From: an uncultured Verrucomicrobiales bacterium | GTDB lineage: Bacteria; Verrucomicrobiota; Verrucomicrobiia; Verrucomicrobiales; Akkermansiaceae | Length of the DNA stretch: 64,000 nucleotides | Direction: 5' to 3' | Assembly (NCBI GenBank): GCA_949373085.1 | Contig: CASICJ010000047.1 | Location: forward strand, 1 to 64,000 | In this document: positions 1 through 64,000 of the stretch, in pieces | Position numbering within the stretch: position 1 is the first letter of the stretch | Layout: each line of letters begins with the position of its first letter | Program-made: the position numbers and the translations under genes | Notes under the pieces: generated by a model | Told to the model about the DNA's origin: nothing | Seen by the model: the letters and a program-made list of their open reading frames with translations, nothing else | Database searches by the model: none

Positions 1-711
1 TACGGGCGATACAGGGTTTTTCCAAAGATTACGTGGGGTGTCACATTGGATAATAGTTCCAGAATCCATTACTGCGATAGAGTCTCCCGTGGACAGCGCG
101 TCTTCAGGGTGATGGGTGACAAAAATAGTTGTTGTTTTCTCTTTTCGAAGAATTTTAGCTGTCAGTCGTCGCAGTGATTGGCGAAGATTTGAATCGAGGT
201 TACTGAAAGGCTCATCTAGGAGCAGAAGAGGAGGTCGTGGTGCAAGAGCTCGGGCTAGTGCGATACGCTGTTTTTCTCCCCCTGAAAGTTCATGAGGAAA
301 GCGCTTTTCAAAATTAGGAAGGCCGATTGCTTCAAGTAGTTCTTTGCAACGAGTTTTTCGGTCTGCACGCCGCCAATTTGTCAATCCATAGGTTAGATTT
401 TGGAACACGTTAAGATGCGGAAAGAGGTCGCCGCTTTGGGAAACCAAACCGATTTTCCGCCGATCGGGGCGGACAAATTTGGTTGAACTGCAGAGAACTT
501 GATCCCCAAGTTTTATTGTCCCATTTGTTGGGGATTCAAGGCCACACAGGGCGCGTAGAAGAGTCGATTTACCGCTACCGCTGGCTCCTACAATGCTTAA
601 GATTGAAGATGCCGCTACATTCAAAGTAACTTTTTGAAGAGCAGGCTCTTTGCTGTTAGGATAAGAAACCGTGAGATTCTCAACGGTTAGGGAATTGGGG
701 AAAGTCATCAT
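1..711 (-). CDS. fbpC: Iron(III) ABC transporter ATP-binding protein, 3' end beyond window
   Basis: The frame is open from the ATG at 711 to the window edge (237 residues, no stop), so the C-terminus is missing. It is the cytoplasmic ATPase that would power the ferric importer encoded upstream. A Walker A motif GASGSGKST lies at residues 42-50. A QSGD Q-loop, the ABC signature LSGGE, a Walker B ending LLLLDEP and a switch His in FVTHH follow in the right order. The start is only one base past the stop of the permease gene, so it is the last visible gene of the fbpA-fbpB-fbpC operon. A second ATG at 708 is possible. The family could also serve sulfate, thiosulfate or polyamine uptake; the iron call comes from the binding protein gene in the same operon. 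Confidence 0.9.
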   Translation of the reverse strand, partial: MMTFPNSLTVENLTVSYPNSKEPALQKVTLNVAASSILSIVGASGSGKSTLLRALCGLESPTNGTIKLGDQVLCSSTKFVRPDRRKIGLVSQSGDLFPHLNVFQNLTYGLTNWRRADRKTRCKELLEAIGLPNFEKRFPHELSGGEKQRIALARALAPRPPLLLLDEPFSNLDSNLRQSLRRLTAKILRKEKTTTIFVTHHPEDALSTGDSIAVMDSGTIIQCDTPRNLWKNPVSPV

Positions 712-712
712 C

Positions 713-2383
713 TTATTTCGTTTTGGAAAGCTTACGCCAACCATTCAATTCTACGATAATCAGCCCAAGCATACTGACCGAAATCAAAAAAAGAGAGGGT
801 ATCGCACAAGCGTAAATTGCACCTTGATCGACCTTGCTATAAGTAAGAGTGCTAAGGGTTTCAAAATCAAAAGGGCGCAGAAGTAAGCAAAGTGGCAACT
901 CTTTGCAGACATCAACGAATACAAGTGTTGCACCTCCCAAGATACTTGGCTTTAGGAGTGGAAGGTTGATTCTAAAAAACGTTTTGGTAGGTGTTTTGCC
1001 GAGACTAAAAGAGCTTTGATCAAGGCTCTTATTCTGTCGAGCTAACCCTTGTTGAACCATTTGGGAGCCTATGGAAAAATAGCGGGTTACGATTGCAAAA
1101 AGCAGCCATATAAAACCGCTCGGGACGAGGAGCCTTCCTATCCAACTTTCTGAGGGGAATTGGTTTCCTAGAGCGACCGCAAAGCCCATGACACCGAGAG
1201 CGATGACAGTTCCTGGACAAGCGTAACCAGCCACGGTCGAGAACTTAGAGATGACACGCAAAATTGGATTTGTAGAAAAACGAGCGGCTCCGATAATTAT
1301 TAGGGCAGTTGCAAGACAAATTACCGTTGAGCTGAGTGCGAGAATGAGAGTGTGGCGACTTGCAGCGATGATTTCTTCCCAATCAATTTGATCGTAGATA
1401 CTCGAAGATTTTAGGAGCCAGTCGATGAGCCCAAAGAGTGGTAGAATAAGGCCAAGTGAGATGGGAACTAAACAAGAAAGGTAGCAAGCTATGCGAGTGA
1501 TTATCGAAGAAGGAGAGCCGAAAGATTTAGCGCCTTCAGGGTGAAGGCTACGAAGAGCACGCCCACGATGCCAATGTTCCAAAGCAACGAGAAAGAAGAC
1601 ACTTATGAGAATCCAACTGGCTAGTTTTTTAGCAGTTTCGATCTGATCCATCCCAAACCAAGTTGTGAAAAGGGTAACGGTCAAAGTATTGAAACCAAAG
1701 TGTTTCACCGCCCCGTAATCATTGATTACCTCCATTGCAACCAGGAAGATCCCTGCGGCAAGGGCAGGACGAGCGAGCGGAAGTTGGATTGAACTAAAAA
1801 CTCGCCAAGGAGAACGTCCAAGCATCCGACCCGCTTCTCCCATGATAATTCCGCTTCCGGCAAAAGCGCTTCGACCAGCAAGAAACACGTAGGGATATAG
1901 GAGTGACCCAAAAAGTAAAATGAGACAGCCATAACGCAGATGCTCCTCCCACCAGAGAAAGGATTCAACTCCTTCTTCCCTGCGAATTTTAATGAGGAAA
2001 GGGATCAATTTCTCCCTTAGGTCACTCGAGATGATTGCCGCTATAAATGGAGGAATTGCAAGAGGTAAGACGAGTGCGATGGAAAGAAGCCGTTTCCCAG
2101 GAAAATCAAAGTTTTCGATAAACCAGGCTGCTGGGATGCCAAGTAAGGAGGCCACAACGCAGGAACCAATAACAAGGATGATTGTTTCTTTGATGGCATC
2201 CTTGAGAAGAAAGCTGCTGATTTGTTGCCAAGCTTCCGTTGAGTCCGGAGACAAGCTACTAAATAACGATAAAAGTATTACTAAGACGGGAGCCAATAAA
2301 GTCAGCCCAAGCGCCCAAGCTAAAAATTTCCATAATCGGAGCCCCCATGTATCTGAATGAAAGGGTTTTTTCTTGAAGAACAT
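713..2383 (-). CDS. fbpB: Iron(III) ABC transporter permease
   Basis: This 556-residue integral membrane protein has two fused permease halves, the usual length and layout of FbpB/SfuB-type ferric permeases, with about twelve hydrophobic segments. Each half has an EAA-type loop that would dock the ATPase: GEAGRMLGRSPWRVF in the first half and FSLGKTPTKTFF in the second. It would pass Fe(III) released by the periplasmic binding protein into the cytoplasm. The ATG at 2383 is followed by a charged N-terminus and then the first membrane segment. It sits in a minus-strand operon with the binding protein upstream and the ATPase one base downstream. A partial copy of its own N-terminus lies just upstream. 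Confidence 0.9.
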   Translation of the reverse strand: MFFKKKPFHSDTWGLRLWKFLAWALGLTLLAPVLVILLSLFSSLSPDSTEAWQQISSFLLKDAIKETIILVIGSCVVASLLGIPAAWFIENFDFPGKRLLSIALVLPLAIPPFIAAIISSDLREKLIPFLIKIRREEGVESFLWWEEHLRYGCLILLFGSLLYPYVFLAGRSAFAGSGIIMGEAGRMLGRSPWRVFSSIQLPLARPALAAGIFLVAMEVINDYGAVKHFGFNTLTVTLFTTWFGMDQIETAKKLASWILISVFFLVALEHWHRGRALRSLHPEGAKSFGSPSSIITRIACYLSCLVPISLGLILPLFGLIDWLLKSSSIYDQIDWEEIIAASRHTLILALSSTVICLATALIIIGAARFSTNPILRVISKFSTVAGYACPGTVIALGVMGFAVALGNQFPSESWIGRLLVPSGFIWLLFAIVTRYFSIGSQMVQQGLARQNKSLDQSSFSLGKTPTKTFFRINLPLLKPSILGGATLVFVDVCKELPLCLLLRPFDFETLSTLTYSKVDQGAIYACAIPSLFLISVSMLGLIIVELNGWRKLSKTK

Positions 2384-2403
2384 CTATTCGAAGTTTTAGA
2401 CGA

Positions 2404-2685
2404 TCAGCGCCACCCCTCTCTTTCAGCATTTCTCTCCAGATCACTGGTTAGGAAAAGTGATTTTTCTGATGGAAAGCTTTTCGGATCCTCAGAAATCTTG
2501 ACGGAGAACCTGTCGGTCGACTGGATTTGGGTTGCGCCACTTGATTCCTTTGAGGAGTGCTTTGCTAAAAAATATAAAAGTAAAATGAAGAGAGGTATTA
2601 GTAGAAGTAGCCCGAGCGTCCAAGCAAGAAAGTGCCAAAGGCAGGGGCCAATTTTGCCAGTTGCTTTCTCTTTAATGAGGCACAT
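2404..2685 (-). pseudogene. Truncated duplicate of the fbpB N-terminus
   Basis: This 93-codon frame lies between the binding protein and permease genes. Its first 50 residues match the start of the adjacent permease: LWHFLAWTLGL here against LWKFLAWALGL there, followed by a similar leucine-rich membrane segment and a similar Ser/Gln-rich stretch. The DNA is also visibly similar (2307-2340 against 2610-2643). After about 50 residues the similarity ends, the frame continues in unrelated sequence and stops 20 bases before fbpB. The likeliest reading is a partial tandem duplication that left a remnant. A small one-helix membrane protein that is actually made cannot be excluded, because the frame is intact and starts with ATG. 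Confidence 0.6.
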
Positions 2686-2715
2686 TTAATACCAGGAATT
2701 GATGAATCTAAGCGG

Positions 2716-3732
2716 TTACTTCCATCCCACCATATTGAAAATTTTCTGGGCTTCTTGGTCGTAGATCCCGAGGTCGTGAATTGATTCAAGATCTGGATTA
2801 ATTTCACCCCAAGCTTTTTGTAATGGCTCATGTTCAACCTTGGTGGATACGGCGTATTCGGAAGTGAGTCGTTGATATTTTTTTTGGACTTTTTCTGAGA
2901 CAAGGTATTCCAAAAGCTTACGAGCATTACTGGAGTTCTTGGCACCCTTAATAATTCCACCTCCGCTGATGTTGACGTGTGTTCCACGATCTCCTGATGT
3001 TGGTAAGACCACTCCTACGGCAGCGTGCGCGTCACGGTCCTCCTGGCTTTCCCCATTTTTTAGAAGTCCGAGGTAGTAGGTGTTGACAATAGCATAGTCT
3101 GCGATGCCTTTTGCGACGGCGCGAACTTGGTCACGATCATTTCCTTGAGGCGGTCGGGCGAAATTATTTTTCATCCCGGTAGCCCATTGTATAGCCTTCG
3201 CTTTTCCTTGGATTGCTATGATAGAGGCGAGGAGGGAACGGTTGTATTTACTCGTTGAGGAACGAATCAGAAGGTTACCTCGATACTCTGGTGAAGCGAG
3301 ATCTTGATAACTTTTCGGGAGTTGTGCTTTAACCCGGTCCTTAGCATAGACAAGTATTCGCCCTCTCATCGTAAAAGCGGCCCAAGTATCTTGCTTCCCC
3401 CGAAGCGCCTGAGGCACTGCAGCATTAATAAGTTCACTTTTAAGTGGAGCTAGAAGACCAGCTTTTGATGCTTTTGTGAGGCTTGCAGCATCTGAAGTAA
3501 TATAGAGATCAGCTTGTGGAGAATTCTTCTCTGATTTGAGCCTAGCAATAAGTTCGTTGGCACCGGCTTTGACGACTTTAACTTCAATACCAGTTTTATC
3601 CGTGAATTCAGAAAATACTTCTTTGTCTGCGTCGTAATGGCGCTCGGAATATAATCGAACTTCTTCAGCTTGCGCCAGGAAGCTTACGAAGAAGGCGATT
3701 GCTGCTATATTTGAAGAAACTCGTGTTTTCAT
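2716..3732 (-). CDS. fbpA: Iron(III) ABC transporter substrate-binding protein
   Basis: This 338-residue periplasmic ferric-binding protein starts with a signal peptide of about 22 residues ending ...LAQA. The mature N-terminus EEVRLYSERHYDADKEVF is the hallmark start of the FbpA/FutA family. A consecutive tyrosine pair in NTYYLG (Tyr219-Tyr220) matches the iron-ligating tyrosines of that family. Known role: capture of Fe(III) outside the cytoplasmic membrane and delivery to the FbpBC transporter. It is the first gene of the minus-strand operon. The 294 bases upstream are shared with a divergent cytochrome gene. I could not find a convincing Fur box there. Confidence 0.93.
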   Translation of the reverse strand: MKTRVSSNIAAIAFFVSFLAQAEEVRLYSERHYDADKEVFSEFTDKTGIEVKVVKAGANELIARLKSEKNSPQADLYITSDAASLTKASKAGLLAPLKSELINAAVPQALRGKQDTWAAFTMRGRILVYAKDRVKAQLPKSYQDLASPEYRGNLLIRSSTSKYNRSLLASIIAIQGKAKAIQWATGMKNNFARPPQGNDRDQVRAVAKGIADYAIVNTYYLGLLKNGESQEDRDAHAAVGVVLPTSGDRGTHVNISGGGIIKGAKNSSNARKLLEYLVSEKVQKKYQRLTSEYAVSTKVEHEPLQKAWGEINPDLESIHDLGIYDQEAQKIFNMVGWK

Positions 3733-3896
3733 TTGAGGAGTAGATTAAACAATTTCAGTGGATATGCACCTGATCGGTTGTGACATTTTAGCGCTTGAAT
3801 AAGCTTTTGGTAAATTTTAGGTCAAATCAATTGATCGGCCAGATTCTTGATTTTCTTGTGTTTGGGCGGTTCTAGCAGTTATTCCTTAATTTTGGA

Positions 3897-3913
3897 GGGA
3901 TATTAATATTCCC
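3897..3913. promoter_or_regulatory. Imperfect palindrome in divergent intergenic region
   Basis: The 294-base gap between fbpA and the divergent cytochrome gene holds a near-palindrome, GGG-ATATTAATAT-TCCC. A TATAAT hexamer follows at 3923-3928 on the plus strand, about 100 bases before the cytochrome start. A second small palindrome (ATCAATTGAT, 3826-3835) lies nearer fbpA. These could be operators, but no regulator family is recognisable from them and chance is possible. Confidence 0.2.
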
Positions 3914-4026
3914 GCCCTTTTTTATAATCTGGATCTGATATCAGGGGATATCTTTATTGGCCTAAAGAGTGGGGGAAGACGAAAATCCTTTTGCTAGTCC
4001 TGATTTTGGAGAAATTTGAGTGAAGG

Positions 4027-6831
4027 ATGAAGCAGGTTCTCTCAATTTCATTCAGCATCTCGTGCCTGATGGGCTCGGAAGTTCTTGCAGCTTCTCTTGA
4101 TGAAAAAGCGGTTGAACTATTGGAATCCTATTGTTTCGACTGCCATGATACCGCCTCGCAAAAGGGGAATTTGAATATGGAGGAGCTCCTCAAAAAGGAC
4201 AGTTTCGATGGTGCCTTAATGTTCGAAAATCTGCTCACAGGAAAAATGCCTCCCGCTGACAAAGATCAGCCGGATGCAGAGGAGAAGCGAGAGCTGTTGC
4301 AATGGCTCGCTGGTCGGCAGGGAAAGCATGTGGGGAAATCCTTCCGCCGAATCAGCCGGAATGAATTCGTGTATTCGCTCAATGATCTCTTGGGGACGGA
4401 TTTGGATCTCGCTGGCCAGATCCCGGAAGACCGGGGAACGAACAACTTCGATTCAAACCGGAAGATTCAGTTGAGTCGTGAGATGCTGGAATCTTACTTT
4501 TCGGTGGCGGATGAGATCTTGAACCAGGCCTTTCCGGACGAAGGGTTTCCGTTGGAGAAAAGTTGGGTCACGAACAAGGTTCGGGATAGTCACGAGACCT
4601 ATCGAATTTATCACCGTCCTTATCAGGAGGGCACTTTGTTTTCTTGGACTCGCGCCAATAATGGAAATAGCTATTCCTTCTTTTATGACAACTTTGAGCC
4701 GCCAGTGGCAGGTTGGTATGAGCTCACCTTCGAGGCTGCAAAAGTGGCGGACTTTGAAGATGACATGACTCTGCAAGTGTATGCCGGAAAGTATTACTAC
4801 GCCGACGACCGGCCCCAGTTACAGCGACTCCTCGGGGTGATTTCACTCGAAAACCGTGAAGTTGAAACGCGGACTATTCGCGCCTACCTCAATCCCGGTG
4901 AAAACGTTTCGGTCCATTGTTTTTCCCGGCACAATTTTAGGCAGCAAAACCCACAGCAGGGAATTTACATCAAGCAGTTGAAGGCCCGTGGTCCAGTGGT
5001 GGATTCCTGGCCGCCTTCCTCTTACAAGAAAATCTTCGAGGGATTGAAAATTGAGGCCGAGCAACGGAAGGTTCAAAAGGCTTCTGGGTTTCAGACTGAG
5101 CTCAAGAGAATTGGTGGCGCGCTTACGGTGAGCAGTTTTCAGAAGGGGATGGAGAAAGAGAAGATACAGGATGGTTCTAACATGACCTTCTGGCACACGC
5201 GCTTTTCCCCAACAGTGGCAACCCCGCCACACTATGTTATTTTTGAAAACCCAAATAGAGCGGTCATTGAAGGGCTTTCGTTCGCCACTTGGTCGGGTGG
5301 GAATGGCAACGGCTTGGTCAAGGCATACGAGATTTACTTTTCCGACGATGGAAGAACCTGGGGAGAAAAGGTGATGGGCGGTGCGCTTGACGTTAGGCTG
5401 GCGAATGAACAGCCGATTGTCTTTCCGAAGGAAACGAGAAGCCGCTTTATCAAGTTTAAGGTGACGGACTCTGTTCAGCTGGATGGCAAGTCGATCGCTT
5501 CGATTGGGAAGCTCGATGTCATCGCCGATGTTCCAGAGCAGCGCAAGGTTTCCAAGGTTACGGTTGCGAGCGATTCTCCTGATGACTTGGAAAATGTTTT
5601 GCGGACTTTTGCAGAGAAGGCGTTATCTTCGAAACTCAGTAATGAAAAATTGGCTCCCTACTTTAGGGCGGGTCTCGCGAATTTGAAGAAGAGTGGTGAT
5701 TTCGTGCAGGCGACCAAGTTGGGACTTAAGGCGATCTTATGTTCACCAGGTTTTTTGATGGCTCCCGGTGAGCATGCCAACCCGTCTTATGCCAGAGCCG
5801 CCGACCTGGCGCGAAGTCTCTGGCTCTCGGTTCCCGACGACGAACTCCTCCTCCTTGCGGCTGGGGACAAACTGGAAGGAGAAGTCTTGCAAATACAGAT
5901 CCAGCGTATGCTGAAAGAGCAGCGCAGTGAGCGCATGATTCGCTCCTTCAGTGACCAATGGTTGAATCTGCAAGGACTCAGTAAAGTGACGCCTTCCTTG
6001 AAGCTTTACCCGCTTTACGACGACCTTCTGAATCATTATTTCCCGGTGGAAACTCGCAAATACCTCCAGCATTTGGTTCAAGAAAATCTTCCAGCCCGAA
6101 ATCTCATCGACTCGGATTTCACCTTTCTCAATCAACGTCTCGCCTGGCACTACGGGATCGAAGGAGTGACGGGGCAAAACATACGCAAAGTAAACTTTTC
6201 TGACGAAGTGCCCCGTGGAGGACTTTTGACAATGGGGAGTGTTTTAAAAGTGACAACGGATGGTTTCGATACCTCGCCCATTTTACGTGGAGCTTGGATC
6301 TCAAAAAATATTGTGGGCACGCCGCTCTCGCCACCTCCTGAGAGTGTTCCAGCCTTGGAACCGGAACACGGAGAAGCGGAGACGCTTAAGGAGCAGATCG
6401 ATCAGCACAAAAGCAATAAGACCTGTTACGCCTGCCACAAGAGCATCGACCCCTATGGCTTTGCGCTGGAGAGCTTTGATGCGAGTGGGGAATGGCGCGA
6501 GAGATATAAGATCAAGCAGGCGCACAAGAGCACCTTCCAATACAGCCCAAAAGGTTACTTCAAGGTTGGGGTCCCGGTAGATGCCTCGGGAGAAATAGGC
6601 GCAGATAAGTTTAAAAATATCTTCGGACTGAAGAAGGTTTTGCTCTCCAACGAGCGGAAGATTGCTTATAACTTTGCCAAGAAATTCTTTGAGTATGCCC
6701 GGGGCGGAAAACCGAAACTTGAGCAGCGTCTTGACCTATGGGATTTTCTGGGCGAGGCGGAGGAAAACGTCCGCTTGAAAAATATTGTCACCGAGGTGTT
6801 AATCAGCGCCCTCAACGAAGCGAAGGAATGA
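4027..6831 (+). CDS. DUF1592/DUF1588/DUF1585 multidomain cytochrome c with F5/8C-like insert
   Basis: This 934-residue exported protein has a signal peptide (about residues 1-22) and a PSCyt1-like heme domain with CFDCH at 36-40 followed by GKMPP. A DUF1587 segment follows (RRISRNEFVYSLNDLLGTDLDL). A discoidin (F5/8 type C)-like beta-sandwich occupies roughly residues 360-500. DUF1595/DUF1592 (DDELLLLAAGDKL and SFSDQWLNLQGL), DUF1588 with a second heme motif CYACHKSIDPYGFALESFD (CYACH at 800-804) and a DUF1585 tail complete it. This is a Planctomycetota/Verrucomicrobiota family of unknown reaction. Two CxxCH sites argue for periplasmic or surface electron transfer; the insert suggests carbohydrate binding (inference). 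It overlaps the DUF1552 partner gene by ATGA. Confidence 0.88.
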   Translation: MKQVLSISFSISCLMGSEVLAASLDEKAVELLESYCFDCHDTASQKGNLNMEELLKKDSFDGALMFENLLTGKMPPADKDQPDAEEKRELLQWLAGRQGKHVGKSFRRISRNEFVYSLNDLLGTDLDLAGQIPEDRGTNNFDSNRKIQLSREMLESYFSVADEILNQAFPDEGFPLEKSWVTNKVRDSHETYRIYHRPYQEGTLFSWTRANNGNSYSFFYDNFEPPVAGWYELTFEAAKVADFEDDMTLQVYAGKYYYADDRPQLQRLLGVISLENREVETRTIRAYLNPGENVSVHCFSRHNFRQQNPQQGIYIKQLKARGPVVDSWPPSSYKKIFEGLKIEAEQRKVQKASGFQTELKRIGGALTVSSFQKGMEKEKIQDGSNMTFWHTRFSPTVATPPHYVIFENPNRAVIEGLSFATWSGGNGNGLVKAYEIYFSDDGRTWGEKVMGGALDVRLANEQPIVFPKETRSRFIKFKVTDSVQLDGKSIASIGKLDVIADVPEQRKVSKVTVASDSPDDLENVLRTFAEKALSSKLSNEKLAPYFRAGLANLKKSGDFVQATKLGLKAILCSPGFLMAPGEHANPSYARAADLARSLWLSVPDDELLLLAAGDKLEGEVLQIQIQRMLKEQRSERMIRSFSDQWLNLQGLSKVTPSLKLYPLYDDLLNHYFPVETRKYLQHLVQENLPARNLIDSDFTFLNQRLAWHYGIEGVTGQNIRKVNFSDEVPRGGLLTMGSVLKVTTDGFDTSPILRGAWISKNIVGTPLSPPPESVPALEPEHGEAETLKEQIDQHKSNKTCYACHKSIDPYGFALESFDASGEWRERYKIKQAHKSTFQYSPKGYFKVGVPVDASGEIGADKFKNIFGLKKVLLSNERKIAYNFAKKFFEYARGGKPKLEQRLDLWDFLGEAEENVRLKNIVTEVLISALNEAKE

Positions 6832-8054
6832 GTAATTTCATCAGAAGAGAGTTTTTGAAGTTCGGCGCGGCCCTGCCCTTGGCGATGCGGTCGTTGAATC
6901 TTCGGGCCGCTACCTCGGTGAAAGCACCTCCGAAGCGGGTCATCTTCATTTGCAATTCGCTCGGTTTCTATGAACCGAATTTCTTTCCGAAAGAGCGGGG
7001 GGACCTGACCAGCTCCAGGTATCTCAAAGAGATGGCAGTGAGGGAGAAAATGACGGTCTTTCAAAATTTCTTTCATCCGGGCATGGAGACCAGCAACCAT
7101 GACTCGGAAAAATCTTTCCTGACTGGAGCATTCAGTCCTGAGGCCACGAATTTCACCAATACCATTTCACTCGACCAGATCCTTGCTCGTGAGATGGGAG
7201 GTGACACGCGTTTCCCGTATCTTTCCTTCAGTATTTACGATCGTGGTTGGGGATGTTCCTGGAACGATCGCGGGGTGGCCATTCCGCCCATGCATGACGA
7301 GCGGCAGATCTTCGAGCGGCTCTTTGGTGAAGAAGATCTGAGCGCGAAGCGAAAACAGATTGAGAACGACCAGCAGATCGTGCAATCGCTCTATCGCGAT
7401 ATGGAGCAGATCAAGAAGGGAGGAGGTGATGCTTCCAAAATTGATTCCTACCGTGCCGTCATTTCAGAACTGGAGGCACAATTAAAGCATGAGGAATTTT
7501 GGCTTAAAACAAAGAAGCCGGAGGTCCTCAACACCTTGAGCGATGATCAGGAATTCGCGTTCTCGACCAAAGTGCGCAATCTCTTTGAGCTCTCCAAAGT
7601 GGCGTTCCAGACGGACTCGACGCGGGTCATTACGCTTTCTTTGGATTGGATCTACGGCGCGATCAATGTTCCCGGCGCAACGGGGGGATGGCATACGCTG
7701 TCCCATCATGGGGGGAAGGCGGATGCGCTGAACAAACTCAGCCGAGTTGAGAGCGACATTGTGAAACACCTCAACCAGTTCCTGAGCGAGCTTGATCAGA
7801 TCGAGGAAGGGAAAAGGAGTTTGTTAGACCATACCACCGTCGTGATCGGGAGTAACTTCGGTGATTCTTCAAATCACACTTGCAACAATCTTCCAACCAT
7901 CGTGGCAGGCGGTGGTTACCGTCATCAGGCCCACACCGTCCTCGAGAAACCGACTCCGCTTTGCAATCTCTACCTGGAGCTCCTCCACAAACACAATGTG
8001 GACCTCGGCTCCTTTGGGAGTAGCGAGAAGAACCTTGGTTTACTTAGAGGGTAA
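6828..8054 (+). CDS. DUF1552 (HXXSHH) family Tat-exported protein
   Basis: The start at 6828 was chosen because it overlaps the upstream stop in an ATGA and gives a twin-arginine signal (RREFLKFGAALPLAMRSL) at once. The frame itself is open 90 bases further upstream. The 408-residue protein keeps the family motif HXXSHH as HTLSHH, in GGWHTLSHHGG. It has SNHDSEKSFLTGA near the N-terminus and GSNFGDSSNHTCNNLPTIVAGG near the C-terminus, as in other DUF1552 proteins. The biochemical function of the family is not established. Export by Tat implies it folds, possibly around a cofactor or metal, before leaving the cytoplasm. It is the obligate partner of the preceding DUF1592-class cytochrome. Confidence 0.88.
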   Translation: MSNFIRREFLKFGAALPLAMRSLNLRAATSVKAPPKRVIFICNSLGFYEPNFFPKERGDLTSSRYLKEMAVREKMTVFQNFFHPGMETSNHDSEKSFLTGAFSPEATNFTNTISLDQILAREMGGDTRFPYLSFSIYDRGWGCSWNDRGVAIPPMHDERQIFERLFGEEDLSAKRKQIENDQQIVQSLYRDMEQIKKGGGDASKIDSYRAVISELEAQLKHEEFWLKTKKPEVLNTLSDDQEFAFSTKVRNLFELSKVAFQTDSTRVITLSLDWIYGAINVPGATGGWHTLSHHGGKADALNKLSRVESDIVKHLNQFLSELDQIEEGKRSLLDHTTVVIGSNFGDSSNHTCNNLPTIVAGGGYRHQAHTVLEKPTPLCNLYLELLHKHNVDLGSFGSSEKNLGLLRG

Positions 8055-8111
8055 ATCCGATTAATAATAGCTTCGGCAAACTCGTTAAAAAGAGTCTCAA
8101 TCTCAAGTATC

Positions 8112-9128
8112 ATGAAAAATCTTACCCTACTTATCCTAGCTTGTGGTTTATCAAGTGGCCTCCTCGCAGAAAACAAGAAGCTCAAGGTCTACATCTTGGC
8201 TGGGCAATCTAATATGCAAGGTCATTGCACAATTTCTGTGATTGAGAATCGCTTAAAAGATCCGAAACTCAAACTGGGATTCGAGAAATATCATCAAGGT
8301 GGAACCTTCGTAAAAAGGGATGATGTTTTCATTAATCACATCGAAAAAGAAATGCATGGACCCATGAGCGTGGGCTATGGGGCTAGTAATGATAAGATTG
8401 GCCCCGAACTTTCCTTTGGATGGACCGTCGGTGAAAAGCTGGATGAAGACGTGTTAATCATCAAAGCGGCATGGGGAGGGAAGTCACTCTTTCGCGATTT
8501 CCTATCGCCTGGTGGTCGGAAGCCGGATGATGCCTTCATTCAGGCGCTGGAAGATAAGGCAAAAAAGAAAAAGAAGTCCTTTTCAAAAGAGGAATATATG
8601 GAGGGTTTTGGGCACTATTACCGACGGATGATGACAAGTGTTGGTGAGACTCTCGGTGATCTCAAAACTTACGCGCCCAATTACAAGGGGCATGGCTATG
8701 AGATTGCGGGGTTCGTATGGTTTCAGGGCTTCAACGATAAGTTTTCTGACCATTCCACAAGCACCTATCAGGAGAACATGGCGCATTTCATCAGAGATAT
8801 CCGCAAAGACTTAAAGTTACCCAAGCTTCCTTTTGTGATTGGAGCGATGGGGCACCAAGGCGCCGAGCAAAAAGGAACGACCAAGATCCTTGCCGACGCG
8901 CAAATCGCGACTGCGCAAATGCCTGAATTTAAAGGCAACGTCATCACGGTAGAGACCGCTGATTTTTGGGATTATGATGCCGGCAAAGCTTTCGAGAATA
9001 AAAACAAGGACCCCGATACTTGGGCAAAACTTGGGGGTAATAGAGCGTATCATTATTTCGGCAGCGCTGCTTTCTTTGAGAAAACAGGAACTGCCTTCGC
9101 GGATGCGATCATCAAATTAGGAAAATAG
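8112..9128 (+). CDS. Secreted SASA-family carbohydrate acetylesterase
   Basis: This 338-residue protein starts with a signal peptide (about residues 1-19). It has the sialate O-acetylesterase/CE6-type SGNH block I as GQSNM at 31-35, with Ser33 the predicted nucleophile. GPELSFGW and WFQGFND further on match the family's conserved blocks. Members remove O-acetyl groups from glycans in the periplasm or outside the cell. It lies 57 bases downstream of the DUF1552 gene and could share its transcript. It converges on the DUF1501 gene, with only 11 bases between the stops. The substrate cannot be read from sequence. A paralogue with similar block order lies at 40268. Confidence 0.87.
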   Translation: MKNLTLLILACGLSSGLLAENKKLKVYILAGQSNMQGHCTISVIENRLKDPKLKLGFEKYHQGGTFVKRDDVFINHIEKEMHGPMSVGYGASNDKIGPELSFGWTVGEKLDEDVLIIKAAWGGKSLFRDFLSPGGRKPDDAFIQALEDKAKKKKKSFSKEEYMEGFGHYYRRMMTSVGETLGDLKTYAPNYKGHGYEIAGFVWFQGFNDKFSDHSTSTYQENMAHFIRDIRKDLKLPKLPFVIGAMGHQGAEQKGTTKILADAQIATAQMPEFKGNVITVETADFWDYDAGKAFENKNKDPDTWAKLGGNRAYHYFGSAAFFEKTGTAFADAIIKLGK

Positions 9129-9139
9129 AAAGACCAAGC

Positions 9140-10636
9140 TTAGGTAAGGATATCGCTGATCACTTTTCCGTCGTTGGTTGGTCCAATGAGGCGTTGGTCG
9201 AGTCCCTGATACGGAAAGCTGAAGCGATGCGGATCAAGTCCGAGCTGATGCAGGACCGTGGATTGTAAATCACGGATGCCCACTTTGTCTTCCGCGATGT
9301 AGTAACCAATGTCGTCGGTCGAGCCGTAAGCACCTGGCTTGACCCCTGCTCCCGCCATCCACATCGTGAAGGCGTGCGGGTGGTGGTCGCGGCCGTAGAA
9401 TCCTTTTTTTAATTCGTTGCGCACGTTGTTCTGCATCATCGGGGTGCGTCCAAACTCGCCGCCCCAGACGATGAGCGTCTCATCGAACAGGCCACGCTGT
9501 TTCAGGTCATTGATGAGGCCTGCGATGGCCTTATCGATTTGCTGACATTTGATCGGCAAAGTCTCATCGATTGATTCGCCCAGCGACGAACCGTGGTGAT
9601 CCCAACCCCAATCGTAAAGCTGCACGAAGCGCACTCCGTTTTCGACCAGTCGCCGTGCCAGGAGGCAGTTGTTGGCGAAGGTTGGGTCGTCACCTTTATA
9701 AATCTGGCGCGGGTCGGCGGCGGTTTCGGCGGCGGAGACGTGGCCCGGTTGCGCACCGTAAAGATCCAAGATGTGCTTTGGTTCCTTACTGATGTCCATC
9801 ACCTCTGGGACCGACATTTGCATGCGGAAAGCCAACTCATACTGCGAGATGCGGGTGAGAGTCTCTGGGTCGCCGATTTGTTGGTGTTGGATTTCGTTTA
9901 AGTCGTTGAGCGCATCGAGCGTCTTACGACGCATTTGACGGCTCATGCCCTTCGGGTCCGAGAGATATAGGATCGGATCGCCGCCATCAGTGCGGCACTG
10001 CACACCCTGATAAACGGTCGGCAGGAATCCCGAACCCCACAAGGATTTGCCGGCACTTGGCGTTTTACCGCCTGAGGCGAGCACCACAAAACCGGGCAGG
10101 TTCTGGTTCTCGCTGCCGAGTCCGTAGGTCACCCATGATCCCATCGACGGTGAACCAAGCAGTTGGCTTCCGGTTTGCAAAAGAAGCTGCGCGGGCGAGT
10201 GGTTAAACTGCTCGGTGTGCATCGAGCGGATGACGCAGACATCATCGATCACGGAACTGAGACCGGGAAGCAGACTGCTGATCCACTGGCCACTCTCGCC
10301 ATGCTGGGTGTAGTCGAATACGGGCCCCATCATCTTTGGTTTCCCCTTGATGAAGGCAAAACGTTTTCCTTCGAGATATTCGTCCGGGCAGACCTTGCCG
10401 TGATACTTGGTCAGGGCCGGTTTGTTCTCAAACAAATCAAGCTGTGATGGCGAGCCCGCCATGTGCAGGTAGATGATCGACTTGGCCTTGGCCGGGATGC
10501 GGAAACGCGGTTTCTTGGCTGCCGCTGTCTCAGCCGACAATAACTGCTGCAGGGCGATCGCACCGAAGCCGAGACCGGATTGTTTAAAGAAGTGGCGCCG
10601 CGTATTTGCGCGAAGTTGTTCGAGTTTGAGGTTCAT
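9140..10636 (-). CDS. DUF1501 family Tat-exported protein
   Basis: This 498-residue protein has a twin-arginine signal (TRRHFFKQSGLGFGAIALQQLL). DUF1501 proteins have an alkaline phosphatase/sulfatase-like fold and unknown substrates. Conserved blocks are present: [18 protein letters not shown] and GRDHHPHAFTMWMAG. The usual N-terminal block [10 protein letters not shown] is altered to GSPSQLDLFE, losing a Gly and the His that its three paralogues in this window keep. The start overlaps the stop of the upstream DUF1549/1553 cytochrome by ATGA, so the two are probably translated together. The coding sequence looks GC-rich beside the iron operon and the 39-47 kb genes. Confidence 0.9.
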   Translation of the reverse strand: MNLKLEQLRANTRRHFFKQSGLGFGAIALQQLLSAETAAAKKPRFRIPAKAKSIIYLHMAGSPSQLDLFENKPALTKYHGKVCPDEYLEGKRFAFIKGKPKMMGPVFDYTQHGESGQWISSLLPGLSSVIDDVCVIRSMHTEQFNHSPAQLLLQTGSQLLGSPSMGSWVTYGLGSENQNLPGFVVLASGGKTPSAGKSLWGSGFLPTVYQGVQCRTDGGDPILYLSDPKGMSRQMRRKTLDALNDLNEIQHQQIGDPETLTRISQYELAFRMQMSVPEVMDISKEPKHILDLYGAQPGHVSAAETAADPRQIYKGDDPTFANNCLLARRLVENGVRFVQLYDWGWDHHGSSLGESIDETLPIKCQQIDKAIAGLINDLKQRGLFDETLIVWGGEFGRTPMMQNNVRNELKKGFYGRDHHPHAFTMWMAGAGVKPGAYGSTDDIGYYIAEDKVGIRDLQSTVLHQLGLDPHRFSFPYQGLDQRLIGPTNDGKVISDILT

Positions 10637-13491
10637 GGTTTCATCAAAGTTTCATCGAGGTTGAGAATGACGCTCGCCACGCACACCCGGGCCGCGTCGC
10701 CTTCTTTGAGTCCGGCAGACTGAAGCAGTGCCTGAGCCTCTTCCAGTTTCGATGCGAAGTCGGTTTTCATCGTCTCATAGAGCGCATTCAGTCGTTTCGC
10801 TTCCTCCGCTGTGGGCGGACGTGTTAGGACAAGCCGGAAACCGTGTTCAATGTCGGTCATTCGCTTTGCCAAGGCACCGGCTGCTTCGATGAAGGCCGTG
10901 TCGTTTAAGGTTACGAGTGCTTGCAAGGGCGTGTTGGTGCGAACCCGCCGGATCTGGCAAACTTCGCCGCTGCCGGCATCAAAAGAGAGCATTGCCGGAT
11001 GTGGGCTAGTACGCTTGGCGTAGGTGTAAAGCCCGCGCCGGTAGCGGTCTGGCCCGGTCGCGTTTTTCCATCGTTCCCCGCTGTAGGTTGACTTCCAAAC
11101 GCCGTCCGGTTGGGGAGGCATCACTGATGGACCACCGAGTTTACGCGTCAGCAGGCCGGACGCGGCGAGTGATTGATCACGCACCATTTCGGCTGAGAGA
11201 CGAAAGCGCGACCCTCGGCTGAGCAGCCGGTTGCGCGGGTCGGCCGCAAGTTTTTCGGGCGTCACCACTGCGCTTTGCCGGTAGGTCCCGGACATCACGA
11301 TAGTCTTCAGTAGCTGTTTGAGTGACCAATCCTTCTCGCGATAATCGACCGCCAGCCAATCGAGTAATTCGGGATGCGACGGCACCGCTCCCTGCGAGCC
11401 GAAATCCTCCTCGGTCTCGACAATTCCGATACCGAAAAGCCGCGCCCAGACCCGGTTCACCATGACTCGCGCGGTGAGTGGGTTCTCCGGTTGCATCAGC
11501 CACTGCGCAACGCCCAATCTATTCGCTGGCGACTCGCCGGGCAACTTGCCGAAGACCTCTGGAACGCCCGCTTCGACCGTGTCGCCTTGATCGAGAAAAT
11601 TACCGCGATTGTGAATACGAGTTTTGCGACGCTTCTCTCCAGCCAGCTCTCGCATGATCGCGGTCTTGGAAATCCTCGATTGCACACCCTTGAGCGCTTC
11701 CTGTATAGTCTCCAATTGCGCCTTCAGTTCGCGCGTCGGTCCGTAGACTTGCTCGGAAAATATTTTTTCCAGACCCGCGACCGGATCGAGGCTCGCCGTC
11801 AACCAATTCACCGGATGCGTGCTTGCTGACAAACGGAACGATTCAAAAATCAGCCCGAGCCCGTATTCCATGTCCAAAGTCAGGCGTAGTTGCCCGCCGG
11901 AGATTGGTTTCGCGAAATCGAACACTGCAACGTGCGGCTCGGCGGCCTTGGGGGAGAATGCCCAGCCTGCTTTCCGGTTGCCATCAATCGCTCTAGCAAC
12001 TTCCCAGCCGCGTTGCGAAAAATCAGCGCGCGGGTTGGCAAGTTTGAGCTTCACGGGTTTGGCACCCGGGGCGAGAAACTCTGCTGTGAGCTCACGCAAG
12101 GCCACGTTCTTGTCTGGCCACTTCCCGCCCGCTTTTTTGGGTAGCGCGTCGATGCGCAGGGCGGTTAAGGTTTCCCCCGCTGGCAGATTAAGGGTCAGGG
12201 TCCAGGTGTCTTTCTCTGGATTTTCCGAGCGGACCTTGAGCGTTCCGTCTTTCGCTTGAGTCAGCTTTACACCCTGTTTGGACTGCATTCCAGCCAGCTT
12301 TAACGGTTGCCAGGGCGGCGTCTTTTTAAAGGCCGCTTTCCATTTGGAAAAAGCCTCTGCGTACCCTGCTGGCTTTGCCTTTAGCTTTTGATTGAGCGCC
12401 GTAATTTCTGCTTCGAACTTCGCGGCTTGTTCGCTTTGCTGGGCCGTGGGAGTTGGCATGACGGGCGCAGGCCGGTCGGCGTCTTCGGTTTGGTTGAAGA
12501 AGCTGTAGAAAGAGTAGTAATCTTTGATACTAATCGGGTCATACTTGTGCGTGTGACACTTGGCACAGCCCATAGTCAGCCCCATCCAAACCTGCATTGT
12601 GGTGTCCGCTCGGTCCTTGACGGCAGCGACGCGAAATTCCTCATCGTCTGTGCCTCCCTCGTCGTTTTCCATCGTGTTGCGGTGGAAAGCGGTTGCCAGA
12701 ATCTGTTCGGTCGTAGGCTTGGGCAAGAGGTCGCCAGCGAGTTGTTCGATCGTGAACTGGTCGTATGGCAGATCGCGGTTGAGCGCCTCGATCACCCAAT
12801 CGCGGTAGCGCCACATGTCGCGGTGGCGATCTTTCTCGTAACCTTTCGTGTCCGCAAAGCGTGCCAAGTCGAGCCACATCCGTGCCCAATGTTCACCGAA
12901 ATCCTCAGCCCCCAACAAGCGATCGACCACGGCTTCGAAATCGCCCGACTTCACAAAGGCATCCGCGTTCTCAATTGTCGGAGGCAAACCAGTGAGGTCA
13001 AGCGACACCCGGCGGATCAATGCGTAACGATTTGCCTCGTCTGCAGGTGTAAGCCCGGTTGCCTTTTTCAGTTGCTCACCGACAAAATGATCGATCGGAT
13101 GCCTGTCCTCCGGCACGGTAGCCTTGACGGGTGGTTCAAAGGACCAGTGCGTATCGTATTCCCCCCCTGAAGCGACCCAGGCCCGCAGCAGTTTTTTCTG
13201 AGTTTCGGTGAGAACATGCCCCGTGTCCTCTGGCGGCATGAGATCATCTACATCGTCGGTCTCAATCCGATAGACCAACTCGCTATCCTCCACCGGACCG
13301 AGCATTTTCCTAGCCCCCTTTGCGGTATCAAGCCGCAGATCACCTTCGCGGGCCTCCTTGTCCGGGCCATGACAGGCGAAGCAGTTCGCCGAGAGGATCG
13401 GCCGGATATCCCGATTGAAATCCACCGGCGGTACACCACTAGCGATCGAGACCAGCAAGGTGGAAGTGATGACAGCCAGAAGTGTTTTCAT
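10633..13491 (-). CDS. PSCyt1-DUF1549-DUF1553 cytochrome with F5/8C-like insert
   Basis: The chosen ATG at 13491 starts directly with a signal peptide (MKTLLAVITSTLLVSIASG), giving 952 residues; ATGs at 13509 and 13566 are in frame. Domains in order: PSCyt1 with [19 protein letters not shown] (CFACH 37-41) and MPPEDT; DUF1549 with LTGLPPT, a WLDLARFADTKGYEKD block and a second heme motif CAKCH (309-313) followed by KYDPIS; a beta-sandwich of discoidin/galactose-binding type around residues 420-590; DUF1553 with [35 protein letters not shown] and [19 protein letters not shown]. Role unknown; two CxxCH sites suggest periplasmic electron transfer. It is translationally coupled to the DUF1501 gene. 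Confidence 0.9.
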   Translation of the reverse strand: MKTLLAVITSTLLVSIASGVPPVDFNRDIRPILSANCFACHGPDKEAREGDLRLDTAKGARKMLGPVEDSELVYRIETDDVDDLMPPEDTGHVLTETQKKLLRAWVASGGEYDTHWSFEPPVKATVPEDRHPIDHFVGEQLKKATGLTPADEANRYALIRRVSLDLTGLPPTIENADAFVKSGDFEAVVDRLLGAEDFGEHWARMWLDLARFADTKGYEKDRHRDMWRYRDWVIEALNRDLPYDQFTIEQLAGDLLPKPTTEQILATAFHRNTMENDEGGTDDEEFRVAAVKDRADTTMQVWMGLTMGCAKCHTHKYDPISIKDYYSFYSFFNQTEDADRPAPVMPTPTAQQSEQAAKFEAEITALNQKLKAKPAGYAEAFSKWKAAFKKTPPWQPLKLAGMQSKQGVKLTQAKDGTLKVRSENPEKDTWTLTLNLPAGETLTALRIDALPKKAGGKWPDKNVALRELTAEFLAPGAKPVKLKLANPRADFSQRGWEVARAIDGNRKAGWAFSPKAAEPHVAVFDFAKPISGGQLRLTLDMEYGLGLIFESFRLSASTHPVNWLTASLDPVAGLEKIFSEQVYGPTRELKAQLETIQEALKGVQSRISKTAIMRELAGEKRRKTRIHNRGNFLDQGDTVEAGVPEVFGKLPGESPANRLGVAQWLMQPENPLTARVMVNRVWARLFGIGIVETEEDFGSQGAVPSHPELLDWLAVDYREKDWSLKQLLKTIVMSGTYRQSAVVTPEKLAADPRNRLLSRGSRFRLSAEMVRDQSLAASGLLTRKLGGPSVMPPQPDGVWKSTYSGERWKNATGPDRYRRGLYTYAKRTSPHPAMLSFDAGSGEVCQIRRVRTNTPLQALVTLNDTAFIEAAGALAKRMTDIEHGFRLVLTRPPTAEEAKRLNALYETMKTDFASKLEEAQALLQSAGLKEGDAARVCVASVILNLDETLMKP

Positions 13492-13686
13492 GATGGTGGA
13501 TACTGGCATAAGAATAAAAGGTCGTCTGGTTATTTTCTTGGATAAACAGTGTATAGAAATGCCCAAGAACTTCCGAGGGCCAATTAACCATGTTGCTCTT
13601 CTTGCCCTCTGACATCATAGTCTTAGCACTCTGTGAGCGGCAAAATTCTGGAAAGCTCACATAAAAATTACCGTAGTAGATACGTT

Positions 13687-16668
13687 ATGAAACATCACCT
13701 GATTCACCTTACCATTTTGAGCCTTTTGTGCCTGAAGGCCTTTGCCGCTGATCCCATGTGGATTTGGAAAGCCGGCACCATCGCAAGCGAAGAGGCGAAC
13801 TTTAAAACAACTCTGACGCTTAAGGCAAAGCCCGCCAAGGCTCCCTTGATCATTACTTGTGACAATTCCTTTAAACTCAGCATCAATGGTAAAAAAGTCA
13901 CCGCTTCTAAAAATTGGGAGACGCCAGTAAGGATGGATGTTGCGAAGTTTCTTCAGGCTGGAAAGAATTACGTGCTCGTAGAGGCTGATAATGAAGGCTC
14001 AATCGCTGGTTTCATCATGTCGCTGAAGGCTGGAAAGCAAAAACTGGTCACCAATAAGAGCTGGATGGCGCAGTCGCATGAGGGCGAATGGCACCAGGCC
14101 GTTGAGCTGAAGAAGTATGGAGCAGAGCCCTGGGGGAATGTTTTCAAACAAGCGGCAGGCCCTGGCCAGATTGCCAAAGCCACGAATTCGCCTAAGTCAA
14201 TCCCGGTGACCACCTTACCGGGTTTCAAGGCAGAGAAGATTTACGATGTAAATAAGGCATCGCAGGGGTCATGGGTGGGAATGACGGTCGATCCCAAGGG
14301 GCGGCTCATCACAACGGACCAATATGGTGGAATTTACCGGGTCACCCTGAACCCGAAAGTTTCGGTTGAAAGGCTCAAGGTTAATGTGAGCGGCGGTCAT
14401 GGTGCGCTCTATGCTTTTGACAGCCTCTACATCATGGTCGGCGAGGGCAAGCGTGGTCTTTACCGCCTACGCGATACCAACGGCGACGACCAGTATGACA
14501 AAGAGGAATATCTTATTCCGCTTAAGGCTGGTGGCGAGCACGGATCGCATAGCCTGGTGCTGAGCCCGGATAAAAAGTCGATTTACATGGTGGGAGGTAA
14601 TAACACGGACATGCCACCTTCGGTGACTTCATACCGGATGGCAAAAGCCTGGAAAGAAGATCATATTCTTCCGCGCATGCCCGACGGACGGGGTCACAAT
14701 AACGGTCGAATGGCTCCTGGTGGCTTTATCATGAAGGTCAGTCCCGATGGCAAAACTCAGGAAATGATCTGCCACGGTTTCCGCAATGAATTTGACGCGG
14801 CATTCAATCTGGATGGTGAACTCTTCGCGTTCGATGCGGATATGGAATACGACATTGGCGCTCCATGGTATCGTCCCACCCGCGTAAATCATGTCGTTTC
14901 TGGCGTGGACTGGGGCTGGCGTCATGGCACCGGGAAATGGCCGAACTATTACACCGATACTTTACCTGCAACGATCGACATTGGACCAGGCAGTCCGACC
15001 GGAGTCAGCAATGGACTGGGAGCCCGCTTTCCCGCGAAATACCAAAAAGCGATCTACATCAACGACTGGACCTACGGCACGATGTACGCGATCCATCTTG
15101 AGCAGGACGGGGCGAGCTACAAAGCAACCAAGGAAGAATTTGTCTCCGGAAAACCTCTTCCTCTGACTGATGTTACCATTCATCCAGATGGCGATATGTA
15201 CTTTATGGTTGGTGGACGCCGGACCACTTCGGCTCTCTATAAGCTCACTTACGTGGGTGACGAATCAACTGCTCGGGTGAAAGCTGGAGCAGTCGATGCG
15301 GATCTCATCCTTCGTCGTAAAATTGAAACTCTTCATGAGGACGGAGTTGGTGAAGAGGCGATTGCCAAAGCGCTGCCATACCTAAAACACCAAGACCGGT
15401 TCATCCGATATGCGGCACGCGTGGCGATCGAGAAACAGCCGGCAACAAAGTGGCAACAGCATCTCACTAAAGAGAAATCTCCCTGGGCCGTGATCGAACT
15501 TTCTACTGCGCTGGCACGCATGGGCAAAAAAGACCAACAGCCTAAGATCCTCGCAGCATTGAATCAGCTAGATTTCAAAAATATGAAAGCGAAGCAGTTA
15601 TTGGCCGCTCTGCGCGCTTACCAATTGGCGTTCACTCGACTCGATAAACCGGGCTCTGCTGATGCAGCCGCAGTGATTGGCACCTTGAATGGTTTATACC
15701 CACATGAGGATAATTTTGTGAATCGCGAGCTCAGTCAGATTCTACTCTATCTGAATGCTCCTGGCGCAGTGTCCAAGACCGTGCAGCTGGTTCTCAATGC
15801 GACTGACATTCAGGAGAAGATTCTCGACGACAAGGTTCTGCAGCGAAATGACAATTATGCCAAAGCGGCTCAGCGGACCGAACAATTCCGTCCGAATGTG
15901 CAACAATTTGCTCTGGCCTTCTCCCTCCGCTCGGTCAAAGAGGGTTGGAGCGATGCCGACTATGCGAGCTATTTCTCTTGGTTCCCTCGAGCAAAAACTT
16001 GGCAGGGAGGAAACAGCTATGGGGCCTTCATTGAAAACTCCCGCAAGCAAGCGCTCGTTAATGTTATCGATGAAGCAGCCCGCAAAAAATACGAAGCCGC
16101 TTCCGCCAAATCCATGATGCCAGCCCGGGCAATCCAAACTCCCAAAGGTCCGGGTCGTTCGTGGACTGTGAAAGAAGCGGTCTCGGTGGTTGAAGGGAAT
16201 ATGAAAGGACGAAACTTCGCTAGTGGAGAAAACCTCTTCCATGCTACCGCCTGTGCTTCGTGCCACCGCTTTGCTGGAGAGGGAATGGGGATCGGACCGG
16301 ACCTCACCGGCTCCGCCAATCGGTATGCTTTGCAGGACATGATGGAAAACATCGTTGAGCCATCCAAGGTGATTTCAGATCAATACATCAGTACTCAGTT
16401 TACCATGAAGGACGGCTCCTCCGTCATTGGCCGTATTGCGAAAGAAGATGGCGGAATGCTTCATCTCATGACCAATCCGTTCTCTGCTGATAGCAACGTG
16501 CAAATCAAGGCCGCAGATGTGAAGAGCAGAAAACCACATGAAGTCTCACACATGCCACCTTCGCTTATCAATGGGCTCAACCCCGACGAATTGAGTGACC
16601 TGATTGCCTACATCTTTTCTGCCGGAGATAGAGACCATCAATACTTCTCAGGTGGGAACAAGCAATAG
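13687..16668 (+). CDS. Galactose-binding-like / PVC dehydrogenase / heme-binding cytochrome fusion
   Basis: The ATG at 13687 gives a signal peptide ending ...LKAFAAD and 993 residues; the frame is open 54 bases upstream. Domains: a beta-sandwich with WIWKAG and ITCDNSFKLSINGKK (about 20-165); a sorbosone-dehydrogenase-like beta-propeller (about 175-530, LPGFKAEKIYDVNKASQGSWVGM, FRNEFDAAFNLDGELFAFDADMEYD) of the putative membrane-bound dehydrogenase family; an alpha-helical HEAT-like part (about 545-780); and a C-terminal Pirellula/Verrucomicrobium-type heme domain with CASCH at 856-860. It probably oxidises a sugar-like compound in the periplasm and passes electrons to its own heme (inference). 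The N-terminal domain is homologous to the insert of the next gene. It lies 36 bases upstream of that gene. Confidence 0.85.
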   Translation: MKHHLIHLTILSLLCLKAFAADPMWIWKAGTIASEEANFKTTLTLKAKPAKAPLIITCDNSFKLSINGKKVTASKNWETPVRMDVAKFLQAGKNYVLVEADNEGSIAGFIMSLKAGKQKLVTNKSWMAQSHEGEWHQAVELKKYGAEPWGNVFKQAAGPGQIAKATNSPKSIPVTTLPGFKAEKIYDVNKASQGSWVGMTVDPKGRLITTDQYGGIYRVTLNPKVSVERLKVNVSGGHGALYAFDSLYIMVGEGKRGLYRLRDTNGDDQYDKEEYLIPLKAGGEHGSHSLVLSPDKKSIYMVGGNNTDMPPSVTSYRMAKAWKEDHILPRMPDGRGHNNGRMAPGGFIMKVSPDGKTQEMICHGFRNEFDAAFNLDGELFAFDADMEYDIGAPWYRPTRVNHVVSGVDWGWRHGTGKWPNYYTDTLPATIDIGPGSPTGVSNGLGARFPAKYQKAIYINDWTYGTMYAIHLEQDGASYKATKEEFVSGKPLPLTDVTIHPDGDMYFMVGGRRTTSALYKLTYVGDESTARVKAGAVDADLILRRKIETLHEDGVGEEAIAKALPYLKHQDRFIRYAARVAIEKQPATKWQQHLTKEKSPWAVIELSTALARMGKKDQQPKILAALNQLDFKNMKAKQLLAALRAYQLAFTRLDKPGSADAAAVIGTLNGLYPHEDNFVNRELSQILLYLNAPGAVSKTVQLVLNATDIQEKILDDKVLQRNDNYAKAAQRTEQFRPNVQQFALAFSLRSVKEGWSDADYASYFSWFPRAKTWQGGNSYGAFIENSRKQALVNVIDEAARKKYEAASAKSMMPARAIQTPKGPGRSWTVKEAVSVVEGNMKGRNFASGENLFHATACASCHRFAGEGMGIGPDLTGSANRYALQDMMENIVEPSKVISDQYISTQFTMKDGSSVIGRIAKEDGGMLHLMTNPFSADSNVQIKAADVKSRKPHEVSHMPPSLINGLNPDELSDLIAYIFSAGDRDHQYFSGGNKQ

Positions 16669-16704
16669 GATGAATGGCCTAACCCTCCATTAGGAAACCA
16701 ATTG

Positions 16705-19692
16705 GTGAAACACTTAAGAGGAATTTTCTTAGCGCTCATCGTTTCCTCCGCATTGTCCGCGGATGAGATGCCGCTTAGCTTTAACCGCGACATCCGCCCG
16801 ATCCTATCGGACAACTGCTTCGGTTGCCATGGAACGGACGCACACGATGCGAAGGCAGGGCTGCAACTGCATTCGTTCGAAGCGGCGACGGCCCCGCTCG
16901 GCAAGGAAAAGGACCGCCAAGCTCTCGTTCCCGGAGACCGGGGAGCGAGCGAGCTGTGGAATCGCGTTAGCGCTAAGGACCCGGAGGAAATCATGCCGCC
17001 GCCCGATTCGAATCACCGGCTCTCCCCGGAGCAGATCGAACTCCTCGGACGTTGGATCGATCAGGGTGGAGAGTATGAAGGTCACTGGTCATTCCAAACG
17101 GTGGCTGCCCCAAAGGGAGCTTCGATCGATTCACTGATCCGTGCGCAGTTCGAGGGGAACGGCTTGCGGCCGGCACCGCCCGCGAACCGGGAGACTTTGT
17201 TGCGCCGGCTCACTCAGGACCTAACCGGATTACCCCCGACGCCTGAGGAGATTGATGCCTTCCTGGCCGATCAAAAACCGGGTTCATACAAGCGGGTGGT
17301 TGACCGTCTGCTTGCGTCGCCCGCGACTGCTGAACGGCTCGCGGTCGATTGGCTCGACGGCGCGCGCTATGCGGATACCAACGGTTACTCGATCGATGAC
17401 CACCGCGACATGTGGATCTGGCGCGACTGGGTGCTCCATGCTTTTCTTACCAACAAGCGCTTCGACGAGTTCGCGGTCGAACAGATCGCCGGCGATCTTT
17501 TACCACAGGCCACCGAGCAGCAGCGCGTTGCCACTGGGTTCTTGCGCAACAGCATGAACACGCACGAGGGCGGCACGATCCCAGAGGAATACCGCGTGAC
17601 TTACAACGTCGATAAGGTCGACACGGTCGCCACGGTCTTCATGGGGCTGACCATGAAATGTGCGCAGTGCCACGATCATAAGTACGATCCGATCTCGCAA
17701 AAGGAATTCTACCAATTCTACGCTTTTTTCAACCAATCGAGCGAGCCGGGGAGCGGCGGGGAGAATTCCAATACTGCACCGCTGATCGAAGCCGGATCGG
17801 CGATCTGTGACGTTGATCGGGTCAAGCGCGACGTACGCCAACGAATTGCCGAACTCGATCGGTGGCGCGTCACACCCGAGCCGGCAATGGCGAAGATTCG
17901 CGACGAGTGGGAATCACGTATCCTGCCGACCCTCGCACCGTCGCGGAAAGAGATAGCGAAGCCCGCTGATCTGCCGCGTGTTCCGCACAGCTCGGCGGCG
18001 TGGATTTGGGCGGCTGACGATAAACAGGCGGCGAAGGCGCTGTTCAAGCACCGCTTCCGACTCGAGGGGGAGCCGTCCGCCGCGCAGCTGCTTTTCACCT
18101 GCGATGACGCGTGCACGATCAAGATTAACGGCGGTAAGGCGATCGAAAAAAAGTCGCTTTGGATGGAGCCGAAGGTCGTTCGGATCACCAACTTAAAAGA
18201 GGGAGAGAATCACATTGAGATCTCCGCAACCAACGATGGCCCGAGCCCGGCAGGCTTATTGATCAGCCTCGCGGTGCGCGAGGACGAGAGTCGGGTAAAA
18301 CACATTGTGAGCAGTTCGGCATGGTCGGCTAAAGTCGCGGGCGCCAAGTGGAAACCAGCGGCTGATTTAGGTAAGTACGGTAGTGCTCCGTGGGGTGAAA
18401 AGATTCAAGAAAAAGTATCTCCCGGCGGAGTGGGGAATAAGGCTCTTTATCTCGCTCTTTCAAAACCGAAATTGAAACGCAGCCAGGCCGATTGGAAAAC
18501 GGTCAACGATGCTTTTGCTGCTGTATCGGGACCATTCAAAATCTACATCCATCAGCTGAACCTCGAGGAGAAGGTGCTGAGCAAGACCGCGCAATCGGGT
18601 CGCGCCACTGTTATGGTGATGGACTACAAACCGCGCGACACCCATATCCTTGACCGTGGGGCCTACGATCATCCCGGAGAGAAAGTCACTGCAGATGGTC
18701 CACTAATATTACCACCTTTGACTGGCCCTGAAGGTAAGGCAAAAACACGCCTCGAGCTCGCCAGATGGCTGGTTGACCCAGCTCACCCGCTGACCTCGCG
18801 CGTCATCGTGAACCGATACTGGCAGATGATCTTCGGCACTGGCTTGGTGAAAACCGCTGAGGATTTCGGCGCGCAGGGCGAGTATCCGTCGCACCCCGAA
18901 CTGCTCGACTGGCTAGCGGCTGATTTTGTCGAGCACGGATGGGATCTGCGGCGCACTTTAAAGCAGATCGTGATGTCCGAAACCTACGCTCAATCGTCTG
19001 CGGCTACGCCTGATTCCCTCGAACTTGATCCCTACAACCGCCTGCTGGCCCGCGCACCACGTTTCCGGCTTGGTGCCGAGTTCGTCCGCGACAGTGCGCT
19101 CTTGGCCGCGGGCTTGATCAATCGTGATCTCGGCGGCCCGAGCGTCCACCCCTATCAACCGGATGGCTTGTGGGCGGAGATCAGTCACTATGGCTACCCG
19201 GCTGGATTCACCTCCCAGAAATTTCTCCCTGGTAGCGGCCGAGCACTTTATCGTCGCAGTATGTATACGGCCTGGAAACGAACCTCCCCACCACCGAGTA
19301 TGGCAATATTCGACGCGCCCTCCCGCGAGACTTGTACGGTGCGCAGGCTGAACACCAACACCCCGTTGCAGGCGCTAGTATTGCAGAATGACCCGCAGTT
19401 CCTGGAAGCGGCGCGCGCGCTTGGCGATCTTATGGCGGCTGCAGGATCGGTGGAGAAGGGGATCACCCACGGCGCCCGGCGTGTTCTTGGCCGAGGACCG
19501 ACTGCAGGAGAACTGAAAATTCTTTCCACCGCCCTGACTCGCTATCAGCAGATTTTTCAATCGGACACTGAGAAAGCGCAGCAACTGCTCATTGCCGCTG
19601 GAGCAAAAGACAGTGGCGATCCCAAGCAGACCGCTTGGATGCTGGTCGCTAGCACTTTGTTAAACATGGACGAAGCCGTGACAAGACAATGA
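16705..19692 (+). CDS. PSCyt1-DUF1549-DUF1553 cytochrome with WIW galactose-binding-like insert
   Basis: The start is a GTG at 16705; a TTG at 16702 is in frame, and AGGA at 16692-16695 fits either. The signal peptide ends ...SSALSA. PSCyt1 carries CFGCH about 35 residues into the protein. DUF1549 has [15 protein letters not shown], a [17 protein letters not shown] block and [13 protein letters not shown] near residue 319. An insert around residues 430-570 starts [11 protein letters not shown] and includes [18 protein letters not shown] and [16 protein letters not shown]1553 follows ([56 protein letters not shown]). It overlaps the DUF1501 gene by ATGA. Base composition is GC-rich, like the 9.1-13.5 kb module. 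Confidence 0.9.
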
Positions 19693-21122
19693 TCATCAAC
19701 GACGACACCAACACTCTACTCTCGCGCCGCGCCTTCCTCGGGCAGTCTGGTATCGGACTTGGTGCCCTTGCCGCGACCTCACTGCTCAATGATGCTGGGG
19801 GCGTGGAATCCGGCCGGAATGATCTGCCGCATTTCCCGGCGAAAGCAAAGCGCGTCATCTACATGTTCCAGTCGGGTGGGCCGTCGCACATCGACCTTTT
19901 TGATCATTCGCCAGCCATCAAAAAGTTGCATGGCAGCGAATTGCCCGACAGCGTCCGCGGCGGGCAGCGTGTCACCGGGATGACCGCCGGGCAGAAGAAG
20001 TTCCAGGTCTGCGGTCCGGTGTCGCCGATGAAGCAGCACGGAGAGAGCGGCACCTGGATGAGTGATTTCATACCCCACACGGCCTCAATTGCCGACAAGC
20101 TCACGGTGATCAATTCGATGCATACCGAGGCGATCAATCACGACCCCGGAATCACTTTGATTAACACCGGTTCGCAGATCCCGGGGCGTCCCAGTCTCGG
20201 AGCTTGGGCAGGTTATGGATTAGGCAGCACAAACGAGAACATGCCTGCCTACATTGTCCTCCTTTCGCAGGGGAGCGGGAAGAATCCGGGACAACCAATT
20301 TTCTCCCGCTTATGGGGCAGTGGTTTTCTTCCTTCGAACCATCAGGGCGTATTGATGCGCAGCGGCAGGAATCCGCTGCTCTATCTCAAAGATCCCAATG
20401 GGCTCGACCGCTCCACGCGGCGCGAGATGCTCGACGATCTTGCGGCTCTCAACGGTGATTCGTTTGCCCGCTTCGGCGACCCGGAGATCCAGACGCGCAT
20501 CGCCCAGTATGAGATGGCTTTTCGCATGCAGACCACCGCTCCGGAAATCGTCGATCTTTCGGACGAGCCAGAGAGCACTTTCAAACTCTACGGCGATGCC
20601 GCGCGTCAACCGGGCACCTACGCTTACAACTGTCTTTTGGCGCGGCGCCTGGCCGAACGCGACGTGCGATTCGTGCAACTGTTCCACCGTGGTTGGGACC
20701 AACACGGCAGCCTCGTTCCTCATCTGACCGCGCAGTGTAAGGATACCGATCAGGCCTCGGCAGCGCTGGTCACTGATCTTGAACAGCGGGGGTTACTCGA
20801 CGACACTCTGGTGATTTGGGGCGGCGAATTTGGGCGCACTAGTTACAGCCAAGGAGGCTTGGGTAACGGCCGCGATCACCACGGTCGCTGCTTTTCAATT
20901 TGGATGGCGGGTGGAGGGATCAAACGCGGTCAAGTCCATGGTGCCACAGACGACTACTGTTATAATATCGTCAAAGATCCCGTGCACATTAACGATATGA
21001 ATGCCACCATCCTCCATTGCATGGGGATGGACCATGAGCGTTTCACTTTCAAATTTCAAGGGCTCAACACCCGTCTCACTGGAGTGGAGGAAGCGCATGT
21101 GGTGCAGCAAATCCTCGCTTAA
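19689..21122 (+). CDS. DUF1501 family Tat-exported protein
   Basis: This 477-residue protein has a twin-arginine signal ([22 protein letters not shown]). It keeps all the conserved blocks: [34 protein letters not shown] and [16 protein letters not shown]. The fold belongs to the alkaline phosphatase/sulfatase-like group, and no reaction is established for the family. The ATG at 19689 overlaps the stop of the preceding cytochrome gene, so the pair is likely co-translated. Downstream is a convergent sulfatase gene after a 178-base gap that holds a terminator-like hairpin. Confidence 0.92.
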
Positions 21123-21180
21123 GGCGAGAATCACCTGATTTAAATGCTACCGCCAGGAATTTGCTTTTTGCGGAAAGGCT

Positions 21181-21224
21181 CAGGCCCAAGTCGTCCGTGA
21201 CAAACAGCTTGAGGGCCTGGGTTT
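21181..21224 (+). terminator. Possible rho-independent terminator after DUF1501
   Basis: CAGGCCC-AAG pairs with CTT-GA-GGGCCTG across a loop of about 17 bases and is followed by GGTTTT. The stem is strong but bulged, and the T tract is short. It lies about 60 bases after the stop, between convergent genes. Confidence 0.4.
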
Positions 21225-21300
21225 TAGGCATCTTGATCAGTTGAGGTCATACTGATGAGAGATCGGGACTCTCCCCTCATATGGCTTTCCGCCTAAGTCG

Positions 21301-23403
21301 CTAAAACGAGGGCGGCGGTCCCACTGACTTGCCATCATCCTTTTTCAACGGATATTTCGGCTTCCAGGTTGAATGTTTCTGGCTGAGCCAGGCATGGATC
21401 TTTTGGGAAAGCGAGGCGGCGATGGAGGTGTGGGTCTTAATGAGATTGGTTTTCTCACCGATGTCGTGACTCAAATTGTAGAGTTCCCAATCGTCGGCTT
21501 CGTAGAAATAGAGAAGCTTGTAGCGTTGTCCCTCGATCTCGTCGATGGCAGCGACAGTTGGCTGGGCGCGCGAATCCATGTAGCCGGGGAAAAGGTAGAA
21601 GATCGGATCACGCATGCGGTCAGTATTCGGATTGAGCAGGACATCGACGAAGGATTCTCCATCGAGAGGATGTTCGGCTTCCGGGGGCATCCAACGATCG
21701 CCAGCGAATTGAAGGTAGGTTGGGTAGTAGTCGACCGTATGGACCATATGATCGGTGACTGTGTTGGCGGGGATGACACCCGGCCAGTAGGCGATCAAGG
21801 GAACGCGGATACCGCCTTCGGTGAACATTCCTTTCTTTCCGCGCAGAGGGAGGTTGTCCTTGTGGGTGCCGCCATTGTCGGAGGTGAAGAGGATCAGGGT
21901 GTTTTCGGCGCAGCCGGTGTCATTCAAAACCTTCAGCAGACGACCGATCGTTAGATCAATGCTGGCAACGAAGCCGGCAAGTTCATCGCCGGTGCTTGCT
22001 TTTAGGTCCGGCCGTGAACGCACGGGACCGTGCACTGCATAAGGATGGAGTTGAAGATAGAAGGGCTTCTCATCGTCGGCGAACTTGCCGATGGTCTCTT
22101 CCATGGCATCGGACAATGCGTCGCTAACATGCTTTGGCGTGCCAAGCAGAGACAGCGGAAAGTTGTGCCGTTTCAGATACGACTCGGTGTAGGGTTCGGC
22201 GAAGCGGTCGAAGTGGCCGCGCCCGAGTTTCCTGAATACCCAATTGTCGCCATCCTTGCTGGCAAAGCAGACCGGCTGATGTCCCTGCGTAAAGCCACCG
22301 ATGTTAATATCGAAACCGGCGTTTTCAGGAAGGGTCTCCCCACCTCCATGTCCGCCGACGTGGTATTTGCCGATATGCGCGGTTGCATAACCGTTTTTGC
22401 GCATCGCTTCAGCAACGGTGATTGCTTCGGCAGCCACATCTTCCGTCTGTTCCGGAGCGGTGAATTTTGCCTTCTCCTTCGAAATTCCTCCACGACCGTA
22501 TCGGTTGAGGCTCCCGACACAGTAGACATCATTGTGGATGCGCGCAGGGTATTGTCCCGATAGCATGGCCGCGCGGGTCGGCGCGCAGTTGGGCTGGGCA
22601 TAGGCATTAGTGAAACTGAGTCCTCCGGCGGCGAGCTTCACCAGGTTTGGTGTGCGGTAAAGCTTTGGATTCGTCCCCATCGTGCTCTGCTCAACACCGA
22701 TCTGGTTCCAGCCGAGATCGTCTACCATCACGGTGACGATGTTCGGCTGACGCCTGATCTTGTTGAAGGCTACCGGAATGAAGGGCGGATTCGTATGACG
22801 AAGCAATTTGACCGATACCCCGGCTGCGCCGGACGCTTCTTGAAAAGCAGATTTGCTCGCGGCTTCAATACCCAGCAAGCTGAAGGCGAAATCTCTGTCC
22901 TTTCCACCCGCACTGGCCCAACGGCCTTTGGAACTCTTGTTGTTGCGGATCGCTCGACCACCGGCGTATCCGCGGCCTAGGATGAAGTGCAGATCGGATT
23001 CCTCGGCGGAAAGCACTAGGGCATAGTTGCCTGTCTTTAATTGTGGCGGCGATTCAAATTCAAGCTTTAGGGTGGCCTCGGCGGCGCCCTTGGGCAACCT
23101 TCCAGATTCCGAATGCAGCATATCACCGACCGGATAGTCATTCTCGGTGCGATAGATGCTGACCGTCAGATCGGCGGCGTTCACAACCCCGGCGGTCAGC
23201 ACGAAAAGGCCCTCGAGTTTTCCGGTTTTCTTTACCGTGAATGTCTGCCCCTTCGAGTTACCGGCTGCAACAATTGTCGATCCGACCTTGCCGTGGGGCG
23301 GTGAGAGTTTTTCCGATCGATCGGCAATGGTCAATTTTAGCGCTGCGCTAACAGGTAGGGCAATCAACAAGGTTGCGGTAACGGCCGCGAAAGTCTTTTT
23401 CAT
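21301..23403 (-). CDS. Secreted sulfatase with N-terminal beta-sandwich extension
   Basis: This 700-residue protein starts with a signal peptide (about residues 1-20). An extra N-terminal beta-rich domain (about 25-180, with GQTFTVKKTGKLEGLFVL) precedes a full type I sulfatase domain starting PNIVTVMVDDLGWNQ; Asp228-Asp229 are predicted calcium ligands. The formylglycine site is CAPTR at 273-277, so Cys273 would need conversion by an FGE or anaerobic maturase encoded elsewhere. HIGKYHVGG and LFTSDNGG are further conserved blocks. It would cleave sulfate esters from a glycan or other substrate. It diverges from the DUF1549/1553 + DUF1501 operon at 23691, and the 287-base gap would hold both promoters. 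The added N-terminal domain may bind carbohydrate (inference). Confidence 0.92.
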   Translation of the reverse strand: MKKTFAAVTATLLIALPVSAALKLTIADRSEKLSPPHGKVGSTIVAAGNSKGQTFTVKKTGKLEGLFVLTAGVVNAADLTVSIYRTENDYPVGDMLHSESGRLPKGAAEATLKLEFESPPQLKTGNYALVLSAEESDLHFILGRGYAGGRAIRNNKSSKGRWASAGGKDRDFAFSLLGIEAASKSAFQEASGAAGVSVKLLRHTNPPFIPVAFNKIRRQPNIVTVMVDDLGWNQIGVEQSTMGTNPKLYRTPNLVKLAAGGLSFTNAYAQPNCAPTRAAMLSGQYPARIHNDVYCVGSLNRYGRGGISKEKAKFTAPEQTEDVAAEAITVAEAMRKNGYATAHIGKYHVGGHGGGETLPENAGFDINIGGFTQGHQPVCFASKDGDNWVFRKLGRGHFDRFAEPYTESYLKRHNFPLSLLGTPKHVSDALSDAMEETIGKFADDEKPFYLQLHPYAVHGPVRSRPDLKASTGDELAGFVASIDLTIGRLLKVLNDTGCAENTLILFTSDNGGTHKDNLPLRGKKGMFTEGGIRVPLIAYWPGVIPANTVTDHMVHTVDYYPTYLQFAGDRWMPPEAEHPLDGESFVDVLLNPNTDRMRDPIFYLFPGYMDSRAQPTVAAIDEIEGQRYKLLYFYEADDWELYNLSHDIGEKTNLIKTHTSIAASLSQKIHAWLSQKHSTWKPKYPLKKDDGKSVGPPPSF

Positions 23404-23690
23404 AGGGGACTGATTGCTAAATGAGATGGGTTGTCAAGGGTGGGTGAAAGCCTTTAAGCTGACGATTGTTATCAATGACGAAGAAATAAAATCCTACGAC
23501 ACAATCAAGCTCGGAATCGACGCCCGAAGGGCTTGGTATTATGTGACCGGGCAATTCGACGCGGCGCCTAATTTTTGAGTCACTCACAGTTAAAATTCTG
23601 CCTCCCAAACGACAACCGTCGTCGAATCTGGAATTTCTTGTTTTGTGAATCGCATCCACAGATACTATTATCCAGTCCGTTCCGAGGAAT

Positions 23691-26507
23691 ATGCGTTCTC
23701 ATTCAGCTACTTGTTATCTTGCTTTCGTCGTGGGATTACTTCTTTCCGCTCCAGGAGCATGGGCCAAACTGGAATTCAATCGGGACATTCGTCCGATTCT
23801 TTCCGACAAGTGTTTCGCGTGTCATGGATTTGATGCGAAGACGCGGGAGGCCGGGTTGAGACTAGATACTGAGGAAGGAGCCTATTCTTTGAAGGATGGC
23901 GTTCAGGCGATCAAGCCGGGCGATCTTCAGGGGAGTGAAGTTTGGCATCGCATCACACATGACGATGAAGACGAATTAATGCCTCCGCCGGAGAGTAATA
24001 AGGGTCTCACGGAAGGGGAAAAAGAAGTGCTCAAACGTTGGATTGAGGAGGGTGCGAAATACCAGCCGCACTGGGCTTTTGTGCCGCCGAAAAAGAGGGC
24101 GCCTCCGGTGGTGTCGGGAGCGCGCAGTCCCATCGATCAATTCATCGGAGCACGTCTCGAAGAAGAGGAACTGTCGTTCTCGCCCGAGGCTGATCGCACG
24201 ACCTTGATTCGCCGGGTCACTTTGGATCTCACTGGCTTGCCGCCGACTCCGCAGCAATTGGATCAGTTTCTCAATGACGCGGCACCTGGAGCTTACGAAC
24301 GATTGGTGGATCGCTTGATGGCGAGTCGCGATTATGCCGAACGCCGGGCGCAGGATTGGCTCGATCTGGCTCGTTATGCCGACACTCGAGGCTTTGCGGA
24401 TGACAAGATGCGTCAGATCTGGCCCTACCGTGATTGGGTGGTTCGCGCGCTTCATCGTAACATGCCATTCGATCAATTCACGATCGAGCAACTTGCGGGA
24501 GATATGCTGCCCAACGCGACTGAGGAGCAACGAATTGCGACGGGCTTTCACCGCAACGCGCCCCAGGCTCGTGGGGTCACCTACCCGGTCGAAGAGTATC
24601 GTCTCAAGGGAGTGACCGACCGCGTCAACACGACGGGAAAAGTTTGGTTAGGTTTGACCATGGAATGTGCAGAGTGCCACGACCATAAATTCGATCCGAT
24701 TAGTCAGCGTGATTACTTTTCGCTGTTCGCAATTTTCAACAACACCGAGCACCGTGGCAAGGGGCATGGACAGGGAGGCCCGACAATGACCTACCGCCCT
24801 CCGGTGACTGATCCTGATCCGGACCTCCTGGCCGAGCGGGCCCGTCTCAAGGCTGAATTGATTTCAGCTCGCAAGAAGCTTCCTGCCCCAAAGGCTCTTG
24901 GCGGGGAGGGCTTATTGGGAAAATGGGACGCGCCTCATCTCGAGTCCGACGCCGGGAAATTTTGTATCACCGGGGACCTCACCATCACCGCCAAGATCCG
25001 TACTAAGCAAGCGGTCGCGAATCTTGTCTCCAAATACGATTGGCCCGGTAAGCAACGCAGTTATGTTTTTGGGATCGGCGGTGAGGGCGATGAAGAAGGA
25101 AGGCCTGGACACCTCTTTTTCTGGGCATCCGCTCGGACTGATCCTTACCAAGGTGTCGCCATCCACGGTAGTCGCGCGGTCAATGATGATCATGATCACG
25201 ATGTCGCCCTTGTCTTCGAAGCGGGTAAGTCGGTGCGCCTTTTCGTCGATGGAATTGAGGATGCCGAGGCTCGCGTGCTCGGTTCGCCGCCTCGATCGAT
25301 TGCCGTTTCAAATCGTCCTCTCACGATCGGTGCTGGTTATAAAAACTCATCCAAGCCTAATGCGCATCGCTTCGAAGGTTCGCTCACGGAGGTTCGGCTC
25401 TATGACCGCGCGCTCGAGCTGATTCCAGAGAGCGAGGAAATTCGAAAGCTCCAGTCGGCTTTACATAAAATCGACGATAAGCAATCTGCAGGTTCGAAAG
25501 AAATTCCGGCTGTTCCTGTGATGAAAGAGCGTAGGTCGCCCCGGCAAACATTCATTCACCAACGTGGAAGTTTCCTCAGTCTGGGAGATAAAGTGTCACC
25601 TGCCGCTCCTAGAGTTTTGGTGTCCGAAGGTGAGAGGAAACCTGGTGACCGACTCGAATTTGCGCGTTGGCTCGTCGATGGGAAGAATCCACTGGTGGCG
25701 CGGGTTGTTGTGAATCGCTTTTGGCAGAGCTATTTTGGCCAAGGTCTCGTGAGCACTTCTGACGACTTTGGGTCGCAAGGGGCACCCGCAACTCATCCCG
25801 AATTGCTTGATTGGTTAGCGACTGAATTTGTGGATAGCGGTTGGGACATGAAATACCTCAACCGCCTGATTGTGACTTCGGCGACCTATCGACAAGCGGC
25901 TCGAATCTCTTCAACCCATCGGGAGAGAGATCCGAACAACGACCTCCTCTCCCGCATGCCCCGGGTTCGCCTGCCGGCGGAGCAGATCCGGGATCAGGCG
26001 CTTGCGATCGGTAGCTTGCTGAAGCCGTTCGCCGGTGGCCCGAGTGTCTTTCCACCCCAGCCGGACAGTTATTGGGAAGATCGGGACCTGCCCGGTAAGT
26101 GGGTCGCAAGCAAGGGCGATAATCGTTATCGCAAGAGCCTCTACACCTATTGGAGACGAATGGCTCTGCATCCCACGATGGAACTCCTTGATGCTCCAGC
26201 TCGTGCGGTCTGCGTATCCAGACGCAACTCGGCAAACTTACCAACCCAGGCGCTCGTGACTTTGAATGCGCCGGTCTTTGTCGAGTCCGCAGAGGGTCTT
26301 GCAAAACGACTTCTCGGGGAGGCCCTCGATTCCAAGGGGCGCCTCGATCTCGCGTTTCGACTTTGCCTTGGCCGGCTTACTAGTGCTGACGAGCGGGAGA
26401 AGTTCCTGAGTTTTTTAGAGAGTCATTCCGGACCATCTGACCTCGCGAAGTGGCAGAGTTTATCTACCGTCCTTTTGAATCTCGACGAGACTATTACACG
26501 TCCATGA
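23691..26507 (+). CDS. PSCyt1-DUF1549-DUF1553 cytochrome with LamG insert
   Basis: This 938-residue exported protein has a signal peptide ending ...APGAWA. PSCyt1 has [19 protein letters not shown] (CFACH 41-45). DUF1549 has [15 protein letters not shown], a WLDLARYADTRGFADDK block and [13 protein letters not shown] (Cys326 on). A concanavalin A-like/LamG insert lies at about residues 405-595, with ITAKIRTKQAVANLVSKYD, VALVFEAGKSVRLFVDG and LTEVRLYDRAL. DUF1553 has [34 protein letters not shown] and NLPTQALVTLNAPVFVESA. The insert sits in the same slot that holds other beta-sandwiches in the paralogues at 10633, 16705 and 48602. It is coupled to the following DUF1501 gene by an ATGA overlap. 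LamG domains often bind glycans, which would target the enzyme. Confidence 0.9.
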   Translation: MRSHSATCYLAFVVGLLLSAPGAWAKLEFNRDIRPILSDKCFACHGFDAKTREAGLRLDTEEGAYSLKDGVQAIKPGDLQGSEVWHRITHDDEDELMPPPESNKGLTEGEKEVLKRWIEEGAKYQPHWAFVPPKKRAPPVVSGARSPIDQFIGARLEEEELSFSPEADRTTLIRRVTLDLTGLPPTPQQLDQFLNDAAPGAYERLVDRLMASRDYAERRAQDWLDLARYADTRGFADDKMRQIWPYRDWVVRALHRNMPFDQFTIEQLAGDMLPNATEEQRIATGFHRNAPQARGVTYPVEEYRLKGVTDRVNTTGKVWLGLTMECAECHDHKFDPISQRDYFSLFAIFNNTEHRGKGHGQGGPTMTYRPPVTDPDPDLLAERARLKAELISARKKLPAPKALGGEGLLGKWDAPHLESDAGKFCITGDLTITAKIRTKQAVANLVSKYDWPGKQRSYVFGIGGEGDEEGRPGHLFFWASARTDPYQGVAIHGSRAVNDDHDHDVALVFEAGKSVRLFVDGIEDAEARVLGSPPRSIAVSNRPLTIGAGYKNSSKPNAHRFEGSLTEVRLYDRALELIPESEEIRKLQSALHKIDDKQSAGSKEIPAVPVMKERRSPRQTFIHQRGSFLSLGDKVSPAAPRVLVSEGERKPGDRLEFARWLVDGKNPLVARVVVNRFWQSYFGQGLVSTSDDFGSQGAPATHPELLDWLATEFVDSGWDMKYLNRLIVTSATYRQAARISSTHRERDPNNDLLSRMPRVRLPAEQIRDQALAIGSLLKPFAGGPSVFPPQPDSYWEDRDLPGKWVASKGDNRYRKSLYTYWRRMALHPTMELLDAPARAVCVSRRNSANLPTQALVTLNAPVFVESAEGLAKRLLGEALDSKGRLDLAFRLCLGRLTSADEREKFLSFLESHSGPSDLAKWQSLSTVLLNLDETITRP

Positions 26508-27916
26508 ACCATCCATGCTCCTCAGCAGATCTTACCCGCCGCGCTTTTCTGGGGCGGTCGGCGGGTGGGATTGGTTCGGTAGCGCTTGCGTCCTTGCTGA
26601 ATGACAAGCTTCATGCAGGGCAGGGGAGCTTGCCAAATTTCCATCATGCTCCAAAAGCAAAGCGTGTCATTTTTCTCTTCATGGCGGGTGGGCCTTCGCA
26701 CATTGACCTTTTTGACCCCAAGCCGAAGCTCAACGAACTCGATGGCAAAGCGATTCCAAAGGAGTTGTTGAAGGACCACCAGCAGTTTGCGCTGATTCGC
26801 GGAACACCGAACCTAAAGGGTTCGCCCTATTCATTCCGTCCCCGCGGGGAATCAGGCACGATCATCTCAGAACTGATGCCTCATCTTGCAACGATCGCCG
26901 ATGAATTGACGGTGATTCGTTCGATGCATACTGACACCAACGTGCACGATCCGGGAGTGAATTTCATGAACTGTGGAACCTTGTTGGGTGATCGGCCGAC
27001 TCTTGGATCCTGGATGTCTTATGGGCTTGGTTCGGTTAATAATGACCTTCCTGCTTATACCGTGCTGACTTCCGGAGTGAGCGATGGCCAACCACTTTTG
27101 CAGAGCTTTTGGGGGAATGGATTTCTCGAATCTCGGCACGCCGGCGTGCCTTTCCGGAATAGTGGTGCTCCGGTGCTCCATCTCGATAATCCAAAGGGCG
27201 TCTCGACCAAGGGGAGGCGAAATGAACTTGATCTACTGCAGTGGATGAATCGCCGCCAATACCGAACTCTGGGGGATCCCGAGATCGCGGCCCGCATTGC
27301 TTCGTATGAATTGGCTTTTCGCATGCAAGCCAGCGTGCCGCAACTTGCCGATCTGGGGAAGGAGTCAGAGAAAACCCTTGAGCAATATGGCGCTGATCGC
27401 GTGAAGCCATCTTTCGCTCGGAACTGCCTGATGGCGCGTCGCCTTGTCGAGCGTGGTGTTCGTTTTGTGCAACTCTACGACCGTGGTTGGGATTCGCATA
27501 CCGATATGGATCGCGAACACCGACGGCAATGTGGCGCGGCCGACCAACCGATTGCTGCGCTCATTGCTGATCTTAAGCAACGTGGTTTACTTGACGACAC
27601 CCTTGTCATCTGGGGCGGCGAATTTGGCCGGACACCGGTGGCGCAAGTGATGGGCAAAACCTGGGGGCGTGACCATCACCCGCACGGCTTTACGATGTGG
27701 ATGGCCGGCGGTGGAATGAAACCTGGCCTCACCTACGGTGCGACTGATGACTTTGGCTATCACGCCACCGAGAACAAAGTTCACGTCCACGATCTCCATG
27801 CCACTATTCTTCACCAGCTAGGCATCGACCATAAACGCCTCACCTTCCGCAGTCAGGGCCGCGACTTCCGGCTCACCGATGTGCATGGCCATGTGATTAA
27901 GGATCTACTGGGCTAA
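26504..27916 (+). CDS. DUF1501 family Tat-exported protein
   Basis: The ATG at 26504, inside the upstream stop overlap, gives 470 residues with a twin-arginine signal (TRRAFLGRSAGGIGSVALASLL). The frame is open 54 bases further upstream, but that start would put the signal too far inside. Conserved DUF1501 blocks are intact: [39 protein letters not shown] and GRDHHPHGFTMWMAGG. It closes the operon of the LamG-bearing cytochrome. A sulfatase gene diverges from this operon, so the three may act on one sulfated substrate (inference). Confidence 0.92.
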   Translation: MNHPCSSADLTRRAFLGRSAGGIGSVALASLLNDKLHAGQGSLPNFHHAPKAKRVIFLFMAGGPSHIDLFDPKPKLNELDGKAIPKELLKDHQQFALIRGTPNLKGSPYSFRPRGESGTIISELMPHLATIADELTVIRSMHTDTNVHDPGVNFMNCGTLLGDRPTLGSWMSYGLGSVNNDLPAYTVLTSGVSDGQPLLQSFWGNGFLESRHAGVPFRNSGAPVLHLDNPKGVSTKGRRNELDLLQWMNRRQYRTLGDPEIAARIASYELAFRMQASVPQLADLGKESEKTLEQYGADRVKPSFARNCLMARRLVERGVRFVQLYDRGWDSHTDMDREHRRQCGAADQPIAALIADLKQRGLLDDTLVIWGGEFGRTPVAQVMGKTWGRDHHPHGFTMWMAGGGMKPGLTYGATDDFGYHATENKVHVHDLHATILHQLGIDHKRLTFRSQGRDFRLTDVHGHVIKDLLG

Positions 27917-28057
27917 GCTCCAGAAAATTGTGGGGTTTCCAAGCTAGACGCCTTAGCCTACTCGGGATAAAATAAACCCTGCTCGGTTGAAGACGAGTAC
28001 ACACACATCTATATTTCTTACTCATATCGTCGATATTACGGCGATGCGCACCCAGCT

Positions 28058-31000
28058 ATGAAGCCGAATACATTTCTACTCACTACCGTCCAGGCCCTTG
28101 TGGTCGGCTCTGTTTTTCTTAATGCGACACCGGTTATTTCCGAATTTATGGCCGATAACGATACGGTCTTGGCCGATGAAGATGGCGATTTTTCGGACTG
28201 GATCGAAATTCACAATTCAGATGGGAACGAGGTCGATCTCGACGGCTACTTCCTGACTGATAAGGCGAGTAACCTCGACAAGTGGCGAATTCCCGCAGTC
28301 ACTATCCCGGCTGGGGGTTACCTTGTCATCTTTGCTTCTGATAAAGATCGTTCAAATCCAGAGGCAGAGTTACACACTAGTTTTAAACTCCCTTTGAAAA
28401 GTGGTTACCTTGCCTTGGTGGCACCAGATGCCGTCACCGTCCTAACCGATTTTGGCTCGACTTACCCTTTGCAATTTGAGGACCAGTCATACGGAAAAGA
28501 TAGTTTTGGGTCTGTGACACAGCAGCAGTTGATCAGTGGCACTTTGCCGGCCAAGTATTTTGTGCCATCGGATGGCTCACTGGGTGACACCTGGCAGGCA
28601 CGTCCAGACTCCTTCAATGATTCGGCCTGGACTTCAACTACGACGGGAGTTGGATTCGACTCGGGGGTTCTCCTCGACTTGGTGGGCGACACGAACCTCG
28701 GCAACTCGACTCTCAAGCCGGCGATGCAGTCAATCAACGCCAGTTGTTACATCCGTATTCCATTCATTTACGACCCAAATAATAACCAGATACAATCGCT
28801 CTCTCTCAGCGTGAATTGTGACGATGGATTTGTTGCCTACATCAATGGAGTGGAATCAGGGAGCTACAATAACCCTGGCAATCTGGCTTGGAATTCCAAT
28901 GCTACGGGATCGCGATCCGACTCTGTCGCGGCAGCTGACCCAATTGTGGTTGATGCCACGGCGGGCGCAACGCAGGTGGTGGAAGGAGTAAACATCCTTG
29001 CGATACACGGCCTAAATCGGTCGGCAAATAGCTCTGATTTTCTTATTTATCCCGAGCTTACGGCCGCTGTTGTCGATACTTCTGGAGCGCAACGTGAAGG
29101 TTTTTTTAATTCGCCAACTCCGGGGCTCCCCAATTCCAGCGGCCAGGCCGCTGGTCCTCTATTTGTCAGTTTTACCGATAAGCCCGAGAGGCCTACTGCT
29201 GGCCAAGACCTCATTGTCACGGCTAAGATGGAAGCCGTTTCGTCTCCTGTTGCCGCGGTTACCATGTTCTATCGTGTCATGTTTGGCGCGGAAAAGACCC
29301 TTCTCATGAATGATGAGGGGACTGGCTCCGACGCTTTGGCTAATGATGACATCTTTACCGCTTCCATCCCTGGTGCTGATTTTGACTCGGGAGAGATGAT
29401 CCGTTGGAGATTCGAGGCAAGTGATGAGTTGGGGCTGGAAACAAAAATACCCGCCTTCAAGGATCCGGCCGACTCCCACCAATATGTCGGAACGGTTGCG
29501 GTTGATCCATCCATCAAAACTAAGCTGAGCGTAGTGGAATGGTTTGTCCAAAATCCGGCGCGAGCGACTGGAACGAGTGGAACACGTGGAGCGATTTTTT
29601 ACTTGGGCGAGCTTTACGATAATGTCTTTTTTAATCGGCACGGTCAGTCGACTGGGGGATTCCCCAAGAAAAGTTACAATATTGATTTTAATAAGAGCCA
29701 GCGCTTCAGGTGGAGCGAAGATGCTCCTCGAACGAAGGATATCGACCTCATTACCAACTGGGCCGACAAGTCAAAGGTTCGCCATGTTATGGGCTATGAG
29801 ATCATGCGTAATGCTGGCGTGCATGCTCACTTCGCATACACGGTCCGTGTACAGCAGAACGCCGAATTTTTTAGTACTGCCGACTTCGTTGAAGACGCCG
29901 ATAATATTTATTTGAAGCGCGCGGGGCTCAATGAGGATGGCGCGTTGTATAAGGCTTACAACAATACTCTGACAGGAAGTGCCAATTCGGGGTTCGAAAA
30001 GAAGAACCGGCGCGACGAGAATAATTCCGACCTTCAGGACTTGATCAATGGCCTCGCCCAGAGTGGCGCCTCGCTGGACAATTTCACCTTCGACAACGTC
30101 AACATACCGATGTGCGTCAACATGATGGCTGCCGCGGCCGTTATCCGGAACATCGACATGCACCGGAAGAATTGGTACATCTACCGTGATACCGGGAAGA
30201 CTGACGAGTGGGCACTCCTCCCCTGGGACCTCGACCTCTCTCAAGGGCGCTATTGGAGATCGCAATTCAACTATTTTAGTAACCTCATGGAGACCAATGG
30301 CTATATCGAGACAGGCAATTCCGTGCGCCTCCTTTCTCAGCTCTATAGCCGTCGATCGACGAGAGCCATGTTCTACCGTCGGGTTCGAAGCTTACATGAT
30401 CTCTATTTACAGTCAGCTGATACGCCCATGGAAGAGCGCTATTACGAACGTAGACTCAATGAGCTGTCAGCTTTGCTAGACCCCGAAGATATCGTGCCTT
30501 CTGATGCTCAGCGAGACTTTGAAAAGTGGGGTTCTTGGCTACACAACGCAGATGGGGGTTCTGCTCCCGCCGTTCCATACACGACTAATAATCCTGATGT
30601 CGAAACTATGGCTGAAGGGGTCCAGCGTTTGCGCGACGAATTTTTGGCGCCGAGAAGGGCTTTTATTTATTCTCAAAATATCATCCCCGATGCTCAGACG
30701 GGTCAGCTGAGTCTTGTATACACTCCTCTGTTATCAGCGGGAGCACCGCTGACTCACCTCGTCCCTAGCAACGACTCCGTCGACAACGCTTGGATGAACT
30801 CTGATTTCGATGACACCAACTGGCTTACGGGAACTACCGGCGTAGGATTCGATTCTAGCATCAAGTACGACCCTCTTATTGGCACCGACACTGAAGCAAC
30901 GATGCGGGGGACTCATTCCTCGGTCTACATGCGTTGTGAATTCGAGGTTGCTGACCCCTCTATCTATCAGGCGATGGAGTTGCGAATGAAGTATGACGAT

Positions 31001-32476
31001 GGTTTTGTCGTTTATCTCAACGGCACCAAGATTGCAGCAGAAAAGGCTCCGTCTAATCCTGTTTGGAACTCGATTGCTACTGCTGGCTATGAAGCTGACC
31101 CCTTGGAGTATGATACCTGGAATGTCAGCGCATCTCGCGGTGAGCTCAGACCTGGGACCAACGTCCTTGCGATTCATGGCATGAATCGGTCTTTGGGGAG
31201 TAGCGATCTAATCTTCATGCCGGAATTGCATGGTGGTATTGCTGATTCTAACGGGAGTACTGAGCCTCTAATCGAGTTTGGAGCAATCGAATTTAACCCC
31301 GTTTCGACCAATCAGGATGAAGAGTATATCGAGCTTGTGAACAACAATGGGATTGCGGTCGATGTCTCAAACTGGAAGGTAAGAGGCGGAGTTGAATTTG
31401 AGATACCTGCTGGCACGGTTATTCCTGCGGGCTGGACACTCTACCTAAGCCCGGATGCTAAGTCTTTTCGCGCTCGTAAGACCGGTCCTGCCGGAGGGCA
31501 GGGGAATTTTGTGGTGAGCCCCTATAAAGGACACCTTTCGAACCTTGGAGAGGCGCTTACGCTTATTGACCAACATGGAATGGAGAACAATTTCACTTCC
31601 TACGCCGGCAATCCTACCGACCAACAGGAGCATCTCGTCATTACTGAAATCATGTATCATCCTGAGCCTGATGGACTTGCCGAGTATATCGAGTTGATGA
31701 ACGTGAGTGATTCCGTAACTCTCGACCTTGCAGGTGTAAAGTTTACCAATGGTATCGATTTTGATTTTACCGGAAGCTTGGTCACCAGCTTGGCACCAGG
31801 CGGGCGGGTTCTCGTTGTGCGTGATCTCGCCGCATTTGAACTCGCTTATGGTGAAGGACTCCCAGTCGCGGGAGTCTTTGCAAACTCTACGAGCTTGAGT
31901 AATGCAGGGGAGAAGTTGAAACTTGAGGACGCCTCGAATGGCACGATCAAGGAATTCTCTTATAACGATAAGTCGCCTTGGCCTGTAGCAGCTGACACGC
32001 TTGGCTATAGTATAACTCTTAGGGCGCCAGGTCAGAATCTCGACCCCTCTGAGCCTACTCATTGGAGAGCGAGTGTCACTCCTGGAGGAACACCTGGAAG
32101 TTCGGATGGCACTCTTCTTGCGGGTAATCCAACGGATGATCTCGACGGTGATGGATTGACTGCTCTTCTGGAACATGCGCTTGGAACCAGTGATAATGAT
32201 GCGACTCAATCGGGATCTGCCAGTGCTAGCCGCATGCTTATTGATGGCATCCTTTATGATTCTTTCACCTACACCGTGAAGGAAGTCGCTGATGATGTGC
32301 GGACATTGGTTGAGACAACCATCGACCTTCAAAACTGGAGCAATGACCCGGCCGAGCTCGTCGAGTTAGTCGTGACTTCCAATGGCGACGGAACGGTGAC
32401 CCGCACCGTGCGCTTGGCGACACCTGCGGTAGTTGATAGCAGGCGTTTCTTCCGGATCAAAGCAGAGTTACGTTAG
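28058..32476 (+). CDS. Secreted CotH-kinase-like protein with lamin-tail and galactose-binding-like domains
   Basis: This 1472-residue protein has a signal peptide (about 1-23). In order it shows a lamin-tail domain (about 25-125, ISEFMADND and DWIEIHNSDG); a beta-sandwich (about 160-345, GVGFDSG and LAIHGLNRS); a CotH-like segment (about 475-750, KKSYNIDFNKSQRFRW and WALLPWDLDLSQGRYW); a second copy of the beta-sandwich (about 888-1060, GVGFDSS and LAIHGMNRS); two more lamin-tail domains (about 1070-1180 and 1190-1300); and a tail with DLDGDGLTALLEHALGT, typical of verrucomicrobial surface proteins. Some CotH family members are protein kinases; activity here is unproven. It leads an operon with a metallophosphoesterase 22 bases downstream and the DUF1592/DUF1552 pair. 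Confidence 0.85.
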   Translation: MKPNTFLLTTVQALVVGSVFLNATPVISEFMADNDTVLADEDGDFSDWIEIHNSDGNEVDLDGYFLTDKASNLDKWRIPAVTIPAGGYLVIFASDKDRSNPEAELHTSFKLPLKSGYLALVAPDAVTVLTDFGSTYPLQFEDQSYGKDSFGSVTQQQLISGTLPAKYFVPSDGSLGDTWQARPDSFNDSAWTSTTTGVGFDSGVLLDLVGDTNLGNSTLKPAMQSINASCYIRIPFIYDPNNNQIQSLSLSVNCDDGFVAYINGVESGSYNNPGNLAWNSNATGSRSDSVAAADPIVVDATAGATQVVEGVNILAIHGLNRSANSSDFLIYPELTAAVVDTSGAQREGFFNSPTPGLPNSSGQAAGPLFVSFTDKPERPTAGQDLIVTAKMEAVSSPVAAVTMFYRVMFGAEKTLLMNDEGTGSDALANDDIFTASIPGADFDSGEMIRWRFEASDELGLETKIPAFKDPADSHQYVGTVAVDPSIKTKLSVVEWFVQNPARATGTSGTRGAIFYLGELYDNVFFNRHGQSTGGFPKKSYNIDFNKSQRFRWSEDAPRTKDIDLITNWADKSKVRHVMGYEIMRNAGVHAHFAYTVRVQQNAEFFSTADFVEDADNIYLKRAGLNEDGALYKAYNNTLTGSANSGFEKKNRRDENNSDLQDLINGLAQSGASLDNFTFDNVNIPMCVNMMAAAAVIRNIDMHRKNWYIYRDTGKTDEWALLPWDLDLSQGRYWRSQFNYFSNLMETNGYIETGNSVRLLSQLYSRRSTRAMFYRRVRSLHDLYLQSADTPMEERYYERRLNELSALLDPEDIVPSDAQRDFEKWGSWLHNADGGSAPAVPYTTNNPDVETMAEGVQRLRDEFLAPRRAFIYSQNIIPDAQTGQLSLVYTPLLSAGAPLTHLVPSNDSVDNAWMNSDFDDTNWLTGTTGVGFDSSIKYDPLIGTDTEATMRGTHSSVYMRCEFEVADPSIYQAMELRMKYDDGFVVYLNGTKIAAEKAPSNPVWNSIATAGYEADPLEYDTWNVSASRGELRPGTNVLAIHGMNRSLGSSDLIFMPELHGGIADSNGSTEPLIEFGAIEFNPVSTNQDEEYIELVNNNGIAVDVSNWKVRGGVEFEIPAGTVIPAGWTLYLSPDAKSFRARKTGPAGGQGNFVVSPYKGHLSNLGEALTLIDQHGMENNFTSYAGNPTDQQEHLVITEIMYHPEPDGLAEYIELMNVSDSVTLDLAGVKFTNGIDFDFTGSLVTSLAPGGRVLVVRDLAAFELAYGEGLPVAGVFANSTSLSNAGEKLKLEDASNGTIKEFSYNDKSPWPVAADTLGYSITLRAPGQNLDPSEPTHWRASVTPGGTPGSSDGTLLAGNPTDDLDGDGLTALLEHALGTSDNDATQSGSASASRMLIDGILYDSFTYTVKEVADDVRTLVETTIDLQNWSNDPAELVELVVTSNGDGTVTRTVRLATPAVVDSRRFFRIKAELR

Positions 32477-32498
32477 AGAAAATTTTCTTTGGGACCTC

Positions 32499-33575
32499 AT
32501 GAAGTGCTTAATTCGACAACCGATCCGGCTTGTCTGGCCTTTGTTGTGGACGGCTTCGATTTTTGCCGATGAGATAAAAACGCTGCCTCCTCCAATCGCC
32601 AATGATACTGTCAAACCAGCAGATGACTTCACACTGATCGTCTTGCCGGACACTCAGGGTTATGCCGATACCCGGCACCGGGAGACTCAAAAACATTGGC
32701 CAGAGATCGGCGATCAGAGAGCCTGCTTTTTTGGGCAGACCGAATGGATTAAAAAAAATCACGAGGCAAGAAACATCGCCTTGGTCACACATGTGGGAGA
32801 TATCACTCAGACCGAGCACGACGATGAATGGAAGATCGCGGACGCCGCTTTCAAGACGATCGAGTCTCATGTTCCTTACGTTCTCTGTTCTGGAAATCAT
32901 GATATGGGGTACTTACCTCAGCTGCGCAAGACGAGCCAATCTCGAGCAAGCCAGTTCAGTCGTTATTTTCCACCTTCACGTTTCACGAAGAACCCTTTGT
33001 ATGACGCGCACTTCGCTCCTGAGAGAGAGAGGCACTTTCGGGAGGCCGGGAAAACTGAGAACTATTACCTTTTTTTCCAAGCATGCGGGATGGACTTTTT
33101 GGTGATTACCCTTGAATTCAAACCGAGGGACGAAGCGATAGCTTGGGCAAACCAAGTGGCGGAAAGGCATCCCGGCCACCGGATTATTGTGCTCACCCAT
33201 GGGTATCTCACGAAGAAAGGGCGGCTTTCAGAATCCGATGGATATCCGATTAAAGGCAACTCGGGACAAGTAATCTGGGAAAAGTTCGTCAGCCGTCACG
33301 CCAATATCTTTCTGGTGCTTTCGGGACATGCCGGAGAGAGCCAATTGACCAGCGAGGGACGGCACGGAAACCTTGTTCACCAGATCCAATCTGATTATTG
33401 GTATTTTGATCTCCCACGAATTAAGGCGGGGAGCGGTTTCTTGCGCATCTTGACTTTCCGTCCGGGCGAGGACCGGATCCAAGTGGAGACTTACTCGCCC
33501 GTGCTGGATGAATTCCTCACCCGCCCAAGTAGCAAGTTTTCGTTACCATACGCCATGAAGAAGAAAAGTGGCTAA
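32499..33575 (+). CDS. Secreted calcineurin-like metallophosphoesterase
   Basis: The ATG at 32499 gives 358 residues with a signal sequence (MKCLIRQPIRLVWPLLWTASIFA); the frame continues upstream into the CotH gene. Metal-binding motifs of the family are in order: LPDTQG, THVGDITQ, SGNHDMGY, LTHGYL and SGHAGES. These would hold a two-metal centre and cleave phosphomonoesters or diesters outside the cytoplasm. It follows the CotH-like gene by 22 bases and precedes the DUF1592 cytochrome, so a kinase-like and a phosphatase-like protein share one transcript with a redox module. The substrate is unknown. Confidence 0.88.
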   Translation: MKCLIRQPIRLVWPLLWTASIFADEIKTLPPPIANDTVKPADDFTLIVLPDTQGYADTRHRETQKHWPEIGDQRACFFGQTEWIKKNHEARNIALVTHVGDITQTEHDDEWKIADAAFKTIESHVPYVLCSGNHDMGYLPQLRKTSQSRASQFSRYFPPSRFTKNPLYDAHFAPERERHFREAGKTENYYLFFQACGMDFLVITLEFKPRDEAIAWANQVAERHPGHRIIVLTHGYLTKKGRLSESDGYPIKGNSGQVIWEKFVSRHANIFLVLSGHAGESQLTSEGRHGNLVHQIQSDYWYFDLPRIKAGSGFLRILTFRPGEDRIQVETYSPVLDEFLTRPSSKFSLPYAMKKKSG

Positions 33576-33648
33576 TCCGTATCGTGATTTCTTTTTCGCC
33601 CGATCTTTCTGCCTCGACCCGGGGAAGAGGCGTCCCTATTCTTCTACG

Positions 33649-36276
33649 GTGAAACTAGCTCGGGGGTTTTTAGCAAGGCTTGCGTTTGCGGCAGCTTTCG
33701 TTGCCTCGTCGTTCGCTCACGCTGAAAAACCTTCTGCGGAGATACGCGATTTCAAAAAGGGGGTGCAACAGATCTTTGAAAAGCATTGCTACGAGTGTCA
33801 CGGTCGAGAAAAGACCAAGGGGAAAGTCGATCTCACCAAGTATGCAACATGGGCGGACCTTGAGGAGGATCCCGAGTTGATTGAAGAAATGATCGAGGTC
33901 CTCGACAAAAACGAAATGCCTCCGGAAGAGGAGCTTCAGCCCACTCAGCATCAACGAGACCGTCTGATATCGGGACTTAAAAAAGCATTCGCTAATTCTA
34001 CGAGACACGATCAGCCGTTGGTTCCGATGAGGCTGCGGCGCATGAATCGCTTTGAATATGGAAACGCGGTTCGGGACCTCTTCGATCTCGAGTCATGGGT
34101 CTATTCCATCAACGATCGCATCATCCGGAATCACAGTAATTACTTCAGGCCCGAGTCGGGGAAAATGCCCAAGGTTGTCAGAGTGGGGAATCGGATTATG
34201 GGGCTCCAGCAGTTGCTGGAAGATCGCCTGCTTGGAGTCATGGCCTTTCCCAAGGATCCTCCGGCGGAGAATGGCTTCAATAATCGTGGGGATCATTTGA
34301 GTTTGTCTCCAGTTCTCATGGAGTCGTTTTTGGAGCTGAGCCGGTCCATCGTTCATGCCGAAAATTTCGATGAGAATTGTGGGGTTTGGTATGACTTGTT
34401 TGACGACCCCTTGAGCCCAAAAGCGAAAGCTCGAAGGGCTTCGATTTCAGTGGATCGATCAGTCGCGGCCGGCAGCACCGGGCTGACGGTCAGCGCTTGG
34501 ATCCGCCCCACAAATTTGTCTGATCAATGGCAGACTATCGTCCGGCGGGAGGATTCATGGCGACGCCAATTGCTGGCGATTGGCCGGACTGGGAAAACCT
34601 GGGGGCTCTGGATGGGTGCGGGGATTGCGGGAAAGTATGAGGAATTTGGAGCTGCAGTGGATCCCAAAATACTTAGCGATGGGGAGTGGCATCATGTTGC
34701 GGGAGCGTTTGACGGGGAGAAAATGAATCTCTACCTGGATGGCAAGGAGGTCGGCAGTAAGCCGATGGCTGGCAAGCTTAGCACCCAAAACATTGGGCCG
34801 ATGTCGGTCGGTGCCCATGGCAATGAGCCTTTTCATGGCGACTTAAACGATGTCCGTCTTTACCGGTCCGGATTGAATGGACTTCAGATTCAAAGTATTG
34901 CCTCCGGCGAGAGAGGAATCGCCGGGGATGAGCTGATGGGTAGCTGGAGTTTGCCTGATGAGGCCAAGCCAAAGGTTGAACAACCAGTTGAGAGGATTGC
35001 ACACGAGCGGATTGAAAAGTTCCTCTTGAAGGCCTTTCATTCACCTGCCGATGAAAAGACAGGGAAGCTCTATTCAAGATATTTTGACAAGCAGTATCAG
35101 AAGAGCGGAGATTTTACCGAAAGCATGAAGGATGTTGTCTCGGCGGCTTTAGCTTCTCCGCGATTTATCTTTGTTCATAACGAGCGAGATGAGGTTGCAC
35201 CCAATCAGGCTTCATTCAATTTAGCGACGCGTCTTTCGATGTTTTTGTGGAGCTCCATCCCGGATGAGGAATTACTCGAGTTAGCAGCTAACGGAGAACT
35301 TCAAAACGCCGAGGTCTTGAGTGAACAAGTGGATCGCATGCTTAATCACCAGCGCGTAAAGAACTTCTGTGATAGTTTTGCCCCCCAGTGGTTGAAACTG
35401 AATAATCTAGTTTCGGCCTCTCCGGACTTTAAGTCGCACCGTGACTACTACTTTGGAGGAGACGATAAGATTTCCTATAAGCGGGGAATGCATATGATGC
35501 TGGAGCCACTCTTGAATTTTGAGACGGTCTTTATCGAGAACAGACCGATCTCCGACCTGATTGATTCGGACTTTACCTACCGGAGCCATTTACTGAGCGA
35601 ATGGTATCAGGGCAGGGCAGCCACCTATTCGATTAATGTAAATCTACGTGATATCGAATATACGCGAACACCCGTCACGGACAGAAGGAATGGAGGTGTC
35701 ATGACGACAGGAGCGGTGATGGTAATGACCTCCAGTCCATTCCGATCACTCCCGATCACGCGCGGCTCTTGGGTTTCATCCGTCATTTTTAATGATCCTC
35801 CTGAGCCTCCACCCGATGACATCCCTGACCTGCGGGCGGATGACAAAACGCTTCAAAACGAGGGCCTGACTGTTCGGCAGAAACTTAATCAACACAGCAG
35901 TGATGCTCAGTGCGCGAGCTGTCACGTAAAGATTGATCCCTTTGGCTTTGCCTTGGAAAACTACGATCTGCTAGGCCGGTGGCGGGATCATTATCGTACC
36001 GGATTGAAGGTAGATGCGAGTGGAAAGCTGTTTGGGAAACACGAGTTCACAGATGTCGTGGGATTTAAGGATGCCATCCTTGCTGAGGAGGATCTTTTCG
36101 CGAAGGCCTTCATCGGGCACCTCCTGTCATATGCCCTTGGGCGTGAGCTCACAATGGCGGATCGCATTGCGACAGGTGAAATTGCCGATACAAGTCGTTC
36201 AGGTGGCTACCAAATGCGAGACGTCATCAAAAATATTGCAGTCCATCCTATTATCACTCAAATTACGAATCCATGA
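33649..36276 (+). CDS. DUF1592/DUF1588/DUF1585 multidomain cytochrome c with LamG insert
   Basis: I chose the GTG at 33649 because it gives a clean signal peptide (KLARGFLARLAFAAAFVASSFAHA). A GTG at 33568, overlapping the upstream stop, would add 27 residues and is a real alternative. From 33649 the protein has 875 residues. The first heme motif CYECH is at 47-51, followed by a DUF1587 segment (RRMNRFEYGNAVRDLFDLE). A LamG/concanavalin-like insert lies at about 265-430 (LTVSAWIRPTNLSDQWQTI, GEWHHVAGAFDGEKMNLYLDG). DUF1592 (SFAPQWLKLNNL), DUF1588 with CASCHVKIDPFGFALENYD (CASCH from 755) and a DUF1585 tail follow. It is the same class as the gene at 4027 but carries LamG where that one has a discoidin-like domain. 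Confidence 0.87.
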   Translation: MKLARGFLARLAFAAAFVASSFAHAEKPSAEIRDFKKGVQQIFEKHCYECHGREKTKGKVDLTKYATWADLEEDPELIEEMIEVLDKNEMPPEEELQPTQHQRDRLISGLKKAFANSTRHDQPLVPMRLRRMNRFEYGNAVRDLFDLESWVYSINDRIIRNHSNYFRPESGKMPKVVRVGNRIMGLQQLLEDRLLGVMAFPKDPPAENGFNNRGDHLSLSPVLMESFLELSRSIVHAENFDENCGVWYDLFDDPLSPKAKARRASISVDRSVAAGSTGLTVSAWIRPTNLSDQWQTIVRREDSWRRQLLAIGRTGKTWGLWMGAGIAGKYEEFGAAVDPKILSDGEWHHVAGAFDGEKMNLYLDGKEVGSKPMAGKLSTQNIGPMSVGAHGNEPFHGDLNDVRLYRSGLNGLQIQSIASGERGIAGDELMGSWSLPDEAKPKVEQPVERIAHERIEKFLLKAFHSPADEKTGKLYSRYFDKQYQKSGDFTESMKDVVSAALASPRFIFVHNERDEVAPNQASFNLATRLSMFLWSSIPDEELLELAANGELQNAEVLSEQVDRMLNHQRVKNFCDSFAPQWLKLNNLVSASPDFKSHRDYYFGGDDKISYKRGMHMMLEPLLNFETVFIENRPISDLIDSDFTYRSHLLSEWYQGRAATYSINVNLRDIEYTRTPVTDRRNGGVMTTGAVMVMTSSPFRSLPITRGSWVSSVIFNDPPEPPPDDIPDLRADDKTLQNEGLTVRQKLNQHSSDAQCASCHVKIDPFGFALENYDLLGRWRDHYRTGLKVDASGKLFGKHEFTDVVGFKDAILAEEDLFAKAFIGHLLSYALGRELTMADRIATGEIADTSRSGGYQMRDVIKNIAVHPIITQITNP

Positions 36277-37550
36277 AATCAATCGGTCGACGAAAATTTC
36301 TTCTTGGGGCCAGCGGCAGCGCGATGGCTCTTCCTTGGTTGGAGATGCATGCCGCTGATCCAAAAACAAAGAAGGATAAGGAGCCGCCATTGCGTTTCGC
36401 TTCGTTTTATTCACCGATGGGCTTTGTGAGGGATCATTTCTTTCCGGAGAAGGGCGATTCAGATTTCTTGTCGATGCCCACTCTAAGCCCCCTAAAGAGT
36501 GTGGGGAGCAAAGTTTCCCTGATTACGGGACTCTCCAGAGTGAATGTGAGAGGGGTCGATGTTCACAACCAGTGCAGCTCCTGCTTCCTCTCTTCGGCTG
36601 ATCCAAATGGCAAACTCAAGTCGCCCTATCCGATGGACCGGACACTGGATCATCTCATCGCAGACAAGGTGAGCCACCGGACTCCGATCCGGTCATTGGA
36701 GTTAAATTGTAATAGTTTCAAGGACCTTAAGGAGTCGATCTACCTCGACAATATCTCTTGGTACGGCCCAGAGCATGTAGCGACCGCGATGAAAGATCCG
36801 AGCAGGGTCTATCAGCGACTTTTTAAGACGAGTAATTCGAACAAAGACATCACCGATCTAATTTTGGAAGATGCCTCGAACTTTAAAAAGAATCTGTCCT
36901 ATCATGATAAGGATAAGTTAGATGAATATTTCGATTCCGTGCGGGAAATCGAAACACAGATAGAGAAGCTGAACGAGTATTACCGCAAGCGGAAGAGAGC
37001 GGATGTCCTAGAGCCCGGCGAAGGCCCGATGACGCGTGGAGAGTATATCAAGTTAATGGGGAAGTTGCTGGTGGTGGCTTTCCAGGGTGACCTGACCCAC
37101 GTAGCGACTTTCATGCTTGCTCCCGAGAGATGGGGATCCCCCCAACACTTTCATGAATTACAATTCACCAAGTCACATCATGGGCTCACACACGGGCAGG
37201 AAAACGAAGGGGTGAAAAAGTTTTTGGTTCAAGTGGACCGGTTTTATATGGAGCTCTTCGCTGAGATATTAGAACAAATGGACGCGATCAGCGAGGGGGC
37301 TGGGACGCTTTTAGACCATTCCATGATCACTTTGGGATCAGGATTGGGTGATGGGAAAGATCATACCATGAATGAACTTCCGATTATCGTGGCTGGATCA
37401 GCCAATGGCAGGATCAAGACAGGCCGCGTCCTTAATTGTCCTGAAAACACTCCTTTGGCAAACCTTTGGTTGTCGCAAGCCAAGTTGATGGGAACCGGCA
37501 TGAAGCAGTTTGCTGATAGCACCGGACCACTGAATGATCTGCTTGTGTGA
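36273..37550 (+). CDS. DUF1552 family Tat-exported protein, variant HXXSHH motif
   Basis: This 425-residue protein starts inside the upstream stop (ATGA) with a twin-arginine signal (GRRKFLLGASGSAMALPWL). General DUF1552 layout is kept, including LGSGLGDGKDHTMNELPIIVAG near the end. The signature HXXSHH reads FTKSHH within FHELQFTKSHHGLTHG, so the first His is replaced and a nearby His sits four residues earlier. The paralogue at 6828 has the standard HTLSHH. Whether the shifted His can substitute is not known. It ends a plus-strand operon begun by the CotH-like gene, and its stop abuts the remnant of an opposite-strand cytochrome gene. Confidence 0.88.
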   Translation: MKSIGRRKFLLGASGSAMALPWLEMHAADPKTKKDKEPPLRFASFYSPMGFVRDHFFPEKGDSDFLSMPTLSPLKSVGSKVSLITGLSRVNVRGVDVHNQCSSCFLSSADPNGKLKSPYPMDRTLDHLIADKVSHRTPIRSLELNCNSFKDLKESIYLDNISWYGPEHVATAMKDPSRVYQRLFKTSNSNKDITDLILEDASNFKKNLSYHDKDKLDEYFDSVREIETQIEKLNEYYRKRKRADVLEPGEGPMTRGEYIKLMGKLLVVAFQGDLTHVATFMLAPERWGSPQHFHELQFTKSHHGLTHGQENEGVKKFLVQVDRFYMELFAEILEQMDAISEGAGTLLDHSMITLGSGLGDGKDHTMNELPIIVAGSANGRIKTGRVLNCPENTPLANLWLSQAKLMGTGMKQFADSTGPLNDLLV

Positions 37551-37555
37551 TTTTG

Positions 37556-37829
37556 GCTCGAATGGAGCGTAGGTCTCGGGATGCTGAAGAAATTTTACGC
37601 CCCAATCAGGACTCACCTTAATTGACAAATTCTCGAGGGCAGGACCTTTCCGGGGAATGATAACATGGGAACCTCCGTGGCAATTGGCCCAGCTAAGTTC
37701 AGAAAAAAGAACTGCGCCCCCTTGTGCCGAACGAGCCCGCGAATAAAAACGCCCGTAGCCGACGACATGAGGTTCGGCATGCGCTCCTCCCAAGATGAGT
37801 AGCAATAAAGCGGATAGAAAATTTCGTAT
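37556..37829 (-). pseudogene. Decayed remnant of a small cytochrome c-like gene
   Basis: Reading minus from 37829, the frame starts ATA-CGA-AAT and encodes a good signal peptide (IRNFLSALLLLILGGAHA). It continues as HVVGYGRFYSRARSAQGGAVLF and SELSWANCHGGSHV, then PRKGPALENLS and a KFLQHPETYAPF stretch, which resembles the start of PVC-type heme domains. Three defects point to decay. The expected ATG is ATA (a TTG at 37805 remains). The heme motif CxxCH reads WANCH, with TGG where a Cys codon is expected. Homology stops about ten bases before the end of the convergent DUF1552 gene. It lies directly after the isomerase gene, whose stop overlaps the lost start, so it was probably the last gene of that operon. 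Confidence 0.6.
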
Positions 37830-38737
37830 TATTTTTTCAGGTAGTCATCAAGATACGCCCTTGAGGTATTGATGGCTTTTGTAATCTCTGCTGCGGACCC
37901 AAGCATTGGAATTCCTCTTGGGACCGGGTGGCCAAAGATCTCCACAAGCCCTGAGTATCGGATGTCGCGAAGGACTTTCAGGATGGGAATGTAATCCAGC
38001 TTTCCGAATCCGGGGAGTTGTTTGAGTTGCTCCTGTTCAGACATCTTCTTTTTGGAGGAGGGATGATATTCCTGAAAATAAATGAATGGAATGTGGGTGT
38101 TTCCTCCTTCTCTGAGTAATACAGGAATCTGATCAATGGTGTCGGAAAGATGATGTGGGGCGAAAGCAACGCCGACGCTCTTCGAAGGATTCAACTCGTA
38201 GAAATACCGGATTGAATCGGGAGAAGAGAGCATCGAATTCTTGTGATTTTCGATGGCCATGGTGACACCAAGTTCTTCGGCTAGCTCATAGTGGGGTTTC
38301 AGCTTTTCGAAAAAGGTTTTCACTTGTTTCTTAGCTTCTTGGCCCACCGGATTTTTCGGACCCATCCCACCTGACCCGCACACTGTCATCGATCCTCCGT
38401 TCTTCCTCGTCCAGTGCATCTCATCATTCTGCCGGAAAGGGCCAAGCGGATAGCAGGTTGAAACTGACATCGTGGTGAGATGCTTTTTGAGGAGTTCCTG
38501 AAAAGCTTCATCTCCGATTTTGCTGATTTGCTCGCGATGAGTCGCATGGACTTTGCGCCAAATATCTATCGATTCACTGCCTGTCTTTACCACCTCTGAT
38601 AAAACATGATCAAGAGGCATATTGCCATACATGGCTGATGACATGACATAGCGAGGCGTCCATTCTTGTTCTAGGCCCCTCGCAGAAGTGAAAAGAGCGG
38701 AACTTCCGATGATGCTTGAAAAATTTCTTCGATTCAT
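37829..38737 (-). CDS. Tat-exported sugar phosphate isomerase/epimerase-like TIM barrel protein
   Basis: The ATG at 38737 overlaps the upstream stop (ATGA) and gives 302 residues starting MNRRNFSSIIGSSALFTSARG, a twin-arginine-like signal. The body has the AP-endonuclease-2/xylose-isomerase-like TIM barrel pattern of sugar isomerases and epimerases: TMAIENHKNSM with a likely metal-ligand Glu, VGVAFAPHHLSDTIDQ, and YSGLVEIFGHPVPRG near the end. Exported members of this group are common in Verrucomicrobiota and their substrates are mostly unknown. It is co-transcribed with a DJ-1/PfpI protein. The frame is open upstream inside that gene, but that start is unlikely. Confidence 0.83.
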   Translation of the reverse strand: MNRRNFSSIIGSSALFTSARGLEQEWTPRYVMSSAMYGNMPLDHVLSEVVKTGSESIDIWRKVHATHREQISKIGDEAFQELLKKHLTTMSVSTCYPLGPFRQNDEMHWTRKNGGSMTVCGSGGMGPKNPVGQEAKKQVKTFFEKLKPHYELAEELGVTMAIENHKNSMLSSPDSIRYFYELNPSKSVGVAFAPHHLSDTIDQIPVLLREGGNTHIPFIYFQEYHPSSKKKMSEQEQLKQLPGFGKLDYIPILKVLRDIRYSGLVEIFGHPVPRGIPMLGSAAEITKAINTSRAYLDDYLKK

Positions 38738-39309
38738 TTCTTCGCCTCTTCTTCTAGCATCTTGATCCACGGGCCCACGTAGTAACCGTTGTCGTGAAAG
38801 GTTCTTCCTGAGACTAGGTTTCCATCGATCACGCAGGCTTCGTTGACGTAGATTCCGCCACAAATCTCGAGATCAAACTGGCATTTTGCTACGGTGGCCA
38901 TCCGTCGGCCCTTCACGCAATTCGCGCGTGCGGGAATCTCCACACCGTGACAAACACTGGCAATCGGTTTATTTCGCTCAAAGAACCACTGGGTTAATTG
39001 AATAAGATCTGGATCTTCACGAATGTATTCGGGTGCTCGTCCGCCGGAGAATAAAATGCCAAGATAATCCTCCGGGTTTACTTCAGAAAAAGCAAGATCG
39101 GCAGCAAGCTGATATCCCTCCCACTCACGCGTGATGGTCCAGCCCGGACGGACTTCGTGCATCACCATTTGATAGAGCCTTCTCTCCGGAGCAATCACTA
39201 CCGGTTCAATTCCAGCCTCCTGCAATCGGTAGTAGGGATAGAGGGTATCTACGGTCTCGGTTGCGTCCCCAATTACAATCAGAGCTTTTCCGATCACTTT
39301 GTTTGTCAT
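38734..39309 (-). CDS. DJ-1/PfpI family protein
   Basis: This 191-residue protein shows no signal peptide, so it is probably cytoplasmic. The nucleophile elbow SVCHGVEI places Cys120 followed by His121, as in PfpI/DJ-1 proteins. GILFSGGRAPEYIRED and the C-terminal DGNLVSGRTFHDNGYYVGPWIKML fit the family. Members are cysteine hydrolases, glyoxalase-like or deglycase-like enzymes, or chaperones; the sequence does not decide which. It leads a two-gene minus operon with the isomerase-like gene (ATGA overlap). The 120-base gap upstream is shared with the divergent esterase gene. Confidence 0.88.
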   Translation of the reverse strand: MTNKVIGKALIVIGDATETVDTLYPYYRLQEAGIEPVVIAPERRLYQMVMHEVRPGWTITREWEGYQLAADLAFSEVNPEDYLGILFSGGRAPEYIREDPDLIQLTQWFFERNKPIASVCHGVEIPARANCVKGRRMATVAKCQFDLEICGGIYVNEACVIDGNLVSGRTFHDNGYYVGPWIKMLEEEAKK

Positions 39310-39429
39310 TTTGGTATGTTAACTTCCTAGGTTGAGACGTCTATCCATTTACAGCCTAGAAAAACGTATCGCTTTGATGATAGTTTTCCATCTGACTACC
39401 GGGAAAATTAGTTCGATCAATACTGACAT

Positions 39430-40170
39430 ATGGAATTACAAAAAGGAGCTTTATGCGCGCTTGTCATCGCTTTGTTTTCTATGCCTGATGTGGGAGCGGA
39501 AAAGGCGAAGAGAGAAGAGAAGAATTTGTTCATCCTTTCCGGCCAATCGAACATGGCTGGGATGGATGAATCTCTCACGTTTACCCCGGCCGTGACCAAG
39601 GTTTTTGGAAAAGATAGGGTCATCGTTGTAAAGAATGCCAACAGCGGGCAGTCGATTCGTAGTTGGGCCAAGACGAACCATGAAGACCCTCCTCTCACGC
39701 GGGGTCGTGTTCCGAAGGTGAGGGGAGAGCTTTACGACCCCTTGATCAAGAAGGTAAAAATGGCGATTGAGGGAGAGCGCTTGAAGACGGTGACCTTGGT
39801 TTGGATGCAGGGTGAATCAGACCTCAACAACACGGCCTACGATGCCTACTTCAAGGAGTTGCTTGAGCAGTTACAGAGAGATTTATCGTTTAAGGAAACC
39901 AATATTGTTATCGGGCGGATCAGTGACGCCGGGTTGGATAATCCGAAGAGGTTGGCAGGGCGACTTAATATTCGAAAGGTTCAAAAGACCTTCGCCGAAG
40001 CTCATCCCCGGGGAGCGTGGGTCGATACCGATGATTTAAATGACCGTGAGGTCGAGGGAAAAGTGATTCACGATCTGCACTACACCAAGGAGGGATATCG
40101 GAAGCTGGGAATGAGATTTGCAGAGAAAGCGATTCGTTTGATCAAGCGCCTAGCTACGGAAAAAGAGTGA
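39430..40170 (+). CDS. Secreted SASA/SGNH-family esterase, short form
   Basis: This 246-residue protein has a signal peptide (about 1-23). The SGNH block I is GQSNM at 38-42 (Ser40 nucleophile). NANSGQSIRSW, WMQGESDLN and a C-terminal DLHYTKEGYRKLG, which supplies the catalytic Asp-x-His, complete the catalytic set. It would remove acyl groups, probably acetyl, from carbohydrates outside the cytoplasm. It is shorter than the two other SASA proteins in this window and represents a separate branch. It stands alone, 97 bases before the next SASA gene, with a hairpin between. Confidence 0.88.
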   Translation: MELQKGALCALVIALFSMPDVGAEKAKREEKNLFILSGQSNMAGMDESLTFTPAVTKVFGKDRVIVVKNANSGQSIRSWAKTNHEDPPLTRGRVPKVRGELYDPLIKKVKMAIEGERLKTVTLVWMQGESDLNNTAYDAYFKELLEQLQRDLSFKETNIVIGRISDAGLDNPKRLAGRLNIRKVQKTFAEAHPRGAWVDTDDLNDREVEGKVIHDLHYTKEGYRKLGMRFAEKAIRLIKRLATEKE

Positions 40171-40174
40171 TCGA

Positions 40175-40195
40175 CCTACCCATTATAGGGGTAGG
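40175..40195 (+). other. Intergenic hairpin between two esterase genes
   Basis: CCTACCC and GGGTAGG form a perfect 7-base stem with a 7-base loop, just after the stop of the first esterase gene. No T tract follows, so it is a weak terminator candidate or an mRNA-stabilising or processing structure. Confidence 0.35.
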
Positions 40196-40267
40196 GAATG
40201 GGATTGAAGATTTGAAAGCTCTTGCTTCAGGGACTCGTTCGGAGCCCCCGGAGTTAATCCAATATTT

Positions 40268-41323
40268 ATGAAAATGAAAAATGTTACCAACGCATCGTTT
40301 CTTCTGGCCGCTATTGGCTTTGTCGGTGTCGCAAGCGCCGAGCTTCTCGATCCCGATGGCAAATCAGCCGACCTGTCGAAACCGGTGCAGGTCTATATCT
40401 TGATGGGACAGTCTAACATGCTTGGGTTTGGCAAGATTAGTGGAGGTGAAGGGTCTCTCGAGTATGCCGTGAAGGAAAAAGGCCTCTATCCTTACCTTGT
40501 TGATGACGAGGGTAATTGGACCGAGCGCAAGGATGTGCGCAACGTCCGTGTGATGGGGAGTGGAGGCCCGGGTAAAACGAGGCAATTCAACAACGAGTGG
40601 ATGAAGATCGGGAAAGGTAAGATCGGTCCTGAGATTGGTATTGGTCATCACATTGGCCAAGCTGTCGATGCTCCGGTCATGATTCTTAAAAGCTGCATTG
40701 GAAACCGGGGTCTCGGTTGGGATCTTCTTCCTCCTGGCAGTGAAGGTTTTGAATTCACCGATTCGAAAGGTCAGGCTTGGGTTCACCCCGGATATAAAGG
40801 TTCACCCGAAAGGTGGAAAAAAGGCGAAGATCCCAAGCCTATTGGTTGGTATGCCGGCCTCCAATACGATGGCGATGTCGATCGTGCGAAGAAGGTCCTC
40901 GCGGAACTCGATAAATACTACCCTGAGGCGACAAAGTATGAGGTGGCAGGATTTCTGTGGTGGCAGGGTGATCGTGACAGCCGAAGTGAGGCCCTTTCGC
41001 AGCGATATGAGAAGAACCTTGTGAATCTAATTAAGTCTCTCCGTAAGGATTTCAAGGCACCCAATGCAAAGTTTGTGACGGCATCACTTGGTCAGACCAA
41101 GCAGGGGTCCACTGATGGAGGCGGCAAGATTCTAGATGCGATGCTCGCAGTTGATGGTGAATCCGGTAAATACTCCGAATTCAAAGGAAACGTGGCGGCG
41201 GTTTATACGCATCCGTTGTCTAAGGGGGGAAGCTCCGGCGGGCACTATAGTGGAAACGCCGAAACCTACATGAACGTCGGCGATGCGATGGGCAAGGCAA
41301 TGGTCGAGTTGCTCAAAAAGTAA
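40268..41323 (+). CDS. Secreted SASA-family carbohydrate acetylesterase
   Basis: This 351-residue protein has a signal peptide (about 1-24, ending VASA). GQSNM places the nucleophile Ser at 49, and GPEIGIGHHIGQAV and FLWWQGDRDS are family blocks. It is closest within the window to the esterase at 8112 (same order GPEL/GPEI, WFQG/WWQG). Predicted role: O-deacetylation of a polysaccharide or oligosaccharide in the periplasm or outside. The downstream hairpin at 41337 separates it from the giant fusion gene, so it probably ends its transcript. Confidence 0.87.
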   Translation: MKMKNVTNASFLLAAIGFVGVASAELLDPDGKSADLSKPVQVYILMGQSNMLGFGKISGGEGSLEYAVKEKGLYPYLVDDEGNWTERKDVRNVRVMGSGGPGKTRQFNNEWMKIGKGKIGPEIGIGHHIGQAVDAPVMILKSCIGNRGLGWDLLPPGSEGFEFTDSKGQAWVHPGYKGSPERWKKGEDPKPIGWYAGLQYDGDVDRAKKVLAELDKYYPEATKYEVAGFLWWQGDRDSRSEALSQRYEKNLVNLIKSLRKDFKAPNAKFVTASLGQTKQGSTDGGGKILDAMLAVDGESGKYSEFKGNVAAVYTHPLSKGGSSGGHYSGNAETYMNVGDAMGKAMVELLKK

Positions 41324-41336
41324 ATTAGCTCAGTAG

Positions 41337-41370
41337 AAGGGTGGATCCGTGAGTTTACGGACCCGCCCTT
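41337..41370 (+). terminator. Terminator-like hairpin after SASA esterase
   Basis: A 14-base stem (AAGGGTGGATCCGT with ACGGACCCGCCCTT, two G-U pairs) with a 6-base loop lies 14 bases after the stop of the esterase gene. It is followed by TACTTTG, so the T tract is poor. It makes an upstream start of the next gene at 41349, inside the hairpin, unlikely. Confidence 0.65.
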
Positions 41371-41555
41371 TACTTTGTACAAAAGCTTCAGTTAACGACT
41401 TTCTATTCAGGAGCGGCGTTCTCGGGTCAAAGGGGTCCTGTCACATCTTTGAACCTAGCAACTGCGGTGGTTTAGCGATGGAAGAGATCCCAGATCAGAT
41501 CTGGCCAAATCTACCGGTGAAAGATAGGCTGCTCTCCCTATCTCTTCGATTGGTT

Positions 41556-44500
41556 ATGGTGCTTTTAAAGATTATCAACCCCGCCTCATTAGCTAAGCGC
41601 CTCCTTTTTCTAAGTGGTCTTGGGAGTTGTCTTTTGGTTGGGCTTTTTTCCCTGTCAGCTGATTCTCAGCTTGCAGAGCAAAACTTGTTAGCAGGTGCTC
41701 ACGTCCAGGATATCACACCTCCTTTTGATTCTCTTTTGATCAATGGAGGGTTTGTTGAAAGAAGACGGGGGAAGATGCAGCCAGGTGATCTCAAGGCGCG
41801 TTGTTTTGTTTTACAGCGTGGTGAAGTCAGCATCGCGGTGGCAGTGGTCGATAGCTGTATGATTCCAAGGGATGTTTGTGATCGGACAAAAGCTTTGGCA
41901 TCACAAAAGACTGGAATTCCGATTGATCGGATCGTGATTGCAGCGACCCATACCCACTCTGCTCCGAGTACGATGGATTATTGTTTGGGAACAATGGCAG
42001 ACCCGGCTTACACCGAATTCTTGCCTAGTAAAATCGCGGAGGGGATTGTGAAGGCCTATGGGAAAATCGAGCCAGCACAAATTGGTCACAAGCAAGTGAA
42101 AGCGACTGGCTACAATTACAATCGGCGTTGGATCACGCGGCCAGACCAAATGCAAAGAGATCCCTTTGGTGATAAAACGGTCCGAGCTATGATGCATCCT
42201 GGATTTCGAAATCCAAAATACGTCGGGCCTTCCGGCCCGGTCGATGATGAATTGTCTGTCTTATCGATTCAGGCTTTGAATGGTGATCCGATTGGCGTTC
42301 TCGCGAATTTTTCGATGCACTACCATGGCGGTGGGGGACGCCCCGCGGATTACTTTGGTCTTTTTTCTGATCGGCTTGCTAAGCAGTTGGCTGTTGGAGG
42401 GCATGAGCCCGTGTGTGCCATGACTCAGGGCACGAGCGGAGACCTGCATTTGCGAGATTATGAAGGCGAACGAACTAATTCAGATATCTCGATCTATACC
42501 GATGGGCTGGTTGAGATTGCCAAAGGGGCAGTTAAAAAGGTTTGTTATGACCAAAGTCCCCTGCTCGGGATGGACCAGAAAGAGCTCACGCTTTCACGGC
42601 GATTGCCTGACGCGAAGCGTTTGGCTTGGGCTGATAAAATGCTTTCTGGAATGAAAGGGGAAAGGCCCAAAAATCGCCCTGAAGTTTACGCGGAACAGGC
42701 TCGATACATACATAAAAACCCCACGGAAAACCTTGTCTTGCAAACGCTACGGATTGGAAGTTTGGGGATTACGACAATTCCCAATGAAGTTTACGCCATC
42801 ACGGGCCTTAAGCTCAAAGCTTGGAGCCCATTCCCCTCGACCTTCAATATTGAACTGGCGAACGGGGCGGCGGGATACATTCCGCCTCCTGAACAACACT
42901 CTTTGGGAGGTTACACCACTTGGCCGGCTAGGACCGCCGGGTTAGAGGTGGAGGCCGAGCCAAAGATCGTTGAGACTTTGTTAAGCTCTTTTGAATCTCT
43001 TGCAGGAAAACCCCGCCGCCCATCTCTGAGGCATCAAGGAGATTATGTAAAATGGATCATGGCGCAAAAACCTTTGGCCTACTTTCAGTGTGAGGATTTT
43101 GGGGGGGGCACGTTGGACGATGCCTCTGGCCAAGATCGTAGCGGCCATGTTGAAGGGATGGTGGCTTATCATCTTCCGGGGCCTGAGAGTAAGGCTATGT
43201 CTGAACAAAACCCAAATAACGCTCTTCAGCTGGCAGGTGGACGTATTTCAGTCACGGTTCCAAAGGCACGAACATTATCATTTTGGTTTTGGAATGGCAT
43301 GAGTAATACGGTGCGAGATCATACCGGTGATCTTGTGCAGCATGGGGTGTCTCGCTTTCTGCGGATTGGAGGCAAGGCGGATGGGGAGTCTAGTGGTTCT
43401 TTGATTTTACAAGATGGTGAAAAACGTTTTTTTGGTAAGACAAAGTTAGCCTTAAAAGCGTGGCATCACGTCGTAATGTCCCAAGAGGAGGAAGAGGTGA
43501 AGATTTATCTTGATGGGCACATCATACCAGAAGTGAGTGCCCCTCTTACCCCGTCTAATTCTGAGCAATGGCACTTGGGGGGAGAGTTGCCAGTCGAAGG
43601 GCGTCTTGATGAAGTCGCTTGGTTTAAGGGCGCCTTTAGCCAAAAAGAGGCGGCCCGAAATTTTTCTGCTTCAAGGATGACTCAACCCGCGCGCCCTGCT
43701 CCACCCCGTCCGAAGTATGATCGCGGTGCTATGGCTGGTTATCAAAAAGCGGTTTTGGCTTCTCAGCCATCAGTCTGGCTCGACCACGGAAATGAAGCTT
43801 CTAAGCGGCGCGTTCAGAAAAAAATTGAAGGGATCGGAGACGTCTACACTGTAGAATTTTGGGTTCGCAACCAACTCCCAAATCAAATCCGCCCGGTTAC
43901 TGCCTACTTGTTTTCGCGAGGAGTGGATGGCATGAAGGAAGCGGAAGGAGACCATCTTGGTATTGGGGGATCACACCTTGCAGCGGGAAAATTAATTGTT
44001 TTTCAGGGGAACCGGAGCGGGGGGCTGTTGACGGGAGTGACTGAACTTGAACCAAATAGCTGGCATCATCTCGCCATGATTCGTGAGGGAGAGCGGGTGC
44101 AAGTGTATTTGAATGGAAGATCTGAACCTGAAATCGATGGGATCCTTCCCCGCACTTATCCGGATGGGCATCCTGAGTTCTTTTGGGGAGGCCGAAGCGA
44201 TCGCTTTTCTATTCTTGAGGGGCGCCTCGATCACGTTGCTTTATATGATCGCGCTCTCTCTATTGCTGAGATTTCGGAGCATTACGAGGTAGTTAATTTG
44301 CTGCCAAGCGAAAAGAATTTAGAGGAAAGTAATTCCGGGGCTCTTTCGCCACAGGATGCTCTCTCAAGCATACATGTCCCTGAGGGCTATCGAATTGAGT
44401 TGGTGGCGAGTGAGCCGTTGATCAAAGATCCCGTCGCAATTGATTGGGGGGCTGATGGCAAATTATGGGTTGCGGAGATGGCAGATTATCCCTCTGGAGT

Positions 44501-47117
44501 TGATGGCAAGCCTGGAGGGCGTGTACGATTTTTGGAGGATCTTGATGGGGATGGAAAATACGAAAAATCGACTCTTTTTCTTAAAGGGCTCAATTACCCT
44601 GCGGGAATCATGTCTTGGCGCAGTGGAGTAATTGTGGCGGCTGCACCTGATTTGATCTATGCGCAAGACACCACTGGTGACGGTAAGGCTGATCTTCAAG
44701 AAGTGCTCTATTCTGGATTCAAGCAGGGCAATCAACAGCTACGAGTCAATGGATTGAGTTGGGGTTTGGACAACTGGATTCATGGTGCCAACGGGAGTCA
44801 CCATCCTGGATATGCAAAAAATACCATGATCCATTCGTCGCGAGCAGGAAGCACTTTACCACTAGGTAGTATGGACTTTCGAATCCGTCCGGATGAGGGG
44901 ATGATGGAAGCTCTCTCCGGACCTTCTCAATTTGGCCGGGCGCGCGATGATTGGGGGAATTCGTTTGGGGTGCAGAATAGTTTCCCCCTTTGGCACTATG
45001 TTTTGGAGGAGCGCTATTTGACTAGGAACGTTAATTTTGCACCGCCTGAAATTCGTCGTCAGCTTCGCCCTCAAAACCCGCGAGTGTTTCCAGCGTCGTC
45101 CCTCCAGAAACGGTTTCACAGTTTCAATCAATCAGGGCGTTTCACGAGTGCTTGTTCGCCTATGATTTATCGGGATCGACTTTTGTTTGACGACGGGCAA
45201 GTGCATGCTTTGACCTGTGAGCCCTTTCATAACTTAGTGCAGCATGTCGTGTTGGATCGTGATGGTTACAGCTTCAAAGCCAAGCGAGCAGAAGAAGAAG
45301 GAGCCTTTGATTTTTTTGCTTCTGAGGACAGATGGTGTCGTCCGGTGATGGCCCGAACAGGGCCAGATGGTGCCGTGTGGGTAGTCGACATGTATCGATA
45401 TATGATTGAGCATTCTGACTGGTTGCCTGACGAGGGGAAAAGAGAAATGAAAGCGCATGAGCGCAAGGGGTCTGAGTGCGGAAGGATTTATCGTATTTTG
45501 CCCAAGGATGAGCCGCCCAGGAAAATCCCAGATCTAGCGAAGGTTTCTCCCAAAAATCTTGTGAGGTATTTGGCAAGTCCAAATGGGATTGTGCGGGATC
45601 TTGCTCATCGCCTTCTTGTCGAAGTAAAAGCGGTTTCGGTGACCGGTCAGGTTCTGAAGATGGCCTTAAAACATCCGAGTCCTAGAGCTCGGTTGCACGC
45701 TCTGTGTGTGCTCGATGGAATCAATCAATTGACTCTGGAGATCCTTTATTCCGCGTGCCAGGATCCCCATCCTCAACTTCGTCGTCATGCCGTTCGTCTT
45801 GCGGAAAATCGCTGGGATGAAGAGCCTGAATTAGTTGTAGCAGTCTCGGAGATGATCGATGATGTTGATTTAGGGGTGCGCTTGCAGGTGGCATGCTCAT
45901 TAGGCAACTCAAAGAGACCTGAAGCGGGCCATGCTCTGGCCGCCTTGGCGGTAGATAATGCCGCGGATCCCATGATTAGGGCGGCAGTGATGAGCTCGCC
46001 CTCGCATCATTTTATTGCTCTAGCCGAGCGAGCTCTTGATCAAGGGGTGTTGGTTGACGAGCTCATTAAAGTGGCTGGGGCTAAAAACCATACCGCCTTA
46101 GAAGCACTGGTTACTCGACTCTCTCAGCCTGGCAAAGAAGGCTTCCACGCGGTGCAATTTCAATCGTTGAGCCATTGGGCTGATCTTCATCCTCAAGCTT
46201 CAGTAAGGCTCAGTCATGTGATTGCGGAGGCACGCAAAATCGTCCGCATGCCAGGTGGAGTGGGCCCGCTTAAAATCGCCGCAATTAGCTTATTGGGAAG
46301 AGAGCAAAAACAATTTAAGAGCGACCGAGATCTCTTAGGGAAATTACTTATTTTATCGGAATCGAGCGAAATGAAATTTGCGGTGATTGAAGCTCTTGCG
46401 AGAATGGGTGGGCCGGAGATACCACGCCTTTTGATTAGTTCTTGGAGTAGATATTTTCCTCGAGAGAGAGCAAAAATTATGGACACCCTTCTCCAGCGAA
46501 AAGAGTGGGCGATGGCAATGCTTAAAGCGATAGGACAAGGTCAAATTTCGCCAAAAACAGTCGATGTTTCGAGGCGCCAGATTCTGCGGACTCATACGGA
46601 TGAAGGGATTAAAAAGATGGCAGAGGAGTTGTTTCCCTCTCATGGAGGACTGACACGAGCGCGGCAGCTCGAGAAATTCCGATCTGCTTTGGAACTTAAA
46701 GCGAATCCCAAAGATGGGCGAGCGGTGTTCAATCGAGCCTGTACGCATTGTCACCTTTCGGTGAAGGGTCTGCCAATAAATGGGCCAGATTTGCGCTCCA
46801 TTACTGAGCGTAGTAAGAAAGGCCTCTTCACCTCAATTTTGAATCCTAACGAATCAGTGGACCCTTCTTATTTTGGTTATTCAGTGACTCTTAAAGATGG
46901 CCAAATGCTTTTTGGAAGGGTTCTCGCAGAAAAGGAGAACAGTCTCACTTTAAGACTTCTTGATGGGAGTGATCGTCAGATTCTTCGAAAGAGAATTAAA
47001 GGTTTAGACGCAAGTGGGCGTTCGCTCATGCCAGATGGCCTTGAGCTTGGTATGACCCATCAAAATCTCGCTGACCTAATTGGATTTTTACAGATTTTTG
47101 GGCGCGAAGGAGAATGA
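41556..47117 (+). CDS. Giant fusion: ceramidase-like hydrolase, two LamG, PVC dehydrogenase, HEAT, heme cytochrome
   Basis: The chosen ATG at 41556 gives 1853 residues with a signal peptide/anchor (about 15-40); ATG 41478 and GTG 41349 are in frame but less likely. Domains: a neutral/alkaline ceramidase-like domain (about 45-490) with ATHTHSAPST, MHYHGGGG and QGTSGDLHLRD as probable zinc and nucleophile regions; LamG-like 1 (about 510-700); LamG-like 2 (about 740-910); a sorbosone-dehydrogenase-like propeller (about 934-1320, VPEGYRIELVASEPLIKDPVAIDWG); HEAT-like repeats (about 1330-1700); and a heme domain with CTHCH at 1729-1733. One chain thus combines a hydrolase, sugar-binding modules, an oxidoreductase and an electron carrier. 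Ceramidase-like domains in PVC bacteria may hydrolyse other amides or esters. It converges on a DUF1501 gene. Confidence 0.83.
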   Translation: MVLLKIINPASLAKRLLFLSGLGSCLLVGLFSLSADSQLAEQNLLAGAHVQDITPPFDSLLINGGFVERRRGKMQPGDLKARCFVLQRGEVSIAVAVVDSCMIPRDVCDRTKALASQKTGIPIDRIVIAATHTHSAPSTMDYCLGTMADPAYTEFLPSKIAEGIVKAYGKIEPAQIGHKQVKATGYNYNRRWITRPDQMQRDPFGDKTVRAMMHPGFRNPKYVGPSGPVDDELSVLSIQALNGDPIGVLANFSMHYHGGGGRPADYFGLFSDRLAKQLAVGGHEPVCAMTQGTSGDLHLRDYEGERTNSDISIYTDGLVEIAKGAVKKVCYDQSPLLGMDQKELTLSRRLPDAKRLAWADKMLSGMKGERPKNRPEVYAEQARYIHKNPTENLVLQTLRIGSLGITTIPNEVYAITGLKLKAWSPFPSTFNIELANGAAGYIPPPEQHSLGGYTTWPARTAGLEVEAEPKIVETLLSSFESLAGKPRRPSLRHQGDYVKWIMAQKPLAYFQCEDFGGGTLDDASGQDRSGHVEGMVAYHLPGPESKAMSEQNPNNALQLAGGRISVTVPKARTLSFWFWNGMSNTVRDHTGDLVQHGVSRFLRIGGKADGESSGSLILQDGEKRFFGKTKLALKAWHHVVMSQEEEEVKIYLDGHIIPEVSAPLTPSNSEQWHLGGELPVEGRLDEVAWFKGAFSQKEAARNFSASRMTQPARPAPPRPKYDRGAMAGYQKAVLASQPSVWLDHGNEASKRRVQKKIEGIGDVYTVEFWVRNQLPNQIRPVTAYLFSRGVDGMKEAEGDHLGIGGSHLAAGKLIVFQGNRSGGLLTGVTELEPNSWHHLAMIREGERVQVYLNGRSEPEIDGILPRTYPDGHPEFFWGGRSDRFSILEGRLDHVALYDRALSIAEISEHYEVVNLLPSEKNLEESNSGALSPQDALSSIHVPEGYRIELVASEPLIKDPVAIDWGADGKLWVAEMADYPSGVDGKPGGRVRFLEDLDGDGKYEKSTLFLKGLNYPAGIMSWRSGVIVAAAPDLIYAQDTTGDGKADLQEVLYSGFKQGNQQLRVNGLSWGLDNWIHGANGSHHPGYAKNTMIHSSRAGSTLPLGSMDFRIRPDEGMMEALSGPSQFGRARDDWGNSFGVQNSFPLWHYVLEERYLTRNVNFAPPEIRRQLRPQNPRVFPASSLQKRFHSFNQSGRFTSACSPMIYRDRLLFDDGQVHALTCEPFHNLVQHVVLDRDGYSFKAKRAEEEGAFDFFASEDRWCRPVMARTGPDGAVWVVDMYRYMIEHSDWLPDEGKREMKAHERKGSECGRIYRILPKDEPPRKIPDLAKVSPKNLVRYLASPNGIVRDLAHRLLVEVKAVSVTGQVLKMALKHPSPRARLHALCVLDGINQLTLEILYSACQDPHPQLRRHAVRLAENRWDEEPELVVAVSEMIDDVDLGVRLQVACSLGNSKRPEAGHALAALAVDNAADPMIRAAVMSSPSHHFIALAERALDQGVLVDELIKVAGAKNHTALEALVTRLSQPGKEGFHAVQFQSLSHWADLHPQASVRLSHVIAEARKIVRMPGGVGPLKIAAISLLGREQKQFKSDRDLLGKLLILSESSEMKFAVIEALARMGGPEIPRLLISSWSRYFPRERAKIMDTLLQRKEWAMAMLKAIGQGQISPKTVDVSRRQILRTHTDEGIKKMAEELFPSHGGLTRARQLEKFRSALELKANPKDGRAVFNRACTHCHLSVKGLPINGPDLRSITERSKKGLFTSILNPNESVDPSYFGYSVTLKDGQMLFGRVLAEKENSLTLRLLDGSDRQILRKRIKGLDASGRSLMPDGLELGMTHQNLADLIGFLQIFGREGE

Positions 47118-47163
47118 ACATCCCCCGAATGGATTTGGGATTAGCGATGGATATCTGGGGGAG

Positions 47164-48555
47164 CTAGGCGATGATGTCGTTTTCCACGTTTCCGGCAACG
47201 TCGGTGAGACGGAAGTCACGGCCAGCGTAGTTGTAAGTGAGCTGTTCGTGATCAAGGCCGAGGAGATGGAGCATAGTAGCGTGGAGGTCATGCATGTGAA
47301 GTCGCCCGCTCACGGCGGTGTCACCCACTTCATCGGTCGCCCCGTGGGCGTGACCAGGTTTAGTGCCCCCTCCGGCTAGCCAAGTTGTAAAGCCGCGCGG
47401 GTTGTGGTCGCGGCCGTCCTTACCTTGTGAGAAGGGCGTGCGTCCAAATTCTCCGCCCCACCAGACGAGTGTGTCTTCCAGAAGTCCGCGTTGTTTGAGA
47501 TCTTTTAGGAGTCCGGCCACGGGTTGGTCGGTTGCGTGAGCGTGGACTTTGTGCTTGGGCATATTGGAATGTTGGTCCCAGCGTGGATTAACTGATTCGT
47601 CTGAGTAGTTGACTTGGATAAAACGGACTCCGCGCTCTGCGAGACGGCGGGCCATGAGGCATTGTCTGCCATAGTCGTCGGTCGCCTTTTCGCCAATCCC
47701 ATACATGGATTTAGTGGCCTCGGATTCTTCCGCGAGATCGAGAATGTCGGGGGCATTCATTTGCATGCGGAAGGCAAGGTCGAAGGAGTCGATGGCAGCA
47801 TCAATATTTTGATCGTTTTTGGTTTGCGCCTGCTGCCGATTTAGTTGTTGGAGGAAGTCGAACTGTTTCGACTGAGCGTTGAGGGGAAGATGTGGGTTTT
47901 TAAGGTTTCTGATGGTGGCTTTGGACGCGGGAAGTCCGGCTCGGCCAATGCAGGTGCCTTGGTGGACAGCTGGCAGAAAAGCATTGGAGTAGTTGCGCGG
48001 GCCGCCTTTGCTGGCAGAAGGCATAATGGTGACAAAGCCAGGGAGGTTCTCGTTTTCGGTTCCCAGACCATAGGTGACCCAGCTGCCCATGGAGGGGCGG
48101 ACTAGGTTGGTCGCTCCGGTATGAAGAAAGAGGGTGGAGGGGCCGTGCGCCACCCCTTCGGTATGCATGGAGTGTATAAAGCAGAGGTCATCGACATGCT
48201 TTGCGATATTGGGAAACAGAGAGCTGACCCATCGACCTGATTCGCCGTGTTGCTTGAAATCCCAGAGGGGTTTAAGAAGTTTACGTTGGGATTTTTTGCC
48301 GAAGGTGTTTTTGCGGACACCCACGAAATCGAAAGATTGTCCATCGCGTTTGATAAGCTCGGGCTTGTAGTCGAAGGAGTCGACATGGGAGGGCCCTCCA
48401 GCCATAAAAAGAAAGATGATCCTTTTAGCGCGAGCTGGTAGGACAGGAGATTTTGGAGATAGTGGGTTACTGAGACCTTGGCCTAGAAGCGAGGAAAGCG
48501 CGAGGGAACCGAATCCACAACTTGAGGATTTTAGCAGCTGGCGACGGTTGAGCAT
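47164..48555 (-). CDS. DUF1501 family exported protein, variant GRDHN motif
   Basis: The ATG at 48555 gives 463 residues starting [25 protein letters not shown], a twin-arginine-type signal. The long open frame upstream has no such signal. [28 protein letters not shown] and [12 protein letters not shown] are intact. The block that reads GRDHH in the three other DUF1501 proteins here is GRDHNP, so a possible metal-binding His is replaced by Asn. Unlike the other cytochrome/partner pairs, it does not overlap its cytochrome gene; the gap is 46 bases. It converges on the giant fusion gene. Confidence 0.9.
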
Positions 48556-48601
48556 AGGCTGAAGGTTTGGTTTTGTGACATGAACTATCCTGCTGTGTAC
48601 T

Positions 48602-51349
48602 TTAGTTGATGAAGCGAAAGTCGATGGTTGAGAAGAGAGCTTGAGTGAGTTGGGTCCAAGCTTCTGTTTTTTCGTCGGGGGGGAAGCTGGCGAGAAAGGT
48701 TTGAGTGGAGAGGCGTTCGCTTTCGGAGGGAGGACGGGAGAGGATGAGGAGGTAAGTATCTTCGACGGTTCCCGCCTCGGCGAGAAGTCTTTTGGCGGTG
48801 AGTTCTGACTGCTCACGTATAAAGGGGCTGTTCATGAGGAAGAGTGCCTGGGTGGGGAGGTTGGTGGTGGAACGCCGTCCCACCACAAGATTTGGATTTG
48901 GGGCGTCGAAGACCTCAAAAATAGGCAGCATGGAATTGCGAAACCATGGGACGTAGACACTACGTCGGTTAGAATCAAAACGGTAGTTGAGGTCATACTG
49001 TCCGGGATTGCGAATGGTTAGCCCGCCCTTGATCGGATCAAATTGTCCGCTGATATGAAGGGCGGTATCACGAATAGCCTCGGCTTCAAGGCGCTTACGA
49101 TGAGCTCTACCAAAGAAGCGGTTTTCAGGGTCGCTGTTGTCAGCAGTCTTCGAGGATAGCTGGTAGGTTCGACTCAGGACAATTTCTCGGATGAGTGATT
49201 TGATTGACCAATTATTTTTGGTGAACTGATTTGCAAGATGGTCGAGCAGTTTGGGGTGACTTGGCAATTCTCCCGTTTTCCCAAAGTTGTCGACGGTGCG
49301 CACGATGCCTTCACCAAGAAGATATTTCCAAATGCGATTGACCATGACTCGAGAAGTGAGCGGATGCTGAGGATCGGTGATCCACTCGGCGAGTTCAAGC
49401 CGGCCAGAATGGCCTTCCGGAATTTCGTGTGATATTCCGGCTTGGGAGGCGACGGTGAGGAAACCCCGTGGGACTTTGGCTCCTTTGTTACGGACTTGTC
49501 CGCGGATATGGACGTGCCCGTCTGCGATAGTTTCGGCTTCGGTCGCTGCCATGGTGACGGGCTGAAATTTCTTTAATTTAGCCGCGAGTGATTTGTGTCG
49601 GCTTTCCAGTTTCTTGAGATCGGTTTTAGGTTTTTGAGGGGTTATGGAATTTGGTGCGATGAAGGCTACGGCGTCAGCAATCACATGGGCGGTGGTTCTC
49701 TCGGTCGAGATGACGATGGTTGCCGGCTTTTCGCTTGAGAAGGGAAATGTTCCTACATTGGTAAATGTTTCCCAGATAGAAGCCGGCTTCGATTGGTCAA
49801 TGATGACAGTCGTTTTACCTTCGGCGTGGTGAATGGTGACAGGAACATTTTTGGCACGATTAGGGCCTGAACTGTAGGCGACCAAAACTTCATAGTCGCG
49901 AGTTTCCCCAAGAGTGGTGTTGAATTGGGCTCTTTTTTCTCCTTTGCCGGTATTTTCGTCGTGGAGGTAACTCTTGCCGACCCAAGGTTTCGTTGCGGTA
50001 GATTTCTTCCAATTTCCGGTTAGTTGCGCTTCGTTTGAATCAATGATGAGGCCAGGAAAGTTTTTTAGATCAGGTGAGCTTTTGAGGGTATTAATTTGTT
50101 TTTTGAGAGAGTCGATCGAACTCCGAAGTTGTGCGATCTCGGTGGGATTAGATATTTCGAGGGGGGTGGTAGCGAAGGAAGTGACTCCAGAGGCAGCGCT
50201 GCCTTTCCCCATGGAGCGTGTGCTTTGGAAGATCCCTGCAAGGGCGTAGTAGTCGGAAGTGGGAATAGGGTCAAATTTGTGATCATGGCAGCGGGCGCAG
50301 CCCAGAGTCATCCCGAGAAAGGTGCGACCGATGGTGTCGATTTGCTCATCGACGAATTCCATTTTGAGAAGTTCGTGATCTTGCAGTTCGTAGTTGAGTG
50401 CGCCAAGGACGAGGTAACCCGAGCCGATGAGTTGGGAGTTTCGTTGGATGGGCGACGAGTGGGGAAGGAGGTCTCCGGCGAGATGCTCGCGAACAAGTTG
50501 TTGGTAAGGCTTGTCCTTGTTGAATGAGTCGATGACGTAGTCGCGGAAACGCCAAGCATCGGGAAAGACGAGGGAGCGGCCGCCGCCAGATGATTCGGCG
50601 AAGCGGGTGATATCGAGCCAGTGGCGACCCCATCGTTCTCCAAATTCTGGACGAGCGAGGAGGTTAGCGACGATGGTTTGGAACGCTTGCGGGGACTTGT
50701 CTTGAAGAAAGGCTTTAAGTTCGTCAGGCGAAGGTGGTAGTCCGATAAGATCGAAGTAAACGCGACGGAGAAGAGAGGTTTTTGATGCGCTTCTCGTAGG
50801 AGTGATTTTTTGGGCTTCGAGTCGGGCGAGGATGAAGCGGTCGATATCGTTGTTTGGCCACCCGGTATCGCGGGGTTTTGGAATTGGGTGGGTAACGGGA
50901 GGTTGGAAGGACCAAAATTGGCGACCTTTATTGAGGTCGATTGGGGGAGTGGATTTTTTGATTTCACCTTCGCGAGGATCGGGAGCTCCCATCGCGATCC
51001 ATGATTTGAGGTGCTCGATTTCAGATTGCGGGAGCTGGTTCTTGGGGGGCATTTCTAGGTCACCAGTGGTGTGGGAAATAGCGTGGAAGAGAAGGGAGTC
51101 CTGGGGTTTTCCGGGGATAATAACTGGGCCGGAGTCGCCACCGGTTTGCCACCCGGTGCGGGAATCAAGGTAGAGGTTGCCTTTCAGCTTTTTTGCGTCG
51201 GCTGAGTGACATTCGTAACAGTGCTCCACAAAGAGAGGGCGAATGTGGGTTTCAAAATATTCAATACCCTCCGAATTGTTGGCACGGACCATCGAGCCAC
51301 TCGCGAGGAGGGCGAGAGTGATTTTCAGCTGACGTGAGTTTACAACCAT
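48602..51349 (-). CDS. PSCyt1-DUF1549-DUF1553 cytochrome with golvesin/xanthan-lyase-type insert
   Basis: This 915-residue exported protein has a signal peptide (about 1-23). PSCyt1 has CYECH at 44-48 and MPPKNQ. DUF1549 has [29 protein letters not shown] and [13 protein letters not shown] (Cys351 on). The insert at about residues 430-580 contains [35 protein letters not shown] and VIADAVAFI, the pattern of golvesin C-terminal/xanthan-lyase carbohydrate-binding-like domains. DUF1553 has [37 protein letters not shown] and [15 protein letters not shown]. Transcribed with the DUF1501 gene downstream. It diverges from the two-component system across 129 bases that contain a candidate regulator site. 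Confidence 0.88.
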
Positions 51350-51434
51350 AGATCAAATGAAGTTGCAAAAGGTGACAAGACCAATTGAGCGGAGATTAAT
51401 TTGAGGGGGTAAATACGGAAGAATCGAGCATAAT

Positions 51435-51451
51435 TGTTCATTTTCTGTTCA
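51435..51451 (+). promoter_or_regulatory. Direct repeat candidate for OmpR-type regulator binding
   Basis: TGTTCA occurs at 51435-51440 and 51446-51451, an exact repeat with an 11-base period, in the short gap between the divergent cytochrome operon and the response regulator gene. OmpR/PhoB-type regulators typically bind direct repeats of that period. It lies 28 bases before the regulator start, so autoregulation or control of the divergent cytochrome is plausible. Chance occurrence is not excluded. Confidence 0.35.
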
Positions 51452-51478
51452 GGTTATACAGGCTAAGCTCGTGAAAAT

Positions 51479-52135
51479 ATGAGAGTGCTTGTAGTAGAGG
51501 ATCAGGACGATCTGCGTGAGGTGGTGGTGGAGACGCTGCGCGAGGAATCCTTTGCGGTAGATGAATCAGCGGATGGTGAAGAGGGTCTCTACAAGGCACT
51601 GAACTGGGATTACGACATCGTAGTCTTGGATGTGATGATGCCGGTGATGAATGGCTGGGAGGTTTTGGATGGATTACGTAAGGAGAAACAGACACCGGTC
51701 CTGATGTTAACGGCTCTCGATGAAGTATGCGATAAGGTAAAGGGCTTGAATCACGGAGCGGATGATTATCTGGCAAAACCCTTTGATCTAACTGAGTTGG
51801 TGGCACGGGTGCGAGCGGTGATGCGAAGAAAGGGCGGTGACCATTGCCCGGAGGTTACTATTGGGAAGGTTACGATCAACACGACGGCTAAGACGCTGCG
51901 GCTGGGTGATAAGGAAGTGGAAGTAACCGCGCGCGAATTTGCGATGGCGGAATTGTTAATCAAGCACCGGGACAAAGTCGTGACACGAGATTTTTTATAC
52001 GACCATCTTTTTGACGAAAATGATGAATCGATGTCAAATATGCTGGATGTTTACGTATACAAATTACGGCAAAAATTTGGGAAGAGTTTTATCAGGACGC
52101 GTCGGGGGCAGGGATATATTATTGAATCAATCTAG
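51479..52135 (+). CDS. OmpR/PhoB-family two-component response regulator
   Basis: This 218-residue cytoplasmic regulator has a receiver domain (about 1-115) with the acidic pocket VEDQDD, phospho-acceptor Asp51 in VVLDVMMPVMNGWEVL, and the conserved Lys in YLAKPFD. A winged-helix DNA-binding domain (about 125-218) has VEVTAREFAMAELLI and ends RTRRGQGYII, typical of the OmpR group. Its stop is directly followed by the start of the sensor kinase gene, so they form a cognate pair. It diverges from a DUF1549/1553 cytochrome operon, a possible target. The stimulus is unknown. Confidence 0.95.
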   Translation: MRVLVVEDQDDLREVVVETLREESFAVDESADGEEGLYKALNWDYDIVVLDVMMPVMNGWEVLDGLRKEKQTPVLMLTALDEVCDKVKGLNHGADDYLAKPFDLTELVARVRAVMRRKGGDHCPEVTIGKVTINTTAKTLRLGDKEVEVTAREFAMAELLIKHRDKVVTRDFLYDHLFDENDESMSNMLDVYVYKLRQKFGKSFIRTRRGQGYIIESI

Positions 52136-53629
52136 ATGGGCATTTTTCCACAATCGATTCGCTGGCGGATTCAGCTTTGGTATCTCCTTCTTTTGGTGGT
52201 GATCATCGCGGCGCTGTTGATGGCATTTCATCGTAATCAACGTGAGATTAGATATCAGGTTCTTGATCGTGAGCTAAGTAATCCGATCACGCGCCTTTTA
52301 CCGAATATGGAAAGACGCCCCGAGCCTCCTCCGCGGGGTCGCCGGTTATCGAGGCCGAATCTGTTGGATAACTTTGAAGATGAGTTTCGGCCAGGTCCGG
52401 AGGGTAGCGGTCGGCGCAGCCCGCGTGGGGCGAGTGGTCCCGACGCTTTGGAGCGCCGGCGGGTAAACTTGGAGGAAATGGTGGAGGAGCTTGCTGAGAA
52501 TGACATCTTTGTGATCCACTGGAGTCGGGGTGGTGAACTACGTTTTGCTTCTGCGAATTCCCCGGAAGAATTGAAGCTGTTTCCGGATGAGGTTTTTAGG
52601 GAAGGGGATCGTGCCTCGAAAAAGACGGTGCAAGGGTATCGCGAAATCATACACGCTAGTCCGAATGTCGGAATTTTAGTTTTGGGGGCTTCGGTAAAAC
52701 CGATTGAAAATTACCTTTTGAGGCTTGAAAAAAAGTTGATTGGGGTAGGGGCTTTAATTGTCGGAGGAGGATTTTTGGTAGGTTGGTTTTTGATCGGGAG
52801 ATCGCTCAAACCCATCGAGGAAATTAGTGGAGCGGCTCATCGAATTGCCGAGGGAAATCTTTCGGAGCGTATCAAGATCAGCGGAAAGGGGAGTGAATTG
52901 GGGCGGTTATCTACTGTACTTAACAAGACTTTTGAAAAGCTGGAAACTTCGTTTGAGCATCAAGTTCGGTTTACGGCGGACGCCTCTCATGAAATGCGCA
53001 CTCCGATTGCGGTGATCCTATCCAAGAGTCAATTTGCGCTCAGCAAGGAGCGGTCTCCTGAGAAGTATCAGGAGGCTTTACAAACGTGCGTTGATTCGGC
53101 GCAGCACATGCGGACCTTGACTTCAGGATTACTGGAACTTTCCAGAGTGGATTCGGGGGAATTCCATCTTCTTCCCGAGCTTGGAAATCTTGAGGGTTTG
53201 ACTTGCGAAGTTGTGAAGATGATTGAGCCGTTGGCTGATGAACGAGGAATTAAAGTCACGTGTAATCTCCAATCAACGAAGGCTGAATTTGATTCGTCTA
53301 AGATGCGTCAGGCATTACTGAATTTACTGGGTAATGCTGTTAAGTATAACCGAGAGGAAGGAGAGATAGAAGTCACTCTAAATAGGATTGGGGCGGAAAT
53401 TATTTGGTCGGTTCGAGATACTGGGCAAGGAATGGAATTGGCAATTCTAAAGCATATTTTTGAGAGGTTCTATCGAGTGGACAAAGCTCGGACTCGGACT
53501 GGGCGGAATGGAACCGGGCTTGGGCTCCCAATCACCAAGGCAATTGTGGAAGCACATGGAGGAACCATATCGGTGGAAAGCGAAGTCGGGAAAGGAACGA
53601 CTTTCCAGATTAGGCTTCCAGTCTATTGA
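52136..53629 (+). CDS. Membrane sensor histidine kinase
   Basis: This 497-residue kinase has a first membrane segment (about 14-31) and a periplasmic region of about 170 residues rich in Arg/Pro/Gly (PEPPPRGRRLSRP). A second membrane segment lies at about 201-221, followed by a HAMP domain (SLKPIEEISGAAHRIAEGNLSERI in part). The dimerisation domain has phospho-acceptor His285 in DASHEMRTP. The ATPase domain has the N box (LLGNAVKYN), G1 (VRDTGQGM), the F box (IFERFYRVD) and G2 (GTGLGLPI). It would phosphorylate the adjacent regulator. The periplasmic part resembles no ligand domain I recognise. Confidence 0.95.
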   Translation: MGIFPQSIRWRIQLWYLLLLVVIIAALLMAFHRNQREIRYQVLDRELSNPITRLLPNMERRPEPPPRGRRLSRPNLLDNFEDEFRPGPEGSGRRSPRGASGPDALERRRVNLEEMVEELAENDIFVIHWSRGGELRFASANSPEELKLFPDEVFREGDRASKKTVQGYREIIHASPNVGILVLGASVKPIENYLLRLEKKLIGVGALIVGGGFLVGWFLIGRSLKPIEEISGAAHRIAEGNLSERIKISGKGSELGRLSTVLNKTFEKLETSFEHQVRFTADASHEMRTPIAVILSKSQFALSKERSPEKYQEALQTCVDSAQHMRTLTSGLLELSRVDSGEFHLLPELGNLEGLTCEVVKMIEPLADERGIKVTCNLQSTKAEFDSSKMRQALLNLLGNAVKYNREEGEIEVTLNRIGAEIIWSVRDTGQGMELAILKHIFERFYRVDKARTRTGRNGTGLGLPITKAIVEAHGGTISVESEVGKGTTFQIRLPVY

Positions 53630-53672
53630 ATCATTCACCAAATTCGGTTTGGAGATTGATGCCGGATTTAAC

Positions 53673-54644
53673 TTATGGAGTTCGTGTCCGCCTCACTCGG
53701 TAAAAGCGGTAGGCTTCGGCCGGATCTTTGGCGTGGAAGAAAGTGATTCCACCGGGAGATACCGAGTTTTCAAAGGTTGACCCTGGCAGGTCGGCGAACC
53801 AGGTGACGAGGTCATTCGAATATTCGACTTGATCGGTCCAACCAATGGCGGTCTGCCAGTTTAAGTTGATGCCGCCCAAAGAGTCGAATTGATGTGTTAC
53901 TTCGATTCTATTCATACCGCCGGGCAATTGTGAATTGTTGTCGACAGATTGGATACTGAGATCGGCCACAAGGAGAAAGTTATCGCCATAATTATATGGG
54001 GCAAGAGAGGCAAGTTCCCACTCGAAGGCGAGGAAGCCGAAGTCAAGAGGAGTGTTTGTGTTTGAGAATTGGGCGTTCTCGAAAATGGGAATTTCATCGA
54101 TAGATGCAGACCAGACATTTTCTTCAAGGTCGACAGTGGCGACGAGGTTGAAAAGCTCCCCTAGGGTAAAATCAAACAGAGTATCAAACTGGTTAGTATC
54201 ACTGACGCGCCAGATTCCAAATTGTGAGTTAGGAGTGTCTGGACTTTCATTGTCAAAACGGATGGAGGCAAGGCGATCTCCGTCTGCATTATAGATACTA
54301 AAATAAAAGTCGTCCCGCCGATCGTTAGTGGAATCCTCAATGCCAATAAGGGTATCGATTTCTACGACAGGTTTATCACTCGCGATGTGGTCATATTCAA
54401 GGTCGAGTGCGATAAAAGTAAATCTAGATGTGGGCTGTGCGAAGCCAAGGGTCGCGGTTTTTAGAAGAGAGGGGAGAACATTTTCATCGATAGCTTGAGC
54501 GCCTGATGTAATATCGTTTGAAATCCAACCATCATTCCCAGACCAATTATTGGCGCCCGCGGGAAAATTGTCGAAGTCAGTGTCATAAAGGATCTCGCCT
54601 TGAATAGTGTGAATCAAGAAAAGAAGAGGGAGAAATGTTTTCAC
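53673..54644 (-). CDS. Secreted protein of unknown function with verrucomicrobial C-terminal domain
   Basis: This 323-residue protein has a signal peptide (about 1-16). Residues 18-220 look like a beta-rich, concanavalin-like module: LYDTDFDNFPAG at the start, TFIALDLEYDHIASDKPVV and FGIWRVSDTNQFDTLF within. The C-terminal 70 residues (INLNWQTAIGWTDQVEYSNDLVTW and a final YRFYRVRR) match a short domain common at the ends of surface or secreted verrucomicrobial proteins. No catalytic motif is visible. It converges on the histidine kinase gene with 43 bases between. A role in surface display or glycan binding is a guess. Confidence 0.72.
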   Translation of the reverse strand: MKTFLPLLFLIHTIQGEILYDTDFDNFPAGANNWSGNDGWISNDITSGAQAIDENVLPSLLKTATLGFAQPTSRFTFIALDLEYDHIASDKPVVEIDTLIGIEDSTNDRRDDFYFSIYNADGDRLASIRFDNESPDTPNSQFGIWRVSDTNQFDTLFDFTLGELFNLVATVDLEENVWSASIDEIPIFENAQFSNTNTPLDFGFLAFEWELASLAPYNYGDNFLLVADLSIQSVDNNSQLPGGMNRIEVTHQFDSLGGINLNWQTAIGWTDQVEYSNDLVTWFADLPGSTFENSVSPGGITFFHAKDPAEAYRFYRVRRTRTP

Positions 54645-54730
54645 GGGATGAGTGGCGTGTCTAAGGGATGAGCGTGATAAGTCTAACCGTTAAGCAAGGA
54701 ATATTATCAGAACATCAGTCGTAACAACAC

Positions 54731-54755
54731 AAAAAAAGCAGCCTTGTGAGGCTGC
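54731..54755 (-). terminator. Rho-independent terminator after EF-hand gene
   Basis: On the minus strand GCAGCC-TCACAA-GGCTGC is followed by seven T residues. It lies about 140 bases downstream of the EF-hand gene stop and would end that transcript. Confidence 0.75.
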
Positions 54756-54893
54756 CTCCGTTGGTGTCATTAATCATCAAATGATCCCTGAGCCTAGAAG
54801 CTTACGAATAAGCGCAAGCGAGATTTCCACGGTCTTCATTATTTTCGTCAGAATATGGGGTTGTCATCTTTCGTCGCTAGCTGAGTCGGAATT

Positions 54894-55385
54894 CTAGTTA
54901 TTTGAATCAGGTTTTGCCGGCGAGCTGTGGTCACGAAGGCGCATGTTAAATTCCTCAAGATTCACCTCGCCGCTATTGTCTGCATCTAGACGCGCAAAGA
55001 GGGAAGTAAGCCGCTCTTCGGGCATGTTCTGAAAAGCCTTTAGATCCGTCATCTCTGTGAGAGAAAGAACCCCATCATCACCAGCGATCTCGGTAAATTT
55101 TTCAGCGCGCTTGGCGATGATTCTTTTTCGAAGTAACTCGCGCTGATCCAAGGAGATTTTTCCGTCACCATCAATGTCGATCTTAGCACGTCCTCCAGCC
55201 CGCGCTGCCTGACGCTCTTCTTTGATCGCCTGACGCTCTTCTTCATCGATCGAGCCGTCTTCGTTCACATCATACTTCGCAAGAAATTCTGGGAGAGTCC
55301 CGTCTCCGAATGATTTAGCGTTATGATTCGCCATCACAGCACTTATTAGTAAGCTGCTGGTCATTGATATTATTTTTAGATTCAT
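54894..55385 (-). CDS. Exported EF-hand calcium-binding protein
   Basis: This 163-residue protein has a signal peptide (about 1-19). It has three recognisable EF-hand loops: DVNEDGSIDEEE, DIDGDGKISLDQ and DADNSGEVNLEE. A degenerate loop (AGDDGVLSLTE) sits between the second and third. It would bind calcium in the periplasm or outside. Such proteins are common in Planctomycetota and Verrucomicrobiota, and roles are rarely known. It lies 35 bases after the LTxxQ-like gene and is probably co-transcribed with it, ending at the terminator at 54731. Confidence 0.85.
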   Translation of the reverse strand: MNLKIISMTSSLLISAVMANHNAKSFGDGTLPEFLAKYDVNEDGSIDEEERQAIKEERQAARAGGRAKIDIDGDGKISLDQRELLRKRIIAKRAEKFTEIAGDDGVLSLTEMTDLKAFQNMPEERLTSLFARLDADNSGEVNLEEFNMRLRDHSSPAKPDSNN

Positions 55386-55420
55386 CTTCTTAAAGTTGGC
55401 GAAAATCCTATTCGAAAAAA

Positions 55421-56128
55421 TTATTGATCAAGTAAATCGAATAGATTCCCGCCGGAGTGGCTTGAGGAGCCGCCATCTCCGACAGCACTTTCAGCGGCTA
55501 TCCGAAGTCCACCAGAAGGGTGGTCAGCTGGAACCATTTCGCCATTGCTGATAGCAGTATCGAGGTCGCTTTCAAGCTGCCCCACCACTTCTACCCACCA
55601 AGCTTCATGATCAGCGGCATCTTCTAGGAACGCTTCCTGTTGTGAGGAGTCGAGAAATGACGAAATATTTTGCTCTAGGTCATAATCTGAATTTACAGAG
55701 GTAATGGCCTGATTGTTCACCTTGATGGAGGGATGAGTTTGGTCGTGATAGGCAACGAGGACAGGGAAGATCTCGCGTTGCTGTTCTCGTGTTAGCCCGT
55801 AGTTTCTCGAATATTGATCTAGCTGTTCTTGGGTATCACGCTGTATCTGTGACAAGATTTGGTCGACTCGAGCCAACTTCTTAGAGTTTAAGTGTGTGGT
55901 CGCTGATTTCTCGATGGAAAGGGTGTTGTTGTCATGTCGCGATGATTTAATCCTAGTGCGAGTAGTGGATTCACGTGCGCTTTTGCGCAAAACATTGAAT
56001 GTGCCCGCTGGATCACCAGCGGAGACGGGCTGAGATCTTCCATTGGCCCGGTCGAATGAGCTCATGAAGACCATCGTAGCTGCCACTATGAAGAGAGTGG
56101 CAGCTAAAATGAAAGAAGATCGCGACAT
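55421..56128 (-). CDS. Membrane-anchored LTxxQ/Spy-like hypothetical protein
   Basis: This 235-residue protein has an N-terminal signal/anchor (about 5-23) and a Ser/Arg-rich linker. A predicted helical region (about 85-205) contains LTREQQREIFPVLVAYHDQ (from residue 112) and a second repeat-like segment LDSSQQEAFLEDAADHEAWW. The paired L-[ST]-x-x-Q pattern resembles the Spy/CpxP/CnrX group of periplasmic chaperones and metal sensors, although the match is loose. The C-terminus is Gly/Ser-rich (GDGGSSSHSGGN). A candidate ECF-type promoter precedes it at 56216-56243. The function is unknown. Confidence 0.65.
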   Translation of the reverse strand: MSRSSFILAATLFIVAATMVFMSSFDRANGRSQPVSAGDPAGTFNVLRKSARESTTRTRIKSSRHDNNTLSIEKSATTHLNSKKLARVDQILSQIQRDTQEQLDQYSRNYGLTREQQREIFPVLVAYHDQTHPSIKVNNQAITSVNSDYDLEQNISSFLDSSQQEAFLEDAADHEAWWVEVVGQLESDLDTAISNGEMVPADHPSGGLRIAAESAVGDGGSSSHSGGNLFDLLDQ

Positions 56129-56215
56129 TATTTTTAGGCTTCCGTTATAGGCTAATTACGTCTGAAACGCTAGCTCTTAAATCGCTGGGGGGCCCTAAAA
56201 GCTGTTATATGTAGA

Positions 56216-56243
56216 GAGACGAAGCGATTTGAAGTTTGGTTAC
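56216..56243 (-). promoter_or_regulatory. Candidate ECF sigma promoter
   Basis: Reading minus, GTAACC is followed after 16 bases by CGTCTC, the AAC / CGTC pattern typical of ECF sigma promoters. It would start transcription about 80 bases before the LTxxQ-like gene at 56128, and the ECF sigma gene is about 1 kb upstream on the same strand. The rest of the 297-base gap (56129-56425) shows no gene I can support. Confidence 0.4.
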
Positions 56244-56425
56244 AAAAAATTATTATTTTTCCGCGGTGAGGTTAAGCCAACTAAAAATTGAGACTCGCAG
56301 AGCAAGAGATAAGGATCTTGGAGAAAATGGTTTTTTTTGGTTCATTTGCCTATGTCGTGAACACCAGATCGAAAAAGAAAGAATATTTCAGGATGTCTCA
56401 TATTTCATAAAATACTGTGTATGAG

Positions 56426-56836
56426 TCATTTAAAACGAAGTTTAATAGTCCGTTGTAACTTGTTTCGATCTTTTTTGATTTTTTCCTGCTGATCGGGTTC
56501 TAGGTGGGGAATGAGACGGTCATGAAGCGCCAAAATGACGCGGTAGTGGTCCTCAATCGCTGCTTCTTGGTTTTTAGTAATTTCAAGTGAGGTCGCCTGA
56601 ATCTCGCCCAAAATCTTTTCGCGTTGTTGATTAGATAGCTCAAGGCGGCTTCCAAGGCTCTCCATGGTTTGCTTTTCCCAAGTGATACTATCGTGTTCGG
56701 AGCCAATAGCATTTGGGTTTTCGGTTTCTTGGCGCCCTTCCTTTTCTCCAATGAGGAAGCCCACGCCGCCTCCACAAACAAAGATGACGAGAAGCGCGAA
56801 GATGATGGTTAGATAGTCGCGAAGTTTAGGTTTCAT
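56426..56836 (-). CDS. Spy/CpxP/CnrX-like periplasmic sensor protein
   Basis: This 136-residue protein has one N-terminal membrane segment (about 8-30, with the Gly-rich CGGGVGFLIG) and a highly helical, charged periplasmic part. LELSNQQREKIL and LEPDQQEKIKKD are two LTxxQ-like repeats, as in CpxP, Spy and CnrX. In the cnr system CnrX binds metal outside the membrane and controls an anti-sigma factor. Here the gene lies directly after the small membrane protein (ATGA overlap) and the ECF sigma gene, so a sensor role is the best inference. The ligand is not evident; histidines are few. Confidence 0.68.
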   Translation of the reverse strand: MKPKLRDYLTIIFALLVIFVCGGGVGFLIGEKEGRQETENPNAIGSEHDSITWEKQTMESLGSRLELSNQQREKILGEIQATSLEITKNQEAAIEDHYRVILALHDRLIPHLEPDQQEKIKKDRNKLQRTIKLRFK

Positions 56837-57108
56837 AGGGTCTCGGGGGCAGCTGGGGGTTCGGTTGGAATGATTGGCTTGGGTAAGGAAGAGTCATCTC
56901 GAAGAAGAAAGAAAATAAGGAAGATCAGACCGGCAAGGATGGCGGAGAGGATGGACCACTTACGCCAGGTGAGGGCTAGGAAGAGCGACTGCACACTTTC
57001 GCGCAGGGCTTTAACGCTGATTTTGAAGTTGGGCTCCGACTGCTCCTCAACGGGTGCGGTTTTTGCCGCATCGACAAGTCGCTTCCAAGGGTCGTTGTTG
57101 TCATTCAT
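56833..57108 (-). CDS. Small single-pass membrane protein, putative anti-sigma factor
   Basis: The ATG at 57108, next to the sigma stop, gives 91 residues; a TTG at 57126 would add six. The N-terminal part (about 1-50) is polar and charged (PWKRLVDAAKTAPVEEQSEP) and presumably cytoplasmic. One strong membrane segment follows at about 51-69 (KWSILSAILAGLIFLIFFLL), then a short proline-rich tail. The position between an ECF sigma gene and a CnrX-like gene, and the topology, match CnrY-type anti-sigma factors. No sequence motif proves the function. Confidence 0.62.
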   Translation of the reverse strand: MNDNNDPWKRLVDAAKTAPVEEQSEPNFKISVKALRESVQSLFLALTWRKWSILSAILAGLIFLIFFLLRDDSSLPKPIIPTEPPAAPETL

Positions 57109-57109
57109 A

Positions 57110-57691
57110 TCACTGATTTGGTTCAAGTTTTTTGAGCTGCTCGCTAAGTTTACGTCGGGCTCTCATGGCAGTGACTTTAATCTTCGAGGCTCCCCAGCCA
57201 GTTAGATTACAGGCATCTTGCACGCTCCGTTCCTCGAGGTCGAGGAGGCGAATGACGATTTGTTCCCGCGGGTTAAGAGTGGCGATGAGCTGATCAAGAA
57301 GTTCGCGCATAGAAGCGAGACTTTCTTTGCTGTCAACGGTTTGGCTGCTAAGGTTTTGCTCGACAATTTGAGCCTGCGTTTCGCCAAGATCCGAGTAGCT
57401 CATCAAAGGGCGGCTCTTAATTCGGCGGAGCCAATCATAGCAGGTGTTGATGGTCAGCCGAGAAACCCAATGGGTAAAGGGTTGGTGGCCAGCGAATTGA
57501 TCGAGTTTGAGAAAGATTTTAGTGAAGGCCTCTTGGGCAATGTCCTCGTGGTCGGTATTTCGGCGGACTTGATTACGAATAATTTTTGAGACGAGTGGAT
57601 TAAGAATGTGAACCATTTCGTGCCATGCTTTTTCGTCGCCTGTCCGGATACGGGCGAGCAACTCAGAAGATACCGTGATCGGTTCATCCAT
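57110..57691 (-). CDS. ECF RNA polymerase sigma factor
   Basis: This 193-residue protein has region 2 at about 15-90 (VRRNTDHEDIAQEAFTKIF, FTHWVSRLTINTCYDWLRR) and region 4 at about 130-190 (LNPREQIVIRLLDLEERSVQDAC and a helix-turn-helix ending KIKVTAMRARRKL). The linker between them is short, with no region 3, as in the ECF family. It leads a minus-strand cluster with a small membrane protein and a Spy/CnrX-like protein, suggesting membrane-controlled activity. The start is the ATG at 57691. A weak promoter-like match lies about 200 bases upstream. Confidence 0.92.
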   Translation of the reverse strand: MDEPITVSSELLARIRTGDEKAWHEMVHILNPLVSKIIRNQVRRNTDHEDIAQEAFTKIFLKLDQFAGHQPFTHWVSRLTINTCYDWLRRIKSRPLMSYSDLGETQAQIVEQNLSSQTVDSKESLASMRELLDQLIATLNPREQIVIRLLDLEERSVQDACNLTGWGASKIKVTAMRARRKLSEQLKKLEPNQ

Positions 57692-57893
57692 GGAGAAAAT
57701 GAAGTGATTGATGTGGGGTGGTGACCGGATAAAGAAAAGACCGGTGCTTTATTGAGAAATTTAGGTAGGTATCGAGCGCGCCACTTATTTCTCGCTGGTC
57801 TCGAACAGAAACCAAAAGTTCTTTGAAGTGGAAGGGCTTTTGAGACCAAATTTTCTACCTAATGAATAAACATGATGTCGCTGTTAGAATCAA

Positions 57894-57918
57894 GAACGAC
57901 TGAAATTTTGTTGAAGTT
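57894..57918 (-). promoter_or_regulatory. Weak ECF-like promoter match upstream of the sigma gene
   Basis: Reading minus, AAC is followed after 17 bases by CGTTC, resembling the stronger candidate at 56216-56243 with the same spacing. It would leave a leader of about 200 bases. The 375-base divergent gap (57692-58066) otherwise shows only a small ACCGG/CCGGT inverted repeat (57724-57745) and no supported gene. Confidence 0.2.
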
Positions 57919-58066
57919 GAGTGCTTCAGGGTGTCGGAGAAAGAGCGTTTGGCAATTTTGGTATCAGTGAATCTTGGAGTGCGAGATACTCGAGGATACT
58001 TAAATCTTGCCAATCAGTTGTTGGGAAGGACTTGCGGGATTGAGGAAGCAGCGCTAAACCACCGAC

Positions 58067-61000
58067 TTGAACATCAGCTATCCAGATCTGCCGGTGTCGC
58101 GTCGGAGGGAGGAGATCCTCGAGGACATGAGGGCCTCGCAGGTCTTAGTGGTAGTGGGTGAGACGGGGTCTGGAAAGACGACCCAGTTGCCCAAAATGGC
58201 TTTGGAGCTTGCGCGGGAGTTGGGGCAAGAGGGGCGAATTGGGTGTACGCAGCCGCGGCGATTAGCCGCGACTTCGGTGGCTCGTCGCGTTGCCGATGAG
58301 TGCAAGGTGGAGATTGGAAAAGAAGTGGGTTGGCAGGTCCGTTTTACAGAGGTCTGCTCGAAAGAAACGAAAGTGAAATTCATGACGGACGGAATTCTGC
58401 TGGCGGAGACGCAGAGGGACCGGGAGCTACGGCAATATGATACCATTATTATTGATGAGGCCCACGAGCGATCCTTGAATATAGATTTTCTGTTGGGGTA
58501 TCTGAAGCAACTAGTTAAACGGCGGAAGGATTTAAGGGTCGTGATTTCATCGGCTACCTTGGATGCGGGAAGGTTCTCCGAGTTCTTTGAGAAATGTCCA
58601 GTGGTGCAGGTGGAGGGGCGGACTTTTCCGGTAGAAGATATTTTTTTACCTGGATATGAGAGTGAGAGTTTGCGCGAGCATGTCGGACGTGGGGTGGAAT
58701 ATGTCACTGATTTAGATCCTGATGGCGATGTCTTGGTATTTTTGCCAGGGGAAAGAGAAATCCGTGAGTGTGCGGATTTGATAGAGGGTCAGGGATTTTT
58801 TAACACCGAAGCGGTACCGGTTTTTGCGCGGCTCTCTCTGGCGGATCAGGAGAAAGTTTTTGCTCCTAGCGGAAAGCGGAGAGTCTTTTTGGCGACGAAC
58901 GTGGCCGAGACTTCGCTAACGATCCCGGGAATTGTTTCGGTGGTGGATAGCGGAATGGCGAGGGTGAGTCGATTTAGTCCTTCGAGGCAGGTACAGAGTT
59001 TACAAATCGAAATGATTTCGCAGGCGAGTGCACGGCAAAGACGAGGGAGATGTGGCCGGGTGCGCGACGGAATTTGTGTGAAGCTTTATGATGAGGAAGC
59101 GCTTGAGATGGCGCCGGAGTTTACGGATCCGGAGATTCGGCGGAGTGCTTTAAGCGGGGTAATTTTACGAATGCTTTCGCTGAAACTGGGAGATGTAAGG
59201 GAGTTTCCGTTTATTGATCCACCGGGGCCCCGCGCCGTGAATGAAGGCTGGGATACTCTTGAGGAAGTGGGTGCGGTGGCGAAGAAATCGGAGGCGCGAC
59301 TGACTGATACGGGAAGGACCTTATCTAGATTACCTTTGGATCCGCGATTAGGCCGGATGTTGGTGGAAAGCGAGCGACGGGGAGTATTTGAGGAGGTATT
59401 GATCATAGTATCGGGACTCTCGGCGATGGATGTAAGGGAACGTCCACAGGGCAAGGAAGAGCGGGCCGACGAAAGGCAGAAAGAGTTTCTTGATCAGAAG
59501 TCAGACTTCGGGGTGTTTTTGAATTTGTGGAAAGGGATTCAGGATTTCCGGGGAGAGAGAGGAAAGCTCAAGTCCAACCAATTACGGAAGTGGTGTGAGA
59601 AGCATTTCTTGAGCTACCGCCGGGTGAGGGAATGGTTGGGAATCAACTCGGAACTACGTCGTTCGTTTCAGAAGGAGGGGGTAAAAGGTAAGGTCATTGA
59701 AACAGCGGCCGATGTGTATGCCGAGGTGCATAAATCAGTGCTGACTGGAATTCCAAGGCAGATTGGAGTGTGGGATAAGGAAAAGCGCATTTATCATAGT
59801 GTGGGAAAGCGGCAGTTTGCGGTCTTTCCAGGCTCGGGGCTTTTCAAGAGCAAGCGGGCGCTTTGGGTTTTGGGTTTTGAGTTGGTTGAGACCTCGCGAC
59901 TATGGGCACGTAAGGTGGCGGAGATTGACCCCAAGTGGGTTGAGGAGGTGGTGCCGCATTTGTGTCGGAGCAAATATCATTCACCGCATTGGAATGAGCA
60001 GCAGGGGGCTGTTTACGGGACGGAGGATGTCTTACTTGGGGGGCTGACGGTGGTTGAAGGGCGGAGAGTCTTCTTTGGGCGGGTAAATCCCAAGGTGGCT
60101 TTTGAGGTTTTTGTGGGAGAGGCCCTGGTGGATGGGAAGATGCGAGGTAACAACTTGGTGACGCAGAACCTAGCGTGGGTGAAGGAAACTATTCTGGGAG
60201 CGGAACGGAAATTGCGGCGAGTCGGTTACTTGTGGAATGAGGTTGCCGCGTATGACTTCTTTTTTGAGCGTCTCCCAGCAGCGACAAATACCACAAAGCA
60301 GTTTTACAAACTGACCGAAACATCGAAGGAGGCAGGAAAGTTGATGGTGCGTTTCTCAGATCTCATTTGGGAGGAAGAGATCGAGGATCGGCTGCGACTT
60401 TTTCCGGATGTGGTCGAGCATGGAGGACGTAAGTGGCGGGTGAATTACGTCAGTGATTTGGAAGCGGGTGATGACGGATTGACTTTTGAGGTGGGAATAG
60501 ACGAATTGGCGGTTTTCCCAGACTATCTGCCCAGCTGGGGGGTGCCGGGAATTTTGGAAGATCGGGTGGAGTTGTTAATCCGAAGCTTGCCAAAAGATTG
60601 GCGTCGGGAGTGCCAACCGGTGGCCGAGAAGGTATCGGGATTTATTTCTGTGTGGGAGGATTGGGAGCCACAGGGGCATTTAGAGGAGGCCTTACTTGAG
60701 TATTTACGAAATAAAGTGGGGCGGAATTCGTTAGAAGGCTTGGAGGTGAATCGATTACCTCAACACTTGCGACCGAAGCTGCGGGTGCGGAATGAGACGG
60801 ATGAGGTAATGGCCTTTGGTGAGGATGTTTGGGCAATCAAAAAAAAGTTGGCGGGAGAGTTGAGGGCGCGGCGTGAAGCAGCTGCGAATGAGGAATGGGA
60901 AATGACGGGTGGCGAGGTTTGGAGTTTTGGCGAGATTCCAGTTGAGGCGGAAGGCAGTATTTTTCCAGGGTTGGTAGACGAAGGAAATACGGTGGGAATG

Positions 61001-61714
61001 CGTGCGTATTTGGAGAGAGAAGAGGCGGCTGAGAGCCATCGTTCCGGGGTAGTCAGATTGTTTCTTATCGAGCATGCTGAGTATTGCCCGTATATGCGCA
61101 AAAATTTTCCATTGAAGATAGCGGGGCGTTTCATGCTGTCTTTGCTACCGAAGGAAACTCTCGAGGATTTTATACGGGTTTCGGCGGAAGGGGGGATGAA
61201 GAAAATAGCGTGGACCGAGGGGGAGTTTAGGGAATCTTCAGCCATCGGGCGGGGAGAATGGTATGCTTCTGCCGAGAAGATTGCGGGCGCGGTTGAGGGA
61301 ATGGCTGATGCTGATGGTCGGGTGCGGGAGTGGATGGAGGAGAATCGAAAAGATAGGCATCTTGGTGAAGTGGTGACGCAATTTGAGGAGCAGCGGGAAT
61401 GGTTGTTACGACCCAGCTTTGGTTGGTTGGCTGGCTACGATCGGATGCAGAGGTATCAGCGGTATTTTTATGGAATGGAGGATCGGATCAGCCGGCTGGA
61501 AACGCAGCCCTTGATTCGTGATGAGGAGAAGCAGAATCAATTTTTGCCTCTCTGGGATGAGTGGATGATTCTTTGGAATGAATATCCCGAAGCAGTGCGG
61601 ATCTGGGAGATTGGTTGGATGCTCGAGGAGTGGCGCTTACAATTGTTTGCACCCGGAGTACCCCATATGGGGAAGGTGAGCGCAAAGCGAATTCAGAAGG
61701 CGTTGGAGATCTGA
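58067..61714 (+). CDS. hrpA: ATP-dependent RNA helicase of the HrpA (DEAH) family
   Basis: This 1215-residue protein is close to the usual HrpA length. Helicase motifs in order: GETGSGKTTQ (Walker A), TQPRRLAA, IIDEAHERSLN (DEAH), SSATLDAG, ATNVAETSLTIPG and QRRGRCGRV. A helicase-associated domain, an OB-like segment and the long C-terminal DUF3418-type region follow. HrpA unwinds RNA and acts in mRNA processing and on stalled or collided ribosomes. The start is a TTG at 58067, the first available codon for the full N-terminus; no strong ribosome site is visible. It ends before a strong bidirectional hairpin at 61824. Confidence 0.94.
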   Translation: MNISYPDLPVSRRREEILEDMRASQVLVVVGETGSGKTTQLPKMALELARELGQEGRIGCTQPRRLAATSVARRVADECKVEIGKEVGWQVRFTEVCSKETKVKFMTDGILLAETQRDRELRQYDTIIIDEAHERSLNIDFLLGYLKQLVKRRKDLRVVISSATLDAGRFSEFFEKCPVVQVEGRTFPVEDIFLPGYESESLREHVGRGVEYVTDLDPDGDVLVFLPGEREIRECADLIEGQGFFNTEAVPVFARLSLADQEKVFAPSGKRRVFLATNVAETSLTIPGIVSVVDSGMARVSRFSPSRQVQSLQIEMISQASARQRRGRCGRVRDGICVKLYDEEALEMAPEFTDPEIRRSALSGVILRMLSLKLGDVREFPFIDPPGPRAVNEGWDTLEEVGAVAKKSEARLTDTGRTLSRLPLDPRLGRMLVESERRGVFEEVLIIVSGLSAMDVRERPQGKEERADERQKEFLDQKSDFGVFLNLWKGIQDFRGERGKLKSNQLRKWCEKHFLSYRRVREWLGINSELRRSFQKEGVKGKVIETAADVYAEVHKSVLTGIPRQIGVWDKEKRIYHSVGKRQFAVFPGSGLFKSKRALWVLGFELVETSRLWARKVAEIDPKWVEEVVPHLCRSKYHSPHWNEQQGAVYGTEDVLLGGLTVVEGRRVFFGRVNPKVAFEVFVGEALVDGKMRGNNLVTQNLAWVKETILGAERKLRRVGYLWNEVAAYDFFFERLPAATNTTKQFYKLTETSKEAGKLMVRFSDLIWEEEIEDRLRLFPDVVEHGGRKWRVNYVSDLEAGDDGLTFEVGIDELAVFPDYLPSWGVPGILEDRVELLIRSLPKDWRRECQPVAEKVSGFISVWEDWEPQGHLEEALLEYLRNKVGRNSLEGLEVNRLPQHLRPKLRVRNETDEVMAFGEDVWAIKKKLAGELRARREAAANEEWEMTGGEVWSFGEIPVEAEGSIFPGLVDEGNTVGMRAYLEREEAAESHRSGVVRLFLIEHAEYCPYMRKNFPLKIAGRFMLSLLPKETLEDFIRVSAEGGMKKIAWTEGEFRESSAIGRGEWYASAEKIAGAVEGMADADGRVREWMEENRKDRHLGEVVTQFEEQREWLLRPSFGWLAGYDRMQRYQRYFYGMEDRISRLETQPLIRDEEKQNQFLPLWDEWMILWNEYPEAVRIWEIGWMLEEWRLQLFAPGVPHMGKVSAKRIQKALEI

Positions 61715-61823
61715 TGTCATCATTATGATGAGGCATCGCATTTCCCAAAAACTCACGGAAAGGACTTCGAGCTGTCTGTGACTTCTCCCAGCCTACCCGC
61801 GGTGAATTTTAGTAGGGTCCAAA

Positions 61824-61853
61824 AAAAGGCCCACCAAAAATGGCGGGCCTTTT
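61824..61853. terminator. Bidirectional rho-independent terminator
   Basis: A 13-base stem with one mismatch (AAAAGGCCCACCA with TGGCGGGCCTTTT) around an AAAA loop lies between the convergent helicase and RRM genes. A/T runs flank both sides, so it can serve both transcripts. Confidence 0.85.
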
Positions 61854-61876
61854 AAAAATCTAGTAAGAAGAGTTGT

Positions 61877-62272
61877 TTACCAACCACCTTCGTTGTCACG
61901 ACCACCGCCACGGCGATCACGGCCACCGCCACCACGGCGTTCACGGCCACCACCGCCACCGCGACGATCTCCACCGTAGCCACCACCCCCACCACCGCCA
62001 CCGCCACCGCCACCGCGGTTTTGTTGTGGGCGACGCTCTTCGGCTTCGTTGACGCGGAGATTACGACCCATAAGGTCGGCTCCATCCATTTCTTCGATAG
62101 CTTTCCGTGCGAGGTCGTCGTCGGCAAGCGTGATGAAGGCGAATCCGCGTGGGCGGTTTGTTTCGCGATCAAGAGGAATGAAGAGGTCTTCGATAGTTCC
62201 GTAAGCGGAGAATGCTTCTTTGATGTCGTCATCCGAAGCAGCGAAAGGCAGATTGCCGAGGTACAGTTTCAT
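61877..62272 (-). CDS. Glycine-rich RRM RNA-binding protein
   Basis: This 131-residue protein consists of one RNA recognition motif (about 1-78) and an RGG-rich tail (about 86-131). RNP2 is LYLGNL at 3-8 and RNP1 is RGFAFITL at 42-49, with the aromatic residues that stack on RNA. Bacterial proteins of this form, best known from cyanobacteria, bind single-stranded RNA and are often cold-induced. The tail of Gly interrupted by Arg and Tyr resembles eukaryotic RGG boxes and probably adds RNA affinity. It faces the RNA helicase gene across a shared terminator, so they are not co-transcribed. Confidence 0.93.
   Translation of the reverse strand: MKLYLGNLPFAASDDDIKEAFSAYGTIEDLFIPLDRETNRPRGFAFITLADDDLARKAIEEMDGADLMGRNLRVNEAEERRPQQNRGGGGGGGGGGGGYGGDRRGGGGGRERRGGGGRDRRGGGRDNEGGW
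61883..62017 (-). repeat. Low-complexity Gly/Arg-coding tract
   Basis: Tandem imperfect GGN-GGN-CGN triplets encode the RGG tail of the RRM protein, with an uninterrupted run of Gly codons (about 61989-62017). Such tracts can change length by slippage. Confidence 0.7.
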
Positions 62273-62770
62273 AGTCTTTGAAGTAAAAAATGAAGCAGGA
62301 GCGGAGATTCCGCTCGGACTTCATGACCAGAGATTGGCTGGATTATTTGCAATAGCGAGGATTGATTGAGCTTTTTTAGGAGGGATTTTTGAGGTCGAAA
62401 TAGATTTATTGGATGTGTTTGGACTCTGTTTTACGACGAGAATCCCCGTTAATTCGATCGATTCTAGTAGGCGCTTTAAAAATCTAAGGTGCTTCTCTCG
62501 GTGCCTTAAAGTCTCTTTGGTTTGAGTGCCAGAAAGCAGATAAGCTAGAAATGGAGGAGAGGGTTTTCAATTCGAGGTCCTTTCCGAATGCCTTGCTTTG
62601 TGCCAAGTTTGCGAGGCGTAGGGCTTACGATTTGCAGATATTATTAGCTAAGCATTAAAGTCAGTGTGTAGACTTGACCATTTTTTGGTCGGTTGGTCGT
62701 TAGAGATTAGGTCGCGGAATCTGCTCCGTTTGCTTTGGCATGCCGGGTTGTTCTGTATTAGCTTCTTGGC
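62273..62770. other. Intergenic region without a supported gene
   Basis: These 498 bases separate the divergent RRM and transglutaminase genes and must hold both promoters. A TTGACC hexamer at 62674-62679 lies just upstream of the transglutaminase gene inside a small GACCA/TGGTC inverted repeat, but no good -10 partner follows. I see no tRNA, riboswitch or conserved small ORF. Confidence 0.5.
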
Positions 62771-63832
62771 ATGAATAAAAAGCTGGTGATTTTCTGGTAT
62801 CTTCTGACCTGTTGGGCGTGGGGTGGAGAGGTGGAGAATTTTATTGAAGCAGCTGAGAAAAAGCATGGTGAGTTTGGAGAAAAGGCTGCTCGTTTTTTGG
62901 TAGAGGGTATGCCCGAGGGAGATCGGGAAAATTTGGGCCGGGATTTTTTGATGACGAATCTGGACCTTGCGTTGAAGGCCAAGAAGGAATTTTCTTGGGC
63001 GAAGAAAGTTCCAGATGGGATATTTTTGAATGACGTCCTTCCTTATGCCTCACTCGATGAAACCCGTGAAGATTGGCGCTCGTTTTTTTATCCTAATTGC
63101 AAGGAGTTGGTAAAAGGTGCTAGGACGACGACCGAGGCTGCGCAAGCGATTAACAAAGGGATTTTTAATCTAATCAAGGTCCACTATAATACAGGGCGGA
63201 AGGCTCCAAACCAGAGCCCTGCGGAATCGATCAAGTTGGGAAAAGCGACTTGTACCGGACTATCAATTATTCTGGTAGATGCTTGTAGGTCTGTTGGTAT
63301 TCCAGCTCGAATTGCAGGGACTGCCTTATGGTTTAACAAGCGGGGCAATCATACGTGGGTTGAGATTTATGATAATGGAAATTGGTATTTTACGGGAGCT
63401 GATGAATACGACGCTAAAGGATTTAATCGGGGGTGGTTCACAGGTGATGCTTCCAAGGCAATTGAGGATCAATGGCAGCATGCGATTTGGGCTTCGTCGT
63501 GGAAGAAGACGGGATCAAATTTTCCAATGGTATGGGATATTCGGAACAAAGAGGTTTCTGGAGTGAATGTGACCTCTCGCTATGTGAAGAAAAAAAAGAC
63601 TTCCGAAGGCATGGTTTATTTTCGGATGTGGGATCGGAAGGGCGGTAAACGCGTTGTAGCAGTTTTAAATGAAGTGGTTAAAACGAAAGCCGGCACGGCG
63701 GATTTAAACGACATGGCGGAGCTCCAGATTAAGGTCGGAGAAGTGCTTAGGGTGACTCTTGATGGCGAGACGCGATCGGTCAAGGTGCCAACGGGAAAGA
63801 CGGTAGATCTTTACTGGGATCAATTGAAATGA
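62771..63832 (+). CDS. Exported transglutaminase-like (cysteine protease fold) protein
   Basis: This 353-residue protein has a signal peptide (about 1-19). The transglutaminase-like core lies at about 110-220, with the catalytic triad Cys161 (KATCTGLS), His194 (GNHTWVEIY) and Asp211 (GADEYD). GIPARIAGTALWF between the Cys and His fits the family. Bacterial secreted members usually act as proteases or peptide amidases. A beta-rich tail (about 260-353) with VVAVLNEVVKTKAGTADL may bind substrate. The ATGA overlap couples it to the CBM9-like gene that follows. Confidence 0.88.
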   Translation: MNKKLVIFWYLLTCWAWGGEVENFIEAAEKKHGEFGEKAARFLVEGMPEGDRENLGRDFLMTNLDLALKAKKEFSWAKKVPDGIFLNDVLPYASLDETREDWRSFFYPNCKELVKGARTTTEAAQAINKGIFNLIKVHYNTGRKAPNQSPAESIKLGKATCTGLSIILVDACRSVGIPARIAGTALWFNKRGNHTWVEIYDNGNWYFTGADEYDAKGFNRGWFTGDASKAIEDQWQHAIWASSWKKTGSNFPMVWDIRNKEVSGVNVTSRYVKKKKTSEGMVYFRMWDRKGGKRVVAVLNEVVKTKAGTADLNDMAELQIKVGEVLRVTLDGETRSVKVPTGKTVDLYWDQLK

Positions 63833-64000
63833 AGCCAAGACGTTACCAGTGTCGCAGGGTAGAGGGGCCAATCAAGATTGATGGGTCGCTCGAGGATCCG
63901 GCATGGCAGGAGCTGCCGTGGACCGATGACTTTGTCGATATTACGGGGCAGGAAGCACTTCGGCCTTACTTTCAAACCCGGGTCAAGATGGCTTGGGATG
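63829..64000 (+). CDS. CBM9-like carbohydrate-binding protein, 5' part only
   Basis: The ATG at 63829 overlaps the upstream stop, and the frame is open to the window end (57 residues). The start GPIKIDGSLEDPAWQELPWTDDF followed by RPYFQTRVKMAWD is the N-terminal pattern of carbohydrate-binding family 9-like domains, which bind sugar chain ends. No signal peptide is seen, unusual for this family, though the gene may start elsewhere or be intracellular. It is co-translated with the transglutaminase-like gene. Confidence 0.8.
   Translation, partial: MKPRRYQCRRVEGPIKIDGSLEDPAWQELPWTDDFVDITGQEALRPYFQTRVKMAWD

Follow-up and report, generated by a model that had tools for sequence, protein, structure and literature searches.

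Unrelated domains at one insertion site in the PSCyt2-PSD1 haem proteins of Verrucomicrobia: a candidate docking slot for carbohydrate-binding modules

In a marine verrucomicrobial bacterium, dozens of secreted haem proteins share one frame, the middle of which carries unrelated domains, or none, in different relatives, and some of these domains are akin to sugar-binding modules. The contents of this single site change on supported branches of a tree built from the two conserved halves of the frame (PSCyt2 and PSD1), helices that flank the site are shared between insert types, and two of the inserts are homologous to carbohydrate-binding modules. On balance, the site probably serves as a slot in which carbohydrate-binding domains dock the substrate; a re-addressable redox system is a stronger hypothesis. 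The parts are ordinary and partly in print already; what is new here is the one insertion site with shared seams, the repeated and supported changes of content, a close case of presence and absence, and the identity of the insert type termed WIW.

The cytochromes of the window and their inserts

The window is a stretch of 64,000 nucleotides on contig C47, part of a 3.41-Mb draft genome (81% complete). A preliminary description of it had recognized six multidomain cytochromes of two architectures, and this was borne out by Pfam, which finds PSCyt1/PSCyt2/PSD1 in four of them and PSD3/PSD5/PSD4/PSCyt3/PSD2 in the other two (4027 and 33568; the latter frame contains position 33649, from which the LamG cytochrome had been named). 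The four proteins of the first class, with their inserts, flanking helices and partner genes, are:

10633..13566, minus strand: PSCyt1-PSCyt2-slot-PSD1 cytochrome (10636); Pfam, two CxxCH
11812..12321, minus strand: insert of 10636 (residues about 416-585), type GBL1, divergent F5/8C/CBM32-like sandwich
9140..10636, minus strand: DUF1501 partner gene of 10636; Pfam
16702..19692, plus strand: PSCyt1-PSCyt2-slot-PSD1 cytochrome (16702); Pfam, two CxxCH
17812..17934, plus strand: entry helices before the 16702 insert (residues 371-411); AlphaFold model
17974..18417, plus strand: 16702 insert 'WIW' (residues 425-572), CBM67/Pleurotus ostreatus lectin (POL) module; profile and fold
18439..18597, plus strand: exit helices after the 16702 insert (residues 580-632), common to other insert types; AlphaFold model, cross-type HMM matches
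19689..21122, plus strand: DUF1501 partner gene of 16702; Pfam
23691..26507, plus strand: PSCyt1-PSCyt2-slot-PSD1 cytochrome (23691), orthologues with and without insert; Pfam, two CxxCH
24945..25418, plus strand: 23691 insert (residues 419-576), LamG/ConA-like domain; Pfam Laminin_G_3 E 8e-13
26450..27916, plus strand: DUF1501 partner gene of 23691; Pfam
48602..51349, minus strand: PSCyt1-PSCyt2-slot-PSD1 cytochrome (48605); Pfam, two CxxCH
49661..50041, minus strand: 48605 insert (residues 437-563), Golvesin_C domain; Pfam E 1e-21
47164..48816, minus strand: DUF1501 partner gene of 48605; Pfam

PSCyt1, PSCyt2 and PSD1 occur in this order and over their Pfam cut-offs in all four proteins, each of which has two CxxCH haem motifs; it is these motifs that suggest a 'redox machine', a reading that stays putative. 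The two cytochromes of the second class are:

4027..6831, plus strand: PSCyt3-class cytochrome, PSD3-slot-PSD5-PSD4-PSCyt3-PSD2; Pfam
5125..5469, plus strand: 4027 insert (residues 367-481), F5/8 type C domain; Pfam E 1e-10, and 5e-12 on the slot alone
6738..8054, plus strand: DUF1552 (HXXSHH) partner gene of 4027; Pfam
33568..36276, plus strand: PSCyt3-class cytochrome; Pfam
34453..34893, plus strand: 33568 insert (residues 296-442), LamG domain; Pfam Laminin_G_3 E 1e-24
36273..37550, plus strand: DUF1552 partner gene of 33568; Pfam

All five domains are over the Pfam cut-off in 33568, while in 4027 this applies to PSD3, PSD4 and PSCyt3, with PSD5 and PSD2 below it. The slot of this class sits between PSD3 and PSD5, a stretch that could be measured in 12 of the 18 PSCyt3 proteins of the genome and spans 33-37 residues in three and 173-230 in nine, so the PSCyt3 class also has a variable slot. 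Eight of the nine long inserts were searched in Pfam and none was over the cut-off; the ninth is that of 33568.

The proposal that the slots hold different sandwiches agrees with the Pfam scores, which exceed the gathering thresholds for F5_F8_type_C in 4027 (42.2 bits versus 28.2), Laminin_G_3 in 23691 and 33568 (49.3 and 87.6 bits versus 27.6) and Golvesin_C in 48605 (77.6 bits versus 31.6). The xanthan-lyase-like label given to the 48605 insert also holds, in that it aligns to residues 907-1037 of 1040 of 6f2p (E 1e-20), the last domain of a Paenibacillus xanthan lyase. Elsewhere in the window's genome, a golvesin-type stretch stands alone (L307, G000:C16:21732-22175) and is interrupted by two in-frame stops, which its counterparts in genomes G002 and G003 lack.

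Although Pfam has no match for the 16702 insert, its description as a WIW galactose-binding-like domain was confirmed and sharpened, as both sequence profile and fold search identify it as CBM67/POL-like. In the Asp-Asn pair at the calcium/sugar site of CBM67, the Asp is conserved in all of the 20 inserts aligned; the second residue is Asn in most relatives and Asp in both 16702 and POL. Calcium-dependent binding of L-rhamnose would be the activity expected of a CBM67. For 10636, described as F5/8C-like, the AlphaFold model has a galactose-binding-like sandwich of F5/8C / CBM32-like fold at the slot, but the F5/8C family itself stays below the Pfam gathering threshold of 28.2 bits (E 0.095 and 13.3 bits for the protein; E 0.006 and 17.2 bits for the core). 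Structure searches covered almost only the inserts; PDB profile searches gave only chance-level matches for the GBL1 and C3 types and none at E<=0.1 for the 23691 LamG.

Beyond the six, two further cytochromes of the window have such domains:

13633..16668, plus strand: PVC-type haem protein; NCBIfam TIGR02603 over cut-off, TIGR02604 below
13744..14163, plus strand: CBM67-like module in the 13633 protein, of the family of the 16702 insert; profile E 2e-36
41349..47117, plus strand: PVC-type haem protein with two LamG stretches; Pfam, NCBIfam TIGR02603/TIGR02604

The adjoining genes 13633 and 16702 thus combine different haem frames with one CBM67-like module family, and the same pair occurs at locus L080 (the sequence of L079 is truncated). 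The 41349 protein (1922 aa) has a ceramidase-like match, the two LamG stretches, DUF7133/TIGR02604, HEAT and a TIGR02603 haem domain, and at 28058-32476 Pfam finds a CotH kinase domain together with three stretches of the Lamin Tail Domain.

Genomes and protein set

PSCyt2-PSD1 proteins, of putative function, are numerous in PVC genomes, and the window's genome has 37 PSCyt2 matches and 18 PSCyt3 matches in 3.4 Mb. The closest named relatives of the 16702 protein among the loci collected are marine Verrucomicrobial bins labelled Verrucomicrobiaceae (95% identity), Opitutaceae (93%) and Akkermansiaceae (88%). Genomes of the window's genus have 10-50 PSD1 matches each, unlike genus g5 of the same family, in which 13 of 13 genomes (G009, G015, G020 and ten more; 2.2-3.3 Mb) have no match to the PSCyt2 queries.

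The comparison used 203 non-duplicate PSCyt2-PSD1 proteins. They come from the window and the rest of its genome, from five congeners and three further genomes of the same order, and from loci in named genomes belonging to several phyla. Entry required the domain order PSCyt2 - slot - PSD1. Left out were 14 frames without PSD1, 18 that were partial or out of order and 11 that were weak; an identity filter reduced 221 proteins to 206, and three further duplicates were removed. An extension to 229 proteins added 26 of 33 after removal of duplicates; six weak frames and 35 that were truncated ahead of PSD1 were left out. From the window's genome, 27 of the 37 PSCyt2 matches are in the tree, the other ten being divergent (seven) or having PSD1 on another frame (three). 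It should be noted that the sampling is biased to 16702, since 79 loci were found by patterns from that protein (one of the six patterns lies inside its insert), and that some sampled regions are the best PSD1-scoring among the matches listed.

Slot contents across relatives

The stretch between PSCyt2 and PSD1 was extracted from the 203 proteins and clustered by sequence, giving LamG (55), GBL1 (53), empty (31), WIW (24), C3 (12), two F5/8C types (8 and 4), helical (5), C6 (4), golvesin (4), C12 (2) and C17 (1). 'Empty' denotes a core of under 120 residues, in part a helical hairpin, and one insert type looks wholly helical as judged from its sequence. Within the window's genome alone, 27 chassis carry ten filled insert types and five empty slots. 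The position claimed for the slot, always between DUF1549 and DUF1553, holds in 203 of 203 proteins, for which the order was the entry condition, but it is departed from by a divergent relative on contig C38 of the same genome (1708-aa frame), in which the coordinates put a 10636-type domain downstream of the PSD1 match.

Among type representatives, LamG and both F5/8C types are over the Pfam cut-off and the F5/8C signal of GBL1 (10636 included) is weak or absent, while no family is over the cut-off for C3, C6, C12, C17 or WIW, except for a beta-galactosidase-type sandwich that one C6 slot has in addition. Eleven GBL1 slots are longer than 340 residues; seven of these were searched in Pfam, and five have an F5/8C or NedA-like match over the cut-off. 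Second domains in long GBL1 slots were noted at L122, where by eye the domain seems to lie inside the GBL1 sequence, and also at L199, L145, L227, L249, L212 and L168. Inserts diverge faster than the chassis: same-type inserts average 59% identity where the chassis are 80-90% identical.

Insert type on the chassis tree

The chassis tree was built from PSCyt2 and PSD1 only (203 proteins, 12 slot states), and the fewest changes were counted on it. At least 36 changes of slot state are required, compared to a minimum possible of 11 and a mean of 124 for shuffled labels (least 113 in 200 shuffles); for filled slots only (172 proteins, 11 states) there are 21, with a minimum of 10 and a shuffled mean of 97 (least 88). 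When branches under SH 0.95 are collapsed, 28 changes (all) and 16 (filled) remain, and single halves at this support give 19 and 13 (PSCyt2 alone) or 20 and 13 (PSD1 alone). At SH 0.99 the counts are 17 and 12, and each half alone has 13 and 10, at or near the minimum. The 229-protein extension requires 39 changes, 31 after collapse, for all slots and 20, 15 after collapse, for filled ones; the corresponding values are 21 and 17 for empty versus filled, 8 and 4 for LamG versus GBL1, and 17 and 11 with all galactose-binding-like types merged.

An insert type could instead mark an old subfamily, acquired once and co-descended with its chassis, so that apparent swaps are tree error. Exact tracking of insert type by the chassis tree had been named beforehand as the outcome that would speak against swapping, and the tree does not track it exactly: 16 filled-slot changes over a minimum of 10 withstand the SH 0.95 collapse, LamG and GBL1 alone exchange 4 to 8 times, each chassis half by itself recovers 8 of the 12 named clades with mixed inserts, and orthologues with LamG and with an empty slot are 81-84% identical (see below). 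This outweighs the retention of type within orthologue groups, the 36 changes as opposed to about 124 and the grouping of the WIW type in one clade of 24, and the old-subfamily explanation, already disfavoured, appears very unlikely.

The 'frequent' insert changes that the preliminary description would have counted in favour of swapping are not supported. Among filled pairs, the two types agree in 275 of 277 at chassis identity >=70%, compared to 398 of 600 at 60-70%, which indicates that slot contents persist for as long as a genus lasts but turn over on the time scale of a phylum. Close relatives whose slots differ include GBL1 versus empty (80% chassis identity), C3 versus GBL1 (70%) and GBL1 versus LamG (69%). 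For none of the swaps do insert identities indicate a donor paralogue of recent date; the strongest hint of a donor comes from L126, whose C3 insert is closest to two Planctomycetota inserts (51-52%) and whose chassis is closest to two GBL1 carriers of Verrucomicrobia (70%).

A chassis with and without LamG

The 23691 chassis carries LamG in the window, G002, G003 and G005, whereas in the congener G004 and in three genomes of another family (G017, G060 and G045) its slot has 70-76 residues and no LamG. These eight loci form one clade (support 100/100), in which the LamG-bearing chassis are 81-84% identical to the empty orthologue of G004. The DUF1501 gene follows in all seven loci examined (G060 excepted) and in the other six is 76-91% identical to that of the window (G004, 89.9%; G017, 79.1%; G045, 75.6%). 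A single LamG clade is compatible with the AU test (p 0.156), but is present in only 4% of bootstrap trees. One clade of empty 23691-type loci was rejected (p 0.021). Possible histories are a single gain, two losses, or a gain within the genus combined with a loss.

Seams of the slot

For each type, a profile was trained on the final 75 residues of the core, and such profiles recognize the C-side helix in other types, where a regular-expression search (three seeds) had found little. The GBL1 tail profiles match 20 of 55 LamG, 8 of 24 WIW and 8 of 12 C3 slots and one empty slot, with no matches in shuffled or reversed cores. For the five training types, cross-type recognition extends to 55 of 202 cores on the C side and 35 of 202 on the N side (shuffled cores, 0); the insert middles, i.e., the sandwiches, are recognized across types in 0 of 170, a value partly built in because types were separated by sequence. 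By these profiles, the C6, both F5/8C, helical, C17, C12 and golvesin slots have no such flanking helices, and profile-profile comparison of GBL1, C3 and WIW aligns only the C-side helix. Both AlphaFold models (16702 and 10636) run from entry helix to sandwich, exit helix, short strands and PSD1. The sandwich-free slot of L065 (G006) retains the exit helix and resembles the scar of a lost domain.

Plug-in exchange, as had been proposed, gains support from these shared helices around unlike sandwiches, from supported changes above the minimum, from mixed clades found by each half and from the 23691 orthologues without LamG.

Partner genes and neighbourhoods

A DUF1501 gene follows the PSCyt2-PSD1 gene in four of four cases in the window, and a DUF1552 gene follows the PSCyt3 gene in two of two. 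Across loci with at least 900 bases downstream, DUF1501 adjoins the PSCyt2-PSD1 gene in 68 of 78. It is present whatever the slot holds, and also beside empty slots, so its presence does not vary with the insert. Ten window-derived queries revealed no insert-specific neighbours or enzymes in 62 loci of 6 kb or more, and a sulfatase occurs near 3 of 19 WIW and 2 of 8 GBL1 loci. The sulfatase divergent to 23691 (21301-23403) has counterparts next to the orthologues in G002 (94.6% identity) and G005 (87.8%, partial). None was found around the orthologues of G003 and G017, and in G004 the contig ends short of this position.

F5/8C and related folds bind proteins as well, and the sandwiches might be protein-docking or spacing elements (for DUF1501, assembly or reach) that bind no glycan. 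Empty and helical slots, the fast evolution of the inserts and the filing of F5/8C under protein-protein interaction in the main text of He et al. 2017 (PMC5615132) are in line with such a role, but a partner that follows any slot content is not, nor is the CBM67 and xanthan-lyase homology of two inserts. The 16702 and 48605 inserts derive from modules for which binding of rhamnose and, presumably, xanthan has been described, so 'spacer' is not their origin. A purely protein-docking or spacing role is unlikely.

Proposed function

The most probable reading remains a docking slot for carbohydrate-binding domains. In this reading, PSCyt2-PSD1 proteins are exported c-type cytochromes with two haems. 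Their insertion site is fixed between the two conserved halves, where helices of the frame carry a beta-sandwich between them. Over long times the sandwich is replaced by an unrelated one, gained or lost, and the two halves persist together with the DUF1501 partner. The sandwich may bind a sugar or glycan and hold it near the haem frame, with substrate docking as its most likely use, and a change of sandwich would then change what the frame acts on, possibly through a redox step. Targeting of the cytochrome to glycans by its insert is suggested by sequence likeness; counted against it are the 31 of 203 empty slots, one helical-looking type, the fast divergence of inserts and neighbourhoods free of insert-specific enzymes.

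The insert may alternatively be part of the active unit, setting which soluble sugar is oxidized in the periplasm and not an address to an outside polymer. A periplasmic location has been predicted (PMC5615132) and the adjoining TIGR02603-type haem protein has the same CBM67-like module, but the chassis has no known catalytic activity and no PDB chain matches its PSCyt2 or PSD1 stretch at E<=1; this alternative is possible, if somewhat doubtful. Broader than the docking slot itself would be a general socket for binding domains, whose flanking helices would accept unrelated sandwiches (the window's genome has ten insert types, and empty slots besides). A single genome would then possess a library of haem proteins, each docked to a different glycan and acting on polysaccharides by redox rather than hydrolysis; this is a tentative and rather doubtful extension.

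Homologues with defined ligands (CBM67, rhamnose; POL, the galactose family and rhamnose; PXL, xanthan) provide concrete candidate ligands, and natural pairs with and without insert, such as the 23691 type in G002 and G004, provide clean comparisons.

Comparison with known systems

In glycoside hydrolases, CBM shuffling joins a constant catalytic part to exchangeable binding modules. The haem proteins resemble this in having a constant part and exchangeable modules, but here the module lies between helices within the frame, with a haem protein of putative activity as the constant part.

The 16702 insert matches as a whole module, by profile and fold, both the CBM67 of the Streptomyces avermitilis alpha-L-rhamnosidase SaRha78A (3w5m/3w5n) and the Pleurotus ostreatus lectin (6kbj, 6t1d), whereas its host is a cytochrome and not a hydrolase or free lectin. 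Similarly, the 48605 insert is like the terminal domain of Paenibacillus nanensis PXL (6f2p) and Golvesin_C in a different host protein. PXL is described with a terminal xanthan-binding module (PMC10881899), to which the matched stretch of 6f2p probably corresponds.

The relevant part of PMC11495043 merely lists PSCyt1 among cytochrome domains, and the literature searched (mostly without subscription papers) contained no swap analysis of these cytochromes. The closest precedent is He et al. 2017 (PMC5615132), the main text of which reports planctomycete-specific cytochromes (PSCyt1-3/PSD1-5) in freshwater Verrucomicrobia with CBM (LamG, Bac_rhamnosid_N, NPCBM, CBM6, PA14) or protein-protein interaction domains, proposes a carbohydrate role, predicts a periplasmic or cytoplasmic location and notes partner gene families. 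The proteins are alike in their domains and in the combination with several CBM families and F5/8C; relative to that main text, the fixed slot with shared helices, the swap count on a chassis tree and the CBM67 and golvesin inserts are found only here.
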